The notes beneath the pieces are model-generated. The model saw nothing but the letters and a program-made list of their open reading frames with translations, was not told the DNA's origin and made no database searches. Both the position numbers and the translations under genes were made by a program. From Undaria pinnatifida (lineage: Eukaryota; Sar; Phaeophyceae; Laminariales; Alariaceae), in assembly GCA_012845835.1 (NCBI GenBank), contig JABAKD010000016.1, positions 22,738,573-22,802,572 of the forward strand: a stretch of 64,000 nucleotides of DNA. Reading direction: 5' to 3'. Of this stretch, positions 1-64,000 are shown piece by piece. The stretch's first letter is position 1; each line of letters begins with the position of its first letter.

Positions 1-105
1 ACACTTATGATACCGTTACTGTTCATAGTTCGGCTATGTGTGTATTATTTATTTCGCTACCCGGTGTGGGTTGAATCGAAATACGGAGTGAGGCTAGGGT
101 TTAAG
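1..105. repeat. Dispersed repeat, partner of 41268-41365
   Basis: This segment aligns in the same orientation with 41268-41365. Shared landmarks are ATACCGTT, TGTTCATAGTT, TTTCGCTAC and GGGTTGAAT in the same order. It begins at the window edge, so its full length is unknown. No coding potential is seen. Confidence 0.6.
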
Positions 106-118
106 AAAAAAGAAGGGG

Positions 119-160
119 TGGGGGGAAAAGGGGGGAGACAGGGGGGGGGGGGGGGAAATT
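119..160. repeat. G-rich low-complexity tract
   Basis: Several G runs, including one of about 15, could form G-quadruplex DNA. The tract lies between two dispersed repeats and has no coding value. Confidence 0.6.
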
Positions 161-261
161 TGACAGGAAAGCGTTGGTATGTATAGGTAGTCTGCTTATT
201 GAGTATCCCGTCATGTTGGTGGGTGACATGTGATGAGTTGTTGGAGGTTTGGGGATGTTTC

Positions 262-475
262 GGCGACTCCACTTGCAACTACAGTGTAGCTATCCGGGTC
301 AACAGGGTGATGTTAGTCAGTCTGTGGACGGAAGTCCATTATCTGGTGAGACAAGGGAGTGTGTGTGTGGGGGGGGGGGGGGGGGGGGGAGGGGGTGAAT
401 TGCAGCAGCGAGATCTCCAGCACGTGGAAGTGTTCAATACTCTGGCGGATTTCGATGTGGGTCGTTTGAAGGGAA
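262..475 (+). repeat. Partial copy of the SINE-like dispersed element
   Basis: The order of blocks matches the fuller copy at 38385-39055: a GCGACTCC...GGGTCAACAGGGTGATGTTA block, a long G run (about 371-389), then a block containing TACTCTGGCGGATTTCGAT and CGTTTGA. The A/T-tailed end seen in other copies is absent here, so this is a fragment. Confidence 0.6.
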
Positions 476-1680
476 GTGCGAGATACATTCAGTCTAAACT
501 ACTCAGTAACGTTCGTTGTTTCCGTGGACATACCATGTTTTGGTAGGATTTTTGGCGTTGTTCATTTCCTGAAATATACCGGTTCCAAGTAGTGTGTTTG
601 ATATGTACGTCATGAATGTATGTTTTGTGTTGGTATAGTTGAAAAACTTGGTTATAATTTACATTCCTCAATCGACGTCGTCGAGAAGACAAATTAATCC
701 ATACATAACAATGTTATTTGTGAAAAGTTTTTGTAATTCTCAGATGTTTAATATAGACGTTGTAACTAACGAACGTAGGTTGAACACTTCCATGCTTATA
801 TACACCCTCTTTTCAACCCACAAATACCCAGTACTCGACATGCACAGTCCGTACTCACTTCCACGTACACGCTTCTCAACCCACACACATCCAAATGTAG
901 ACGCCTCTTCCGAATAACTCGAATCAACATGTCCGCACACATTGTTTATTCAGGTACAACGTTGCATTACGCCCTCAGACTCTGATGTCTACAGCTATGC
1001 TTACGTGGCTACGTTTCCACTTATCCACGAAATACCCCCCCCCCTCCCCCTTCTCCATAACTCTTATATCGATCTATTCCGCTAAACGGTGGTTGTTCAT
1101 TCCTCTATGACACTTTGTAAAAATAAACGTTTGAGGGACAGGCGAAGTGGCCATTCCCATAAATCATGTATAACTTCTGCAATTCAATCGCTCATTTCCA
1201 AAAAAGATAATATATGATGTCAGCAGTACCTAGCGCTTGCTTGCGACAGCCGTATTTTCTGTCTGTCGTATGTACAGCAATTTGGTACTTCAGTTCTTAT
1301 TCAATAGATCATTTTTCCTCACGCACCAGAGAGGGGAGGAATCATGAACGATTTCGCCATCTCTAAAAGATAATATTCGATTTCGGTTGTGTACCGTGTA
1401 TTTTCCTAACAACGTCGTGGTACGACATCGTACGTCATCCGGTGTTACAGATAAATTGGTGACGGCTGAAGGCTGGAGGTGTATGGATGGTACCAGTAGT
1501 ATTGTGTTTAAGGTACCATGGGGAGATAATGACGCGCATTGTTGGTACCAATAGTATTATGATTCACCTACGCATGAGACGTGATGACAACATACGTGGT
1601 GGTTTGGTTTGTCCTACCGATCGTTTGTCCTATTGATCTCTGAATTCAGGCCATGGAGAAAGAATATGGTGGCCTGGAGA
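476..1680. other. No supported gene
   Basis: Only short unconserved open frames are visible. Two near-identical GGTACCARTAGTATT stretches lie at about 1489 and 1539. Nothing else stands out. Confidence 0.5.
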
Positions 1681-1684
1681 ACGC

Positions 1685-3125
1685 GGATACGTTCGGTGCG
1701 ATCTAGAAACAAAACAACCTGAATGTTCTTTCGGCGAAGTCTGTGTACGGTTGGAAATCAAAGGAGATTTCCTTTGCGACCTAGGCTATGGCAAGGTTGA
1801 TAGCGAGGGGTTACGGGCAGCGTGAAGGTATCGATTTCTTTCAGACATTTGCCCCGACGCCTACGGTGTCCTGTATCCGCTTGTTGGGTGCCATTGCTTG
1901 CGAGTTACATTCGGATCTTTGTCATTTTGATACAGAGCAGGCTTTTGTTCAGTCAAACCTACACGAAGATGGTTTATTGCAGCTGCCACGGGGTTGTGGT
2001 GAGATGTCTGGTAAGTAAGGTAGTACGTTTGAACCGCAGTTTCTACGGCTTGAAACAAAGGTCGAGATCGTGGCACAACCACTTGCCATCTTGCCATCGC
2101 ACTTGAAGACTCTTGGTTTTGAGCAGAGTCTAGCAGACGCGTGGTCTTGCGCTTATTCGAGTCTGGAACTGTCCCCATATTATCAGTAGTTCATGTGGAC
2201 GATGTCTTTGCAGTGGGACGGACGGCTAGATGCGATCAATCCTGCGAAGACTTGAACCGCCTAGTGCCGATCAGCTACATTGGCGAGCTAAGGTGGCATG
2301 CTGGCTGCCGATAGTTTAGAGATTGGGATTTGCACTTTAACGATCTTGCAGCAAGCTTTCGCTGAATGCTCAGCTTTGAAGTTCGGCGCTGCTCGGGTAG
2401 AGGAAACCCATTAGAAAAAGGCCTTAAACTCGAAGAGTTCGATGCGAATGAACCTGAGGGCGACTGGCCTTTCCGTGAACTGGGAGAGTGCTTGATGTGG
2501 CTTTTCAATCAGACACGTGTGGACATTGCTGACGCAGTGCGAGCGGTAACCAGGTACACCAACTCGCCCAGGGCGACACACGGAAATGCAGCGGTTGGCA
2601 CTATATGTTTTTTTCACGAGTGATTTTGGCATTACTTTTCAGAGAGGCAGTGGACTGGAGCTGGTTGCGTATGCAGATGCAGACTACTCCTGTGATGCCA
2701 CTGATACGAAGTCAGTTTCCGGTGGGGCTGTCATGCGCGCAGGAGTATGCGTGTGCTGGTTTTCGAGGACTCAATTGTGCGAGACGCTTTCGACCACAGA
2801 AGCCGAGTACGTAGAACTAGCAGACATCATCAAGGAGTTGATTTTCTTGCGATACGTGTAAAGTTTTGTTTTGCCTGGCCTTGGTTTTGCATGCATTACG
2901 GTTTTCGAGGTCAACAAGGGCGCAAGGCACCTGGCTCATAACCCGGTGTGCGCGTCGAATTTGAAACACATCGACATTGGGCACCACTTCCTTCGAGAGC
3001 TTGTATTCAGGGGAGAGTTTGACATTGTAGCCGTAGAGTCTAAGCAGCAACACGCAGACTTCCTGACGAACGCACTTGCTGGTCCAGTTTTTTGTTTTCA
3101 CCGAGATTTTAAAATGAACATTTGA
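1685..3125 (+). mobile_element. Ty1/copia-like retrotransposon fossil (reverse transcriptase and RNase H region)
   Basis: The plus strand preserves recognisable copia pol pieces in order. Reverse transcriptase motifs (ARGYGQREGIDF, FAPTPTVSC) lie near 1790-1880. The connection region (GLKLEEFDANEPEGDW) lies near 2420-2470. RNase H pieces (TTEAEYVELAD, KHIDIGHHFLREL) lie near 2800-3000. Capsid, protease and integrase parts and clear LTRs are not seen. The element is broken in several places and looks old. It lies outside the inverted repeat. Confidence 0.85.
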
Positions 3126-3437
3126 TTTTAGGAGAACGGCAGAATTTGTCAGGATTTAGTTCGCTAGGTTCGCTGTCTTTACTGTTTAACAATGATATTC
3201 AAGCGTGGACTTTGCGATTTTTGGGACTTGGGGACGGCAACGGTTTTTAGGTAAACTACCCGGGGTCATCCCTGCGTAATCAGTCTATGGTTTTCTCAAC
3301 TAGTCCCTTAATGAGACCCAGCTAAGCCAAACCGCTTAGTTTTCATCCTGCAAGGAGGGGTCACGCCCACGTGTTACCGCTTGTGCGGGGAACGATTCGC
3401 TTGACCACTTGAGAGGATTATTGCGCGTTAAGTAGGA

Positions 3438-3510
3438 AACAAATCTCAAACTCGACGAGGTTGATACGTCTGAACCCGAGGGCGACTAACATTTTTGCGA
3501 GATGATTTGA
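3438..3510 (+). mobile_element. Second small copia fossil fragment
   Basis: This stretch resembles the connection region of the upstream fossil (about 2410-2490), sharing CTCAAACTCGACGAG-like and GAGGGCGACT blocks. It is a short degenerate remnant of a second copy or of a local duplication. Confidence 0.5.
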
Positions 3511-4500
3511 ATTGTTTCTTGACAGATTATCCCGCATATATGAACTGGATTTGAACACTTTCAAATGTGCATGGTAGGTTGGGAGGCAAGTAACTGTTTC
3601 TTGACTTTTGAAGTAATGCTGTTTTCACGATTGCGTTGTATAGTATGCCTTTTTTTTGCTCTGGATTCGAGCGTTTAGAATGTGAATGGATTTTCAGTAT
3701 GAACCTAGCTTTGAGGCGTTTGTCTCATTCGAAACTAAGTTTCGAGACTGCTGTCACATCACACTTGTTGGCACCTCTGTTCTACGTAGCTGATAACCGT
3801 TTTATAAGAAAGGCCGGGTGCTGATTATGAAGCCGATGTTTGAGTTTCTAGTTTTTTGCAATTCGAATTTCAGTTTCGAGTTTTCGGTCTATGAATTTCG
3901 AATTTCGAGTTTCGGTTTAAGAATTGTACTTTTTTCGACTTCGATATTAGGTTCGTGATAATTAATGTTGGATTTTGTCCCGCTGAGTTGTATCTCTAGA
4001 TTTATGGAGTCTTTCTTTCTTGTCACAGTAGCACTGGGAGGATATTGATCGTATTTTTCATTAAATCGTTTTACCCTGATGTAATGACAATTTAGAATGA
4101 TACCTTATCATTTACGAAACAGGGAGGCTGTTGATTGTATGTTGATTGTATGCTAGGATATTTTGCGGATATGATGACGGTTAAGTATTGTAGGGGTTTC
4201 CAGTGAAAAATTGGCTAAATCGTAGTGGAATATCGTGATGGGATGGTGGAATTTTTCTGGGTACTTCGCCGTCACTCCTCGTTGTGTTCCTCGTTGTCCT
4301 TCTTGTACCGAGTGAGTCTTCTCCTCTTCACGATTTGCTTTGGCTAGGATCAACCTAATATATTTGTACGTCTGGTACTTGTCGTTATGCCGGTGACTCC
4401 ACCACCCCACTATTGTCAGCTCAACGGGTAAGCCCTCTACGCTTCGTAGGGATCAATAAACAGGTACCATGGAAATTTAGACCTGATCGTGGTACTGCTG
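3511..4500. other. No supported gene; short AT-rich simple repeat inside
   Basis: Positions 3838-3925 consist of repeated AATTTCGAGTTTCG-like units. About 4130-4153 holds a doubled TGTTGATTGTA. The rest shows only short open frames with no recognisable product. Confidence 0.5.
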
Positions 4501-4544
4501 TTCTGGTAGGTACAAGCTAGAGACTTGTTTTTGGGAGGCTGCTG

Positions 4545-4805
4545 CTATATAGACAGGCAGTTATCCACCACCAGACAGCGGTAGGATCCCACTGCAGAGC
4601 CAAGCGATAGTCTCCCCGCATCATCTTCGACAACAGCAGCAGCACCGGTCGATCCACCTGCACCATGGCCTCCCCCATGGCCGGATGTACCACCAGCGCT
4701 ATCATGGCCTGCTTCTCCTGCGGTAGTTCCACCACATGATGACCCCCCCCTCGTTGCTGAAGGGCTTCCCGGTGCAGATCCACCGACATCCCCACCCTCT
4801 CTCAA
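4545..4805 (-). other. Gly/Ser/Thr-rich open frame of unknown origin
   Basis: An 86-codon minus-strand frame is strongly biased to Gly, Ser, Ala and Thr (for example GGTSGHGGGHGAGGSTG). Such compositional bias is common in linkers of retroelement polyproteins and in cell-wall proteins. No domain is visible, and it may be chance in GC-rich DNA. Confidence 0.2.
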
Positions 4806-5137
4806 CGAGCTCGGGTACTGCTGGCGTCGGCCACCTTGCGTGTCTTCTCCAGACGACTTTCAGGGCCACGTATCGTCGACTTAGAAGTGGCTTACGATCC
4901 CTTTAGCCTTCCACTAGACATATGGCAACAACGGCGGGTCGGCCGCCACGCGACATGAGTAGCAGCACGGGGGCAGCCAGCGGCTTTGCGGGCGTAGCAA
5001 CTTGAGCCTGTCGTAAAACTGTCGCAGAGACCCAGCAACCAGCGACAATACACAGGCAGCAACCTTACAGCTAATGGCGCCGCGCCTGTCCACGCCCAAC
5101 TTCATTGATTGATCGAAAATTCACAGATAGGCTTTTG

Positions 5138-5226
5138 ATTGGCCAACCTATATGGGGACCCTTATTGGATGTGCTTTATGAAGGTGTAGATGATTGGCCG
5201 AGAAATAGCTAATATAAAATGATTGG
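5138..5226. promoter_or_regulatory. Four regularly spaced ATTGG (inverted CCAAT) pentamers
   Basis: ATTGG occurs at 5138, 5164, 5193 and 5222, with spacings of 26, 29 and 29 bases. The first copy abuts CCAAC. CCAAT boxes bind NF-Y in eukaryotes. Which gene would be served is unclear, because no convincing open frame follows on either strand. Confidence 0.3.
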
Positions 5227-5229
5227 TGA

Positions 5230-6860
5230 ACCCTTTTGGGAGAAAAGGTAAGTCCATGGGAGTGCAGTCGCTATCGCTAAGTTGGTAAACAATTCATGTT
5301 CGCAGGAAAGGCGACACAACGCAAAAATGTGCCAAACAAAGGTTGCACATTTTCGATCGAAACAATGCTTCAACAATAACCCGCCACGAACAGAGTTGCA
5401 CACACACGCGGAAGCCACACAAAAAACGCGTCATCGTACGATTTTCACACGACATGTCACTATAGTCTATACTTGCCGCGTATACGATGCTGCGTCCAGA
5501 ACGTGGTGTTCGAACCCTATGATTACACGTGTACATGCAGTTGAATACTGCACACCGTCAAATTAAAATCGTGCTTTCACACGCTTGACGCTATAATGAC
5601 ACATGCAACACAAGCCTCTGTAGTGCGATTCGACACCGGCTCCCGAGCAATGCACCAACCCTCCAACCCGATAGGCCCATGATAACTGTGCCCAATTCTT
5701 CTATGCGTGTTTTTCAAAAGTAGCCAATGTCCTCCTGAATCATTTGGGGTATATACAACCATTACCAACGCCGGCCGTAGGGAGTAGGCGTCAAGAACGG
5801 CGATTCGATGACGGAGACCGTTCCTAGCAGTCAACGATTTCTACACTCCGTATACATGATATGCAATGAGCGGTGTACGCTAGACGATACACTATCAAAA
5901 CAAGCCGCACGTACTGTCCTATCGAAAATATCATGAACCCTTTCGTCACGCGTACCCCATGTGAACACCGCAGGACAGTACAAGCCCGATCAAATGGGCA
6001 GGTAGTAAAACCAGTGCTTACCCCCGATAAATAAATAAATAAGAATGTCATCTTTGTCCATGTCTACAAACGCTATGGTGAGGAGAAAGCAAGCCAATAC
6101 CTCCCTAACCAACTCACGCAGTTCATGGATCAGCGGCAAGTGCAGGGACTCATGCATAAATCCACGTACTCACGTGCGCATTTGTGACTGGCTATGGAAA
6201 TGGCATTGTAGAATGTACCACCTGTTTCTCTACGTATAGATGCCTTATACCCCGTATAGCCGAAACACCACTACTAAAGCGCACGACCTCTTGCTGCAAA
6301 ACGAAAATCAGGAACACGCCACAACAACTTCATGTTGAGATCTTCCCTTTAGTCTAGCCTAGTAAGCTATGTGTATGGACAGCTTCATCGAGGACACTAC
6401 TGTCACGACGGGCGACAAACAATATTCCATATTTTATGTAAACGAACCGGAGTCGCAGTATGTAAACGAACTAGAGTTGCAGAACCTCGGATGGATAGCA
6501 TGGGAGGGGATCGACGAACGTTCGTAGGCTTAGATGGAAAGCTGGGGTAGGTCGATCACTTCGAAAGCACCATAAGATTAAAACTGTGAAAAGGTCAACT
6601 TGAGCACTGTGAACCTGTGAACTAAGTGCTGAGAGTGAATACCTGGCACGAAATGCTAGCACCTGTGCCACCTGGAGCGCTATCTGCACGCTCGTGATCC
6701 GTCCTGCGCAACAAATTCTTCCGCTCGCTTGAATCAAGAAGCAACCAGGTCAGACACGATATGCTTGGATATGAGTCTCGCGTTCATCGCCTCTCACGTA
6801 ATAAGAAGTGGCAGGACATGTAACAAATTCGTGGAGGGCGCAGGGTTCCTCCCCGTATTA
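5230..6860. other. No supported gene
   Basis: Only short open frames without family resemblance are seen. A small TAAA microsatellite lies at about 6024-6042. Confidence 0.5.
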
Positions 6861-6862
6861 GG

Positions 6863-6937
6863 GCTTCCTAGCCGGAATTGAACCCGGGCCTAGTACTACT
6901 GAAAGTCGAATATCCTAACAGTTGGACCACCAGGGAA
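6863..6937 (-). tRNA. tRNA-Glu(UUC)-like sequence, probably a pseudogene or tRNA-derived repeat
   Basis: Read on the minus strand it starts TCCCTGGTGGTCC, has a GTTAGGAT D-loop region, an anticodon loop CTTTCAG (anticodon TTC, glutamate) and a T-arm GGGTTCAATTCC. The anticodon stem has mismatches, the T-stem is one base short and the acceptor stem pairs imperfectly. Decay is therefore likely. The family assignment rests on resemblance to eukaryotic tRNA-Glu. Confidence 0.5.
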
Positions 6938-6939
6938 TA

Positions 6940-7950
6940 CTACTTGATGTGCGTGCATGAATACATCGCCAATCGATCGACATATTTGTGAGATTGAGGC
7001 ATAACAACTTTTCGTCGACATTGCATGCACGATGCATCCGCCGCCCCGCTACCAGCAACATGCCATCTCGTTATGGCCCCGATCCATCTTGTACATAAGT
7101 AAGCAGCCAAGTTGCGGCCAATACAAAGCAAACACCCTCCTATTTCGGTGTACCGAGAACGAACAACCCCTTGAAGAATCGTACAAAAGGGTAACAGCTA
7201 TTCTTGACACCCGCACCCAGGTCTCCAATCCATTCTCCATAGTCTCTCACCGCTTCTACTTTATTTCCTCGGTGTATGCCTTCAGGATGGTTCCTCGCGT
7301 CTGCTTATTACAACAGCTGCCGGCAAGAACCAGTCTTGTCTCACGCAGTCCTCTTCCAAGCGCTTGTGCTATACAACAGATCTCCGACTGAAACCACTAA
7401 CAATACCTTACGGTAACGATCGCTGTACTCGGACTCCGGTCGCTGTCACTCACGCTTGTGTCAGATCAAGTTTAGGTTCCTTTCCCCTCGTTTGGTTTTG
7501 TGTGTATTTGAAGTGAGACCTTCAGCGATACGCTTCCTAGACTGACTGAAGTTGTGCAGACCTAGGCAGTATTCCGGTACTTATTTTACGTGACACCATG
7601 TCAATCCACCGCAAGACCCCCTCACCCCGGCTTGCTAAGAATACCGTGCTAACTGGGCTGTGGATACACTGCAGTAAGAGTGAGGGCGTTTTCCCACGAT
7701 TAGTCGTGTTTCGATTACCTCAAGGCTCGACTGAGCGGCGTCTACCATTTTCATGGATACGGGTCTTCCCGGGGGTGGAGACCCTGGGCCTCGCGCTTTT
7801 CCCCATTAGCTCCCAGGTTGATACTGCTAGACTTGCTTGGATTTTTCATTAAAGGCTCCAGTGGAAAGCCTCATATCCACCACTTCCCGGCTTTTGCCTT
7901 TAACATGGGTAGGCCGAGGCCTTGATCTTGCTCGCTAGTCGATCTTCGGC
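6940..7950. other. No supported gene
   Basis: A 119-codon plus-strand frame (7032-7391) has no recognisable domain, codon signal or conserved copy in the window, and is left as chance. Part of this stretch may be terminal sequence of the retroelement fossil at 7960-9010. Confidence 0.4.
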
Positions 7951-7959
7951 TAACGTCTT

Positions 7960-9010
7960 CTCCCATTCTACATCGAACTCCACTTTATCATCCTCGTGTT
8001 TACGGGGAACCGGATTGCGTATTTCCAGTCCTCCAAGCTTTCAGGATCTTCCGTCAGCGTACCAAACCCGCCGGTACGGTGACTTGTAGTTGAAGATCTT
8101 TGAAAGGTGACGCTCTTGGCTCCTTCAGCGCCCGCGAATTTCCTCCAGATCACGGTCCCAAGGGGTGATGTTTGAACGCATGATCGCGGTCAATCTGAAC
8201 TATTTCCTCCCACGTTCGCGTCGAAGTCGACCACGCATGGCACTCCGCTCCCGGATACGTTTCCCACATCGCATGTAAAACGTCCAGCTGTACAGGGGTG
8301 ATATTGGCTCGTTCCTTCTTTTCGGACAGCCTTTGGGTCTCAGTGCACATTCACGAATCGACCTTTGTATCGACACTTTCAAGCGTTGTCCTGACCCATC
8401 ACAGCTATTCTGTCTATTAGGGTATACATAGGCCACTCTACGTTCGATGGATCCGCAAGTCCGAAGACAACTTCTCATGCCAGGTGAGCAAATTCGTTTT
8501 CGAAGTCGTGACGGAGGTCGTCCGGACGTAGGTGGAACAACTTGATATTCGCTGCTGGCGCCCGTCGTCGGCGAATCCCTCGCCCATTCATCGTGACGAT
8601 CTTGCTGAGTCCTTGTACGACAACTTCAATCACCTGCGAAAGTCCGGTCGAGTTCTCTTGGGCTAGATCCTGATGTATTTCCTCCCATGCCATAACAGAC
8701 TCCGCCTTCTTCATCAGCACCTCGTCTCTGACAACAACACGGGTTCCCACCGAGGTCTGACCGATTTCAGCCTTCCGACTCTCACGACGTTTCTGTCTGT
8801 CTACATGTATTTTCATTAGAGCTACCCGTACATCCCGTACCTCCTTGTGCGCTTGACGGTTATCGGCCACGCAACTGTGCACTCCACTTCTGGAATAAAC
8901 ACCATGGATTTCGAGATGCGTAGCATCAAGTTGCGTGCGTGCATCACGACCGATAAAGATACGGAAGGGATAAGGTATTCTTTGTTAAGAGCACAACACG
9001 AGTTGAGGGT
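7960..9010 (-). mobile_element. LTR-retroelement pol fossil, integrase C-terminal side
   Basis: The minus strand preserves a 135-codon basic, charged frame (8475-8882) with the look of the region after an integrase core (DRQKRRESRKAE, FHLRPDDLRHDFE). It is followed downstream by further weakly open pieces to about 7960. The family is probably Ty3/gypsy-like but is not certain. Terminal repeats were not identified. The element is broken, with several breaks. Confidence 0.5.
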
Positions 9011-10480
9011 GAAGGTCAATGTCTTCTAGCGGCAGTAGCTCGTGCGCAGTACCTGCCAAACCTGGAATATGAGGCGGAGTGGTGTTGTAGTGGCGTCCTG
9101 CCCATGACACACCGTGGTCTATTTTTTCATGTAACTGGGTCGGTATGCGCGGGGTTTCTAGTTGACTTCCTCACGGCCCACCTTTGACGACTCGCCAGTT
9201 CAGCTCGTATTTCATTCAATTGAGTTGGAATCGCTGGCTGATTATTTTTATCACGCGCCGGTCTTGTGTTCAGTGATTACCGGTACGAGATGAACGTTTT
9301 TGCGGTCTATGGGTTCGTGGCGCTATCGAGAAAATGTCTTATGCTCATCGTCGTGACTTTGCCTAATAGGAGAACTCTTCTCTGCCCGAAACGATGTGCA
9401 GAAATACTAGTTGCTGATGGTGTAGAATATAGCGGCTACACACGGTGGATTCGTCTGGTCAATCTCTGATCAGATATTTTCGTGCTAGTCTTAACGTGAA
9501 TCATGGATAATAACACGAGCGCGCATATCATTCATTTGCATTTGGGTACTAACCCTTTTTCTAAACAAGCCAACATGCACGCGTGATCACGAAAATATAT
9601 TAATCAAAAAGGATTGGGCCCTTAACTGTTCCTTGTGTGATTATGATGAATGTGCCATGTACATTGTTCTTCGTTTTTCTTGAAACAATGGCGTGTTTCT
9701 CACAAAAATGTGGCATAATTGTGCACCATCACCGGAATACTTTAACGCGCGATACAGGAGGTGTATTTCGGCATACACAAACGAACTCCGAGTCTATCAG
9801 GGCCCCTTTCCGCTTCGCCGCTTAGAAGCGCCCATTGTCACACCCGTTGGTTCTCCTTTGACCAAATCAATCAAGATGCCTATGTCAAAAAGGGTAAAAA
9901 CCGACAGCCTCTGTGGATGTCAGCGACACGCTCGGCATATGAGGCCGCTGGGAAGCCATGATAACGCACCTTCAGACCTTGCCGGGACTGAGTCGATATC
10001 CACCGCAGACACAAACGCCAATTATAACTATTAGAACTCCCGGCTATAAATCGAGAAATTGCTCAAGGTGTAGTTCTACATGTTGTTTTCTTAGTTCGAC
10101 TCATGCTACGACAAAGGCCCGCCGTTTCATTTCCCGAGAGGCCCCTACCCGTCTGCGGAGCCATATACAAAACGAGATACTCTATGGATTAACCCGAGCC
10201 TTAGGCATGTATACAAACCAATCTTGAATATATATAACATCATTCCTCGGTGTCATGTATTTCGGTCAGGAGGTTTTTGTCTCGGCCGAAGTATGCGATT
10301 CGCAGAACTGAAATTCTCGGTCTATTATAGCTTGGTTCAAGCGCCGATTTCGGGGGGCGGCTCCAACGCCCCTCGCCCTGCCGTGTCCGTTCCGCACATC
10401 GACCTAACCGCGGATGGGTGCCGAGCGAGACGAGCGAGTGTCGAGGGGGAATTTTGTAAAAATTGTTGAATCTTAAGGCT
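9011..10480. other. No supported gene
   Basis: Short overlapping open frames occur on both strands (the longest about 113 codons) without recognisable domains or repeated copies. Confidence 0.45.
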
Positions 10481-10487
10481 GCAACGC

Positions 10488-10836
10488 CTGAATGATTTAC
10501 AAAATTGGCCTCATTTTCAAACTGTACGTGATAATGTTTGGAATTGTGCGGTGGCATGTGCAAATTTCCATGGTATGGTCACAGATTGTGCACCAGGTGT
10601 GCTTAATTACACGCGCCTGCATGATTCACGAAATTGGCATCATTTCCGAACCGTACGTGATAATGTTTCTAAGAAAAAGGTACTTGATAATGTTCGGAAT
10701 TTTGCGGTGGCATGTGCAACGTTTCGCTGTTAGGTTACAGATTGTGCAGCAGGCACTTATTTGCACGCGCCTGGATGATTTACAAAATTGTCATCATTCA
10801 CAAACTGTACTTGATAATGTTTCCGCAAATACAACT
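10488..10836 (+). repeat. Direct repeats of about 135-150 bp, two and a half copies
   Basis: The units share GATTTACAAAATTG-like, CGTGATAATGTTT, GCGGTGGCATGTGCAA and ACAGATTGTGCA blocks starting near 10488, 10617 and 10772. The second unit carries an internal partial duplication. They abut the larger repeat cluster that follows. Confidence 0.6.
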
Positions 10837-10877
10837 TTGCAAGAGGGTGCTGATCAAGCCGTCGCGGTCATTCGTTA

Positions 10878-11163
10878 TTCATGGTGCCGCGCTGTAGGCT
10901 TCATTCGTGCAACGGTTGGTTGCGTGTGTGCTGTTGGGCTATCATGTACTGTGTGCGTGCAGGCCATGTGGATGAAGGTGTGGCTGCAAGACGACACATG
11001 ATACGTCCACAAGAACGCGTGTTATACCAGTAGTAGATCACTCCAATATTTCGGCTTTTTATACTATTGCGTTTGGTGCTGTTGGAGTGTTCCATCATTT
11101 TGAGCGTGCTTGGTCTGCGGGTACAGATTGGCTCATAACCGTTCCTTTGCGCGACCTTACGCG
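10878..11163 (+). repeat. Tandem-cluster repeat, copy 1
   Basis: The unit has three landmarks in order: GGTGCCGCGCTGTAGGCTTC at its start, GACGACACATGATACGTCC in the middle, and TGGTGCTGTTGGAGTGTTC toward its end. A CCTTTGCGCGACCTTACGC block closes it. Confidence 0.7.
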
Positions 11164-11175
11164 GTAATTTGGTAT

Positions 11176-11458
11176 TCTTGGTGCCGCGCTGTAGGCTTCA
11201 TACGTGCAGCGGTTGGTTGCGTGTGTGCTGTTGGGCTGTCATATACTATGTGCGTGCTGGCAATGTGGCTAAAGGTGTGGCTGCCAGACGACACATGATA
11301 CGTCCAGTGGAACGCGTGTTGTACCAGTAGTAGATCGCTCTATTTATTCGGCTTTTTATACTTTTGCGTTTGGTGCTGTTGGAGTGTTCAATATTTTTGA
11401 ACGTTGTCTGCAGGTGCAGATTGGCTCATAACCGTTCCTCTGCGCGACCTTACGCAAA
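11176..11458 (+). repeat. Tandem-cluster repeat, copy 2
   Basis: This is the closest relative of copy 1, with the same landmark order. Its 5' part stays open in the same frame as copy 1 (CRAVGFIRA, VGCVCAVGLS). Confidence 0.7.
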
Positions 11459-11626
11459 AAAAACATTCTGGAGGAGGAGTTACTAACCTGTATGAAGAAT
11501 GTGTATAAATAACTTCGTCGGGTGAATACGCACATGAAGAAATTACATCTGCTACAGTCTGATACGATACTAGTACAACAACGACGGACAACCTACAAAA
11601 AAAAAAAAAATATGTAACGCGTGAAC

Positions 11627-11925
11627 GATGGCGTGCTGTAGGCTTCATACGTGCAGCGGTTGGTTGCGTGTGTGCTGTTGAGCTGTCATGTGCTGTGTGC
11701 GTGTTGGCTATGTGGCTGAAGGTGTAGCTGCGAGACGACATATACATGATGCGTCCAGAAGAACGCGTGTTTATTAGTCTAGACTATACCAGTAGTAATA
11801 CATCGCTTTAATTTTTCACTTATATATATTATTGCGTTTGGTGCTGTTGGAGTGTTCATCATTTTGTTGTTTGGTCTGCAGATACAGATAGGCCCAAAAT
11901 CGCTCCTTTGCGCAACCTTACGCAA
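11627..11925 (+). repeat. Tandem-cluster repeat, copy 3
   Basis: It has the same landmarks as copies 1 and 2, with a TTATTAGTCTAGAC insertion shared with copy 4. A stretch between copies 2 and 3 (about 11459-11626) contains a poly(A) run. Confidence 0.7.
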
Positions 11926-12130
11926 AAACATTTTGCAGGAGGAGTTAATGTATGAGGTATGTGTATAGCTTCGCCGGGTGAATACGCACGTGAAAAAGTT
12001 GCATCTGCCACAGTCTGAGGGCCCTCCTCAACAGAAACCAAGCAACAGACAGACACACATCTCGCCCGGGCTCGAGAGCAGCGGCGCCGGTCTGTCGAAG
12101 GTCTAATCCAGCCATCGCGGTCGTTCGTTA

Positions 12131-12440
12131 TTGGTAGTGCCGCGCTGTAGGCTTCATACATGCAGCGGTTGGTTGCGTGTGTGCTGTTGGGCTGTCACGT
12201 GCTGCGTGTGCGCTGGCCATATGGCATGTGGCTGCATGTGTGTGGCTGCAAGACGACACATACATGATACGTCCAGAAGAACGCGTGTAAATTAGTCTAG
12301 ACTATACCAGTGGTAGTAGATCGCTCTAGCAATTCTTTTTTTCTATATTTTCGCGTTTGGTGCTGTTGGAGTGTTCATCATTTTGAGCGCGCTTGGTCTG
12401 CAGACACAGATAGGCTCAAACCGTTCCTTTGCGCGACGTT
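12131..12440 (+). repeat. Tandem-cluster repeat, copy 4
   Basis: It has the same landmarks. It is preceded by a segment (about 12030-12125, with GCGCCGGTCTGTC) that also precedes copy 5, so the true unit is longer than the core. Confidence 0.7.
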
Positions 12441-12926
12441 AAGCAAAAACATGCTCCAGGAGGTGTTACTGTACGAAGAATGTGTAGACTATAACTTCGT
12501 CGGGTGAATACGCACATCAAGAAATTACATCTGCTACAGTGTAATAGGACATTAGCACAACAACGACGGACAACCTACAAAACGAAATACTAGGTAAACA
12601 AATAACGCGTAAGCGATGGCGTGCTTTTCGTCGACTAATGTGCATATTACGACATCTGCGAAAGGTTTCCTACGGCCAGCAACGAAAGCGGGAATACACT
12701 CCATCACGAAGCAAAATCGGACGGACACCATTCACAACAAACAAATATATAATCCCTAGACAACGTACATGACGCAAATGACCACCCGAATGGCGACCGC
12801 GCAAATAATTGCGATCTTAGAGTCAGTGACGTTCGAGGCCAAGACAGACACACAACTTGCCCGGGCTCGACAGCAGGGGCGCCGGTCTGTCAAAGGGCTA
12901 ATCCAGCCGTTGCGGTCATTTTTCTT

Positions 12927-13220
12927 CATGGTGCCGCGCTGTAGGCTTCATACGTGCAGCGGTTTGTTGCGTGTGTGCTGTTGGGCTGTCATGTACTGTG
13001 TGCGTGCTGGCCATGTGGCTGAAGGTGTGGCTGCAAGACGACGAATACATGTGTCATGATACGTCCAGAAGAACGCGTGCTATACCAGTAGTAGAAGTGT
13101 AGTAGTAGTAGTAGTAGTAGAAGTAATGAACGATCGCTCTAATAATTCGGCTTTTAATATTGTTGCGTTCGGTGCTTTTGGAGTGTTCATCATTTTGAGC
13201 GTGCTTGGTCTACAATAGGC
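12927..13220 (+). repeat. Tandem-cluster repeat, copy 5
   Basis: It has the same landmarks, interrupted by a (TAG)n microsatellite near 13088-13120. The preceding 12441-12926 includes a unique portion without a recognisable gene. Confidence 0.7.
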
Positions 13221-13231
13221 TCAAACCTGAT

Positions 13232-13336
13232 CTGTCATACGGATCAAGTTGTTTTGGGGCCTACCTTCCCCAGAGTCGGTGGCTCTTAATGATAGTGGTA
13301 CGATTTCATACCAGTCTTGGATTTTTGTCTATATCC
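13232..13336 (-). repeat. Direct repeat with conserved peptide, copy 1
   Basis: It aligns with 13460-13560. On the minus strand both copies read a similar peptide (here YEIVPLSLRA and NNLIRMTD). This suggests the pair derives from a coding sequence, but no family is recognised. Confidence 0.5.
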
Positions 13337-13459
13337 TCTTTAGGGCTCCTCTCTAAGTGAGTTCTTCGTACATTGTTGAAGTAAGCCCGGAGGACCCATC
13401 GTATATCTCACGCTGAGTCGGAGAGCTGTTTTGTGACTACAAGGGGTATAATCAAATAC

Positions 13460-13560
13460 TCATCTGTCATACGGATTAGGTTGTTTCGAGGCCTACCTTC
13501 CAAAGGGTCGGGGGCTGTTAGTGATAGTAGTACGATTTCATACCGGTCTAGGATAAATTT
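13460..13560 (-). repeat. Direct repeat with conserved peptide, copy 2
   Basis: Partner of 13232-13336, about 228 bases away. Its minus-strand frame reads YEIVLLSLTA and NNLIRMTD and belongs to a 60-codon open frame. Confidence 0.5.
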
Positions 13561-14740
13561 GTTTGTCTTGTGTAAGGCTTGATTATCCACCTTTTTCCGT
13601 TCAGCTTGCCATTTCTCTGGTGTAAGTTCCCTTCGTTGAAAGTACCAATTGGATCGAGGGCATTTCTACATCCAATATATACTTTATTTGATCGAGGGCA
13701 TTCTGTGTTCCCTTTAGCGCCCCTCTTTTCAAGTCTGCATTACTCATTGTTAGTTTTTGTATATCTTCACCAGTGTAAGTGCCGCGTACTTTGAAGTAGC
13801 TAATTGAAGGCATGCAGTGTAGTCTTTTTTAGTTCTTTCCTGTGAGTGAGTTTTTCGTGGATTTTGTGGACAAACATGGTCAGTTCTTCGTCTACTGTGG
13901 GAGTAAACACCGCGGTGTTTTGGAAGGCACAATCAACGGCGCTTTCCTTTTTCTCTTCCGTACATACAACATTTTCAACCTTTCATTCCGTCCGATATCA
14001 TTTTTATTGATGACGTCTCCTCTTTCCCTTCGCCTCGAAGCCTTGGAAGCAAGCAGGTTCTCAGATTCTCCTTACGGCATTTGTGGCCTACTTTTACTTG
14101 GCGACGGTTTTAATAACAGTGTTTCGCCTATGCTTGCTTCCTTCGTTTATATGTTTTCCTTCCATTCAGAGTAAACCTTTAGAACCTCATCATCGTATTA
14201 AGCTTTTAGCATCACTTCAAGCTTCAATTTTTGTATAACTACAACATATTTCACGTCGAGTGCTACGCTTCCTCACCCAAAATATGGGCGCCATGGAATG
14301 TCAACTTACCATCTTATTCGTATAAAAATCATGGCATTACTCTAAACTTCCAATAATGTGGAATCGAACAGCTACAACTTTTTCCTTTTTTGCCTCGTCC
14401 GAGTGCCGCCCTGCCCTACCCGAAACATGAATGCCGGCGCCCATGCGGAGCCCTTGTATCTTAAGAAAAAGAGACAAGTTTACGACGATTTTGGTTCGGA
14501 GCCCCGACGTTCAAACCCCCTTCAACAATATTGAATAATAGACGTAAACGAATAAGTAAGGGCCCGACCAAGGCCCACAAATACCCAGAATAACTGCAGC
14601 GCGGGCTCTCTGACGTTATGGCGTACGATATGTCATCAAAACGGCAGTCCTACGTCAATGCCTCATGACCGTGTTTTAAGGGGGTGTCGAGCAAGAATCC
14701 GAACTGTCTGAGGCGTAAGAAGGAGGTTTATACGCTAACG
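13561..14740. other. Unassigned region left of the inverted repeat
   Basis: A 110-codon plus-strand frame (13842-14174) and a 70-codon minus-strand frame (13601-13813) are present but not recognised. The minus strand continues the reading direction of the two repeats to the left and may be a decayed gene or element. No function is proposed. Confidence 0.35.
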
Positions 14741-14835
14741 TTGGTAATTAATCGCCAATTGTAGGGAGTGGCATGTTCTCGTCACAACTCCACGTACGAT
14801 ATAAAATGCGCAAAGATTGTGTCGCTTGCTAGAGT

Positions 14836-15138
14836 TCAAACATTGGGTGAACTACCTCCCCACATGAATGCAAAACCCATCATATATTCGAGAATACGAT
14901 ATGGACGTGGATACCGGTAACAACCCACGGAGCTATGCGGACCACCGGGTAAGCCATTCAAGCGCAGGCACAACGTCAACCTAACTACTGAGCACAACAT
15001 CACCGGGATTTCAATGTGCGGAATGCAGTGTTGATATCCCTGCACCGTGCAGTCCTTATAAAACTCACCAACCATCATGGATTCGTGAGATACTTCATTG
15101 TATAATATTAACCAAATGTATATCGGCCACGCAGGCAT
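14836..15138 (-). other. Open frame conserved between arms, left copy
   Basis: A 100-codon frame aligns with 63590-63868 on the right arm (shared MPA.PIYI, ESMM, RLNGL). Spacing and reading frame are partly kept, but substitutions are frequent and the C-terminal thirds differ. This is as expected for drifting duplicated DNA or a weakly constrained exon. No product is recognised. Confidence 0.25.
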
Positions 15139-15242
15139 TCCCCATGACGTCAGTATTCACCCTGTCCCCCAGCGCTCGGAGAGCATCGCGCACAACCCGT
15201 AAGAGCCTGTTCTGCCAGACAGAAGGAGTGACGGCGGCGTCA
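15130..15242 (-). other. Possible exon of a third gene, left copy
   Basis: After a conserved acceptor (ATGCAG), the minus strand encodes a peptide with LLRVVRDALRALGDR and MGNAC. The right arm at 63486 shows the same acceptor and LLRVVRDTLQALGDR with VGNAC. Several differences between the arms are synonymous in this frame. The right copy has an in-frame TAG, so only the left could be intact. Function unknown. Confidence 0.3.
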
Positions 15243-15718
15243 CTGCATGTGTCCCTGCTACGCATTGAAACTCGTGGTTGTCGATCTATCCCGGGCCTTA
15301 AACTTCAACTTTCAGCTATGCTAACCCTACATCGTTCATGGTGTTGCTATATATAATCATATCATCGGTGACGTGGGCACAAACAAAGATGTCGAAATGC
15401 CCCGTCGCCAGAAATTCCACAGCGTGCCGTCAGGAACCTAATCGCGTGACACTGCATGATATGGGGAGAGAGGAGGTGGGTCAACAGCTATTTGGCGTAA
15501 TGTGCCAGACCAAGCTCTACCTCTTGCCCCTCCGCCATCCAGAAAGCCCCGCCCCACGACCTTCCCTTATATGTACGATCACCGCTACCACCCCCGACGT
15601 ATAATGGCGAATCGGTATATACCTAAATGCTGCTAACAGCAGACAGTAGAGCGTTTCAAGTTTCATTCATAGCCTCATTGGGCAGATGCGCGGATACAGA
15701 TGCACGTGAATAATTGCG

Positions 15719-17910
15719 TCAGGTGGAGTTGTCCATTTTTTTTGTTAAAAGCGCAAAGTCGGTGCCGAGGGGGCTTGACACGCGGTAGTCTTCGACAGTT
15801 CCACGTATCGCCCCATACCCGTGCATTATTTTATGTCCATCCTCGTCCAACACCGGGCGGGCCGTTTCACCCAGAATGCCGCTGAGCGACTCGTTGTCTA
15901 GAGACAGACCGTCCAAACCTACGTCCATCTGCCAGAACTCCAAGGCGGGAAGGACACGACCATCCCAGTCAACGTCCCCATTGCCTTGGAAGTTTGTGCC
16001 GACATTGAGGCGCACCGTGACAGAGGAAGTCATTATCTTGATCACCGAGTAGATGGACTGCACATAGGCGAGGTCTTTCTGTGCGATGTATTGCGTGCAC
16101 CAGTCGGGAGCGGCCATGTGGTCGAATCGCAGAATCCAGTCCTCGAACGTTTCCTCCACGGCCAATTGGCGCTTGCCGTGCAACATCTCGTCGTACATGC
16201 GAGCCCATATCTTGTCCCCTCCGAACTGCCGACACTCCACAGGTAGGTTGGACGCCGACATAGCAATGCCGTCCGTCACGTACTCGTCTTTCGTGAAACG
16301 GAGAAGGCTGTTTACCTCCTTGCCGTCGACAACAGCGCGGAGTCCGCCGTTGGAAAGGCAGGTGGACATGCTGGGGGGGCAACCGGCGGTGTTAACATCG
16401 TACGGGTTAATCACGTCGATAACGAGTGAATGACCCTGTGACATGACGCTCAGGCCGGTAATGAGCTGGCGGTCTGGAAACTCTGCGGGTAAAGGAGCGT
16501 TGAGCCTGACGTTGACGCTGATGCTCTCAGTATCATCGGAGACGATGCAGTACCAGCTGTTGTCGACACCGGACCAGTCGACCTGCTGGCCGCGAAAGCC
16601 TTGCATGTGTGGGTCACCACACATGCTTGTCCCTGGGTCGCACACTGCGTAGTTTGAAATGGCGGCGGGATATCATGGCGGATGATGCTGGTGTTGTACG
16701 TAAAACCATGGCTTGACGCATCTACGAAGGGTTGAACTGCAGAAAAACTCTTACTGGCACTCTTTGCGGACACAATTGCGTCGTGGAAGGGACACAGCAT
16801 GGCATGCGGTAAGATTGGAGAATCGTTGTTTGAGCCAAGCTGTTCTTGATTTCCGGCCTACTTGACCGTGGAGAAGTGCCTAAGACCGTTTGAACACAAT
16901 TTGCGTCTCAAAGTTGCTTTCGCCGGCTATGAGCATTTTTGTCCGGCTTCATTTCACCATATTTTCTGTATCTTCGTTGGGGTGGGGTATAGAGGTCCCA
17001 AAGTAAGGGCCTTCACAAAATGCAGCCGCTACCCCTCTCGTAACATGGGTACTGAAAAATATTTGAATCCTGCCGAACGTCCCGTGGAATCAACTTGGTG
17101 TTGCTAATGGCCACGATTCCGTTTTCGCTATAGCAGGCGTATAGCCACATCGCCGTCCACTGAGGAAACAAGGGAACGATTATAACGGTAGAGTCGATCG
17201 TTGATGCAGTTGTTGTGAGCTATATGAGGGCGCGTTTCAAATAGTTCTAGCATATTTCTTGCTGACGAAAAACCGAGGTCGTTGCGACTGGCTTAATGTG
17301 GGGGCATTCCGCAAGCGGCCTGTGCCTCGAACGATGCCCGGACGCCTTACAGCAGGCTCATTCATGAGAATATTGAAGTAGTTTAGGACAACGTAAGTCT
17401 CCTTAAAGGCCCCGGTGTTCGTGGTTGTAACATTCCGAACATATCCCATGAAAAGATATCGCTCGTGAGACGTGAAAAATTACAGAAGGCGCATAGCACG
17501 TTGTATTTAGATTGGCGCCGAGCATCACACGGTTGGACGTTTAGTGGAGGTGCACTTTTCTTTCTCCTGACCTCCCTTCCTTGCAGCCTTCCTTACCCTT
17601 CGTCCTGTTTGCCGGAAATATTGTCTAATATCTTATTTACTGAAGAGCCGTAGAGACGAGAACACCAGCTGCTACACGCTCACGACAGCAGCGAGGTGTA
17701 AAATAGATTATGTAGATCCATAAGAGACTTACCATTGCAAGTGTAACCGTCGGCTCCAGGCACACAAGTTTGACCATTTGCACACGAAACCGCGGTGGTC
17801 GGGGTACATTCTGTTCGCCGATTCACGTGTGCGACAAAGAACAGAGGAAACCACAGTACAGACATGTGTTGTGCAAGATTAGGCTCAATTATGAGGTACG
17901 TCGTTGACAT
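15719..17910 (-). CDS. Secreted protein with divergent VWD domain, left copy
   Basis: This is a two-exon model. Exon 1 (17733-17910) encodes an N-terminus with a hydrophobic stretch starting at the second Met (MSVLWFPLFFVAHV), then a Cys-containing segment (CTPTTAVSC, QTCVPGADGYTC). It ends at a GTAAGT donor in phase 1. Exon 2 (15719-16644) follows a CAG acceptor, continues in phase with VCDPGTSMCGDPHMQ, and runs open for 307 codons to the stop. CGDPHMQGFRG with DWSG and SWYC resembles the start of a VWD domain (usual form GDPHxxTFDG). Conserved cysteines follow (AGCPPSMSTC, VECRQ, DWCTQ). The right copy has 94% identical exon-2 protein. The gene lies about 0.3 kb downstream of the LRR gene's last recognised exon, on the same strand. 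The exon-1 start (first or second Met) is uncertain. Confidence 0.8.
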
Positions 17911-18169
17911 AGATCAAACCGTGTGCAAAACTAACGTCATCAGTCTACGTCGCGAAAATACCCCAATGACGGATTATCTGGGTACAATATGGGGTACGTG
18001 GAGGTTCCGAAGTAAGGAACCACTGCCCCCCTTGATCATTCTACCGCAACAGCCTTATCAGTTTCCATTGATAACGACATGCCGTCGATAACAGTGGAAA
18101 GCATTATTCGCAGGCGACGTTTTGAGGAAAGAAGTCGATACTTCCAACTTGAACTCCGCTGATTCTTAC

Positions 18170-18231
18170 CGCACACGCCAGAGGGGTCGACCTGTGGAGC
18201 GTCAGCTGAGGTCGAGGGGTCGGAAAAGGTT
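18170..18231 (-). CDS. Candidate C-terminal exon of the left LRR gene
   Basis: A 62-nt stretch lies between AACGCAG and GTAAGA splice sites. It enters in phase 2, matching the preceding LRR exon, and leaves in phase 1. It encodes TFSDPSTSADAPQVDP then SGVCG. The right-arm exon has the same length and phase. Phase-1 exit also fits entry into VWD exon 2, so splicing into the neighbouring gene is possible. Confidence 0.5.
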
Positions 18232-21200
18232 CTGCGTTTGCCAAATCGGATCAAGCAGAGGGTCGTCGACGGGAGTACAGCTTTGGGGTCGGAGCATATC
18301 GTCAGAAGGAACAACTAGTTTTTACACGAGCCAGCGCTGTGCATGCGCGATCAACCATTCCCGTTTCGATCGAAGTTGACTCCACCTTGTACACGAAGAA
18401 AAAAGTACCATATTTAGCGAATCATCAATACGGGTGATTAACAACTCCGTCATGCACCCATCTCTCCGACCTATATTCAGCACTGTGCTATTGCTTGCCA
18501 ACCAGGCCAAGCCAGAGGCCGCAGGCGAATATCACCCACACAGGCATATGAATACCGAGCAATGATCATCCATCACCCACCCACATCACTTACACGGAAG
18601 GGATGCATTGCAGGCCCGAGTTTTCACCTAGATACCTGAACGAAGACAAAGAAAGTTTGCGCAACAGCAAAAAGGTAGACATAGGTTGACGAAACGGGTG
18701 GATGTAAACACGCTAACGCGCTGTGATTGATCAGCGAAGACCAACGATAGGCCCGACCGTGCTCGCAAGAGGCAGCACCAGTGGCTGTCTTCGTGATCGG
18801 CAAGCCATGTGCAGCTGTTGAACTACGTCGTGTTGTTAAACCTTTGGTGTCTGGGTCGTCCGTAAATTGACGGGTAAACAGCGACCACGTGAAAGGGCGT
18901 AATGATACGTGGCCACGTCCTGCGAGGTTTCGCTTGCGTGCACTGAAGTCAGCCAGATCGGTCTGTGACACGACTAAGAGGCACTCACAGCGCCTCCAAG
19001 CTTCCGTCGGACCCCAAGTCTTCGAATACACCTTCGGGAAGCGTCGTCAGAGCGTTGTCAGACAGATGCCTGTCGACTCGGATTGAAAATGAGGGAACAC
19101 AAGTTAAATTGGCATCGCAGATATTTTCCGCTACGCGTGGCCTCCGCCACTGGGGGTATTCTCAATGCTTTTATTGACTCGAATTGAATTAGGGAAATGT
19201 TCAGAAAAGCGCTACCTTCCTACGCTCGTCGTACCTTACACTTTCCTCTACAATGTCACTTAAAATCAAGCCGATATGTGCCATAGCGGGAACCATCGAA
19301 GTCGTATACGGAACGCAGCGGCAAATTTGGCTCGTTACTATACCAGAAAATATTCGTATATACCTCTACAATCTACAGTGGCCACCACGTTCGATTATCC
19401 TACTTTGGCTGGCGGTCGCCAATCCAAATGGTTCATCGTAGTGTGGGCGTTTCTTTCATCGTTGGTGTTTCACAGCCAGTTTTTTTCGTACTGCACATAA
19501 CGGTGAAGGTTGTGGTATGTCGAACCCCAATCGGTTTGCATTGCCTACACCCGCATTGCGTGCTTCCAATCGATGAACATAATGTGTTCCCGGTGCGCCT
19601 TACAGGTACGACGACGCCGGCCATGCACCCCAGGATATATATATATATATATGCCCATGGACTATGGATACATCTAACAGTCCCCTGTGAGTAGGTGTAG
19701 TGCAAATGACGCGTGCTACGACAAAGGGGCACCGCTTTTTCCCTGCGGTCCAACAAAATTGGGCACATGAGACCTTCTGAAAACAAATCTGGAGAAACTT
19801 ACAACTGCTACCGGATGAAAAATCCCATAGCTTAGGTACACCACGAACATAAGGCAAAAACAGGACCTGTTTCCGACAATTTTGCGATGAGGAGCCCAAC
19901 CATTCAGGAACCATTACAGACGGAAAGTGCTAACTCTGCCGTAGCACGTGTCGAATCCGTATATAATATATATATATATACACTGCAGCTGTGATGTCGA
20001 ATGTTTTGTCGAACTCATTTTTGCAAGCTGTGTGACCCTCCGATGGCGCGAATCATGTACCAAATCCCAACGTGAGGGCTCTTTGCTCTCGAACAGCGAA
20101 GAATCCCACAACTGTTGCATCAAAAACTTGGAGGTGATCATTCGATTGTTTTAGACCGGTATAAAGAGTCGGGGCGGTGTCTGCGCCACTCACACTTCTT
20201 GCACAGACGATAAGCCGGTGAAGACGTCCACGGGCAGGCTGGAAATTTCGTTATTTTCCAAGTACCTGACATAGGTTCACGGCGGCATCGGAAAACAGTA
20301 TATTTCATACAGCAGGGGTACATATATCTGTGCGGGATTCTCTAGGTACTAAGATGGCAATGCCAAATGTTGCATTCGTGTTCGGTGAGTGTTTCATGCT
20401 TAGTCGGGAATGGATGCCTTTTTACGGATACCCATTCTGTAGAACAATGAACAAGAAGATGGTATATCCTGCCGCACGACGGAGTGCAGTCGAACCACCC
20501 CACCAAACCGGACACGAAGTTGCCCCCAATTAGCCGTCTCGTTGATGCTAGCACCTGGTACCTTCGGCCGAAACTGTTTCGGGGCGTTCGACATCGTGGC
20601 AGCAGCAAGGATGCTACCACGCAACAGCATACAGACCATGACCGGCCAACCGTGGGCATCGCAGAAACCAATGGGCAAGTATTTTGGGTGACATGACGCG
20701 GTCACCCATCGTCATATTGCGCACCTCCAATGCATGGATATATTTTTATGGTAAAATTTGTTGTGTCCTCTATCTCAACAACACTTAGTGTTAGTTGGTA
20801 ATTCAGTGTCACCTCAACCTTTCGAATCCTACTGATTCAAAATTTTTCTGAACCCCGCTCTAACGTTCTGGTCAAGTCGACAAGGCGCTTGATTTCACCG
20901 TAATTTCTCTCCGGTTAGGAGAATCGACCGTTCAGCCTAAACTACCACAGAGAACAACGCGTGGTTCAACCACGGTCTTTCTGTGTAATGTGCAGGTCAT
21001 TTCGCGCCTTGGCTACGGTAGAGTAGAAGTCAAAAGAGCGTGTACCAACTTTCAAGGGTAGCTTCTCGTCATACTCACAGATGGGTCAGAGCTCCCAGAT
21101 CGGCGAAGATGTTCGATGGAAGGGTTTCCAGATTGTTTCCATAAAGGTACCTTATGCACGTGACGGAGGCCGTGGCGGCGGGAGGGTAAAAATATAACCG

Positions 21201-24200
21201 AGTCAACAATCGTGAACAAGTAATATGGTGTCGCCGGTGACAGTGCATTAACGCGGGGTTGTGGAACCATGTCCCGTGTTTGTTGTGCGAGCAGTAGGTC
21301 GCCTACGCCCCTCCTACTGTACACTTTCCCCCACAACGTGACGTGAAATGACGCCGATCTGTGCCTTAGGGGGAACCATTGAAGTCGTAATTGACACGTA
21401 GTGCCATATCTGGCCCGTTACTATACCGTATCTAACTCTGCAAGTGGCCACCGCGTTCTATTGGCTTACTTTAACGGGCGGTCGCCAATCCAAATGTTTC
21501 GTAGTGGTGTAGGCGTTTCTTTTATCGTTGGTGTTTTATAGAGAGTTTTATCGTAATGCATAATATATGGGTGAAGGGGTGTGGTATGTCAAACCTCAAT
21601 CGTTTTGCACTGCCTACACCTGCATCGTGTGCTTGCAATCGATGAACATAATGTACTTCAGGTATCCGGCCACGCACCCCAAGATATATGGGCCCATGGA
21701 CCATGGATACATCTGACAGTCCCTGATGGTTAGCTGTAGTGTAGAAAATGCGTGCTACGACAAAGGGGCACCGCTTGCTTTCTAAGGGCCAACAAAACTG
21801 TGCGCACATATTCAGAGAAACTTGCAACTGCTACCGGATACAAAATCTCATAGCCTAGGTACACCACGACCATCAGGTAAAAACGCGACTTGTTTCCGAC
21901 TATTTTGCGATCAGGAGCACAACCATTCAGGAACCATTTCAGACAGAAAGAGCTACCTCTGTCGTAGCCCACGTCAAATACGTATATGCGCCAAATCCCA
22001 ACGTGAGGGCCGCTTGCGTTCGAACGGCAAAGCACCTCACAAATGTTGCATTAAAAACATATAGATGAGCATTTGTTTGGTTTAGACCGGTGCAGTCTAT
22101 AGGGTCGGGGTGGTACCTGCGGCACTCACAATTCCTCCATAGACGATAAGCCAGTGAAGACGTCCGCGGGCAGGCTGGAAATTTGGTTATCTTCCAACAA
22201 CCTGACATAGTTTCACGGCGGCATCGGAAGACAGTATATTTCATACAACAGGGGTACAGATATCTGTGCGGGATTCTCTAGGTACCAAGATGGCAATGCA
22301 AAATGTTGCATTTGCGTTCGGTGAGTGTTCCATGCTTGGTTGTTAAGGGGTGCCTTTTACGGATACCCATTCTGTAGCACAATGAACAAATAGAAGGCAT
22401 ATCCTGCCGCACGACGGAGTGCAGTCGAACCACTCCGCCAAACCGGACACGAAGTTGCCCCCAATTAGCCGTCTCGTTGATGCTAGCACCTGGTACCTTC
22501 GGCCGAAACTGTTTCGGGGCGTTCGACAGCGTGGCAGCAGCAAGGACGCTACCCCGCAACTGTATACAGACCATGACCGGCCAACGGTGAACATAGCAGA
22601 AGCCAATACGAAGTATTTTGGGTGACATGACGCGGTCACCTTCTGTTTATCGCGCACCTCCCACACATGGATATATTTGAATGGTAGAAGTTGTTGTCTT
22701 TCCTTTGTCAACAAGTGTTAGTTGGTACAGCAGTGCCACCTCAACCTTTCAAAACCTACTGGTATATAGTCTCGTGAACCCTGCTATAATCTCGTGGAGT
22801 AATTGACAAGGCGCGCAGTTTCTTCGTTATTTCTCTCCGGTTAGAAGCATCGACCGTTCAGCCTGAATTACTCCAGAGACCAACGTGTGGTCCAACCGCG
22901 GTCTGTTTGCTTGATGTGCCGGTCATTTTACGCATTTAAAATATTTGGGTAGAAGGGAAGAGAGCGTGTACCAACTTTCAAGGGTAGCTTCTCGTTATAC
23001 TCACAGACGTTTCACAGCCCCCAGATTGGCGAAGATGTTCGATGGAAGCGTTACCAGGCTGTTTTCATAGAGATACCTTCATGTACGTGACGGGAGCCGT
23101 GGCGGTGGGAGAGTAAAAATGTAGCCGAGTCAACAATCGTAAACAAGCAATTTAGTGTCGTCGGTGACAGTTCATTCACGTAGGTTAGCGGTACGCCAAA
23201 CATACATGTCCCGGGTTTGTCGGGCGAGCAGTAGTTCCACATTTGAGTAGGTGATGATCGAATGCTAAACATGAAAAGTGAAGGGCTGGGGCAGGAGCGG
23301 TCAGTGCCACATGACAGATCGGCCACCGAGTATTATGTGGTGACATTGACTTTGCAGGACGATGTCATTGTTACCGGGTTGATGGACCAACATAATTGGA
23401 CTTACAATAAAGTCCATGCTCCACACTCGTGCGTTGTGCTTGATTCGGTGCAAATTGTCGCGCGTTTGAGAGGACTGCCTGGTGACAGCTGTGTTGGACA
23501 GCAACGCCCATGAGCACGCAACCTTCATCTTTCGGGTTAGCATTAGGTGTCTGTCATCGAGGCGGATGGGGGGGATGTTTCGTTCGTGTAGCAGCTACCT
23601 GTAAGAGAGAATTTCTGACTTGGGGGGAAGGCAGGGAGTTCACACCGGTATCCCAAGCAAAACAACACCGGTTTTAGCGTTGGCGGGGCACTTAGAGCTG
23701 CCGATGTTGTAGTGCTGCAGTGCCACCTCAACTCCTCCAACCCTACTGGTGTATTGGTTCGTGAACCCTCCTCTAACCTCTTGGAGAAATCGGCAAGGCG
23801 CTCTGTTTCCCCGTCGCTTCTCTCCGGTTGACATCATCGATCGTTCAGCCTAAAATGTTCCAGAGACCAACGTGTGGTTCAACCACGGTCTGTCTGCGTA
23901 ATGTGCCGGTCATTTCGTGCATTGGAAACGGGAGAGTAGGAGTAAAGAGGGCGTGCACCAATTTCCAAAGGTTGCTTCTTGTTTTACTCACAGACGGGTC
24001 AGAGTTCCCAGATCGGCGAAGATGTCCGATGGAAGCGTCACCAGGTTGTTTCTGCTAAGGTACCTAAGGTAGATGACGAAAGCGGTGGCGGCGTGAGGGT
24101 AAAAACGTAAGCCGGTCAACAATCGTAAACAAGTGTTATGGTGTCGTCGGTGACAGTTTATTCACGAGGGTTTGTGGTACGGCGAACATCCATGTCGAGT

Positions 24201-27200
24201 GCTCGTTGTCCAAGCTGTAGTTCCTACATTAATTTTTTTGGTAGGTGACGATCGAGTGCTCAACATAAAAAGTATAGGCTGCGGCAGGAGTCGTCAGTAC
24301 CATTAGATAGATACTTCCCCGAGCAATGCGTGGTGACATTGACTTCGCAGAGCGTTGTCGCTATTACACGTTTAATGGGCTAACCCAAGTGGGCTTGAAT
24401 TACATTATTTCCTCCACACTTGTGCGTTGTGCTTGATTCGGTGCGTACTGTCGCGCGTTTGAGTGTACTGCATTTTGACAGCTGTGTTGGACAGCAACGC
24501 CAATAGGCGCGAAACCTCCCGTATTTGGAATTGCATTTGGGATCTGTCATCGAGGCGGGTGGGGGGGGGGGGGGTTCTTCGTGTAGCAGCTTCCTGTCAG
24601 AGATAATTTTCAAGTGGGGGGGGCAGTCGTGGGGTTCACACTGGTATCAGAAGCAAACGCCCCGCAGTTTTAGCCTTGGTGCACTACAAGTTGAGGCCGT
24701 CGTAGTACTGAAGTGCCACCTAGACCCTTCAATATCCATTGGTACAAAACTTCGTGAACCCTGCTCTAACCTCTTGGGTGTAATCGACAAGGCGCGGCGA
24801 TTCTCCGTCCCATCTATCCGGTTAGAATCATCAACCGTTCAGCCCGAACTCCTCCAGGGAACAACGCGGGGTTCATCCACGATCTGTTTGCGTAATGTGA
24901 TGGGTCATTTCGCGTCTTGTAAACGGCAACGTAGAAGTGTAGGGAGCGTGTACCAACTTTCAAGAATAGCTTCTCGTTACACTCACAAACGTTCCAAAGA
25001 TGCCAAACCGGCGAAGACGTCCGATGGAAGAGTTGCCAGGTTGTTTCCAAAAAGGTACCTTATATACGTGACGGAAGCCGTGGCGGCGGAAGGGTAAAAT
25101 TGTAACCGGGTCAACAATGGTGAATAAATATTATGGTGTCGTCGGTGAGAGTTCATTGACGTGGGCTAGTGGAACGCCGAACATCCATGTCTCGTGTTTG
25201 TGCGAGCAGTAGTTTCCACATTTGGGTAGGTGATGCTCGAATATTGAATATATTGACTAAAGCATGGGGCTGAGGCATCAGCGGTCACTACCATGAGCAG
25301 ACTGTCTGTTGACAGTTGTGTTGGACAGCAGCACCCATGCACACGGAACCTTCCGTATTTGGGTTTGCATTTGGGATCTGCTTTTGAGGCGGGTGTGGGG
25401 GTGTTTCGTTCGTGTAGTAGTATCCTGCCAGAGAAAATTTCTATATGGGGGGGGGAGTCGTGGGGTTCACACTGGTATCGCGAGTATCGGAATGAAACGA
25501 CCGGCGGTTTGAACCTTGGTGCACTACAAGGTGAGGCCGTCGTAGTACTGAAGTGCCACCCCAACCTTTCAAAACCTGTTGGTACAACATTTCGTGAACC
25601 AGGCCCTAACCTCTTGGGAGTAATCGACAAGGTGCGGCGTTTGTCCGTCTTATCTATCCGGTTAGAAGCATCGACCGTTCAGCATGAACTTCCCCAGAGG
25701 ACAACGCGTGGTTCAACCACGGTCTGTTTGTGTAATGTGATTGTCATTTCGTGCCTTGGAAACGGTAGAGCAGAAATGAACAGAGCGTGTACCCGCTTTC
25801 AAGCCTAGCTTATCGACATACTCACAAATGGGTCACAGCTCCCAGATCGGCGAAAATGTTTGATGGAAGTGTTTCCAGGTTGTTGTCATCGAGACCCCTT
25901 AAACATGTGACGGAAGCCGGGCGCCGGCGAAGGTAAAAATGTCACCGGGTCAACGATAGTGAACAAGTATTTTCGTGTTGTCGGTGACAGTTTATTAACG
26001 TGGGTTAGTGGTACGCCGAACATTCATGTCCCGTGTTTGTTGTGCGAGCAGTAGTTCCCACTTTTGGGTAGGTGATGATCGAATACTAAACGTAAAAAAA
26101 CAAAGGGCAGAGCAGCAGCGGTAACTACCATAAGACAGGGCGGCCACCGGGAAATATGTAGTGACATTGCCTTTGCAGGGCGTTATCGCTGTTACACGGT
26201 TGACGTACTAACACAAGTGGGCGTATAATATAACCCCTGCTCCACACAACCCAACCTCGTGCTTTATGGTTAATGTGATGCGGACTGCCGCGCGTTTGAG
26301 CGCACTGACAGTTGACAGCTGTGTTGGACAGCAACGCCCATGGCCACGGAACTTCACATATCCGGGTGGGGTGGTGAGTCTTTCGTGTAGCAGCTTCCTG
26401 CCAGAGGGAATTTTCAAGTGGGGGGGGAGTCGTGGGGTTCACAATAGTACCGGAAGCAAACAACGCCCCGCGGTTTTAGCCTTGGTGTACTATAAGGTGA
26501 GGCCGTCGTAGTACTGATGAGCCACCTCAATCTTTCAAATCATGTTGGTGAACCCTGCTCTAACCTCTTAGGAGTGATGGACAAGGCGCGGCGTTTCTCC
26601 GTCCCATCGTTCCGGTTAGATCATCGACCGTTCAGCCTAAACTCCTCCAGAGTACAACGCGTGGTTCAACCACGATCTGTTTGAGTAGTGTGATGGTCAT
26701 GTCGTGCCCTGGAAACGGTAAGGCAGAATGATTAGAGCGTGTGCCAACTTTCAACGGTAGCTTCTTGTTATACTCACAGATTGGTCAGAGCTCCAAGATC
26801 GGCGAAGACGTTCGATGGAAGTGTTTCCAGGTTGTTTATATAAAGGTACCTTATGAACGTGACGGAAGCCGTGGCGTCGCGAGGGAAAAATGTAACTGGG
26901 TCAACAATAGTGAGCAGGCATTATGGTGTTGTCGGTAACAGTATATTAACGTGGGTTAGTGGTACGTCGAACCTTACGTTCCATGTTTTGTTGTGCGAGC
27001 GTGAGTTTCCACTTTTGGGTAGGTAATGATCGAATGCCTATTATAAAAATTATAGGACTGAAGCAGGAGCGGTAACTACCATATGACAAATCGGCCACCG
27101 AGCTTTGTGTATTGAAATTGACTTTGCAGGGCGTTTTCGCTGTAACACGGTTGATGTACCAACACAAGTGGGCTTGAAAAACAACCATGCCCCACACAAC

Positions 27201-30200
27201 CTAACCTTGTGTGTTGTTTTCGATTCTGTGCGGACTGCCGCGTGTTTGAGCCGAATACCAGTTGACATCGGTGTTGGACAGCAACTCCCCCGCGTAGGAA
27301 CCTTACGTATACGGGTTAGTATTTGGGATCTGTCATCGAGGTGGGTCGGGGGGTATTCCCTTAGTGTTGCAGCTTCCTGTCAGAGAGAATTCAAAAAGGG
27401 GGGGGGGGGGGAATCGGGAGGTTCAGAGTAACATCGGAAGCGGAAGTCCGGCAGTTTTAGCGTTGGCGATGCACTATTTGCTGCCGCCGTCGACCTCTCC
27501 CGATGCCGTCTATTTGTTTTCGCGGTAGTGATGCTGACCACGAGGCTTTTTCTCTTGTCATCTTCAACGTGTTTTGGTCGTACCCTTTGCTCTCTCTGGT
27601 GAGGCCACAACATGGAAAAAAAAAACTAAAGAGCGCTGCCATTCACAACAAATGGAGTAGGCACAAGGTCTCGAAGTCCGTCTTACGAGCAGGTTTCGGA
27701 AGGATGCAGTCCACCCTATGTGAGACTCGACGAACATCTCACGGAGCTTTGCGCTTGGTGCATGCAACGTCTGCCTGGTTGGTGAAACCCTGACGTGCTC
27801 CGTCCCGGCACGGTAGGGATGCGAGGATTTCAAGTCATATGCCTACGGCCATCACAAACTGAGTACACCCGCCCCCGCCAGAGCCGCTGTAGTGCTATAC
27901 ATGTAACCTTTGAATTGGCGAGGGTGCGCGTGTAACATAATTCTTGATTTAAAACGTGTTGGGGCGTGTTTAACAGCGCCGGATATCTTTCGTGCAGCCG
28001 TATCTCGCACGGACCGCCTTTCAGCCGCCAAACCAACCGTTAAAAGTTCATCTACCCTCCAGGTGTCGTGGACTCAGCATCTGGTCCAGCGAAACGCTCC
28101 ATTTAAACCTGCGTCACCACGGAATCCCGGCTGTATCTGGTTGTGCGCGTTTTTTTTTTATCCTACACCGTCAGATTTATCCCTTCTCCAACACCGTCAG
28201 ATTTAACCCCTTGAATGATTTATAGCTTCCACGCACAATTGCCCGTCCGTCCGCCCCCCCCCACTCCCCCCCCGCCCCCCCCTTCTCCAATCCCGCTCCT
28301 TTTTCATCACAACCAGGCCCCCACGTCCTTCAAAACTCCGCCTTCCCTCCAACGGTTATTCGACTTACGTGATTCACTTGATAAACGGATGCTTTTCCTT
28401 CCACAGCTGTCATATTTGTCCTCCTCAACAACGGGTTTTACAGCTTCCGCGCACAGACTGCCTAACATCACCCTGTTGACCCTGATAGCTACAATGCAGT
28501 TGCAAGGGTAGTCGACGACCTATATCCTCAATGAGCACACACAACCCGTAAGACGCGCGACCGGAGTATCACACACAGCTTGCAAATATGAGTTTCGATC
28601 AGAAATTCGATCTCACAGCTTGAGTGTACTTACATTTTTTATATAAGGAACAACCTCAGAGGTCCTCTGTAGGGAAAAAACGTTGTTGACTATTGCAACG
28701 ACAGCAACAAATACAACGAAAACAGCAACAATATTGCCCGACAAGAGATAGTGCAGCAATGATGAAAACATGACGTCTGGGGCAATGCAACAATTCGCCC
28801 GAAAACCGGTCTCGTCCCGCATGGGTGTCAAACCGAGAGTTGCAAGCGACTTTGAAGTTGAGCGAAAATCGAGAGACCAGAAGCGAGACTCACAAGCTCG
28901 TCAGGGCGTCCATAGACCCGAAAATGCCAGAAGGTAACGTTGAAAACTCGTTGCTACTCAGTTGTCTGCAGAATGGCAATAATCAAGTTGAGTGCAGTGC
29001 GAAGGGCGGCGGCAGAGAGGGGGAATCAGAATCGCCAGCGACATGTAAGCACGAGACGTCGTTAGCAAACGTTGTTGTCTTTGAATGCGCACGGTTAGGC
29101 GTATTCGCAATAACGGACACACTTGCGAGACTGACTGACTTGGGCGACTCCAGCCCGCACATGCATCCTACTCATGTCGCTAACACTCTGGAGGTTTATG
29201 CGCCCCAAAATGCATGCCTAGTTCGATATCGGAAGCCGATACGTACCGTTATTGTTGCTGTTTGATTTACGTTAACGATGCATCACATGAAAAAGAAGTA
29301 AGAGATCTTTCAGATACGCTAAAATTGCCTTACACTCAGAGTTGAGACTCAAACTATTGTTCCCGCGCTGCTGGAAAAATGTAGCTATTCCGAACACCAA
29401 GCATCGACATACTGCTGCGCCACTGTTGACCATGCTCTGTACTCACGGCAGCGGAGATTGGACAGACGCAAGACGTGATGGACGTCTGTCTCATTACAAC
29501 TCTCAACAGAATGCAGGTAAGCCACGCTTTGGTCCACACCAACAGCCGTAAAACGGAGAAACAGACAAGGGACAGTTAACGCGCAATTTGAATATTGGAA
29601 CACAATATTCCTAGGCGCATGTTGCAAGAGGGTTTACTTCTCCATTCGCCGAAGAACTGCAGCTTGGATTGTTCACTGGGGTGAAAGTTTCCAATTTTTT
29701 CCCACGGTTTGGTTTGGGTTTCAAAATGGACCACGACAGATCGGTATGAAGGTCTCAAGGTCAGCAGCTTCACAAAATGGTCATCGTCCCCTATCGTAAA
29801 CCCTACCGCATTCAATTCTTAGCACTATCTACAGATACACGTTCATGGACAGGCTTACTGACATCGCATAGCTAACGGTGTTGGTTAGCATTGCCTTCGA
29901 CGCGAAAGCATGAGTTACAGTGATTACGAAATACTTTTCTTGCCCGTCTTCGAACAACAGAGAAACGTACATGGTAGTGATGCCGCTACGTCCAATATTG
30001 TCGAAACATGTGCTGAGGTCGAGGAGGTCAGCGTCCGTAAGCTGACAGCCGGCGAGGACCCTGAATTGTGACGCAAGGGAGAGTGAAATGTTGATTGTCG
30101 ATGAGGCTGGGATATACCTCTACGTTGCGTATTTGTCGAGCTGGGGATGCCGCTGTCTTCGTGCTGTAGCGTTCGCACGGGAGGGCGTTCAAAAGCTACT

Positions 30201-31089
30201 ATTTATAGAAAATCGAACGAGAAGAACGCCCCCCTCGAGTAATCCTCCGTACCCGTCGACGCTGCACCCGTGAGAGTTCCAGTACGTTCGCCTTGTGAGC
30301 ACAGCTCCGGTACGACGTACACACCTGAAGCTACAGCACAGTGTGTGTTGTAAAAATTCACCAACACAACAGTTGAACCTACAGCGTACATCAATATTGA
30401 TAAGAGTGCCTTCCGTTTCGCCAAGGGTCTATCCTAAAACAAAATGCAGGTAAGCTACTTGGGGAAATGGTATAGTGGCACTGATCGAATTCCAACTGAT
30501 TTGCACATGACGTCTTGGCGAAGACGTATGGGACGCTGTCACTCACACTTCTGTTTTTGGCGTGCATGATGTAAAACACGTGTTGAGACCTGGATCAGGG
30601 ACAGGAAGACACACGTGAATGGGGAGGGTGGGGAAAACTGAGTCAGACAAAGGACGACATCTCGTGCGCACCTGGATAAAACATTTTATCGTCGCTTCAC
30701 CGTTCGGAGGATCGGTTGGTCAGTACACACCTCGAAACATAGCGAAAAGTCTAGATCCGCCAGCATTGCAATCTCCATTATGTGGTATCGTTGAGTTAGT
30801 TTCAATGCACATACGTTTGACGTCCTCGGCACGGAGGACTGGCAGAACTCAACTTTTTGTTCTATCCACGCGGTATTGCGAACCTTCTCACGTAGCATTA
30901 ATACTTATCATACATCTATTTCAAACCTTTACAGTAAACAAGAGACGACTTGGACATTTCTGCTCACCGTTAACGGAGACAGTCAAGTGTATCGCCTATG
31001 AGGCCGTGAGCGTCTGAGCTAACCGGACCATCCCAAGTCGACGTTTGGACGCTAGGTCGTGATATCCTGGAGAGTGCTGATTCTGCCAT
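18170..31089 (-). CDS. LRR protein gene, left copy (candidate immune receptor, possibly decayed)
   Basis: The model has exon A (30968-31089), exon B (29971-30117, LRR cap), eight 72-nt LRR exons (26778 to 20194), an 81-nt LRR exon (18989-19069), a 42-nt terminal cap exon (18594-18635) and a candidate C-terminal exon (18170-18231). From A to the 42-nt exon every junction is phase 2, with AG acceptors and GT donors. The product would be an LRR solenoid of about ten repeats closed by an LQCIPS cysteine cap. Such proteins usually bind protein or glycan ligands. No kinase, NB-ARC or ROCO domain is seen, and no signal peptide in exon A. Exon A has an in-frame TAA at codon 40 where the right copy has GAA. 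This copy is therefore a pseudogene, starts elsewhere, or uses another first exon. Confidence 0.65.
18594..18635 (-). CDS. Terminal LRR cap exon, left
   Basis: A 42-nt phase-2 exon encodes YLGENSGLQCIPS plus a split Val codon. The protein is identical to the right copy, with two synonymous changes. A Cys-containing end such as LQCIP typically closes an extracellular LRR domain. Confidence 0.85.
18989..19069 (-). CDS. LRR exon L9 (81 nt)
   Basis: It encodes a 27-residue LRR starting HLSDNALTTLPEG. It is 9 nt longer than the cassette exons because of a GSDGS insertion before the last leucine. Partner of 59676-59756. Confidence 0.9.
19983..20036 (+). repeat. End fragment of the SINE-like element inside an LRR intron (left only)
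   Basis: After a (TA)n run the sequence reads CAGCTGTGATGTCGAATG, then TTTTGTCGAACTCATTTTTG and CAAGCTGTGTGA, matching the A/T-tailed end of the dispersed element. The right arm lacks it at the equivalent site. Confidence 0.55.
20194..20265 (-). CDS. LRR exon L8, subfamily 2
   Basis: A 72-nt phase-2 exon starting YLENNEISSLPVD, with acceptor CTATGTCAG and donor GTGAGT. It matches 58566-58637 closely. Confidence 0.9.
21079..21150 (-). CDS. LRR exon L7, subfamily 1
   Basis: A 72-nt phase-2 exon starting YLYGNNLETLPSN, with acceptor ending ATAAG and donor GTGAGT. Corresponds to right exon 56860-56931. Confidence 0.9.
22130..22201 (-). CDS. LRR exon L6, subfamily 2
   Basis: A 72-nt phase-2 exon starting LLEDNQISSLPAD. 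Partner of 55761-55832. Confidence 0.9.
23005..23076 (-). CDS. LRR exon L5, subfamily 1
   Basis: A 72-nt phase-2 exon starting YLYENSLVTLPSN. Corresponds to 54876-54947. Confidence 0.9.
23992..24063 (-). CDS. LRR exon L4, subfamily 1
   Basis: A 72-nt phase-2 exon starting YLSRNNLVTLPSD. Corresponds to 53888-53959 (SLSRNN). Confidence 0.9.
24987..25058 (-). CDS. LRR exon L3, subfamily 1
   Basis: A 72-nt phase-2 exon starting YLFGNNLATLPSD, with a divergent tail (FAGLASLER). Positionally matches 52900-52971. Confidence 0.9.
25826..25897 (-). CDS. LRR exon L2, subfamily 1
   Basis: A 72-nt phase-2 exon starting GLDDNNLETLPSN. Corresponds to 51901-51972 (YLDRNN). Confidence 0.88.
26778..26849 (-). 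CDS. LRR exon L1, subfamily 1
   Basis: A 72-nt phase-2 exon starting YLYINNLETLPSN. It is the first cassette after the cap exon and corresponds to 50911-50982. Confidence 0.9.
28140..28640 (-). mobile_element. SINE-like dispersed element, left arm only
   Basis: A copy oriented with its C-rich end first on the plus strand and an A/T-rich tail near 28620-28640. It includes CCCTGTTGACCCTGATAGCT and GATCTCACAGCTTGAGTGTA. The right arm has no copy at the mirrored position, so it inserted after the duplication or was lost from the right. It lies in the long intron between exon B and L1. Confidence 0.6.
28613..28831 (-). other. Hydrophobic open frame conserved between arms, left copy
   Basis: A 72-codon frame with a likely membrane segment (IVAVFVVFVAVVAIVNNVF). 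It matches 49383-49631 on the right (shared MRDET, CIAPD, VAVFVV, IVNNV, TSEVV). It sits inside the long LRR-gene intron and could be an exon, a nested gene or drifting duplicated DNA. No family is recognised. Confidence 0.25.
29971..30117 (-). CDS. LRR N-terminal cap exon B, left
   Basis: A 147-nt exon that is phase 2 at both ends. It encodes GCQLTDADLLDLSTCFDNIG then RSGITTM, typical of the repeat preceding an LRR solenoid. The donor is GTACGT. The right copy (48027-48173) keeps LTDxDLxDLSTCFDxIGRSG. Confidence 0.8.
30968..31089 (-). CDS. Putative first exon A, left (contains a stop)
   Basis: It starts ATG and encodes MAESALSRISRPSV. The GTGAGC donor position and 122-nt length equal those of the right copy. 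An in-frame TAA at codon 40 precedes the donor. The shared donor and conserved start support exon status, and the stop indicates decay of this copy. Confidence 0.55.
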
Positions 31090-31661
31090 AACGAAAGCAT
31101 ACCCGACACCCGCACCGTCCGTGCACGAAACGCGCCGGTTAGGGCCCATGTAAACGAAGAAAATATGAACCTTAGAGTAAAACTTGAAAGCAAGTGGATC
31201 ACGAATATACCACAGTGATGTTAGTTGGGGCGTCCAAACGGGACAAATGCGTATGGAAACATCCCTGACTTCACAACGAGTAAACAGTCCGCAGGAAGCA
31301 CGGCGTCGATGCACCCCCGAAACTAAGGCAGAGACGGCGCCTCAGCTTTAGAAAAAGGGCTGCGTGCGTGACCACAAAACTACGCGACCATGCCCTGCTT
31401 CTACAAGGGAACCGGTATTCTAAGCGGCAAAGGAGAACTTATAAAAAGTGCAGATGCTGGCCACATGGCCAAATAAATGATTTCAACAGCCGGCAATTGC
31501 AAGCTGTACAGTAGCACTCATTTCCATAGGGGGGGCGGGATTTTAAGCGGCATGTTTGACTGCGGTTATGAGAGCTGCATTCCACTAGCATCAGTCGCAT
31601 CTTGTTTGTGTGTTATCTGCGTTGTGCTTCTAGGCGCGTCGTGGGTACGATAGGTCAAGTA

Positions 31662-31778
31662 CCTTTGGTGCAAGAACGTGCTGTCGATGACGGGGCTCCA
31701 AACCGTGAAATCGTCCAGATGTCGTTTTTGCTTTGCATGAACGAAAACACCGTAAATATGGGCCATGTAAATGGCCAA
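31662..31778 (-). other. Possible upstream exon conserved between arms, left copy
   Basis: The minus strand reads VFVHAKQKRHLDDF and SPVIDSTFLH. The right arm at 46257-46373 reads VFVHAKQVRHLDDF and SPVIDNTFLH. About half the differences in this core are synonymous in this frame, and far fewer in the opposite-strand frame. It may be a 5' exon of the LRR gene or of an upstream gene. The start codon is not conserved (TTG here). Confidence 0.3.
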
Positions 31779-32393
31779 TTAGTCACTTCGAGTTAGGCGA
31801 AGGCTGCCGTAGGCGGTTTTTTGATGGGGCGTGCTAATGCAGTGGCTCGGGGTCACTCGCGCAAGTACTCCTGCTATTCCTTCTTGCGGTCTTAATGCGG
31901 CCTTGCGCTTTTTTCAAGCTGTCTATGTTGGCCGAATGAAATCCGCATGGAATGGTAGGTTTTGCGGCACCTCGCAAAATCTAAAGAATGAAAACAGACG
32001 TCGAGGTTCACAGTCACTCGGGCGAATTGCTCAAACCCACTGTCGAAACGCGGGGTACCCTCCTACCGCCGCCATTGTCTGTACTCAACATACATTTTGT
32101 GCGAAATGATAATCTAGCCCGCCAGGTGAGAATCTTCTGGTACAAGAGAGGTGTACTTTTACTGTAACATATCCGTTTTGTGTCTGCTTTCTGCGGTGCG
32201 TTGGGCGATTGTCGATCGATGTATGTCATGCCCCAAAAAATCGTCGTTTTGCATTCCAACATGGGCTGAGACAATTTCCTGGGCGCTCGATGTGAGCCGT
32301 GGCCGATCAGAAACAGTGATTATTCCCGAGTCAGTTTTGTTTCTGTTACTTGGTTTTGCTTTTAGGCCCTAAACGTTGCCTCTGTTTGGACCC

Positions 32394-33136
32394 TTACGCA
32401 GTGGATGGTGTTGCTGCAACTGTTGTGTCGATTGATCTTGTTTGTCCCTCGCGCAAAGCGGGAGGGGGGGTCGAAAGAAGCCGTGAGGCTGGCGTTCGCA
32501 CAGCCCCGTTTCGATATCCGTGCACACCCAACTCCACCACGTCTCGTGGCGGGGTTTTATTTTGCCAACGTTTATGGTAAACGTGTGGTTGGGGTTCACA
32601 AAAAACGTCAGGAAGGTGCATGAAGCGAGGACGAGCGGACTGTCTCACATGGCCGCATTCTTCGTGGGAGTTTGAATATAAGGTGGCATCTGCACGCCGG
32701 CAACACACGTTAGGAACACATAATTGCCGGCGGAGTAGAGCTCTACCAGCATACTCACTCCTTCTTGATATACCACGCCCGGCGACTCATGCACGACATG
32801 ACGCAGAATGCATGGTTGTACTACCCAAGGGTTTGTGTGACTACTTCTATTGAAGGTTCAAGTTAATGCCGCGTCAGGGGTGACAATCCTATCTATGATA
32901 ATGGGTGTGTATGAAATTCTCATCCTTTTGTTCTTCGAGTTCTTTTTAACGGCGGCCGAGCGTGCGTTTCCGGGCTTTGAGGTACGAGGCACGATTGGGG
33001 CTATGTCAGAGAAGTACCACGCATGACCGGATCCCGTCCACTTTCTATTCCTTGCGCTTCGACCGGATCCCGCCCTCTTTCTGTTCCTTGCGCTTTGGGC
33101 GTTACATGTAGCGCGAACGACACTTCTTGAAGACAA
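32394..33136. other. Conserved region of unclear coding strand, left copy
   Basis: Both strands carry open frames that align with 44844-45616 on the right arm (for example EECGHVRQ, RPRFM and LPDVFCEPQP on the LRR-gene strand). A 36-bp direct repeat (GACCGGATCCCG... twice) lies at about 33022-33094. No domain is recognised and the true frame cannot be decided by eye. Confidence 0.3.
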
Positions 33137-33317
33137 GTTAAACTAGCTCTTATGCATCTAATCCCAAATCCCAGGGTTTCCTGCTGAGTATCTGATTCAT
33201 TGATTTTGTTCCGGTCGCGTCCAATAGCTCAGGTCAATATGCACAACGGAGATATCGGTCTTCTCCACATTCGTGCAACAGTAGAGACTTGATGTAGCTC
33301 CTATATGTTGGGTGCGC

Positions 33318-34051
33318 TCATGACTGGTAGGTGGCACTCGATGCCAAACACGCCCCACTTCGTATACGAAAACCCCCCTCTTTGAAGCATTTTACCGCCA
33401 GGGTTTCCCGCCGTCTCAACGTCAGCAGCGATGCCACCCGTAATGTGTCAGCAGGTCTCCAAAGCCTGGACATCCATGTCACGTTAACTTGAAGCATACA
33501 CTGTTCGAGTGAATCACTCACGCCCGGGATCATGTTGAGTCCATTTTTCTCCCGAAGACTCCCCGAAACAAATCACGAGTTTCACGACCTCTCCCCCTCA
33601 TGCCCTCGTTGCACTTCACAGTCTTGAAAAATGCCAGCGGCCAGTGGTCAAATGTCAACGAAGCTAGAGAGGAGTAGCCGCCCCCCCCCACGTGCGGAGG
33701 CCTAAATTGGGTTTCTGCAACAACGACATTTTTTTTTTTTGCAGACACTTCTCTACTGGAATACAGTTGTGCGTTTCCCGTTTGCACATGTACCACGACG
33801 AATATCTTCACGTTCCCGAAAATCGAGAAACTGAAGTCGGATTTATCCCCCTCGAAAAGCTTGGTACATTTAATATATGGCGTCGGGTTTCTACGTGAAG
33901 ACGAGCTTATGGGTGGGGAGGCGAACGTTAACGTATGAACACTCTCAACTCGCAGATAAAATCGCGTACCTGTATCTGACAACCTCGTCTTCTGGAAAGC
34001 CCGAACACCAAGACATAGTGTGCGCGTCATGTACCTTTTTCGCGGCGCCAT
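33318..34051 (-). other. Two overlapping open frames conserved with the right arm
   Basis: A 173-codon frame (33530-34051) overlaps a 71-codon frame (33318-33533). Their right-arm counterpart (about 44010-44720) shares VESVHTLTF, SSSRRNPTPYI and WRKTLAVQC-like segments but is interrupted. It lies upstream of and on the same strand as the LRR gene. It could be a 5' exon region or a decayed separate gene. Function not recognised. Confidence 0.35.
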
Positions 34052-34621
34052 TGCCTCTTCTATCTATAACGTGTACGTAGTACCTGTATTTGTATCAATT
34101 TAGAAATACCTGTTTTGTAGGCAAATTTTAAGTTCGATTTCTAGTAGAAAAGCTATTACCTCTATCCAGAACTGGGCGTCAACCGCTGGGGACGACAACG
34201 CCGCAAGCCCAACGCATGCATGCTGTACTATGTTGAGTATTCATCCAAAAAAAATGCAAAACTAGTTGACAAAAAAGCTGCATTTTTTGTATGTTTGAGT
34301 ACATTTCATAGCTCAAGTTCCTGTGGGCTACTGTTGAACATTAACCGGCAGACTCTAAACTTTAGACCATTATATCTCTTGTAGTGGGGTAGGAGTCATT
34401 CCTCGGGAGGAGTTGTGCTTTCTGGGGCAGACTGTGCTGTTCGGTTGAGCTTGCCAAGTGTGGTTAGTATGCTGCTGTAACGAGCGTATTTGGTATTTAA
34501 CTAAGGCATAGAAGCGGTATTAATTGTCGGATTGCGCGAACGAATGCCTTAGAGGTTATGGTTTTCTGGTGAGGTATCAACCTCTTCATGTTTGTCACGC
34601 TAGTAGCTCGGAATCCCCTGC

Positions 34622-34950
34622 TGCCCCCTAAAAGCACAATCCCGCCATCCCATCGCCGGCTATACGACTTACAGGATTATATATGATTGTTGTGAACTCC
34701 TTTCACAGCTGTCATATTTTGTCCCCCTCAGAAACAGGTTTCATGGTTCTCGCGCACAGATTGACTAACATCAACCTGTTGACCCTGATAGCTACAATGC
34801 ACTTTCAAAGTGAATCGACGACCTATATCTTTAATGAGGACGCACAACCCGAAATACGCGCGATCGGAGTATCACACACGACTTGCAAAGATGAGTTTCG
34901 ACAAAATTTTCGATCTCACAGCTGGAGTGTATTTTAAGGTTAATAATATA
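34622..34950 (-). mobile_element. SINE-like dispersed element at the inner end of the left arm
   Basis: It contains ACCTGTTGACCCTGATAGCT, CGATCGGAGTATCACACACG and GATCTCACAGCTGGAGTGTA, followed by an A/T-rich tail. Its mirror copy lies at 43115-43440. Detectable arm similarity stops at this tail. Confidence 0.7.
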
Positions 34951-35148
34951 TCCTGGTATTTATGAGAGTCTCCCACTCCGGCGATGTCGGTTTTGTCTCG
35001 ATCTTGCGCGGGGTTGACCGAGGACGTGACTCGCTTCTTTTTTGTGCATGTGGCCAGGAAGTTCCTTCTCAATAAACTTCTCTCACGCCAAACGAGGGGA
35101 GGTTTTGTATTCTTTGTATTTATTGTACATATATATATATTATACTTT

Positions 35149-35222
35149 CGCGGATGGGGAAAAATAAATCTCAAGCTCAACACACTTCCACCTATTTTTT
35201 CATACGCGTCGTGTGTCGATTG
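35149..35222 (+). repeat. Short retroposon-like repeat, partner of 47303-47398
   Basis: Shared blocks are GGATGGGGAAAAATAAA, CAACACACTTCCAC and TTTCATACGCGTCGTGTGTC. It is preceded by a (TA)n tract. Confidence 0.55.
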
Positions 35223-35857
35223 AATTCACTTGCTTTCGCAGCCCAACGCTCGCTAGCGCACGCTTCGGGTCCCATTGTAGGGGTCCCATTGTAAGTATAG
35301 CGTAAGCTGTCCCTATCAATGGTCTTCCGTTACAACCCCGGCAGCGCAATCTTACTGTGAGATGAGGGAGCTTGGGCCGTTTGCGTAGAGGACCCTGGGC
35401 TTTCGGTAGAGTTCAGGTTTAATCTGGCCGGACGGAAACCAATACTAACAGCTTTTGTTGATGGCAGATCATAAAGACGGGAAGTATGATAAAGCGTTTC
35501 CATGGTTTGCCTTCGTGATCGGAGGTTGGTGATCCTGTCCTTCACATCGCCCTCTCTTTCATGCGGACTCAAGTCCATGTTTTACAAGTATGTATTGTTA
35601 TCTCTGGGGAATCATTTCGAGAGGAAATTACTGTGGGACGTTGGTTCTTGACAGGGCCACGTATCGCCATCTCTCTTACGGCTCACATTCTTTACCACAA
35701 AACCCCCTCCTACTGTATTTTGACAGAACCCTTCGTGCTGACTAAACACGGCCCATAAGGGTTAGGATTCGCAGAGTCGGTTTGCATGCGGGCAGCAATA
35801 GGTCGGAGTTACACTCTTGGTTGTGTCCTCAACTTTAACTCAACGGTCCGGCCGCCC

Positions 35858-35932
35858 CAGTTATCGAGTGGTTACTCTGGAATACTACTGGATGGCGTGG
35901 TTTCTTGAGTTCAATTCCCACCTTCGTTAGAA
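35858..35932 (+). tRNA. tRNA-like sequence, probably a pseudogene or repeat head
   Basis: An A-box-like TTATCGAGTGGTTA and a B-box-like GAGTTCAATTCC are spaced as in a tRNA gene, but stems pair poorly and no anticodon can be assigned. Weak. Confidence 0.25.
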
Positions 35933-37411
35933 AATCAACTTGTTTGCAACAATGGATGGAAAAACGATCAAGGGCTGAGAACGCCTAGAACCGAGGGTAG
36001 GCACTATTCGATGTGAATCGACGAGAAAAGCAAATGCTGACTTCTTCACGCGTTATAAAAAGAAGGCGCCTTTTGTATAGTGGGTGGGAGGGAGAAGGGC
36101 CCGCTTCGTGAGCCCGGATCTGAATTACTAATGGGAGGCAGCGCGAGAGCAACCCTCGCGAGGAAACCATTTAAGGTGAAAAAAAAACGAACGTTACCTG
36201 TCGTATGACCACACTAAGACGGCGTTTCTCGCCTACAACACGGGTGAATATTTACTTTTTAAACTAGCTAGTACTGATGTTGCGTTGTTATAATGCGAGT
36301 ATCGGACTGATGTGTTTGTTGGGCATGCCCCATTAAACGTCCGTTTGTTCGGGTTAGGTTCGCGAGAAAGACTGAACCACATGGGCAATGGCCTCGACCC
36401 GACCACATAGTCTCCACGAGATTTCTGTGATCGTAGCGGTTTGTTAGGAACTACGTATTCTGGTTAACCGGTCGCATCGTCGTGGTTGTTGTCTATCTGC
36501 TCCTTTTTGTATATTCCCGAAAGCTTTCGTTACCGTAATAAACTATCGGTAACCTGGTACAGAGACTACATTGCGAGACATTTCTCATTGCCTTTATGTG
36601 CCCAAACAAATGCTGACAGAGTGCACTCTACTCTCGTCACCGTCGGTATTCCCATTTTGTTTTTGACTGTAGGGGACACCCTTGTGCTACCTTCGCGTTC
36701 GATTTGGGTTTTGCTGCCGCGGCTCAATGTGTGAATCACAGTATTACGCAGTTTAATTAGTTTTTTTGTGGTGGGTCGCTCGTATGTCGTGGTCATGATG
36801 AGCTTCCACTTTCCTTGTATTTTCTGCCTTTTGACGCGCGGGGCGCGTGGTGGTTTTGAAACACGCGATGTGTACACTATTTTCGGATACTCGTATAGAC
36901 CATATGCGCGGTTTTTCATGCTTGACAACGAAGTACCTCGTCTGCGCCAAACTCGGGATCCGATTTGACGCCGTATCCCCTCAGGCTCATGAAGCATTTC
37001 CAGTAAATAAAGCAGACTGTCCCTGTCAGGTCCTGGTTTGTTGCGGACCACTCTGTGCACGACATTGTACTCCATAGGTTGGTCGACTTCCGTTTGGATG
37101 GCTCAACGCGGATAGACAACACGGTTTTCCTGAAAAAAAATGCAGCCAGCTTGTGAAAATTGAGGCGCTGGGGGTGTTCGCCGCGGATGGTAGGGTTCTC
37201 GGTGGGTTAGGTTTATGGATATCTTTTTATTGTTTTCGTTTCACGTCGCGTTTGGTGCACCACCTATGACAGCTGTGAACAATTACGCGTCCGCTTCTGT
37301 CCACGGGAACGGCAGTTTGGAGTTTGGTCCATCCGAATCATGATATTGTCCACACACTAGAACTTATTAGTCGGGATGTAGCATGGGGTATTTTCAGGGG
37401 GGAATAAAATA

Positions 37412-37475
37412 AAAATGAAAACTATGTGGGACACGAACCCACGGTTCCAAATTGATAAGCTATTACTCTAATATT
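37412..37475 (-). repeat. tRNA-3'-half-like sequence
   Basis: On the minus strand, CGTGGGTTCGTGTCCCACA resembles a T-arm. Similar remnants with GTCGGTGAGCCT occur at 38199-38240, 38284-38318 and 41442-41495. These may be heads of decayed tRNA-derived SINEs. Confidence 0.25.
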
Positions 37476-37529
37476 GAAAAAAATAGAAAAATATATACAT
37501 ATGTATAAATAAATCTCCCGCCACATTCC

Positions 37530-38052
37530 TCCCCCTCCCCCACAAGAAATATTTATAGTATCCACGCACTAATAGACCTGCCCCACCCGTCCCCTCCCCT
37601 CACTTTCCCCCCTCCCGCCCCCTTTTTGATCAAACTCAGGCCCCCACGTCCTTGAAACCTCCGCCCTTCCCTCACCGGGTATTCGACGTACAGGATTCAC
37701 TCGATAAACTGATGCATTTCCTTCCACAGCTGTCAGATTTTATCCCCCTCAGAAACGGGTATTTATTAGTTTCAGCGCACAGACTGCCTATCATCACCCT
37801 GTTGACCCTGGTAGCTACACTGTAGTTGCAAGAGGAGTCGCCGACCTATATCCTTATTGAGGACACACAACCCGTAATACCCGCGATCGGAGTAGCACAC
37901 ACAGCTTGCAAAGATGAGTTTCGACAAAATATTCGATCTCACAGCTGGAATGTAATTTGATTTTAATGATGTATATATATTAGCTTGCATAGATGAGTTT
38001 CGACAAAATATTCGATCTCTCAGCTGGAGTTTATTTTGATTTTATGATATAT
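37530..38052 (-). mobile_element. SINE-like dispersed element with duplicated tail end
   Basis: A copy with the C-rich end at about 37530-37630 and the tail end at 37907-37980. The terminal 70 bases (GCTTGC...GATCTCTCAGCTGGAGT) are repeated in tandem at 37982-38052. Confidence 0.7.
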
Positions 38053-38384
38053 GTAGCTAACATGTAAAAGTTCCACCCTAAAAAATATAAAAAAAGGAAG
38101 AAATATAACTAAAAAGTTGAAATAAAACAATTCAACAAAAATATAATACACTGTCACAACAACATTTTACATGTAAAAGTCCCACCCAAAAAAACGACGA
38201 GAGTCGGTGAGCCTAAAACCCACGGTGCAAAATTAGTACGTTGTCACCTTCACATAGAAAATCTCACCACTAAAAAACCAACAAAGAGTCGGTGAGCCTA
38301 AAATAATACGCTGTCATCCAAATTAAAAAAATGTCCCCTTCCCCCCCCTGAAAAAAAAGCAAAAAAAAATATAATAAAAAATCA
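38053..38384. other. A/T-rich stretch between two opposed SINE-like copies
   Basis: It is low complexity, with tRNA-like remnants (see 37412-37475) and no open frames. It lies at the axis of a local inverted pair (37530-38052 against 38385-38840). Confidence 0.5.
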
Positions 38385-39055
38385 AATGACACTAACTCAA
38401 GCTGTGAGATCGAAGATTTTGTCGAAACTCATCTTTGCAAGGTGTGTGATATACTGCGATCGCGTGTATTACGGGTGTTTCCTCATTAAGCATGTAGATC
38501 GGCGACTCCCCTTGCAACTACAGTGTAGCTATCAGGGTCAACAGGGTGATGTTATGCAGTTTATCCGCGGAAACTATAAAGCCCGTTTCTGAGGGGGACA
38601 AAATCTGACAGCTGTGGAAAAAAAGGCATCAGTTTATGAAGTGAATACTGTAAGTCGAATATCCGGTGAAGAGAGGGCGGATGGTTTATAGACGCGGGGG
38701 CCTGATTTTGATCGAAAAGGGGGCAGGAGGGGGGGACGGGGGGAAGGAGAATGAGGGGGCAGGCCAATTTGTGCGTGGGAACTTTGAATCCTATCTGTGT
38801 GTGTGGGAGGGGGGGGGGGGGGGGGGGGGGAGGGCATTAGGTCGCATAGATATAGGGGTTTGCTATACGCGTGGTGTTAGGTCAAGGCGACGGTGCGGGT
38901 GGTGGGGACAAGAAAGAGGCGTTGGGAGCGAGGGTGCGTGGGAATTGCATCAGCGACCTGGACGGCTCTGAATAGATAACGAGGCTATATCCGGGGCGTG
39001 AAAGTGTTTATTACTCTGGCGGATTTCGCTATTGGGTGGGGCGTTTGAGCGTAGG
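38385..39055 (+). mobile_element. Longest copy of the SINE-like dispersed element
   Basis: The blocks in order are: the AAGCTGTGAGATCG end after an A/T-rich stretch; CGATCGCGTGTATTACGGG; GGGTCAACAGGGTGATGTTA; AATCTGACAGCTGTGG; a G-rich zone with a run of more than 20 G (about 38810-38830); and TTATTACTCTGGCGGATTTC with TGGGGCGTTTGAG. It has no coding capacity. Confidence 0.7.
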
Positions 39056-39690
39056 AAAGCAAAAAAAAAAATGTAGAGAAAAAAAGGCGGGGGCTGGGGT
39101 GGGTTTTGATAAGGTTTAGGTCACATTTAATATCGAAATACACTAAAGCTATGAGATCAAGGATTTGGTCAACACAAACATTGTTTGTGATCCTCCGAAC
39201 GCGCGTATCAATCATATATTTCAGGCCTTGCTATACGCGCGGTGCTAGGTGTAGACGATCGTGTGGGGTTTGGGGAAGGAGGGGCCGTTGGAGGGGGGGA
39301 GGGGGGATGAATGAAAGCTACGTCATGATGGCTAGGAAGACACTGACGTGACATCATTTGCTTGAAAGTGTTGATTACTCTGGCCGATCTCGATTGTAAG
39401 TGGGGCGTTTAAACGAACTGGGCAGGGAATAAAAAGGCGGAGGGGGGTGTGGAAGGCGGAGTTGAGTTGGAGCTACGGCATCCATGGCTAAACGGATAAA
39501 GAGATGATATCAGCTGGCTGGTAGTGTTTACTACCCTGCATATTTTGATCTCAGGTGGGGCGTTTGAACAAGAGGGATCAGGGGGGGGTGTGGGGGGATG
39601 GGGGGGCGAGCATTTCAATTTATGCGCGGAAACTATAAACCCTTGAAGGGGTCGAATCTGACGGTTGCAGCAACATGACACCCCTTTATA
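39056..39690 (+). repeat. Array of partial SINE-like element units
   Basis: The TACTCTGGCGGATTTCGAT...GGGGCGTTTGA block recurs at about 39365-39412 and 39505-39570. An AGCTATGAGATCAAGG end fragment lies at about 39143. A final GCGCGGAAACTATAAACCC with AATCTGACGG lies at 39624-39665. G-rich runs separate them. Confidence 0.6.
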
Positions 39691-39917
39691 TCACCAACCT
39701 GGTGATGTATATATTTTTAGAATGTTTGATGTTACATAAGGTAAGTATGAAACCCAGTTCTTAGGTGTAGTAAACAACGTGTTGAAAGCTTTATAACTTG
39801 TTTTTGTACATGGATCGGAGAAAAGAATATTTCAATCATTAGGTGCAATCATGTGGATACCAATTATTATCTGACATTGTTTACTATAAGAAAGAGATAC
39901 ATGTATTTTTGCCAAAT

Positions 39918-40452
39918 ACAACAGGCGAGGTGATGTTGGCATGCAATGTCACTGTCATTGAGGATGAAAGGGAGAGATGCGAATCGCCATTGTTTTGAAA
40001 AAACGCTTAGTGTGCACGCGCTAAATTACATTACTTCGTTAGTCACACTTCGCTTGGCATAAGTAGGGAGGCGATCATGCAGACGGTATGTACGGAATAC
40101 CTTACGTAAAAGATTGGTGGTGCGGTTCACCGCAATTTTAGCATATATGTCTGTATCTCCTTTTCACAATAATAGTTGTTTTGTGTCACGTATACGATTT
40201 TAGGCCTATTTTTTTGTCGTGCGGATGTGGGGCTCTGAGGTCGCCAAGTCCAAGACAGACATACATCTTACAAATGCACCAATCGAGGTGATGTGGGCAT
40301 GCGATGTCACCACTATTGAACGCGAGGGTGACTTTACTTTTTTAGGCGTATGCTTTTTCGTTTGGTAGAGGTTGTCAGGCGATCATGAAAATGGCCGGGG
40401 GCACGAAATACCCTGCGTAACGGGTTGGTACTGTGGTCTACCGCAGTGTTAA
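39918..40452 (+). repeat. Two diverged direct repeats (about 39918-40145 and 40276-40452)
   Basis: Both contain CGAGGTGATGTKGGCATGC followed by GATGTCAC, then GGCGATCATG, and a TTGGTRSTG...CACCGCA-like end. They differ in internal length. No coding content is seen. Confidence 0.45.
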
Positions 40453-41267
40453 CACTATGTTATATTTTAGTGTACGATTATACGCCCTGTTTTTCTCCCA
40501 CTGTCGTCGAAGATGTTGTGGTCCTGTAGTTGTCGCGTCCATGTCTGGTGCTCTTGTTTGTGGTGCTGCTGAAAACATGCCCTAGCGTGCAGTACATGAT
40601 CGCTGAGTGCTGTTCCTTTCCTTCACATCAAGGTAAGTAGTATATGTCAACACAACCGCTTGTTTAAAAGTGACAAAACAAATTCCGCTCACACCTGATA
40701 CAGAGGAGACGGGGCCCGAAAATTGTTCAGTATACGGACAATCAGGAACAGGTTATCGTGCAGCGCACTTCATTTTTACTACCGCTCCTCACACCACCTG
40801 AAACACTACGGGCATGCGTTGGACCCAGTTCCCTGATGACCAAAACCCATTGCGAAGGATGTGATGCGGTGGGCGAATGCTATAATGATGGACACTGCTA
40901 CGACTACCCCGCTCTTGTTATGTTTGTTCTTGCGTTCTTGATGAACCTGTTCTTGAAAACGAACAGTTTTGACGTACTTTAGATGTGTGCAAAGACTAAA
41001 TGTTAACTATGTGATGTTTCCGAGTCGTAGGGACTTCAATTTGAAATCCAGGGTACATGTGTTGCATCTACATCCGCAAAACGTATTGATATACACCGAG
41101 AAAACTACTTCGGGGGTCCAAAAACAAAGTTGCGAGGAACGTTTAGGGATTTCAACGTTCCCCCCTCGCGGATTTTGTCAAAAATGTCTAAATAAATGCA
41201 TTTACCCCTGGAAATACGCATGGAACAACCAACCTCGACATCTATGGGTTGTAGCGGTATCATAATA
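40453..41267. other. No supported gene
   Basis: A 74-codon frame at 40758-40982 includes a Cys-rich patch (CEGCDAVGECYNDGHC) followed by a hydrophobic stretch. There is no splice or conservation support. Confidence 0.35.
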
Positions 41268-41365
41268 CACATATAATACCGTTTCTGTTCATAGTTGGAC
41301 AAAGATGTGTATTTATTTTTTCGCTACAACGTTTGGGTTGAATAGAAACACTAAGCGAGGCCAAA
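41268..41365. repeat. Dispersed repeat, partner of 1-105
   Basis: Aligned in the same orientation with the window start. A tRNA-like remnant follows at 41442-41495. Confidence 0.6.
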
Positions 41366-41499
41366 GTCGAAGCCTTGAATAAAAGTTTACAAGAATGTTA
41401 ATATATAATTCACATGAATGAAAGTATATAAAAAAAACGAAGTCGGTGAGCCTCGAATCCTTGGTTCTAGTGTCATTCGCTGTTAACCCAAAAAAAAAA

Positions 41500-42835
41500 C
41501 TACAGCTATCATGGACCCGTGCCAATAAATTATGTTTTCTTTAAGTAAGCCTTTTTGTTTACAACATTAGCTGATCGTACGAAATATTGATCTTCACATG
41601 ATACCATTTATATCACTGAGTCTCGTCATCATGCAAAAGTCGCGAAGTTGTTTCCCCGCCTTGGGAAAATATTTGATCACCTGATTATTTCACTGACTAC
41701 TTGTACTGGGTTACTGTGTTAGGTTATATATTTATGAAGAAACGATGAAATAGAAGCACATCTCGTACTTATCATGGCATATCGACGAGTTGTGTGAGCA
41801 TGGCTCGCAAGCTGACTAATTTTGAGCATGACCACTGAGCATTATCGGCAAGTTGTGGTATATTTATGGTACTTCCCTTGTGTATAGGCAGTGAACAGCA
41901 GCCGTGCATATCCAGTCCGTCCATCTTCCCTGACTTGTTTTGGTCGCTCCAATATGACTGCTTGTATCCCGTCCATGACATTTCATCCTCGTTTTCTGGG
42001 ATCGCACTTCTTTTCAGTTCCCTTCACTCATATACTAAACTCCTTCATAAGCAAATGTTCACCAGTATGTTTGCGGCAGATGAAGGAAGTCTTTCAGTTT
42101 TCAGTTTTTCAGCACGTGAACAGCTTAGCAACGCACTTAAATATGTCCGTTAGGTTCCCTGGTTCCCCACAGTCACTCCTGGACGGTAGTGTAGCACAAA
42201 AAACTGACGTTTAAGCCTTGTTTCCGCACACAACGGTTAAAGCAAGGAACCAATACCGACTGATTGTACAAGTGCATTGTTTATTTTTGTGTAGCTGTTT
42301 TTCCATGATCTTGATTGAAGTACCTGTGTGCGAAACGGAAATAAAAAAATATTGTTCAACCCGTTCCTTGGCTATATTTCGTGGGTACGTACTAGACAAT
42401 GAGAGCAAAATAAACGTGGACAACAGTCAACATGTTGTTACGTATTATTGAATTTTGCAAGTGTGAGGTTTGTTGTGTTTGTAAGCACATACAAATACCA
42501 ATTTTGAGGATGGGTCTGTTGAGAAATGAAAAGGTTAGAGTTTTATCTTAGATATTGGGAATGCATCATTTGTATCTCATAACCATATGGTGGGGGACCT
42601 CCGGGTTTGCAATGTTTTCCCTCACAATCTAGTCAGGTTAAATGCACTAATATCTTCCTTGATTTAACTTTGTTATAAATCATTTTTTTGTAACTAACGC
42701 GCTACAAATGGGAGAAAACTTTTATAGCTGGATGAAAATTATTATTTCCATCAGTCAGTGCATCAGTGGGCGCATTTTAAGGTTAACAACCTGTGGATGA
42801 ATCTACTTTTTTTTTCAAACAACCAAAACATCAAC
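41500..42835. other. Central spacer, right part; no supported gene
   Basis: A/T-rich. Two overlapping frames of 95 and 107 codons at 41866-42214 have no recognisable domain, and nothing here recurs elsewhere in the window. Confidence 0.4.
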
Positions 42836-42837
42836 AT

Positions 42838-43085
42838 ATGTAACCACAGCAACTACAGACCACAGCAATAACGGCAATCACAACAATAACAACAACAATA
42901 ACACTTGGCAATAGGTAAAAAAAAGCAACAATAACAACGACATTCACAATTAAACTAACGGCAATGAAACCAGAACTACTACAACAACGATGAAAAAATT
43001 AGTCACCATCATAACAGCAATAACAATTGCAACAACCATGGCAATATAACAGCCATCTGTGTCAACAATCTTACCACCACCATTG
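42838..43085 (+). repeat. CAA/AAT microsatellite
   Basis: Irregular runs of CAACAA, AACAAT and ACCACC trinucleotides extend for about 250 bases, just before the right arm begins. Confidence 0.75.
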
Positions 43086-43114
43086 ACTGTAGCATTATTC
43101 AAAATACGTACTAT

Positions 43115-43440
43115 AAAAAATGAAAATACACTCTAGCTGTGAGATCGAATATTTTGTCGAACCTCATATTTGCAAGCTGTGTGTGATACTTCGATCGCGT
43201 GTAATACAGGTTGTGTGTTCTCATTAAGGATACAGGTCGGCAACTCCCCTAGCAACCACAGTGTAGCTATCAGGGTCAACAGGGTGACGTTAGTCAGTCT
43301 GTGTGCGGAAACTATTTAACCCGTTTCGAAGGGGACCAAATCTGACAGCTGTGGAAGGAATTCATCATCAGCTATCATACATATCCTGTAGGTCGTATAA
43401 CCGGCGATGGGATGGCAAGATTGCGTTTCTAGGGGGCAGC
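43115..43440 (+). mobile_element. SINE-like dispersed element at the inner end of the right arm
   Basis: Mirror image of 34622-34950. It starts with an A/T-rich stretch and AGCTGTGAGATCGAATATT, followed by GGGTCAACAGGGTGACGTTA. Confidence 0.7.
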
Positions 43441-44009
43441 AGGAGATTCTAAGCTACTGGCGTGACTGACATGAGGAGTTGAATATCATACATACCAGAA
43501 ACATAACCTCCAAGGCATTCGTTCGCGCAATCCTACCACCGTTTCTATGCCTTAGTCCTCACCTAAATACACTCGTAACAGCAGCAGAACATTTACCACA
43601 CTTGGCAAGTTCAACCGGAGAGCAATGTCTGCTCCAGAAAGCACAACCCCTCCCAAGGAATGACTCCTAGCCACAACAATAGACAATAGAGTTTAGAGTC
43701 TGACGGTTAATGTTGAACAGTAGCACACAGAAACCTCGGCTAAAGCATGTAGTCAAATATATTAAAAACAGCTTTTTTCACCCAGGTTTCCCTTTTGTTT
43801 AGATGAAAACCAAATTTTAGTACAGCACCCATGCGTTAGGCTTGCAGAGTTGTCTTCTCCAGCGAGCGGTTGACGCCCAAGTCTGGATAGAGGCAATTCT
43901 ACTAGTAATCGAAATCAAAATTTGCCTACAGAACAGGTGTTTATAAATCTATCCAAAGACAGGTCCTATGTACACATCGATATAAGAGGCAAAGCCGCCG
44001 CAAACAGGA

Positions 44010-44720
44010 TACATGACGCACACCTCATGTTTTGATGTTCGGGCCTCTAAGAAGGAGGCGGTTGTCAGATACGAGTACACGATTTTATCCCTGAGTTGAG
44101 AGTGTTCATACGTTAACATTCACCTCCCCACCCGCCAACTCGTCTTCACGTAGAAACCCGACGCCATATATTTAATCTCTCCGACTTTTGGAGGGGGGAT
44201 AAATCCGACTTCAGTTGAACTCGATTTTCGGAAACGTGAATATTTGGGTCGTGGTACATGGGCAAACAGCAAGCGCACACCTGCATTACAGTAGAGTAGT
44301 GTATGCAAAAGATAACTTTGGCTATGTTGCAGAAACCCAATCCATATCTCCTCACGTGAAGGTGGGGGCGGCTACTCCTCTGTAGCTGGTCGTTGACATG
44401 TGATCATTGACCACCGGCATTTTTCAAGACTAACAAGTCCAACTTGGGCATCGGGGGAAGAGGCCGTGAACCTCGTGATTTTGTTTCGGGGAGTCGTCGG
44501 GAGGGAATAGCACAACCTCATCCCGGGCGCGAGTGATTCACTCTAACAGTGTAGGCTTGGCCGGGATGTCCAGGCTTTGCAGACTTGCTAACACGTTACG
44601 GGGGGCAGCGCTGGTGGCGTTAAGTTGGCGGAAAACCCTGGCGGTACAATGCTGCAAAGAAGGGTGTTTTCGTATACAATGTGGGGCGTGTTTCGCATCA
44701 AATGCGACCTACCTGTCATG
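44010..44720 (+). pseudogene. Right counterpart of the 33318-34051 frames, interrupted
   Basis: It shares VESVHTLTF, SSSRRNPTPYI and a final 62-codon open part (44533-44721, with WRKTLAVQC and CGACFASNATY) with the left copy, but several stops interrupt the rest. It is not known whether the ancestral sequence was a real exon. Confidence 0.3.
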
Positions 44721-44843
44721 AGCGCACCCAACATATAGAAGCTACATCACGTCTCTACTATTAAGCGAGTCTGGGAAGAACAAAATCTCCGTTGTGTGTT
44801 TCGAACTGAGGTATTGGACGCGACCGGAACAAAAATCGATCAA

Positions 44844-45616
44844 TCAGATATTCAGCAGTAAACCCGAGCATCCGGGGTTAGATGCATAAGAGCTTATCTC
44901 AGTTGCCTTCAGGGACGTGTCGTTCGCGGTACATAAACGCCCAAAGCGCAAGCAACAGAAGCTGGGCGGGATCAGGTCAAAGCGCAAGGAGTGGAAAGTG
45001 AGCGGAATCCGGTCTTGGGTGATATTTATACGACATAGCCCTTTGCGTGCTCCGTAGCTCAAAGCCCGAGAACGCACGCTCGACCGCCGTAGAAGGGAAC
45101 TCAACGAACAAGAAGATGGAAATGTCATACACACCAATAGATGGGAATCTCACCCTTGACGCGGCATGAACTTGAACCTTCAAAAAAGCAGTCATGCATA
45201 CCCTTTAATAGTGCAACCATGCATTCTGCGTAATGTCGTGTATAAGTCGCCCGGCGTGGTAAGGCAGGAAGAAGTACGTATGGCTGGTAGAGCTCTACTT
45301 TGCCGGCAATTTTGTATTTCTGAAGTGAGTTGCCGGCGTTCAGATGCCACGATATATTCAAACTCCCGCGAAGAATGCGGCCATGTGAGACAGTTCGCTC
45401 GTCCTCGCTTCATGCGCCTGCCTGACGTTTTTTGTGAACCCCAACCACAAATTTACTATGAAGGTCTGCGAATACAACCCCGCCACGAGAGCTGGAGGAG
45501 TTGGATGTGGACGGATGAAGGAACGGGGCTGTGCGGACGCCAGCCCCACGGCTTTCTTTGACCCACCCCCTCGCCCGCTTTGAGCGAGGGACAAACATGA
45601 TCAATCGACACAACAT
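44844..45616. other. Conserved region of unclear coding strand, right copy
   Basis: Mirror of 32394-33136. On the plus strand a 131-codon frame (45166-45561) carries EECGHVRQFARPRFM and LPDVFCEPQP. On the minus strand AERAF-like and KRQAGA segments are also shared with the left. The coding strand remains undecided. Confidence 0.3.
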
Positions 45617-46256
45617 TTGCAGCTACACCATCCTCTTCGTAAGGGTCCAAATAAACGGAACGTTTAGGGCCTATAACCGAAAACAAATACTAGAAACGAA
45701 AACGACTTGGAAGTATTCACTGTTTATGATCGGCCACGGCTCACACCGAGCCTCCAGGAAATTGTTCCAGCCTATGTTGGGATAAAGAACCACGACTATT
45801 TAGGGCATTCCCAGAAACGATCGACAATCGCCCAACGCTCCGCACATCGCAGACACGACACAGGCATTTTACTGTAAAATTGCAGCTCTGGTTTACCAGG
45901 AGATCCTCACCTGTCGAGCTATACTAATACTTCGTCCCAAAATGTTTGTTGAGTACCAACCATGGCGGCGGTAGGAGGGGTACCCCCTGTTTCACTGGGT
46001 TCGAGCAACTCGGCCGAGTGACTATGCAACTGGACGTTCGTTTTTTTTTTTTGGATTTTGTTGGGCGCTACATAGACAACCTTTCTCTGCGGGGTTCACT
46101 TCGCCAACATGAACAGCACGAGTAAAGGTCAAGACCGCAATGAGACCGCATGAAGGAATAGGAGGATCACTTGCGCGAGTGACTCCGAGCGACTGCATTA
46201 CAAGGCCCCACCAAATTTCCGCCTACGGCACATGTGGCCTGACTCGAAGTAACCCG

Positions 46257-46373
46257 ATGGCCGTAAACATTGCCAACATTGAGAACGTTTTTGTTCATGC
46301 AAAACAAGTACGACATCTCGACGACTTCAAGGTAAGGAGCCCCGTCATCGACAACACGTTCCTGCACAAAAAA
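46257..46373 (+). other. Possible upstream exon conserved between arms, right copy
   Basis: It starts at an ATG and reads VFVHAKQVRHLDDF and SPVIDNTFLHKK up to a GTACTT donor-like site. Partner of 31662-31778. It lies 0.6 kb upstream of exon A. Confidence 0.3.
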
Positions 46374-46965
46374 GTACTTACTCTATCATACACACGACGC
46401 GCATAGAGGTACAACGCAGATAATACACAGACAAGGTGCGGCTGGTGCCAGTGGAATGCAGTTTCGGTCACCGCAGTCAAACTTGCTGCTCAAGGTGCCG
46501 CTCCCGACGGAATTGAGTTCTGCTGTACCACCTGCAATCGCCGGCTGTTGAAAGCAGTTTATAGGCCGTGTGGCCAGCATCTGCACTATATCTAACTACC
46601 TGGCCGCTCAGAATACTGGCTACCTTGTAGAAGCAGGGTATGGTCGCGTGATGTTTTGGTCACGCATGCAGGCCTTTTTTACAGCTGAGGCACCGTCGTT
46701 ACCTTGACTTCTGGGGTGCATCAACGCCGTGCTTCCTGCCGACCGTTTACTCGTTTTGGAGTCAGGGATGCTTCCTAACGTAATTGCCCCGTATGGACGG
46801 CCTACTTGGGTTATCTCCCGCTTTTCCCCACATCATGGTGATCTAGTCGTGACATACTCGCTTTAAAGTTTTATTGCATGGTTCATATTTGTTTCGTTTG
46901 CCAGGCCCTGACCGGCGCGGCGCGGTTCATGCACGGTGGGTGCGGGTGTCGGGTGTGGATTCGTT

Positions 46966-47087
46966 ATGGCTGAATCAGCGCTCTCCAGGATATCATTAAC
47001 CAGCGTCGAATACTTGACTCAGGATGGTCCGGTTCATCAAGACGCTTACAGCTTCATTGGCGGTATCCTTCAGTATCTCTGTGAACG
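46966..47087 (+). CDS. Putative first exon A, right
   Basis: It starts ATG (MAESALSRISLTSVEYL) and runs 40 codons open to a GTGAGC donor in phase 2, the phase used by all following LRR exons. No signal peptide is evident, so an upstream exon may be missing from the model. Confidence 0.6.
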
Positions 47088-50000
47088 GTGAGCAGAAATG
47101 TCCAAATCGTCTCTTGTTTGCTGCATCATCGTAGACATTTGTAAAGGAAGATGAATGCTTTGTGGGAAGGTTCCCAATACCGGGTAAAATGAACAAAACG
47201 TTGCGTTCTTCGACTCTTTCGTGCAGAGAACGTTAAACATACGCATTGCGCAACAAAAACATCGATACCACAAAATTTGGATCGCCATGCTGACGGACGT
47301 AGCTTTTTTTTTTTTTTTCATCCTCCGGCGGATGAGGAAAAATAAAGCTTTAGTTCACCACACTTCCACGCATTTTCATACGCGTCGTGTGTCGAAGCCT
47401 TTTCGCGGTAGTTCGAGGTGTGTACGGACCAACCGATGCTCCGAACGGAGGAGCGACGATAAAATGTTTTATCCAGATGCGCACAAGGTATCATTTTTTG
47501 ACTGACTCAATTTTCCCCACACATTCACGTGGGTGGGTGCCTGTCTTTCTTCCCCTGATCCAGGTCTCAACACGTGTCTTACATCGTGCACGCCCAGAAC
47601 ACGAGTGTGAGTAAGAGCGTTCCATACGTCTTCCCCGGGAAATTTTGGGCAAATTACATGCAATTCTAGCGCCATGATACCATTTCTGTAAATAACCTAC
47701 CCGTATTGTCTCGGAGGAGGGGCTCTTGGCAGAACCGTAGGCAGCTCTTTAGATATGAATGTACGGTGTAGGCTCGGCTGTTCTGTTGGTGAGATTTTAC
47801 AGCGGACACTGTGCTGTAGCTTCAGGTATGTACATCTTACCGGAGCTGTGCATACAAGGAAAATGTGCTGGGACTCCCACGGGCGCAGCGTCGACGCGTA
47901 CCGAGGATTACTCCGGGGGGGAGTTCTTCTCGTTTCAATATCTAGCAGCATTTGAATGCCCTCCCGTGCGAACTCTACAGCACGAATACTACGGTATTCC
48001 CAGCTCTGCGAATACGCAACGTAGAGGTCTATTCCACCCTCGTCGACAATCAATGTTTTCCTCTTCGTTGCGTCACATCACAGGTCATTCAACGGCTGCG
48101 GGCTTACAGACGGTGACTTGTCCGACCTCAGCACGTGTTTCGACGATATTGGACGAAGCGGCATCACTGTTATGTATATTTCCATATTGTCTGAAGACGG
48201 GAAAGAAAATCGTGTCGTAGTAGCTGTGACTTGACGCTTTCGCGTCGAAGACAACGCCAACCAACACTGTTAGCTTTGCGATGCCAGTAAGACTGTCCAT
48301 AAACGTGTAACTGAACATCGTGCTAAGAATTGGAGGCGGCGGGTGGCACAGCCAACCAACACTGTAAGCTATGCGATGCCAGTATGACTGTCCAAACACG
48401 AACTGAACATAGTGCTGAGAACTGGAGGCGGCGGGTGGCACAATAGGGGCCGATGACACTTTTCTGAGGATGCCTACATCACGATTTCCATACCGAACTG
48501 GTGAGGTCCATTTTGAAACCCAACCTAAACAGTGTGAAAAAATATTGAAACTTTCACCCTAATGAACAATCCAAGCTGCAGGTCCTCAGCGAATGGAGAC
48601 GTAACCCTCTCGCATCATGCGCCTAGGATTATTGTGTTTAAATATTGAAACTGCGGGTTAACGTTCTCCTAGCTGTTTCCTTTTTTGACGACCGTTGGTG
48701 TGCACCTAAGCGTGACTCACCTGCATACTGTTGAGAGAGTAATGGAACAGAGGTTTATCACGTCTTGCGTCTGGCCAACCTCCGCTGCCATTGTGGGTAC
48801 AAAACATGGGTCAACAGCGGCGCAGCAGTATATCGATACTTGGTGTTCGTAATATCTATATCCCTTATTTCAGCGTGGGAAAGATAGTTTGGTCTCAAGT
48901 CTGGGTGTAGCGTAATCTTAGCGCAGCTGTGGGATCTCCCACTATTTTTCCTTGTGAATCATAGTAAACGGAAAGCCAACAGCAACAACAAGGGCCGGTG
49001 GTGGCATCCGACATCGAATTTGGCATGAATTTTGACGCGCGAAAGCCTCCAGAGTGCTCGCGATATGAATCAGATAAAAGTGCGACCTGGAGTCGCCGAA
49101 GAGGTTCGGTTCCGCAAATGTGCCTGTTATTGCTTATTCGCCTAGCCACATTTACAGACGACAACGTCGTCCAACGACTTCACGTGTTTACATGTCGCGG
49201 GCGATTCTGCGCCTAACGTGATTAATGCCATTCTGTAGACAACTAAATAGCAAAAACTCTTGCAACGATACCTGGCGACACGTTCGGATCTGTGGGCGCC
49301 CTGAGGATTTTGTGAGTCTCGCTTCTGGTCCCCCGATTCTCACCTCATTTCACTGTCGCCGGTAAATCTTGGTTTTAAATCCATGCGGGACGAGACCGCT
49401 TCTCGGCCGAATGACTGCATTGCCCCCGATCTCATGTTTTTATCATTGCACTACTGCTTGGCGGGCAATGTTGTTGCTGTTTTCGTTGTATCTGTTGTTA
49501 TTGTTCCAATAGTCAACAACGTTTTGCCTCTACGAAGTACCTCTGAGGTTGTGCTTATCGCGCATACTCACATAGAGCGGGAATTCCGTGATCACTTGCG
49601 TTTAAGCGGCGTTTTGTGTACTAGATGCTGAGTCCATTGCAACCAAATGTGAGATGAATTCTCAACCGGTGTTTCGGCATCTAGAAGACACTCGGTCAGA
49701 GATACGGCTGCAAAAAAGGTTTTCGGCGCTGTTCAAACACCCCCCAACACATGTTCAAAATCAAGAGCTATGTTACACGCACCCTCGCCAACTCAAAGGT
49801 AACATGTACAGCACTACCGCAGCTCTGGCAGGGGCGGGTGTAGTCAGTTTGTGCATGGCCGCAGGCATATGACTAAAACTCCTCGCATCCCTAACGTGAA
49901 GGGACGGAGCACGTCGCGTGTTTACCAACAAGACGGACATTGCTTGCACCAAGCGCAAAGCTCCGTGAGACGTTCGTCCAGTGGCACATAGGGTGCACTG

Positions 50001-53000
50001 CATCCTTCCTATAACTTCTTGTAGAACGGACTTCGAGACTTCATACCTACTTTCTTTCTTGTGGATGACAGCGCTCTTGAGGTATTGTTTTTCGTGTTGT
50101 GGCCACACCAGAGACAGCAATGGGTACAACCAAAACACGTTACAGGTGTAAAAAACAAAATCGTGGTCAGCATCACTACGACCACAACGGGGACGCCTAG
50201 CACCCGGATATCACCAACGGTATAGGCCAGTCAGCGTCAACAAATGGACGGCATCGGAAGATTTCGACGGCGGCAGGTTTCAGTGCATCGCCAACGCTAA
50301 ACCTGCCGGACTTTCGCTTCAATATCACTCTGAACCCCCCGACTTCCCCCCCCACTTGAAAATATTCTTCGACAGGAAGCTGCTACACGAAGGGAGCACC
50401 TCCCAACCCGCCTCGATGACAGATCCCAATTGCTAACCCGAATACCGAAGGTTCCGTGCTCAACTGGGTATTGCTCTCCAACACAGCTGTCAACTGGTAT
50501 TCCGCTCAAACACGCGACATTCCGCACCAAATCAAACACAACGCACAGGGTTAGGTTGTGTAGAGCATGGATAATAAAAAAGCCTACTTATAGAAGTCCA
50601 TTGACCGTGTTACAGCGAAACCGCCCTGGAAAATCAATGTCACTACATCACGCTCGGTGTGGCTGATCTGTCCTATGGTAGTGACCGCTCCTACGTCAGC
50701 CCTAATTTTTTTTTATGTTTAGCATTTGATCATTACCTACCCAAATATGGAAACTACTGCTCGCACAACAAACACGGGACATGGATGATCGGCGTACCAC
50801 TAACCCACGTTAATAAACTGTCACCGACGACACCACAAGACCTGTTTGTGAGTGATGACCCGGCTATATTTTGACCCTCCCGCCGCCACGGCTTCCGTCA
50901 CGTACATAAGGTGTCTTTATGATAACAACCTGGAAACGCTTCCATCGAACATCTTCGCGGATCTGGGAGCTGTAACCCATCTGTGAGTATAACGAGAAGC
51001 TACCTTCGAACTTTGGTACACGCTCTCACCACTTTTACTTAGTCGTTTCCAAGGCACGAAATAAACGACACCTTACACAGACAGACCGTGGTTGAACCAC
51101 GCATTGTTCTCTGGAGTAGTTTAGTCTAAACGGTCGGTCATTTCAACTGCATAGAAAACACGGAGAAACGCCGCGCCTTGTCGATTACTCTAAGAGGTTA
51201 GAACAAGGTTCACGAAATGTTGTACCAACAGGTCTTGAAAGGTTGAGGTGGCACTTCAGTTCTACGACGACATGAACTTTTAGTGCGAACAAGGCTAAAA
51301 CGGCCGGGCGTTTGCTTCCGATACCAGTGTGAACCCCGCGACTTCCCCCCCACTTTGAAATCCTCTTTGACAGGAAGCTGCTACACGAAGGGAATACCCC
51401 CCCTACCCGTCTCAATGATAGATCTCAAATGCTAACCCGAAAACCGAAGGTTCCGTGCCCATGGGCGTTGCTTTCCAACGCATCTGTCAACAGGTAGTCC
51501 ACTCAAACGCGCGACAGTCCGCACAAGATAAAACATAACGCACGGGGTTGGGTTGGGTGGAGCATGTTTTTTTTTACAAGCCCACTTGTGTTAGTCCATC
51601 AACTGTGTAACAATGAAAACGCCCTGCAAAGCCGATGTCACTACTCAATGCTGGGTGGCCGACCTGTCCTATGGTAGTAACCGCTGCTGCATCCGCTCTT
51701 TGTTAAATATTTTTAGTGTTCTACCATCACCTACCCAAACGAATAAACTGCAGCTCGCACAAACACGTGACACGCATGTCCGGCGTACCTCTAACCCACG
51801 TCAATGAACTGTCAATAACGATACCATAATACATGTTCACGATGGTTGACCCGGTTACATTTTACTCTCCCGCCGCCACGGCTTCCGTCCCGTACACAAG
51901 GTACCTTGATCGGAACAACCTGGAAACCCTTCCATCGAACATTTTCGCCGATCTGGGAGCTCTAACCGATCTGTGAGTATAACGAGGAGTTACCCTTGAA
52001 AATTGATACACGCTCTCTTCCCTTCTACTCTACCGTTTCCAAGGCACTAAAAAAACGGCAAATTACACAGATAGACCGTGGTTGAACCACGCGTTGTTCT
52101 TTGGGGTAGTTCGGTCTAAACGGTGGTTAATTTCAACTGCAAAGAAAACACGGAGAAACCCTGCGCCTTGTCGATTACTCTAAGAGGTTAAAGCACGGTT
52201 CCCGAAAATTTGAGCTAACTGGCTTTGAAAGGTTAAGGTGGCACCTCAGTACTACGACGGCATCAATTTATACTGCACCATGTCCAAATCTGTCAGGCGT
52301 TTTCTTCTAGGACCAGTGTGAACCCCACGTATTTCCCATCACTTGAAATTTCTCCCTGACAGTAAGCTGTCACACGAAGGGAATACCCTGCGCACCCGTC
52401 TCAAAGACAGATCTCAAATGCTAACCCGAAAACCGAAGGTTCCGTGGCCATGGGCGTTGCTGTCCAACACTGCTGTCAACAGGGAGTCCACTCAAACGCG
52501 CGACAGTCCGCACGAGATTAAGCACAACGCACAGGGTTAGGTTATGTGGAGCTTGTTTTTTTTTTTTACGCGAACTTGTGCTAGGCCATCAACCGTGTAA
52601 CAGTGAAAACGCCCTGCAAAGTCAATATCACTACGTAATGCTCGTTGGCCGATCTGTCCTATGGTAGTGACCGCTGCTGCATCCGCCCCTTGTTCGATAT
52701 GTTTAGTATTCGATCATCATCTACCCAAATGTGGAAACTACTGCACGCACAAACACGCGACATGGATGTTCGGCGTACCACTAACCCACTAACCCACGTT
52801 AATGAACTGTCACCGACGACAAAATAATACTTGTCTACGATTGTTGATCCGGTTACATTTTGACCCTCCCGTCGCCACGGCTTCCGTCACGTACATAAGG
52901 TACATTGCCAGAAACCACCTGGCCACCCTTCCGTCGAACGTCTTCGCCGGCCTGGGAGCTCTGACCAGTCTGTGAGTACAACGAGAAGCTACCCTTGAAA

Positions 53001-56000
53001 ATGGTGCACGCTCTCTCCATTTCTACTCTACTGTTTCAAAGTCGCGTAATGACGGGCACTTTACACAAACAGTCCGTGGTTGAACTACACCTCGGCCTCT
53101 GAAGCAGTTCAGGCTGAACCGTCGATGATTTTGAACGACGACCAAGACGGAGAAACCCCGAGCCTTATCAATTATTGTCATTGGGTTAGAGCAGGGTTCA
53201 CGATTTTCTTCACCAAGATGCTTTGAAAGGTTGAGGTGGCATTTTCGTACTACGACGGCATCAGCTTGAAGTGCACCAAGGCCCAAACCGCCGGGAGTTT
53301 GCTTCCAGTACCAGCGTGAACCCCGCGACTTCGCCCCCACTTGAAACTTCTCTCTGACAGAAAGCTACTACACGAAAGGAATATCCCCCCACCTGCCTCG
53401 ATGACATATTCCAAGTGCTACCCCGAATACGGAAGGTTCCGTGTCCATGGGCGTTGCTGTCCAACACATCTGTTAACAGGCTGTCCGCTCACACACCAGA
53501 AGGTCCGCACGGAATCAAACACAACGCACAAGTGTGTAGCATAGATCTCAATACAAGCTCACTTGTGTTAGCTATTCAAACGTGTAACAGCGACAACGCG
53601 GTGCAAAGTCAATGTTACTACATATTGCTCGGGGGAGGACCTGTCCTATTGTAGTGACCGCTCCTACTTCAGCCCTAAATTATATATGTTTAGCATTCGA
53701 ACATCACCCACCAAAAAAAAATGTGAAAACTACTGCTCGCACGAAAAGCACGGGACTTCAAAGTTCGGCGTGCCACTAACCCACGTCAATGAACTGTCAC
53801 CGACGACACCATGATAACCGCCAAACGATTGTTGACCCGGCTACATTTCAACCCTCGCGGCGCCACGGCTTCCGTCACGTACCTAAGGTCCCTTAGCAGA
53901 AACAACCTGGCAACTCTTCCATCGGACATCTTCGCTGATCTGGGAGCTGTGACCCGACTGTGAGTATAACGAAAAGCTACCCTTGAAAGTTGATACACGC
54001 TCTCTTTACCTCTACTTTGACGTTTTCAAGGCGCGACATGACTTTCACCTGACACAGACAGACCGTGGTTGAACCACACGTTGGCCACTGGAGCCGGTTA
54101 GGCTGAAACGTCGATGACTCTAACCAGAGAGAAAAGACGGAGAAACCCGGCGCCTTGCCGATTACTCCAAGAGTTTAGAGCATGCTTCACAAAGCTACAT
54201 ACCAGTAGGTTTCGAAAGGCTGAGGTGGCACTTCAATACTACGACGGCGGCAGCATATAGTGCAACGCCAACGCCAAAACCTGTTTGCCTCATCTTCCGA
54301 AACCAGTTTGAACACCCTGCCTTCCCCCCCATTCAGAAATTCTCCCTGACAGGTAGCTTCTACACGAACGAAACGTCACCCCACCTGCCTCGATGGCAGA
54401 TCCCAAATGATAACCCGAATAAAGAAGGTTGCGCGCTCATGGGCGTTACTGTCCAAACACACCTGTCACTAGGCAGTCCACTCAAACACGCGACAATCAG
54501 CACCGAATCGAGCACAAAACGCAGAAGTGCGGAGCGTGGACTTCAATATAAGCCCACTTGTGTTGGTCCGAAACCCGGTAACAGCGAAAACGCCCCGCAA
54601 AGTCAATGTCACCACATAAGTCATGGTGGCCGATCTGTCCTATGGTAGTGACCGCTCTTACTTCAGCCTTTTACTTCTTTTGTTGAGCAATCGATCGTCA
54701 CTTACCAGAATGTGGGAACTAATGCTCGCACGACAAACACGGGACATGGATGTTTGTCGAACCACTAACCAACGTTAATGAACTGCCACCGACGACACCA
54801 TAGTACTTGTTCACGATTGTTGACCCGGTTACATTTTTACCCTCCCGCCGCCACGGCTTCCGTCACGTACATAAGGTATCTTTATGAAAACAACCTGGCA
54901 ACCCTTCCATCGAAGATTTTCGCGGATCTGGGAGCTCTGAACCGTCTGTGAGTATAACGAGACGCTACCCTTTAAAGTTGGTACACGTTCTCTTTCCTTC
55001 TACTCTTATCATTTCCAAGGCACGAAAAGGCCGGCACATTACAGAAACAGACCGTGGTTGGCCCACACGTCGGCCTCAGGAGTAGTTGGGGCTGAACGGT
55101 CGATGATTCTAACCGGAGAGAGTTTACGGAGAAACCCGGCGCCTTGTCGATTACTCCGAGAGGTTAGAGCAGGGTTCCCGAAACTGTAGGCTATACTAGT
55201 AGGTTTTGAATAAGTGAGGTAGCACTGCCGTACCAACTAACACTTGATGACATAGAGGAGATAATAAAAGCTACTAAATATATATATATCCATGCGTGGG
55301 AGGTGCGCAATATGACGGAAGGTGACCGTGTCATGTCACCCAAAACGGTTTGTATTGGTTCCTTCATTACCCACCGTTCGCCGGGTTTGGCCTGTATGTA
55401 CAGCTTCGCGATGGAATCGTTGCTTATGCTACGCTGTCGAACGATCGAAAGAGTTTCATCCGAGGGTACCGAGTGCTAGCATCAACGAGACAACTAATTG
55501 GAGGCAACATCGTGTTCGGTTTGGCGGAGTGGTACGACTGCACTCCGTCGTGCGGCAGGATTTGCCTTCTTCTTGTTTATTGTGCTAGAGAATGTGTATC
55601 CGTAAAAGGCACCCCTTAACGACCAAGCATGAAACACTTACCGAACCCGAATGCAACACTTTGCTTTGCCATCTTGGTACGTGAAGAATCCCGCACAGAT
55701 ATCTGTATCCCTGCTGTATGATGTCTACGGTTTTGCGATGCCGCCGTGAAACTATGTCAGGTTCTTGGAAGATAACCAAATTGCCAGCCTGCCAGTGGAC
55801 GTCCTCATTGGCATATCGTCTGTGGATAGAGTGTGAGTGCCGCGGATACCACCCTGACCATATATACCTGTCGAAACTATAAGAATAATGGTCAACGAAA
55901 AATTTGAGCAACACTTGTTAGATGCTCTGCCGTTCGAGGTCAAAGGGCCTTCACGTTGGGATTTAGTACATATACGGATTTGACGCGTCCTACGACAGAG

Positions 56001-59000
56001 GTAGCACTTTACGTCTGAAATGATTCCTGAATGGTTGTGCTTCTTGTCGTAAAATCGTCGGAAACAGGTCGCGTTTCAGCCTGATGGTCGTGGTGTACCT
56101 AGGCTATGGGACTTTTCATCCGGTAGCAGGTGTAATTTTCTCTAAATGAATATGTGTTATGTTGATGTCTTATGCGCACAGTTTTTTTTCGGACCTCAGA
56201 AAGCAAGCGGGTCCGCTCTGTCGTAGCACGCGTCGTTTGCACTACAACTGGTCAAAGGGAATTGTTAGATGCATCTATAGTCCATGGGCATATATACCCT
56301 GGGATGCATGGCCGGGTGCGCCGTGTCTGTAAGGGACATCGGGAGTACATGGTGTTCATCGATTGCAAGCACACCATGCAGGTGTAGGCAGTGCAAAACG
56401 ATCGGTGTTCGACATACCACACCCCTTCACTCTTATATGCAGTTCGAAAACACTTTCCTTGAAATATCAACGATGCACGAAACGCCTACACTACGGTGAT
56501 CCGTTTCGATTAGTGGCCGCCTGCTAAAGTAGGCCATAATAAAGCGGTTGTCACTCGTATGAGCAGTTGCGAATATCCGCTGGTATAATTGCCGGTCGGA
56601 TATGTCACTGCGTGACGTATACTATCTCGATGGTTCCCTCTATGGCATGAATAGGCGTCATTTCAAACCACATTTTGGTGGAATGTGTACGTTACGATGG
56701 GCGTAGAAAATGTACTGTTCGCACAACAAACACAGGACATGGTACCACAAACCCACGTCAATGAACTGTCACCGACGACACCATAATACTTGTTTACGAT
56801 TGTTGACTCGGTTACACTTTTACCCTTCGTGCCGCCACGGCTTCCGCCACGTACGTAAGGTACCTTTATGAAAACAACCTGGAAACCCTTCCATCGAACG
56901 TCTTCGCTGATTCGGGAGCTCTGACCCAACTGTGAGTATAACGAGAATCTACGCTTGAAAGTTGGTACACGCTCTCTCCACTTCTACTCTACTGTTGCCA
57001 AGGCGCGAAATGACCGGCACATTACTCAGACCGACCGTGGTCCAACCACGCGTTGTTGTCTGGAGTAGTTCATGCTGGATGGTCGATGATTCCAACTGGA
57101 GAATGTAGATTTTTAAAGGTTGATTTGGTACTGCAGTACCAAGTAACAATTGTTGACACGGAGGAAAAATCGAATTCGACAACAAAGAAAAACCATGCGT
57201 GAGGTGAGCAGTATGACGACGGGTGACCGCGTCATGTCACCGAAAATAATTTGCTTTGTTTTCTGCGATGCCCACCGTTTGCCGGGTGCCTGTATCAGAT
57301 GCGGGATAGCATCCTTGCTGGTGCCACGCTGTCGAACGCCCCGAAACAGTTTCAGCTGAGGGTACCAGGTGCTAGCATCAACGAGACGGCTAATTAGAGC
57401 CTAGACAGTCTCCAGCTTGGCGGAGTGGTACGACTGCACTCCGTCGTGCGGCGAGGACTACCTTCTTGTTTATTGTGCTAGAGAAGGGTATCCGTCAAAT
57501 GGACGAGACAAAGCATGAAACACCTACCGAACACTGAAGCAACATTTTGCATTTCCATCTTAGCACCTAGAGAATCCCGCACCTATATCTGTACCCCTGC
57601 TATATAAAATAATACTTGATTACGATTGTTAACCCGGTCACATCTTTACCGTCCCGCTGCTATGGCTTTCGCCACGTACGTAAGGTACCTTAATGGAAAC
57701 AACCTGGTGACCCTTCCATCGAACGTTTTTGCCGATCTGGGAGCTCTGACCCATCTGTGAGTATAACAAGAAGCTGTCCTTGAAAGTTGGTACACGCTCT
57801 CTTTGCCTTCACTATACCGTTGCGAAGGCGCGAAATGACGGGCGCATGACACTGGCAGACCGTGGTTGAACCACGCGTTGTTGTCTGGAGTTGTTCAGGC
57901 TGGACGGTCGATGATTCTAAGTGGAGAAAAAAGACTGAGAAACCAGGCGCCTTTTCGATTACTCTAAGAGGTTAGAGCAAGGTTCACGAACATTTCGAAA
58001 ATGTTGATTTTGAAAGGTTAAGGTGGTACTGCAGTACCGAGTAACGCTCGCTGACATACGTATAGAAAAAACAAATTTGACAATGAAAAATAAAAAAAAA
58101 TGCGTGGGAGGTGTGCAGTATGACGACGGGTGACCGCGTCATGTCACCCGAAATACTTCGCTTTGGTTTCTGCGATGCCCACCGTCTGCCGGTTGTGGCC
58201 TGTACACAGCTTCGGGATAGCATCCTTGCTGCTGCCACGCTGTCGAATGCCCCGAAACAGTTTCGGCCGAGGATACCGGGTGCTAGCATCAACGAGACGG
58301 CTAATTTGAGCCTGAATCGTCTCCAGTTTGGCGGAGTGGTGACTGCACTCAGTCGTGTGGCAGGGTATACCTTCTACTTGTTCATTGTGCTGGAGAATGG
58401 GTATCGGTAAAAAGGCATGCTTCAACGACTAAGCATGAAACACTCAATGAACACGAATGCAACATCTTGCATTGCCATCTTAGTACCTAGAGATTCCGCA
58501 CAGATATCGGTACCCCTGCGATATGAAACCAACTTTTTTCCGATGCCGCCGTGAAACTATGTCAGGTATTTAGAAGATAACGAAATTTCCAGCCTGCCCG
58601 TGGACGTCTTCACCGGCTTATCATCTGTGCAGGAAGTGTAAGTGCCGCAGATACCACCCCGACTCTATATACTAGTCTAAAACAAAAAAATGATCATCTC
58701 CATATTTTTTATGCAATATGCGGGAGATGCGTTGCCGTTCGAGGTCAAGCGCCCCTCACGTTGGGTTTTAGTACATATACGGATTTGACGCGTTTTACGA
58801 CAGAGGTAGTACTTTTCGTCGGAAATCGGGCCTGCATATTTGCGCTCCTAATATCAAAATCGTCGGAAACAGGTCGCGTTTTTGCCTGACGGTCGTGGTG
58901 TACCTAGGCTATAGGATTTTTCATCCGGGAGCAGGCGTAATTTTCCTTAAATCAATATGTTTTTAGGTAAGAGCGGTCTTACGCGCACAGTTTTGTTGGA

Positions 59001-60574
59001 CCTCTGAAAGCAAGCGGTGCCGCTCTGTCGTAGCACGCGTCGTTTTCACTACAACCAGTCACAGGAGATTGTTAGATGTATCCATAGTCTATTGGCCAAA
59101 CACCCTGGGGTGCATGGCCGGGTGCGTCGTGTCTGTAAGGGCATCGAGAGTACATGATGTTCATCGATTGCAAGCACACCATACAGGTGTAGGCAGTGCA
59201 AAACGATTGGTGTTCGACATACCACACCCTTTTACCCTTACAGGCAGTACGATAATATTTCCTTTGACACGCCAACGATGCAAGAATCGCCCACGCTGCG
59301 ATGAACTATTTGGATTGGCGATCGCCCGCCAAAGTAGGCCAATAGAACGCGGTGGCCACTGATAGGGTGTAGAGGTAGATTATAATACTTGTTGGCATAG
59401 TAACGGGCCAGATATGGAGCTGCGTTCCGTATGCGACTTCGATGGTTTACCTTATGGCATAAACCGGCTTCATTTCAAGTCACATTGTGATGAAAAGAGT
59501 ACACGGTACGAGGAGCGTGGGAATATCGAGCTATTCTAAACATTTCGCTAGTTCAATTGAAGTCAATAAGGGCAGCGAGAATATCCCCAGTAGCGGAGGC
59601 CACCCGTAGACGGTATATTTTTGCGATGCCAATTTAACTTGTGTCCCCTTCTTTGTTGTTAATCCGAGTCGACAGGCATCTGTCTTCCAACGCTCTGACA
59701 ACGCTTCCCGAAGGTGTATTTGAGGACTTGGGGTCTAACGGAGGTTTACAGGCGCTGTGAGTGCCCCTTAGTCGTGTCACAGACCGGTCTTGCTGACTTA
59801 AGTGCACACGAGCAAAACCACGCAGAACGTGGCTTCGTATCATTACGCCCTCTCACGTGGTCGCTGTTGACCTTTCATTTTACGGACGATCCAGACACCT
59901 AAGGTTTGGCAACACGACGTAGTCCAACAGCTGCACATGGCTTGGCGATCACAAATACAGCCACTGTTGATGCCTCTGGAGAGCACGGTCGGGCTTACCG
60001 TTTGACTTCGCTGGTCAATTACAGCGCGTTGGCGTGTTGACATTCACCCGTTTTGTCAACCCATGTCTGCCTTTGCTGTTGCGCAAACCATCTCTTTCTT
60101 CGTTCAGGTATCTAGGTGAAAACTCGGGCCTGCAATGCATTCCCTCCGTGTAAGTGATGTGGGTGGGGGATGGATGATCATTGTTTTTGTTCATATGCAT
60201 GTATGGGTGATATTCGCTTGCGGCTTCTGGCTTGGCCTAGGTTGCAAGCAAATTGTACAGTGCTGTATATGGAGCAAGGAGATTAGTGCATGACGGAGTT
60301 GTCCATCACTCGCTTTGATCATTGGCTAGTCTATATGGTATTTTTTTTCCGTGTACAATGTGGAGTCAACGCTACTTGAGACGGAAATGGTAAATCGCGC
60401 ATGCACAGCGAAGGCTCGTGTACAGACTAGTTTTTCTTTCGGACGATCTGCCCTGAACAACAGCTGTGCTCGCATCGTCAACCCCCTTCTTGAGCCGGTT
60501 TGGCAAACGCAGAACCTTCTCCGACGCCTCGATCTCAGCTGACGCTCCACAGGTGGACCCCTCTAGCGTGTGCG
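46966..60574 (+). CDS. LRR protein gene, right copy (candidate immune receptor)
   Basis: The model has exon A (46966-47087), cap exon B (48027-48173), nine 72-nt LRR exons (50911 to 58566), an 81-nt LRR exon (59676-59756), the 42-nt LQCIPS cap exon (60108-60149) and a candidate C-terminal exon (60513-60574). All junctions from A to the cap are phase 2 and no stop interrupts any exon. The consensus repeat, YLYxNNLxTLPSNxFADLGALTxL, is a 24-residue plant/algal-type LRR. In brown algae such shuffled LRR exons are known from candidate pathogen receptors (Ectocarpus LRR-ROCO and related genes). No ROCO, NB-ARC or kinase part is present here, so a ligand-binding secreted or surface protein is inferred. 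Alternatively the mRNA may continue into the VWD exon downstream. Confidence 0.75.
47303..47398 (-). mobile_element. Short retroposon-like insertion, right arm only
   Basis: About 95 bases interrupt intron A-B relative to the left arm. On the minus strand it ends in a run of 15 A (47304-47318) and contains CATCCTCCGGCGGATG. A related copy lies at 35149-35222. The poly(A) end and arm-specific presence indicate retroposition after the arms formed. Confidence 0.6.
48027..48173 (+). CDS. LRR N-terminal cap exon B, right
   Basis: A 147-nt exon, phase 2 at both ends, with acceptor GTAGAG and donor GTATAT (weaker than GTACGT on the left). It encodes GCGLTDGDLSDLSTCFDDIG then RSGITVM, leading directly into the first LRR. 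Confidence 0.75.
49383..49631 (+). other. Hydrophobic open frame conserved between arms, right copy
   Basis: Partner of 28613-28831, inside the exon B to R1 intron. The membrane-like segment VVAVFVVSVVIVPIVNNVL is kept. Unrecognised. Confidence 0.25.
50911..50982 (+). CDS. LRR exon R1, subfamily 1
   Basis: A 72-nt phase-2 exon starting CLYDNNLETLPSN, with acceptor CATAAG and donor GTGAGT. Confidence 0.9.
51901..51972 (+). CDS. LRR exon R2, subfamily 1
   Basis: A 72-nt phase-2 exon starting YLDRNNLETLPSN. Confidence 0.9.
52900..52971 (+). CDS. LRR exon R3, subfamily 1
   Basis: A 72-nt phase-2 exon starting YIARNHLATLPSN. Confidence 0.9.
53888..53959 (+). CDS. LRR exon R4, subfamily 1
   Basis: A 72-nt phase-2 exon starting SLSRNNLATLPSD. 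Confidence 0.9.
54876..54947 (+). CDS. LRR exon R5, subfamily 1
   Basis: A 72-nt phase-2 exon starting YLYENNLATLPSK. Confidence 0.9.
55761..55832 (+). CDS. LRR exon R6, subfamily 2
   Basis: A 72-nt phase-2 exon starting FLEDNQIASLPVD, with acceptor ACTATGTCAG and donor GTGAGT. Confidence 0.9.
56860..56931 (+). CDS. LRR exon R7, subfamily 1
   Basis: A 72-nt phase-2 exon starting YLYENNLETLPSN. The usual FADLGAL is FADSGAL here, replacing a structural leucine. Confidence 0.88.
57685..57756 (+). CDS. LRR exon R8, subfamily 1 (no left counterpart)
   Basis: A 72-nt phase-2 exon starting YLNGNNLVTLPSN. It is the extra repeat of the right array. Its upstream intron is a chimera of two intron modules joined near 57600-57612. 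Confidence 0.9.
58566..58637 (+). CDS. LRR exon R9, subfamily 2
   Basis: A 72-nt phase-2 exon starting YLEDNEISSLPVD, with a GTAAGT donor. It is nearly the same as left exon 20194-20265. Confidence 0.9.
59676..59756 (+). CDS. LRR exon R10 (81 nt)
   Basis: It encodes a 27-residue LRR starting HLSSNALTTLPEG, with a GSNGG insertion before the last leucine. Partner of 18989-19069. Confidence 0.9.
60108..60149 (+). CDS. Terminal LRR cap exon, right
   Basis: A 42-nt phase-2 exon encoding YLGENSGLQCIPS, with a GTAAGT donor. Same protein as the left. Confidence 0.85.
60513..60574 (+). CDS. Candidate C-terminal exon of the right LRR gene
   Basis: 62 nt, phase 2 in and phase 1 out, encoding TFSDASISADAPQVDP then SSVCG. 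An alternative acceptor at 60552 would instead read through to a stop at 60706 (WTPLACAVGIGG...). The first option is better conserved with the left arm. Confidence 0.45.
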
Positions 60575-60831
60575 GTAGGAATCGGCGGAGTTCGAGTTGC
60601 AAGTGTGGACCTTTCCTCAAAACGTCGCTGGCGAAAAATGAATACCACTGTAGTCGACGGCATGTCGTTGTCAATGGAAACTGGTAATATCGTTGCGTTG
60701 AGATGATCAAGGGGCGCAGTGGTTTCTTTTTTCGGAGCCTATGCAAAACCCATATTGTACTCAGATAATCGGTCAGTACGGTATATTCGCGACGTAAATT
60801 GATGTCCTTAGTTTTGCGCACGGTTAGATCT

Positions 60832-63016
60832 ATGTCAACGACGTACCTGATATTCGAGCCTAATCTTGCCCAACACATGCCTGCCCTGTTGTTACTTCTG
60901 TTATGTGCCGCACACGCAAATCGGCGAACAGGATGTACCCCGACCACCGCCGTTGCGTGTGAAGATGGTCAAACTTGTGTTTCTGGAGCCGACGGTTACA
61001 CTTGCGATGGTAAGTCTCTTATGGAATTATACTTTTTTTTACACCTTGCCAATGCCGTGAGCGTGTAGCAACTGGTGTTCTCCTGTATACGGTACTTCAG
61101 TAAATGAGATTGTAGACAAAATATCCGGCAAATAGGACGAAGGGTTAGGACGGCATGAAGAAAGGGTGGCCAGAAGAAAGAAACGTCCACCTCCACTAAA
61201 CGTCCAACCGTGTGATGATCGGCGTCAACCCAGACACAACGTGCCATGCGCATTCTGTGATCACGTCTCACGACCAATGTTCTTGTATGGGACATGTTGG
61301 GAACGTTACAACTACAAGCACCGGGGCATTTGAGTAGTCTTACGTTATCCATATTTGTCTTTTAAATTTTCGCGCATGAGCCTGCTGTATGGCGTCCGGG
61401 CATCGTTCGAGGCAGAAGCCGCTTGCGAAATGCCGCCTGAAAAAGCCAGTAGCAACGTCCCCGTTTTTTAGGCAACAAGAAATATGCTAGCAGTATTCGA
61501 CGCACACCATTATATAGCCTAGAATCAACAGCATCGACGATCGTCTCTCCCGTTGAAATCATGACCTTGTTTCCTGGATGGGCAGAGATGTGGCTCCACG
61601 CCCACAATGACGAAAACACAAATGTTGCCATTAGCAACACCAAGTTAATTATACGGGTCGTTCGGCAAGCATCCAAACTATTTCAGGACCTATGATACGA
61701 GAGTGGTAGCGGCTGCATCCTGTGAGGGCCCAAAGTGTGGGACCTCTATACCCCACCTTAAGGAAGATCCAGAGAAAGTAGTAGAATGAACCTGGACGAA
61801 AATGGTCAAAGTTGACGAAAGCAACTTTGAAGCGCACAATGTGTTGAGACCGTATGAGGCACTTCCCCACGGTCAAATAGCCCCGAATCGGTAAAATCTT
61901 GGGCCAAACAGCAATATTCCCATCGTACCGCATGCCGCGCTGTCCCTGCGACGACGCAGCTGTGTCAGCAAAGCGAGCCAGCAAAAACTTGCCTGCAGTT
62001 CCACCCTTCGTAGATGCGTCCAACCATGGTTTTAGGTAAATCACCCGCATCATGTACCATGATATCCCGCTGCTTCTTCAACTTATGCAGTGTGCGACCC
62101 AGGGACAAACATGTGTGGTGACCCACACATGCAAGGCTTCCGCGGCCAGCAGATGGACTGGTCCGGTGTCGACAACAGCTGGTACTGCATCATCTCCGAT
62201 GATACCGAAAGCATCAGCGTCAACGTCCGGCTTAACGCTCCTTTACCCGCGGAGTTTCCAGACCGCCAGCTCATTACCGGCCTTAGCGTCATGTCACAGG
62301 GTCATTCGCTCGTTATTGAGGTGATGAACCCGTACGATGTTAACAACGCCGGCTGCCCGCCCAGCATGTCCACCTGCCTTTCCAACGGCGGACTCCGCGC
62401 TGTTGTTGACGGCAAGGAGGTACACAGCCTTCTCCGTTTCACGAAAGACGAGTACGTGACGGACGGCATTGCTATGTCGGCGTCCAACCTACCTGTGGAG
62501 TGTCGGCAGTTCGGAGGGGACAAGATATGGGCTCGCATGTACGACGAGATGCTGCACGGCAAGCGCCAATTGGCCGTGGAGGAAACGTTCGAGGACTGGA
62601 TTCTGCGTTTCGACCACATGGCCGCTCCCGACTGGTGCACGCAATACATTGCACAAAAAGACCTCGCCGATGTGCAGTCCATCTATTCGGTGTTCAAGAT
62701 AATGACTTCCTCGGTCACGGTGCGCCTCAATGTCGGCACAAACTTCCAAGGCAATGGGGACGCTGACTGGGATGGTCGTGTCCTCCCCGACCTGGAGTTT
62801 TGGCAGATGGACGTAGGTTTAGAAGGTCTGTCTCTGGACAACGAGTCCCTTACCGGCATTCTGGGTGAGACGGCCCGCCCGGTTCTGGACGAGGGTGGAC
62901 ATGAAATAATGCAGGGCTATGGGGCAATCCGTGGAACTGTCGAAGACTACCGCGTGTCAAGCCCCCTCGGCACCGACTTTGCGCTCTTAGCTAAGAAAAT
63001 GGACCACTCCACCTGA
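60832..63016 (+). CDS. Secreted protein with divergent VWD domain, right copy
   Basis: Exon 1 is 60832-61009. The second Met (60877) begins a clear signal peptide, MPALLLLLLCAAHA, then NRRTGC and a short Cys-containing segment (CTPTTAVAC, QTCVSGADGYTC). The GTAAGT donor is phase 1. Exon 2 (62091-63016) starts after TTATGCAG and continues in phase with VCDPGTNMCGDPHMQ. The predicted protein is about 367 residues, with one VWD-like domain from CGDPHMQGFRG onward and no membrane anchor at the C-terminus, so it is probably extracellular. VWD domains occur in secreted, cell-wall and adhesion proteins. The 1081-nt intron is nearly the length of the left one (1088). An AATAAA lies 52 bases past the stop. 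Confidence 0.82.
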
Positions 63017-63067
63017 CACAACTATGCACGTGCAGCTGTATCCGCGCATCTGCCCAATGCGGCCATG

Positions 63068-63073
63068 AATAAA
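63068..63073 (+). terminator. Polyadenylation signal AATAAA of the right VWD gene
   Basis: A canonical hexamer downstream of the VWD stop codon. The left copy has AATGAA at the equivalent place. Whether the hexamer is used in this organism is not known. Confidence 0.4.
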
Positions 63074-63485
63074 ACATGCTAAGCTCCACAGTCTGCTGTT
63101 CGCAGCATTTTATGTATAACCGAATAGCCATAAGACGTCGGGGGTGGTAGCGGTAATGGTACATATAAGGGAAGGTCGTGTGGCTGGGCATTTTGGGGCG
63201 CTGAGGGGCCAGAGGTAGAGGTTGTATTGGCACCTTACGTCAGACGGTTGGTACCCACCCCCCCTCTCCCCACCTGATGCATTACCACGCGGTGGGATTC
63301 CTGGCTGCACGCTGGGGGATTTCTGGCGCCGGGGGGTTTGGACATCTTTGCTTGTGCCCACGTCACCGATGATATATATAGCAACACCATGAACTGTAAA
63401 CGGCTAGCATGTCTGAGACTTGGAGTTTAAGGACTGAGATTGATTGAAAGTCATTAGTTGAAATGCGTAGCAGGCACCCATACAG

Positions 63486-63600
63486 TGACGCCGCCGTTAC
63501 GTCCTCTATTTAGCAGAACATGCTCTTACGGGTCGTACGCGATACTCTCCAAGCTCTGGGGGACAGGATGAACGTTGACGCCGTAGGAAATGCCTGCAGG
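63486..63600 (+). other. Possible exon of a third gene, right copy
   Basis: After a conserved CATACAG acceptor it reads LLRVVRDTLQALGDR and VGNAC, but an in-frame TAG precedes this. Partner of 15130-15242. Confidence 0.25.
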
Positions 63601-63868
63601 GCCCATATATATTCGATCAGTATTTCGCGATAAAGTACCTAACGAATCCATGATGTTTGGTGAGGTATACAAAGACGGCACGATGCAGGCATATCAAAAC
63701 AACATTTCACACGTTGGAATGTCCGTGTTGTTGACCTTACTAGTTAGGCTCACGTTTTGTCTGCGCTTAAATGGTTTATCCGCCGGTTCACATAGTTGTG
63801 TTAGTGTGCTATACCCGGTGTCCACGTCAATACCGTATCCTCGAGTATACGATGGCATTTGCATTTAG
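63590..63868 (+). other. Open frame conserved between arms, right copy
   Basis: A 92-codon frame partnered with 14836-15138 (MPAGPIYI, ESMMFGEVYKDG, RLNGL). Unrecognised, and may not be coding. Confidence 0.25.
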
Positions 63869-64000
63869 GCGGGGAGGTAGTTCAACCAATGTTCGAACGT
63901 TACCAAGAGACACGAGCCTTGCGCATTTTACATCGTACGTCTAGTTGTGGCGAGAAGAACACGCCACTCTCTACGACTGGTGACCCTTCACCGCTGTTAA

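What the first reader, a model, noticed from the sequence alone, without database searches (positions are those of the whole stretch)
18170..60574. Mirrored arrays of one-LRR-per-exon cassettes, a candidate shuffling immune-receptor locus
Seen directly: 17 exons of exactly 72 nt, all phase 2, each coding one 24-residue LRR. They are arranged in tandem with duplicated introns, eight on the minus strand (26778 to 20194) and nine on the plus strand (50911 to 58566). The same upstream cap exon and the same 81- and 42-nt terminal exons frame both arrays. Symmetric phase lets cassettes be added, lost or swapped freely. Known background: exon shuffling of LRR exons was proposed for brown algal candidate pathogen receptors. 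The head-opposed duplicate arrays are the unusual part, because they would allow exchange between arms and inversion as well as unequal crossing-over.
Basis: partly seen in the sequence, partly recalled or inferred. Interest (0 to 1): 0.9.

Follow-up and report, generated by a model that had tools for sequence, protein, structure and literature searches.

The report
Kelp cluster of modular LRR genes
Two mirror-image genes in a brown-algal genome build a predicted secreted protein from one-repeat-per-exon cassettes and belong to a larger gene cluster; in two of four close gene pairs the likely binding-face residues changed faster than the surrounding introns, as expected of a recognition repertoire, although a role in immunity is not shown.

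Summary
In detail: 17 of 17 exons are 72 nt with AG/GT borders and phase-2 introns; no shuffle of 100 reaches their scores. The annotation stops short. Each array is the N-terminal part of a 15-exon coding stretch ending in a ~307-residue GDPH domain, matched among named sources only in brown algae. The pair is 2 of 15 copies, one split, in a 1.9-Mb cluster; the genome gives 131 matches, fragments included.

Evolutionary cassette turnover is supported: arrays differ between paralogs, by one cassette even between genes whose terminal exons are 98.5% identical. Amino-acid change at concave LRR positions exceeds intron change in two of four close pairs (P = 6.1e-8 and 3.4e-7); two show none.

Exchange between the mirrored arms is not supported: left cassettes group with a gene 0.9 Mb away, right ones with another. 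Somatic recombination is untested. The left copy has a stop in its signal-peptide exon, the right a 73-nt first LRR exon.

Best reading: a birth-and-death family of secreted recognition proteins; immunity is inference. 72-bp LRR exons are published for brown-algal ROCO genes (PMC11378527); gene type and cluster are the new part.

The parts
30968..31031 (-). Left signal-peptide exon, MVRLAQTLTAS*AIHLTVSVN, with an in-frame TAG (30998-30996)
   Evidence: start resembles Undaria model P0001
29971..30060 (-). Left cap exon (90 nt)
28894..28965 (-).
20194..26849 (-). Left array of eight 72-nt LRR exons, layout AAAAA-B-A-B
18989..19069 (-). Left 81-nt LRR exon
18594..18635 (-). Left 42-nt exon, end of the LRR domain
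18170..18231 (-). Left 62-nt linker exon
17733..17810 (-). Left 78-nt cysteine-rich exon (weak EGF resemblance, E 1.6)
15719..16644 (-). Left terminal exon: CGDPHM... domain of 307 residues and stop
47024..47087 (+). Right signal-peptide exon, MVRFIKTLTASLAVSFSISVN, open
48084..48173 (+). Right cap exon (90 nt)
49239..49311 (+). Right counterpart of exon X, 73 nt, frameshifted; splice sites kept
50911..58637 (+). Right array of nine 72-nt LRR exons, layout AAAAA-B-AA-B
59676..59756 (+). Right 81-nt LRR exon
60108..60149 (+). Right 42-nt exon
60513..60574 (+). Right 62-nt linker exon
60932..61009 (+). Right 78-nt cysteine-rich exon
62091..63016 (+). Right terminal exon: CGDPHM... domain of 307 residues and stop
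1..34935 (.). Left arm of the inverted duplication, with insertions (continues about 8.4 kb beyond the window start)
43123..64000 (.). Right arm of the inverted duplication (continues about 22.7 kb beyond the window end)

Best explanation
The locus is two divergent members of a large brown-algal family of predicted secreted LRR proteins: signal peptide, cap, LRRs coded one per exon, a cysteine-rich linker and a conserved GDPH domain. Because the cassette exons are symmetric (72 nt, phase 2) with homologous introns, unequal exchange or conversion within a gene adds, removes or homogenises whole repeats without breaking the frame, while whole genes duplicate in tandem and in inverted orientation. 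In some lineages amino-acid changes pile up at the concave residues that would touch a ligand. The result is a germline repertoire of extracellular binding proteins, most likely for foreign or non-self ligands. Shown: anatomy, cluster, cassette number variation, sister cassettes within genes, fast change at concave positions in some pairs. Inferred: splicing, secretion, ligand binding, immune or other recognition role.
For: Both spliced frames run 641 residues without a stop after in-silico splicing, the right one with its 73-nt exon X left out by me. Terminal exon between the arms: dN 0.026, dS 0.191, omega 0.14. 131 genome matches to the terminal domain; 15 copies (one split) on C22 21.76-23.63 Mb; 17 of 17 copies at 90% identity or more are stop-free there; 18 of 18 loci compared are stop-free and keep the AG acceptor. 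Layouts differ among 8 arrays; P44 (23630+) and the 23524+ gene differ by one cassette though their terminal exons are 98.5% identical. Concave positions 23,1,3,4,6 were fixed before those genes were fetched. P44 v 23524+: concave pN 0.28 (20 of 71), pS 0.079 (8 of 101), intron 0.067 (160 of 2381), other positions 0.035; P 4.5e-4 v S and 6.1e-8 v intron. WR v P45 (the two cassettes that the tree pairs): pN 0.62 (15.5 of 25), pS 0.25, intron 0.17; P 2.6e-3 and 3.4e-7. Over 36 A and 16 B cassettes the nonsynonymous rate at 23,1,3,4 is 1.9-2.0 times the intron rate, and 0.27-0.33 times outside the concave set.
Against: No transcript was available. WL v P40 shows no excess (concave pN 0.083, intron 0.155) and 22174+ v 22093+ none (0 of 62); pooled over the four pairs P is 0.015 against synonymous and 9.2e-6 against intron change. 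On the intron trees omega at 23,1,3,4 is 1.03 (A) and 1.89 (B, P 0.22), neither significantly above 1; with position 6, 0.89 and 2.41 (P 0.09). 6 of 75 cassettes read in 11 arrays are frame-broken, spread over 6 of the 11 arrays, and the left signal-peptide exon has a stop, so several copies may be pseudogenes. The signal-peptide exon and the cap do not join in phase, so an exon is missing from the model or the model is wrong there.
Confidence: 0.66

Rival explanations
1. The proteins are extracellular recognition proteins of another kind: gamete or self recognition, or cell-wall or enzyme inhibitors, rather than immune receptors. The same cassette turnover and concave-face change would follow from co-evolution with a mate, a neighbour or an enzyme.
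For: Predicted secreted, no hydrophobic tail after the GDPH domain by eye; in relatives the domain is joined to WSC and vWA modules, often extracellular (recalled). Nothing here points to a pathogen.
Against: Nothing tested here separates it from an immune role.
Confidence: 0.3
2. The window pair is an old, partly decayed by-product: ordinary tandem and inverted gene duplication with relaxed constraint on repeats, no recognition function for these two copies.
For: Stop in the left signal-peptide exon, 73-nt exon X on the right; no excess change in the WL-P40 pair; 6 of 75 cassettes broken.
Against: Omega 0.14 in the terminal exon; 641-residue open frames in both copies; other LRR positions conserved while concave ones change in WR-P45. 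Relaxation alone does not exceed the intron rate.
Confidence: 0.25
3. The mirrored arms exchange cassettes with each other or invert.
For: The arms are 75-83% identical and colinear. The terminal exon has one 200-column stretch at 99% between arms.
Against: Cassettes of each arm have closer relatives elsewhere, and so has the left terminal exon region; the conserved stretch is not significant (P 0.11); layouts of the arms differ by one A cassette (and exon X).
Confidence: 0.06
4. Somatic recombination assembles LRR cassettes in cells, as proposed for brown-algal receptors.
For: Homologous repeats at about 1-kb spacing would allow it. No direct evidence.
Against: One assembly shows one arrangement; germline paralogs already explain the variation. 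PMC11378527 (section 15 read) says somatic recombinant ROCO loci have not been reported.
Confidence: 0.03

Closest known systems
Brown-algal ROCO LRR-GTPases with shuffling 72-bp LRR exons (Zambounis 2012, not held, known through PMC11378527; Teng 2024 = PMC11378527, abstract, sections 11 and 15 and passages seen)
   Same: 72-bp exons, one LRR each; four published positively selected sites on the concave side, which correspond by my reading of the motif to 23, 1, 3, 4 here.
   Different: No Roc or COR domain; signal peptide and GDPH domain instead. The paper puts the codons at nucleotides 3-71 of the exon; here they are at 2-70, and by my reading the exon border falls at another place in the repeat.
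15 non-ROCO sequences with shuffling LRR exons in Saccharina japonica, mentioned in PMC11378527 (section 15)
   Same: 72-bp LRR exons outside ROCO genes in a kelp; the paper says most contain only LRR motifs.
   Different: Here the array is joined in frame to a cap, a cysteine-rich linker and a GDPH domain, in a cluster. Whether those 15 are the same family was not tested.
Undaria pinnatifida gene models Undpi1/7003 and 7001 (P0001, P0002)
   Same: Same GDPH domain (82% and 79% over the queried part) and similar last LRRs; P0001 also has the signal peptide and a cap-like stretch.
   Different: Only a few LRRs; a repeat of P0002 resembles, by eye, that of the C28-cluster gene L046 rather than the expanded array.
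Lamprey variable lymphocyte receptors (recalled)
   Same: Extracellular LRR proteins of modular repeats with variation on the concave face; VLR chains are among the many LRR chains matched.
   Different: No evidence of somatic assembly; repeats are separate exons of complete germline genes.

Membership tests
Brown-algal ROCO LRR-GTPase | ROC-COR tandem domain | tested here: not met
   Pfam scan of the left spliced protein gives 9 families up to E 10, none Roc or COR
Brown-algal ROCO LRR-GTPase | 72-bp exons each coding one LRR | tested here: met
   17 of 17
Brown-algal ROCO LRR-GTPase | Same exon register and phase as published (codons at nucleotides 3-71) | tested here: inconclusive
   Here codons at 2-70; compared with the paper's text only, no ROCO DNA was read
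NB-ARC-TPR candidate receptors | NB-ARC and TPR domains | tested here: not met
   Absent from the Pfam result
Extracellular LRR protein | LRR domain by curated profile | tested here: met
   LRR_8 E 6.5e-52, above its cut-off
Extracellular LRR protein | Signal peptide | tested here: inconclusive
   Right exon reads MVRFIKTLTASLAVSFSISVN and resembles the start of P0001; left has a stop; join to the cap not closed; no predictor was run
von Willebrand type D domain | Match to the VWD profile | tested here: not met
   No VWD match or for 31 relatives; GDPH likeness is recalled
von Willebrand type D domain | VWD fold | not tested
   Structure prediction was busy at every try
Variable lymphocyte receptor | Somatic assembly of LRR cassettes | not testable with these tools
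   Single assembly, no reads

The most novel reading that the evidence does not exclude
A brown alga carries a megabase cluster of secreted LRR genes that acts as an anticipatory extracellular recognition repertoire: new binding faces arise by duplicating single-repeat exons and by strong selection on concave residues, and broken cassettes are skipped because every exon is frame-neutral.
Probability: 0.3. Interest if true: 0.9.

Novelty: new variant of a known kind. Interest (0 to 1): 0.72.

Why it matters
[quoted passage not shown] A large family of predicted secreted LRR proteins with countable repeat cassettes, and with concave residues changing faster than introns in some pairs, makes the question of recognition repertoires in this lineage directly testable by strain resequencing, RNA-seq and binding assays.

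Tried and rejected
One search looked for a whole LRR motif inside each exon and missed the array, because the exon border cuts the motif; searches replaced it. One search built trees from loci of which the minus-strand ones were not turned; its plus/minus split is an artefact and is replaced. I suspected gene conversion in the terminal exon from a 99% stretch; rejected, P 0.11. Without A2 altogether P is 8.9e-7. The A3 cassette of P44 was dropped because its partner in 23524+ is uncertain (flanks 18-21% different). The cassettes labelled a (3 of 55) were left out of the trees; P40 p4 was kept with its last codons out of register. Species could not be named: 511,146,479 bases in 68 contigs is close to but not the Undaria assembly of PMC7058681 (511,280,173 bp, 114 scaffolds; passages seen). 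A genome map of cassettes and the exon register of ROCO genes were never obtained. The open frames listed were not searched, so other genes in the arms are not excluded. Rfam gave 0 matches at gathering threshold. Paper searches (listings seen); I saw no description of this cluster in them; Zambounis 2012 is not held.

Full report
Check. The 17 exons are real and at the stated places. In the chance control 16 of the 17 and exon X pass score 35, the seventeenth scores 25, and the best of 100 shuffles is 20. In-silico splicing gives two 15-exon coding stretches of 1927 nt each, both open to the final stop after 641 residues. The left includes exon X; on the right I left its counterpart out, since it is 73 nt, and the right has one more A cassette. 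The signal-peptide exon was found from the Undaria model P0001; the left one carries a TAG. The join from that exon to the cap does not close in phase, so the 5' end is not settled.

The protein. LRR_8 matches at E 6.5e-52, and the top solved chains are mostly extracellular LRR proteins, with intracellular SHOC-2 also listed. The terminal 307-residue domain has no Pfam match. It has 46 relatives at E 1e-3 or better, of which those with an organism name are brown algae (Undaria, Scytosiphon, Ectocarpus, Sphacelaria); in the Pfam column LRRs are with it in 3 of 46, and WSC, vWA, ankyrin or band-7 type domains in five others. GDPH likeness to VWD is recalled, not tested by fold.

The locus. The window is C22:22738573-22802572 of a 511-Mb genome. 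The arms are 75-83% identical and reach about 43 kb each with insertions; no further cassette at score 35 lies within 40 kb outside the window. The inner border falls near the end of a dispersed ~430-bp repeat.

The family. The terminal exon has 131 matches in the genome, fragments included, a lower bound. Of these, 17 are at 90% identity or more, 14 of them on C22 between 21.8 and 23.6 Mb, where one split copy at 86-88% makes 15; a second cluster lies on C28. Orientation along C22 is mixed. Sister pairs at 100% include tandem ones (22093+/22174+, 23524+/23630+) and a divergent one (23002-/23152+). The window pair are not sisters there: left groups with P40 (21846-) at 100; right has no close partner.

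Cassette turnover. Layouts of 8 arrays, broken cassettes counted: WL and P40 AAAAA-B-A-B, WR AAAAA-B-AA-B, P41, P42 and P43 AA-B-AA-B, P44 AA-B-A-B, P45 AAAA-B-A-B. Arrays were read in 10-kb or 8-kb stretches, so upstream cassettes may be missed. A C28 member shows one A-like cassette (L046). Intron-flank trees (36 A, 16 B cassettes) pair WL with P40 at p5, p3, p2 and q1, and WR with P45 at p1 and q; B1 and B2 of one gene are sisters in P43, P45 (100), P40 (90), P42 (79) and WL (split of 91), not in WR, P41 or P44. The recent pair P44/23524+ differs by one A cassette; the pair 22174+/22093+ has the same layout in the part read, apart from exon X, which lies outside the 22174+ stretch or was not found, and identical LRR residues in 5 of 5 exons.

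Selection. From the 13 window A cassettes I took positions 23,1,3,4,6 as concave (concave nonsynonymous distance 0.48, or 0.62 without position 6; other 0.12; intron mean 0.34, median 0.31). On trees of 36 and 16 cassettes the nonsynonymous rate at 23,1,3,4 is 1.9-2.0 times the intron rate, but synonymous changes are raised too in the A type, so omega is 1.03 (A) and 1.89 (B), not significant. Four close pairs: P44/23524+ and WR/P45 show excess over synonymous and intron change, WL/P40 and 22174+/22093+ none; pooled P 0.015 against synonymous and 9.2e-6 against intron change. In the three P44/23524+ exons displayed, most changes sit in the first third of the exon. Positive selection is therefore likely in some lineages, not shown for the family.

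Decay. 6 of 75 cassettes (types X, A, B) read in 11 arrays break the frame or lose a splice site (exon X of WR 73 nt, P40 p4 77 nt, 23524+ A2 79 nt, and P42 p1, P43 X, P45 p4), in 6 of 11 arrays; one more has an in-frame 6-nt loss. Skipping each would leave the frame intact; whether that happens is unknown.

Comparison. PMC11378527 (abstract, sections 11 and 15, passages) already reports 72-bp one-LRR exons, alternative splicing and four selected concave sites in ROCO genes, and 15 non-ROCO sequences with such exons in S. japonica. What is added here is the gene type, the cluster, the cassette variation among close paralogs and the pairwise excess at concave sites.

Noticed in passing
window 28217-28642, 34642-34951, 37528-37964, 38374-38816, 43112-43416: Five copies of a ~430-bp dispersed repeat (two shorter); two of them end within about 20 bases of the inner borders of the inverted duplication, hinting at repeat-mediated rearrangement.
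   Followed up: partly
window 2366-3821: Open frames that read like copia-type retrotransposon reverse transcriptase and RNase H remnants (recognised by eye, no search).
   Followed up: no
G000 C28 9.0-14.6 Mb, C30 1.58-2.33 Mb, C23 6.2-6.4 Mb: Further groups of the terminal domain, most at 77-84% identity on C28 and C30 and mostly 61-65% on C23.
   Followed up: partly
window 48256-48442: Two-copy 95-bp tandem repeat just downstream of the right cap exon, with no counterpart reported on the left.
   Followed up: no
L044 2959, L047 2035: Exon X of both genes is followed by GC instead of GT at the expected donor; not counted among the six broken cassettes.
   Followed up: no
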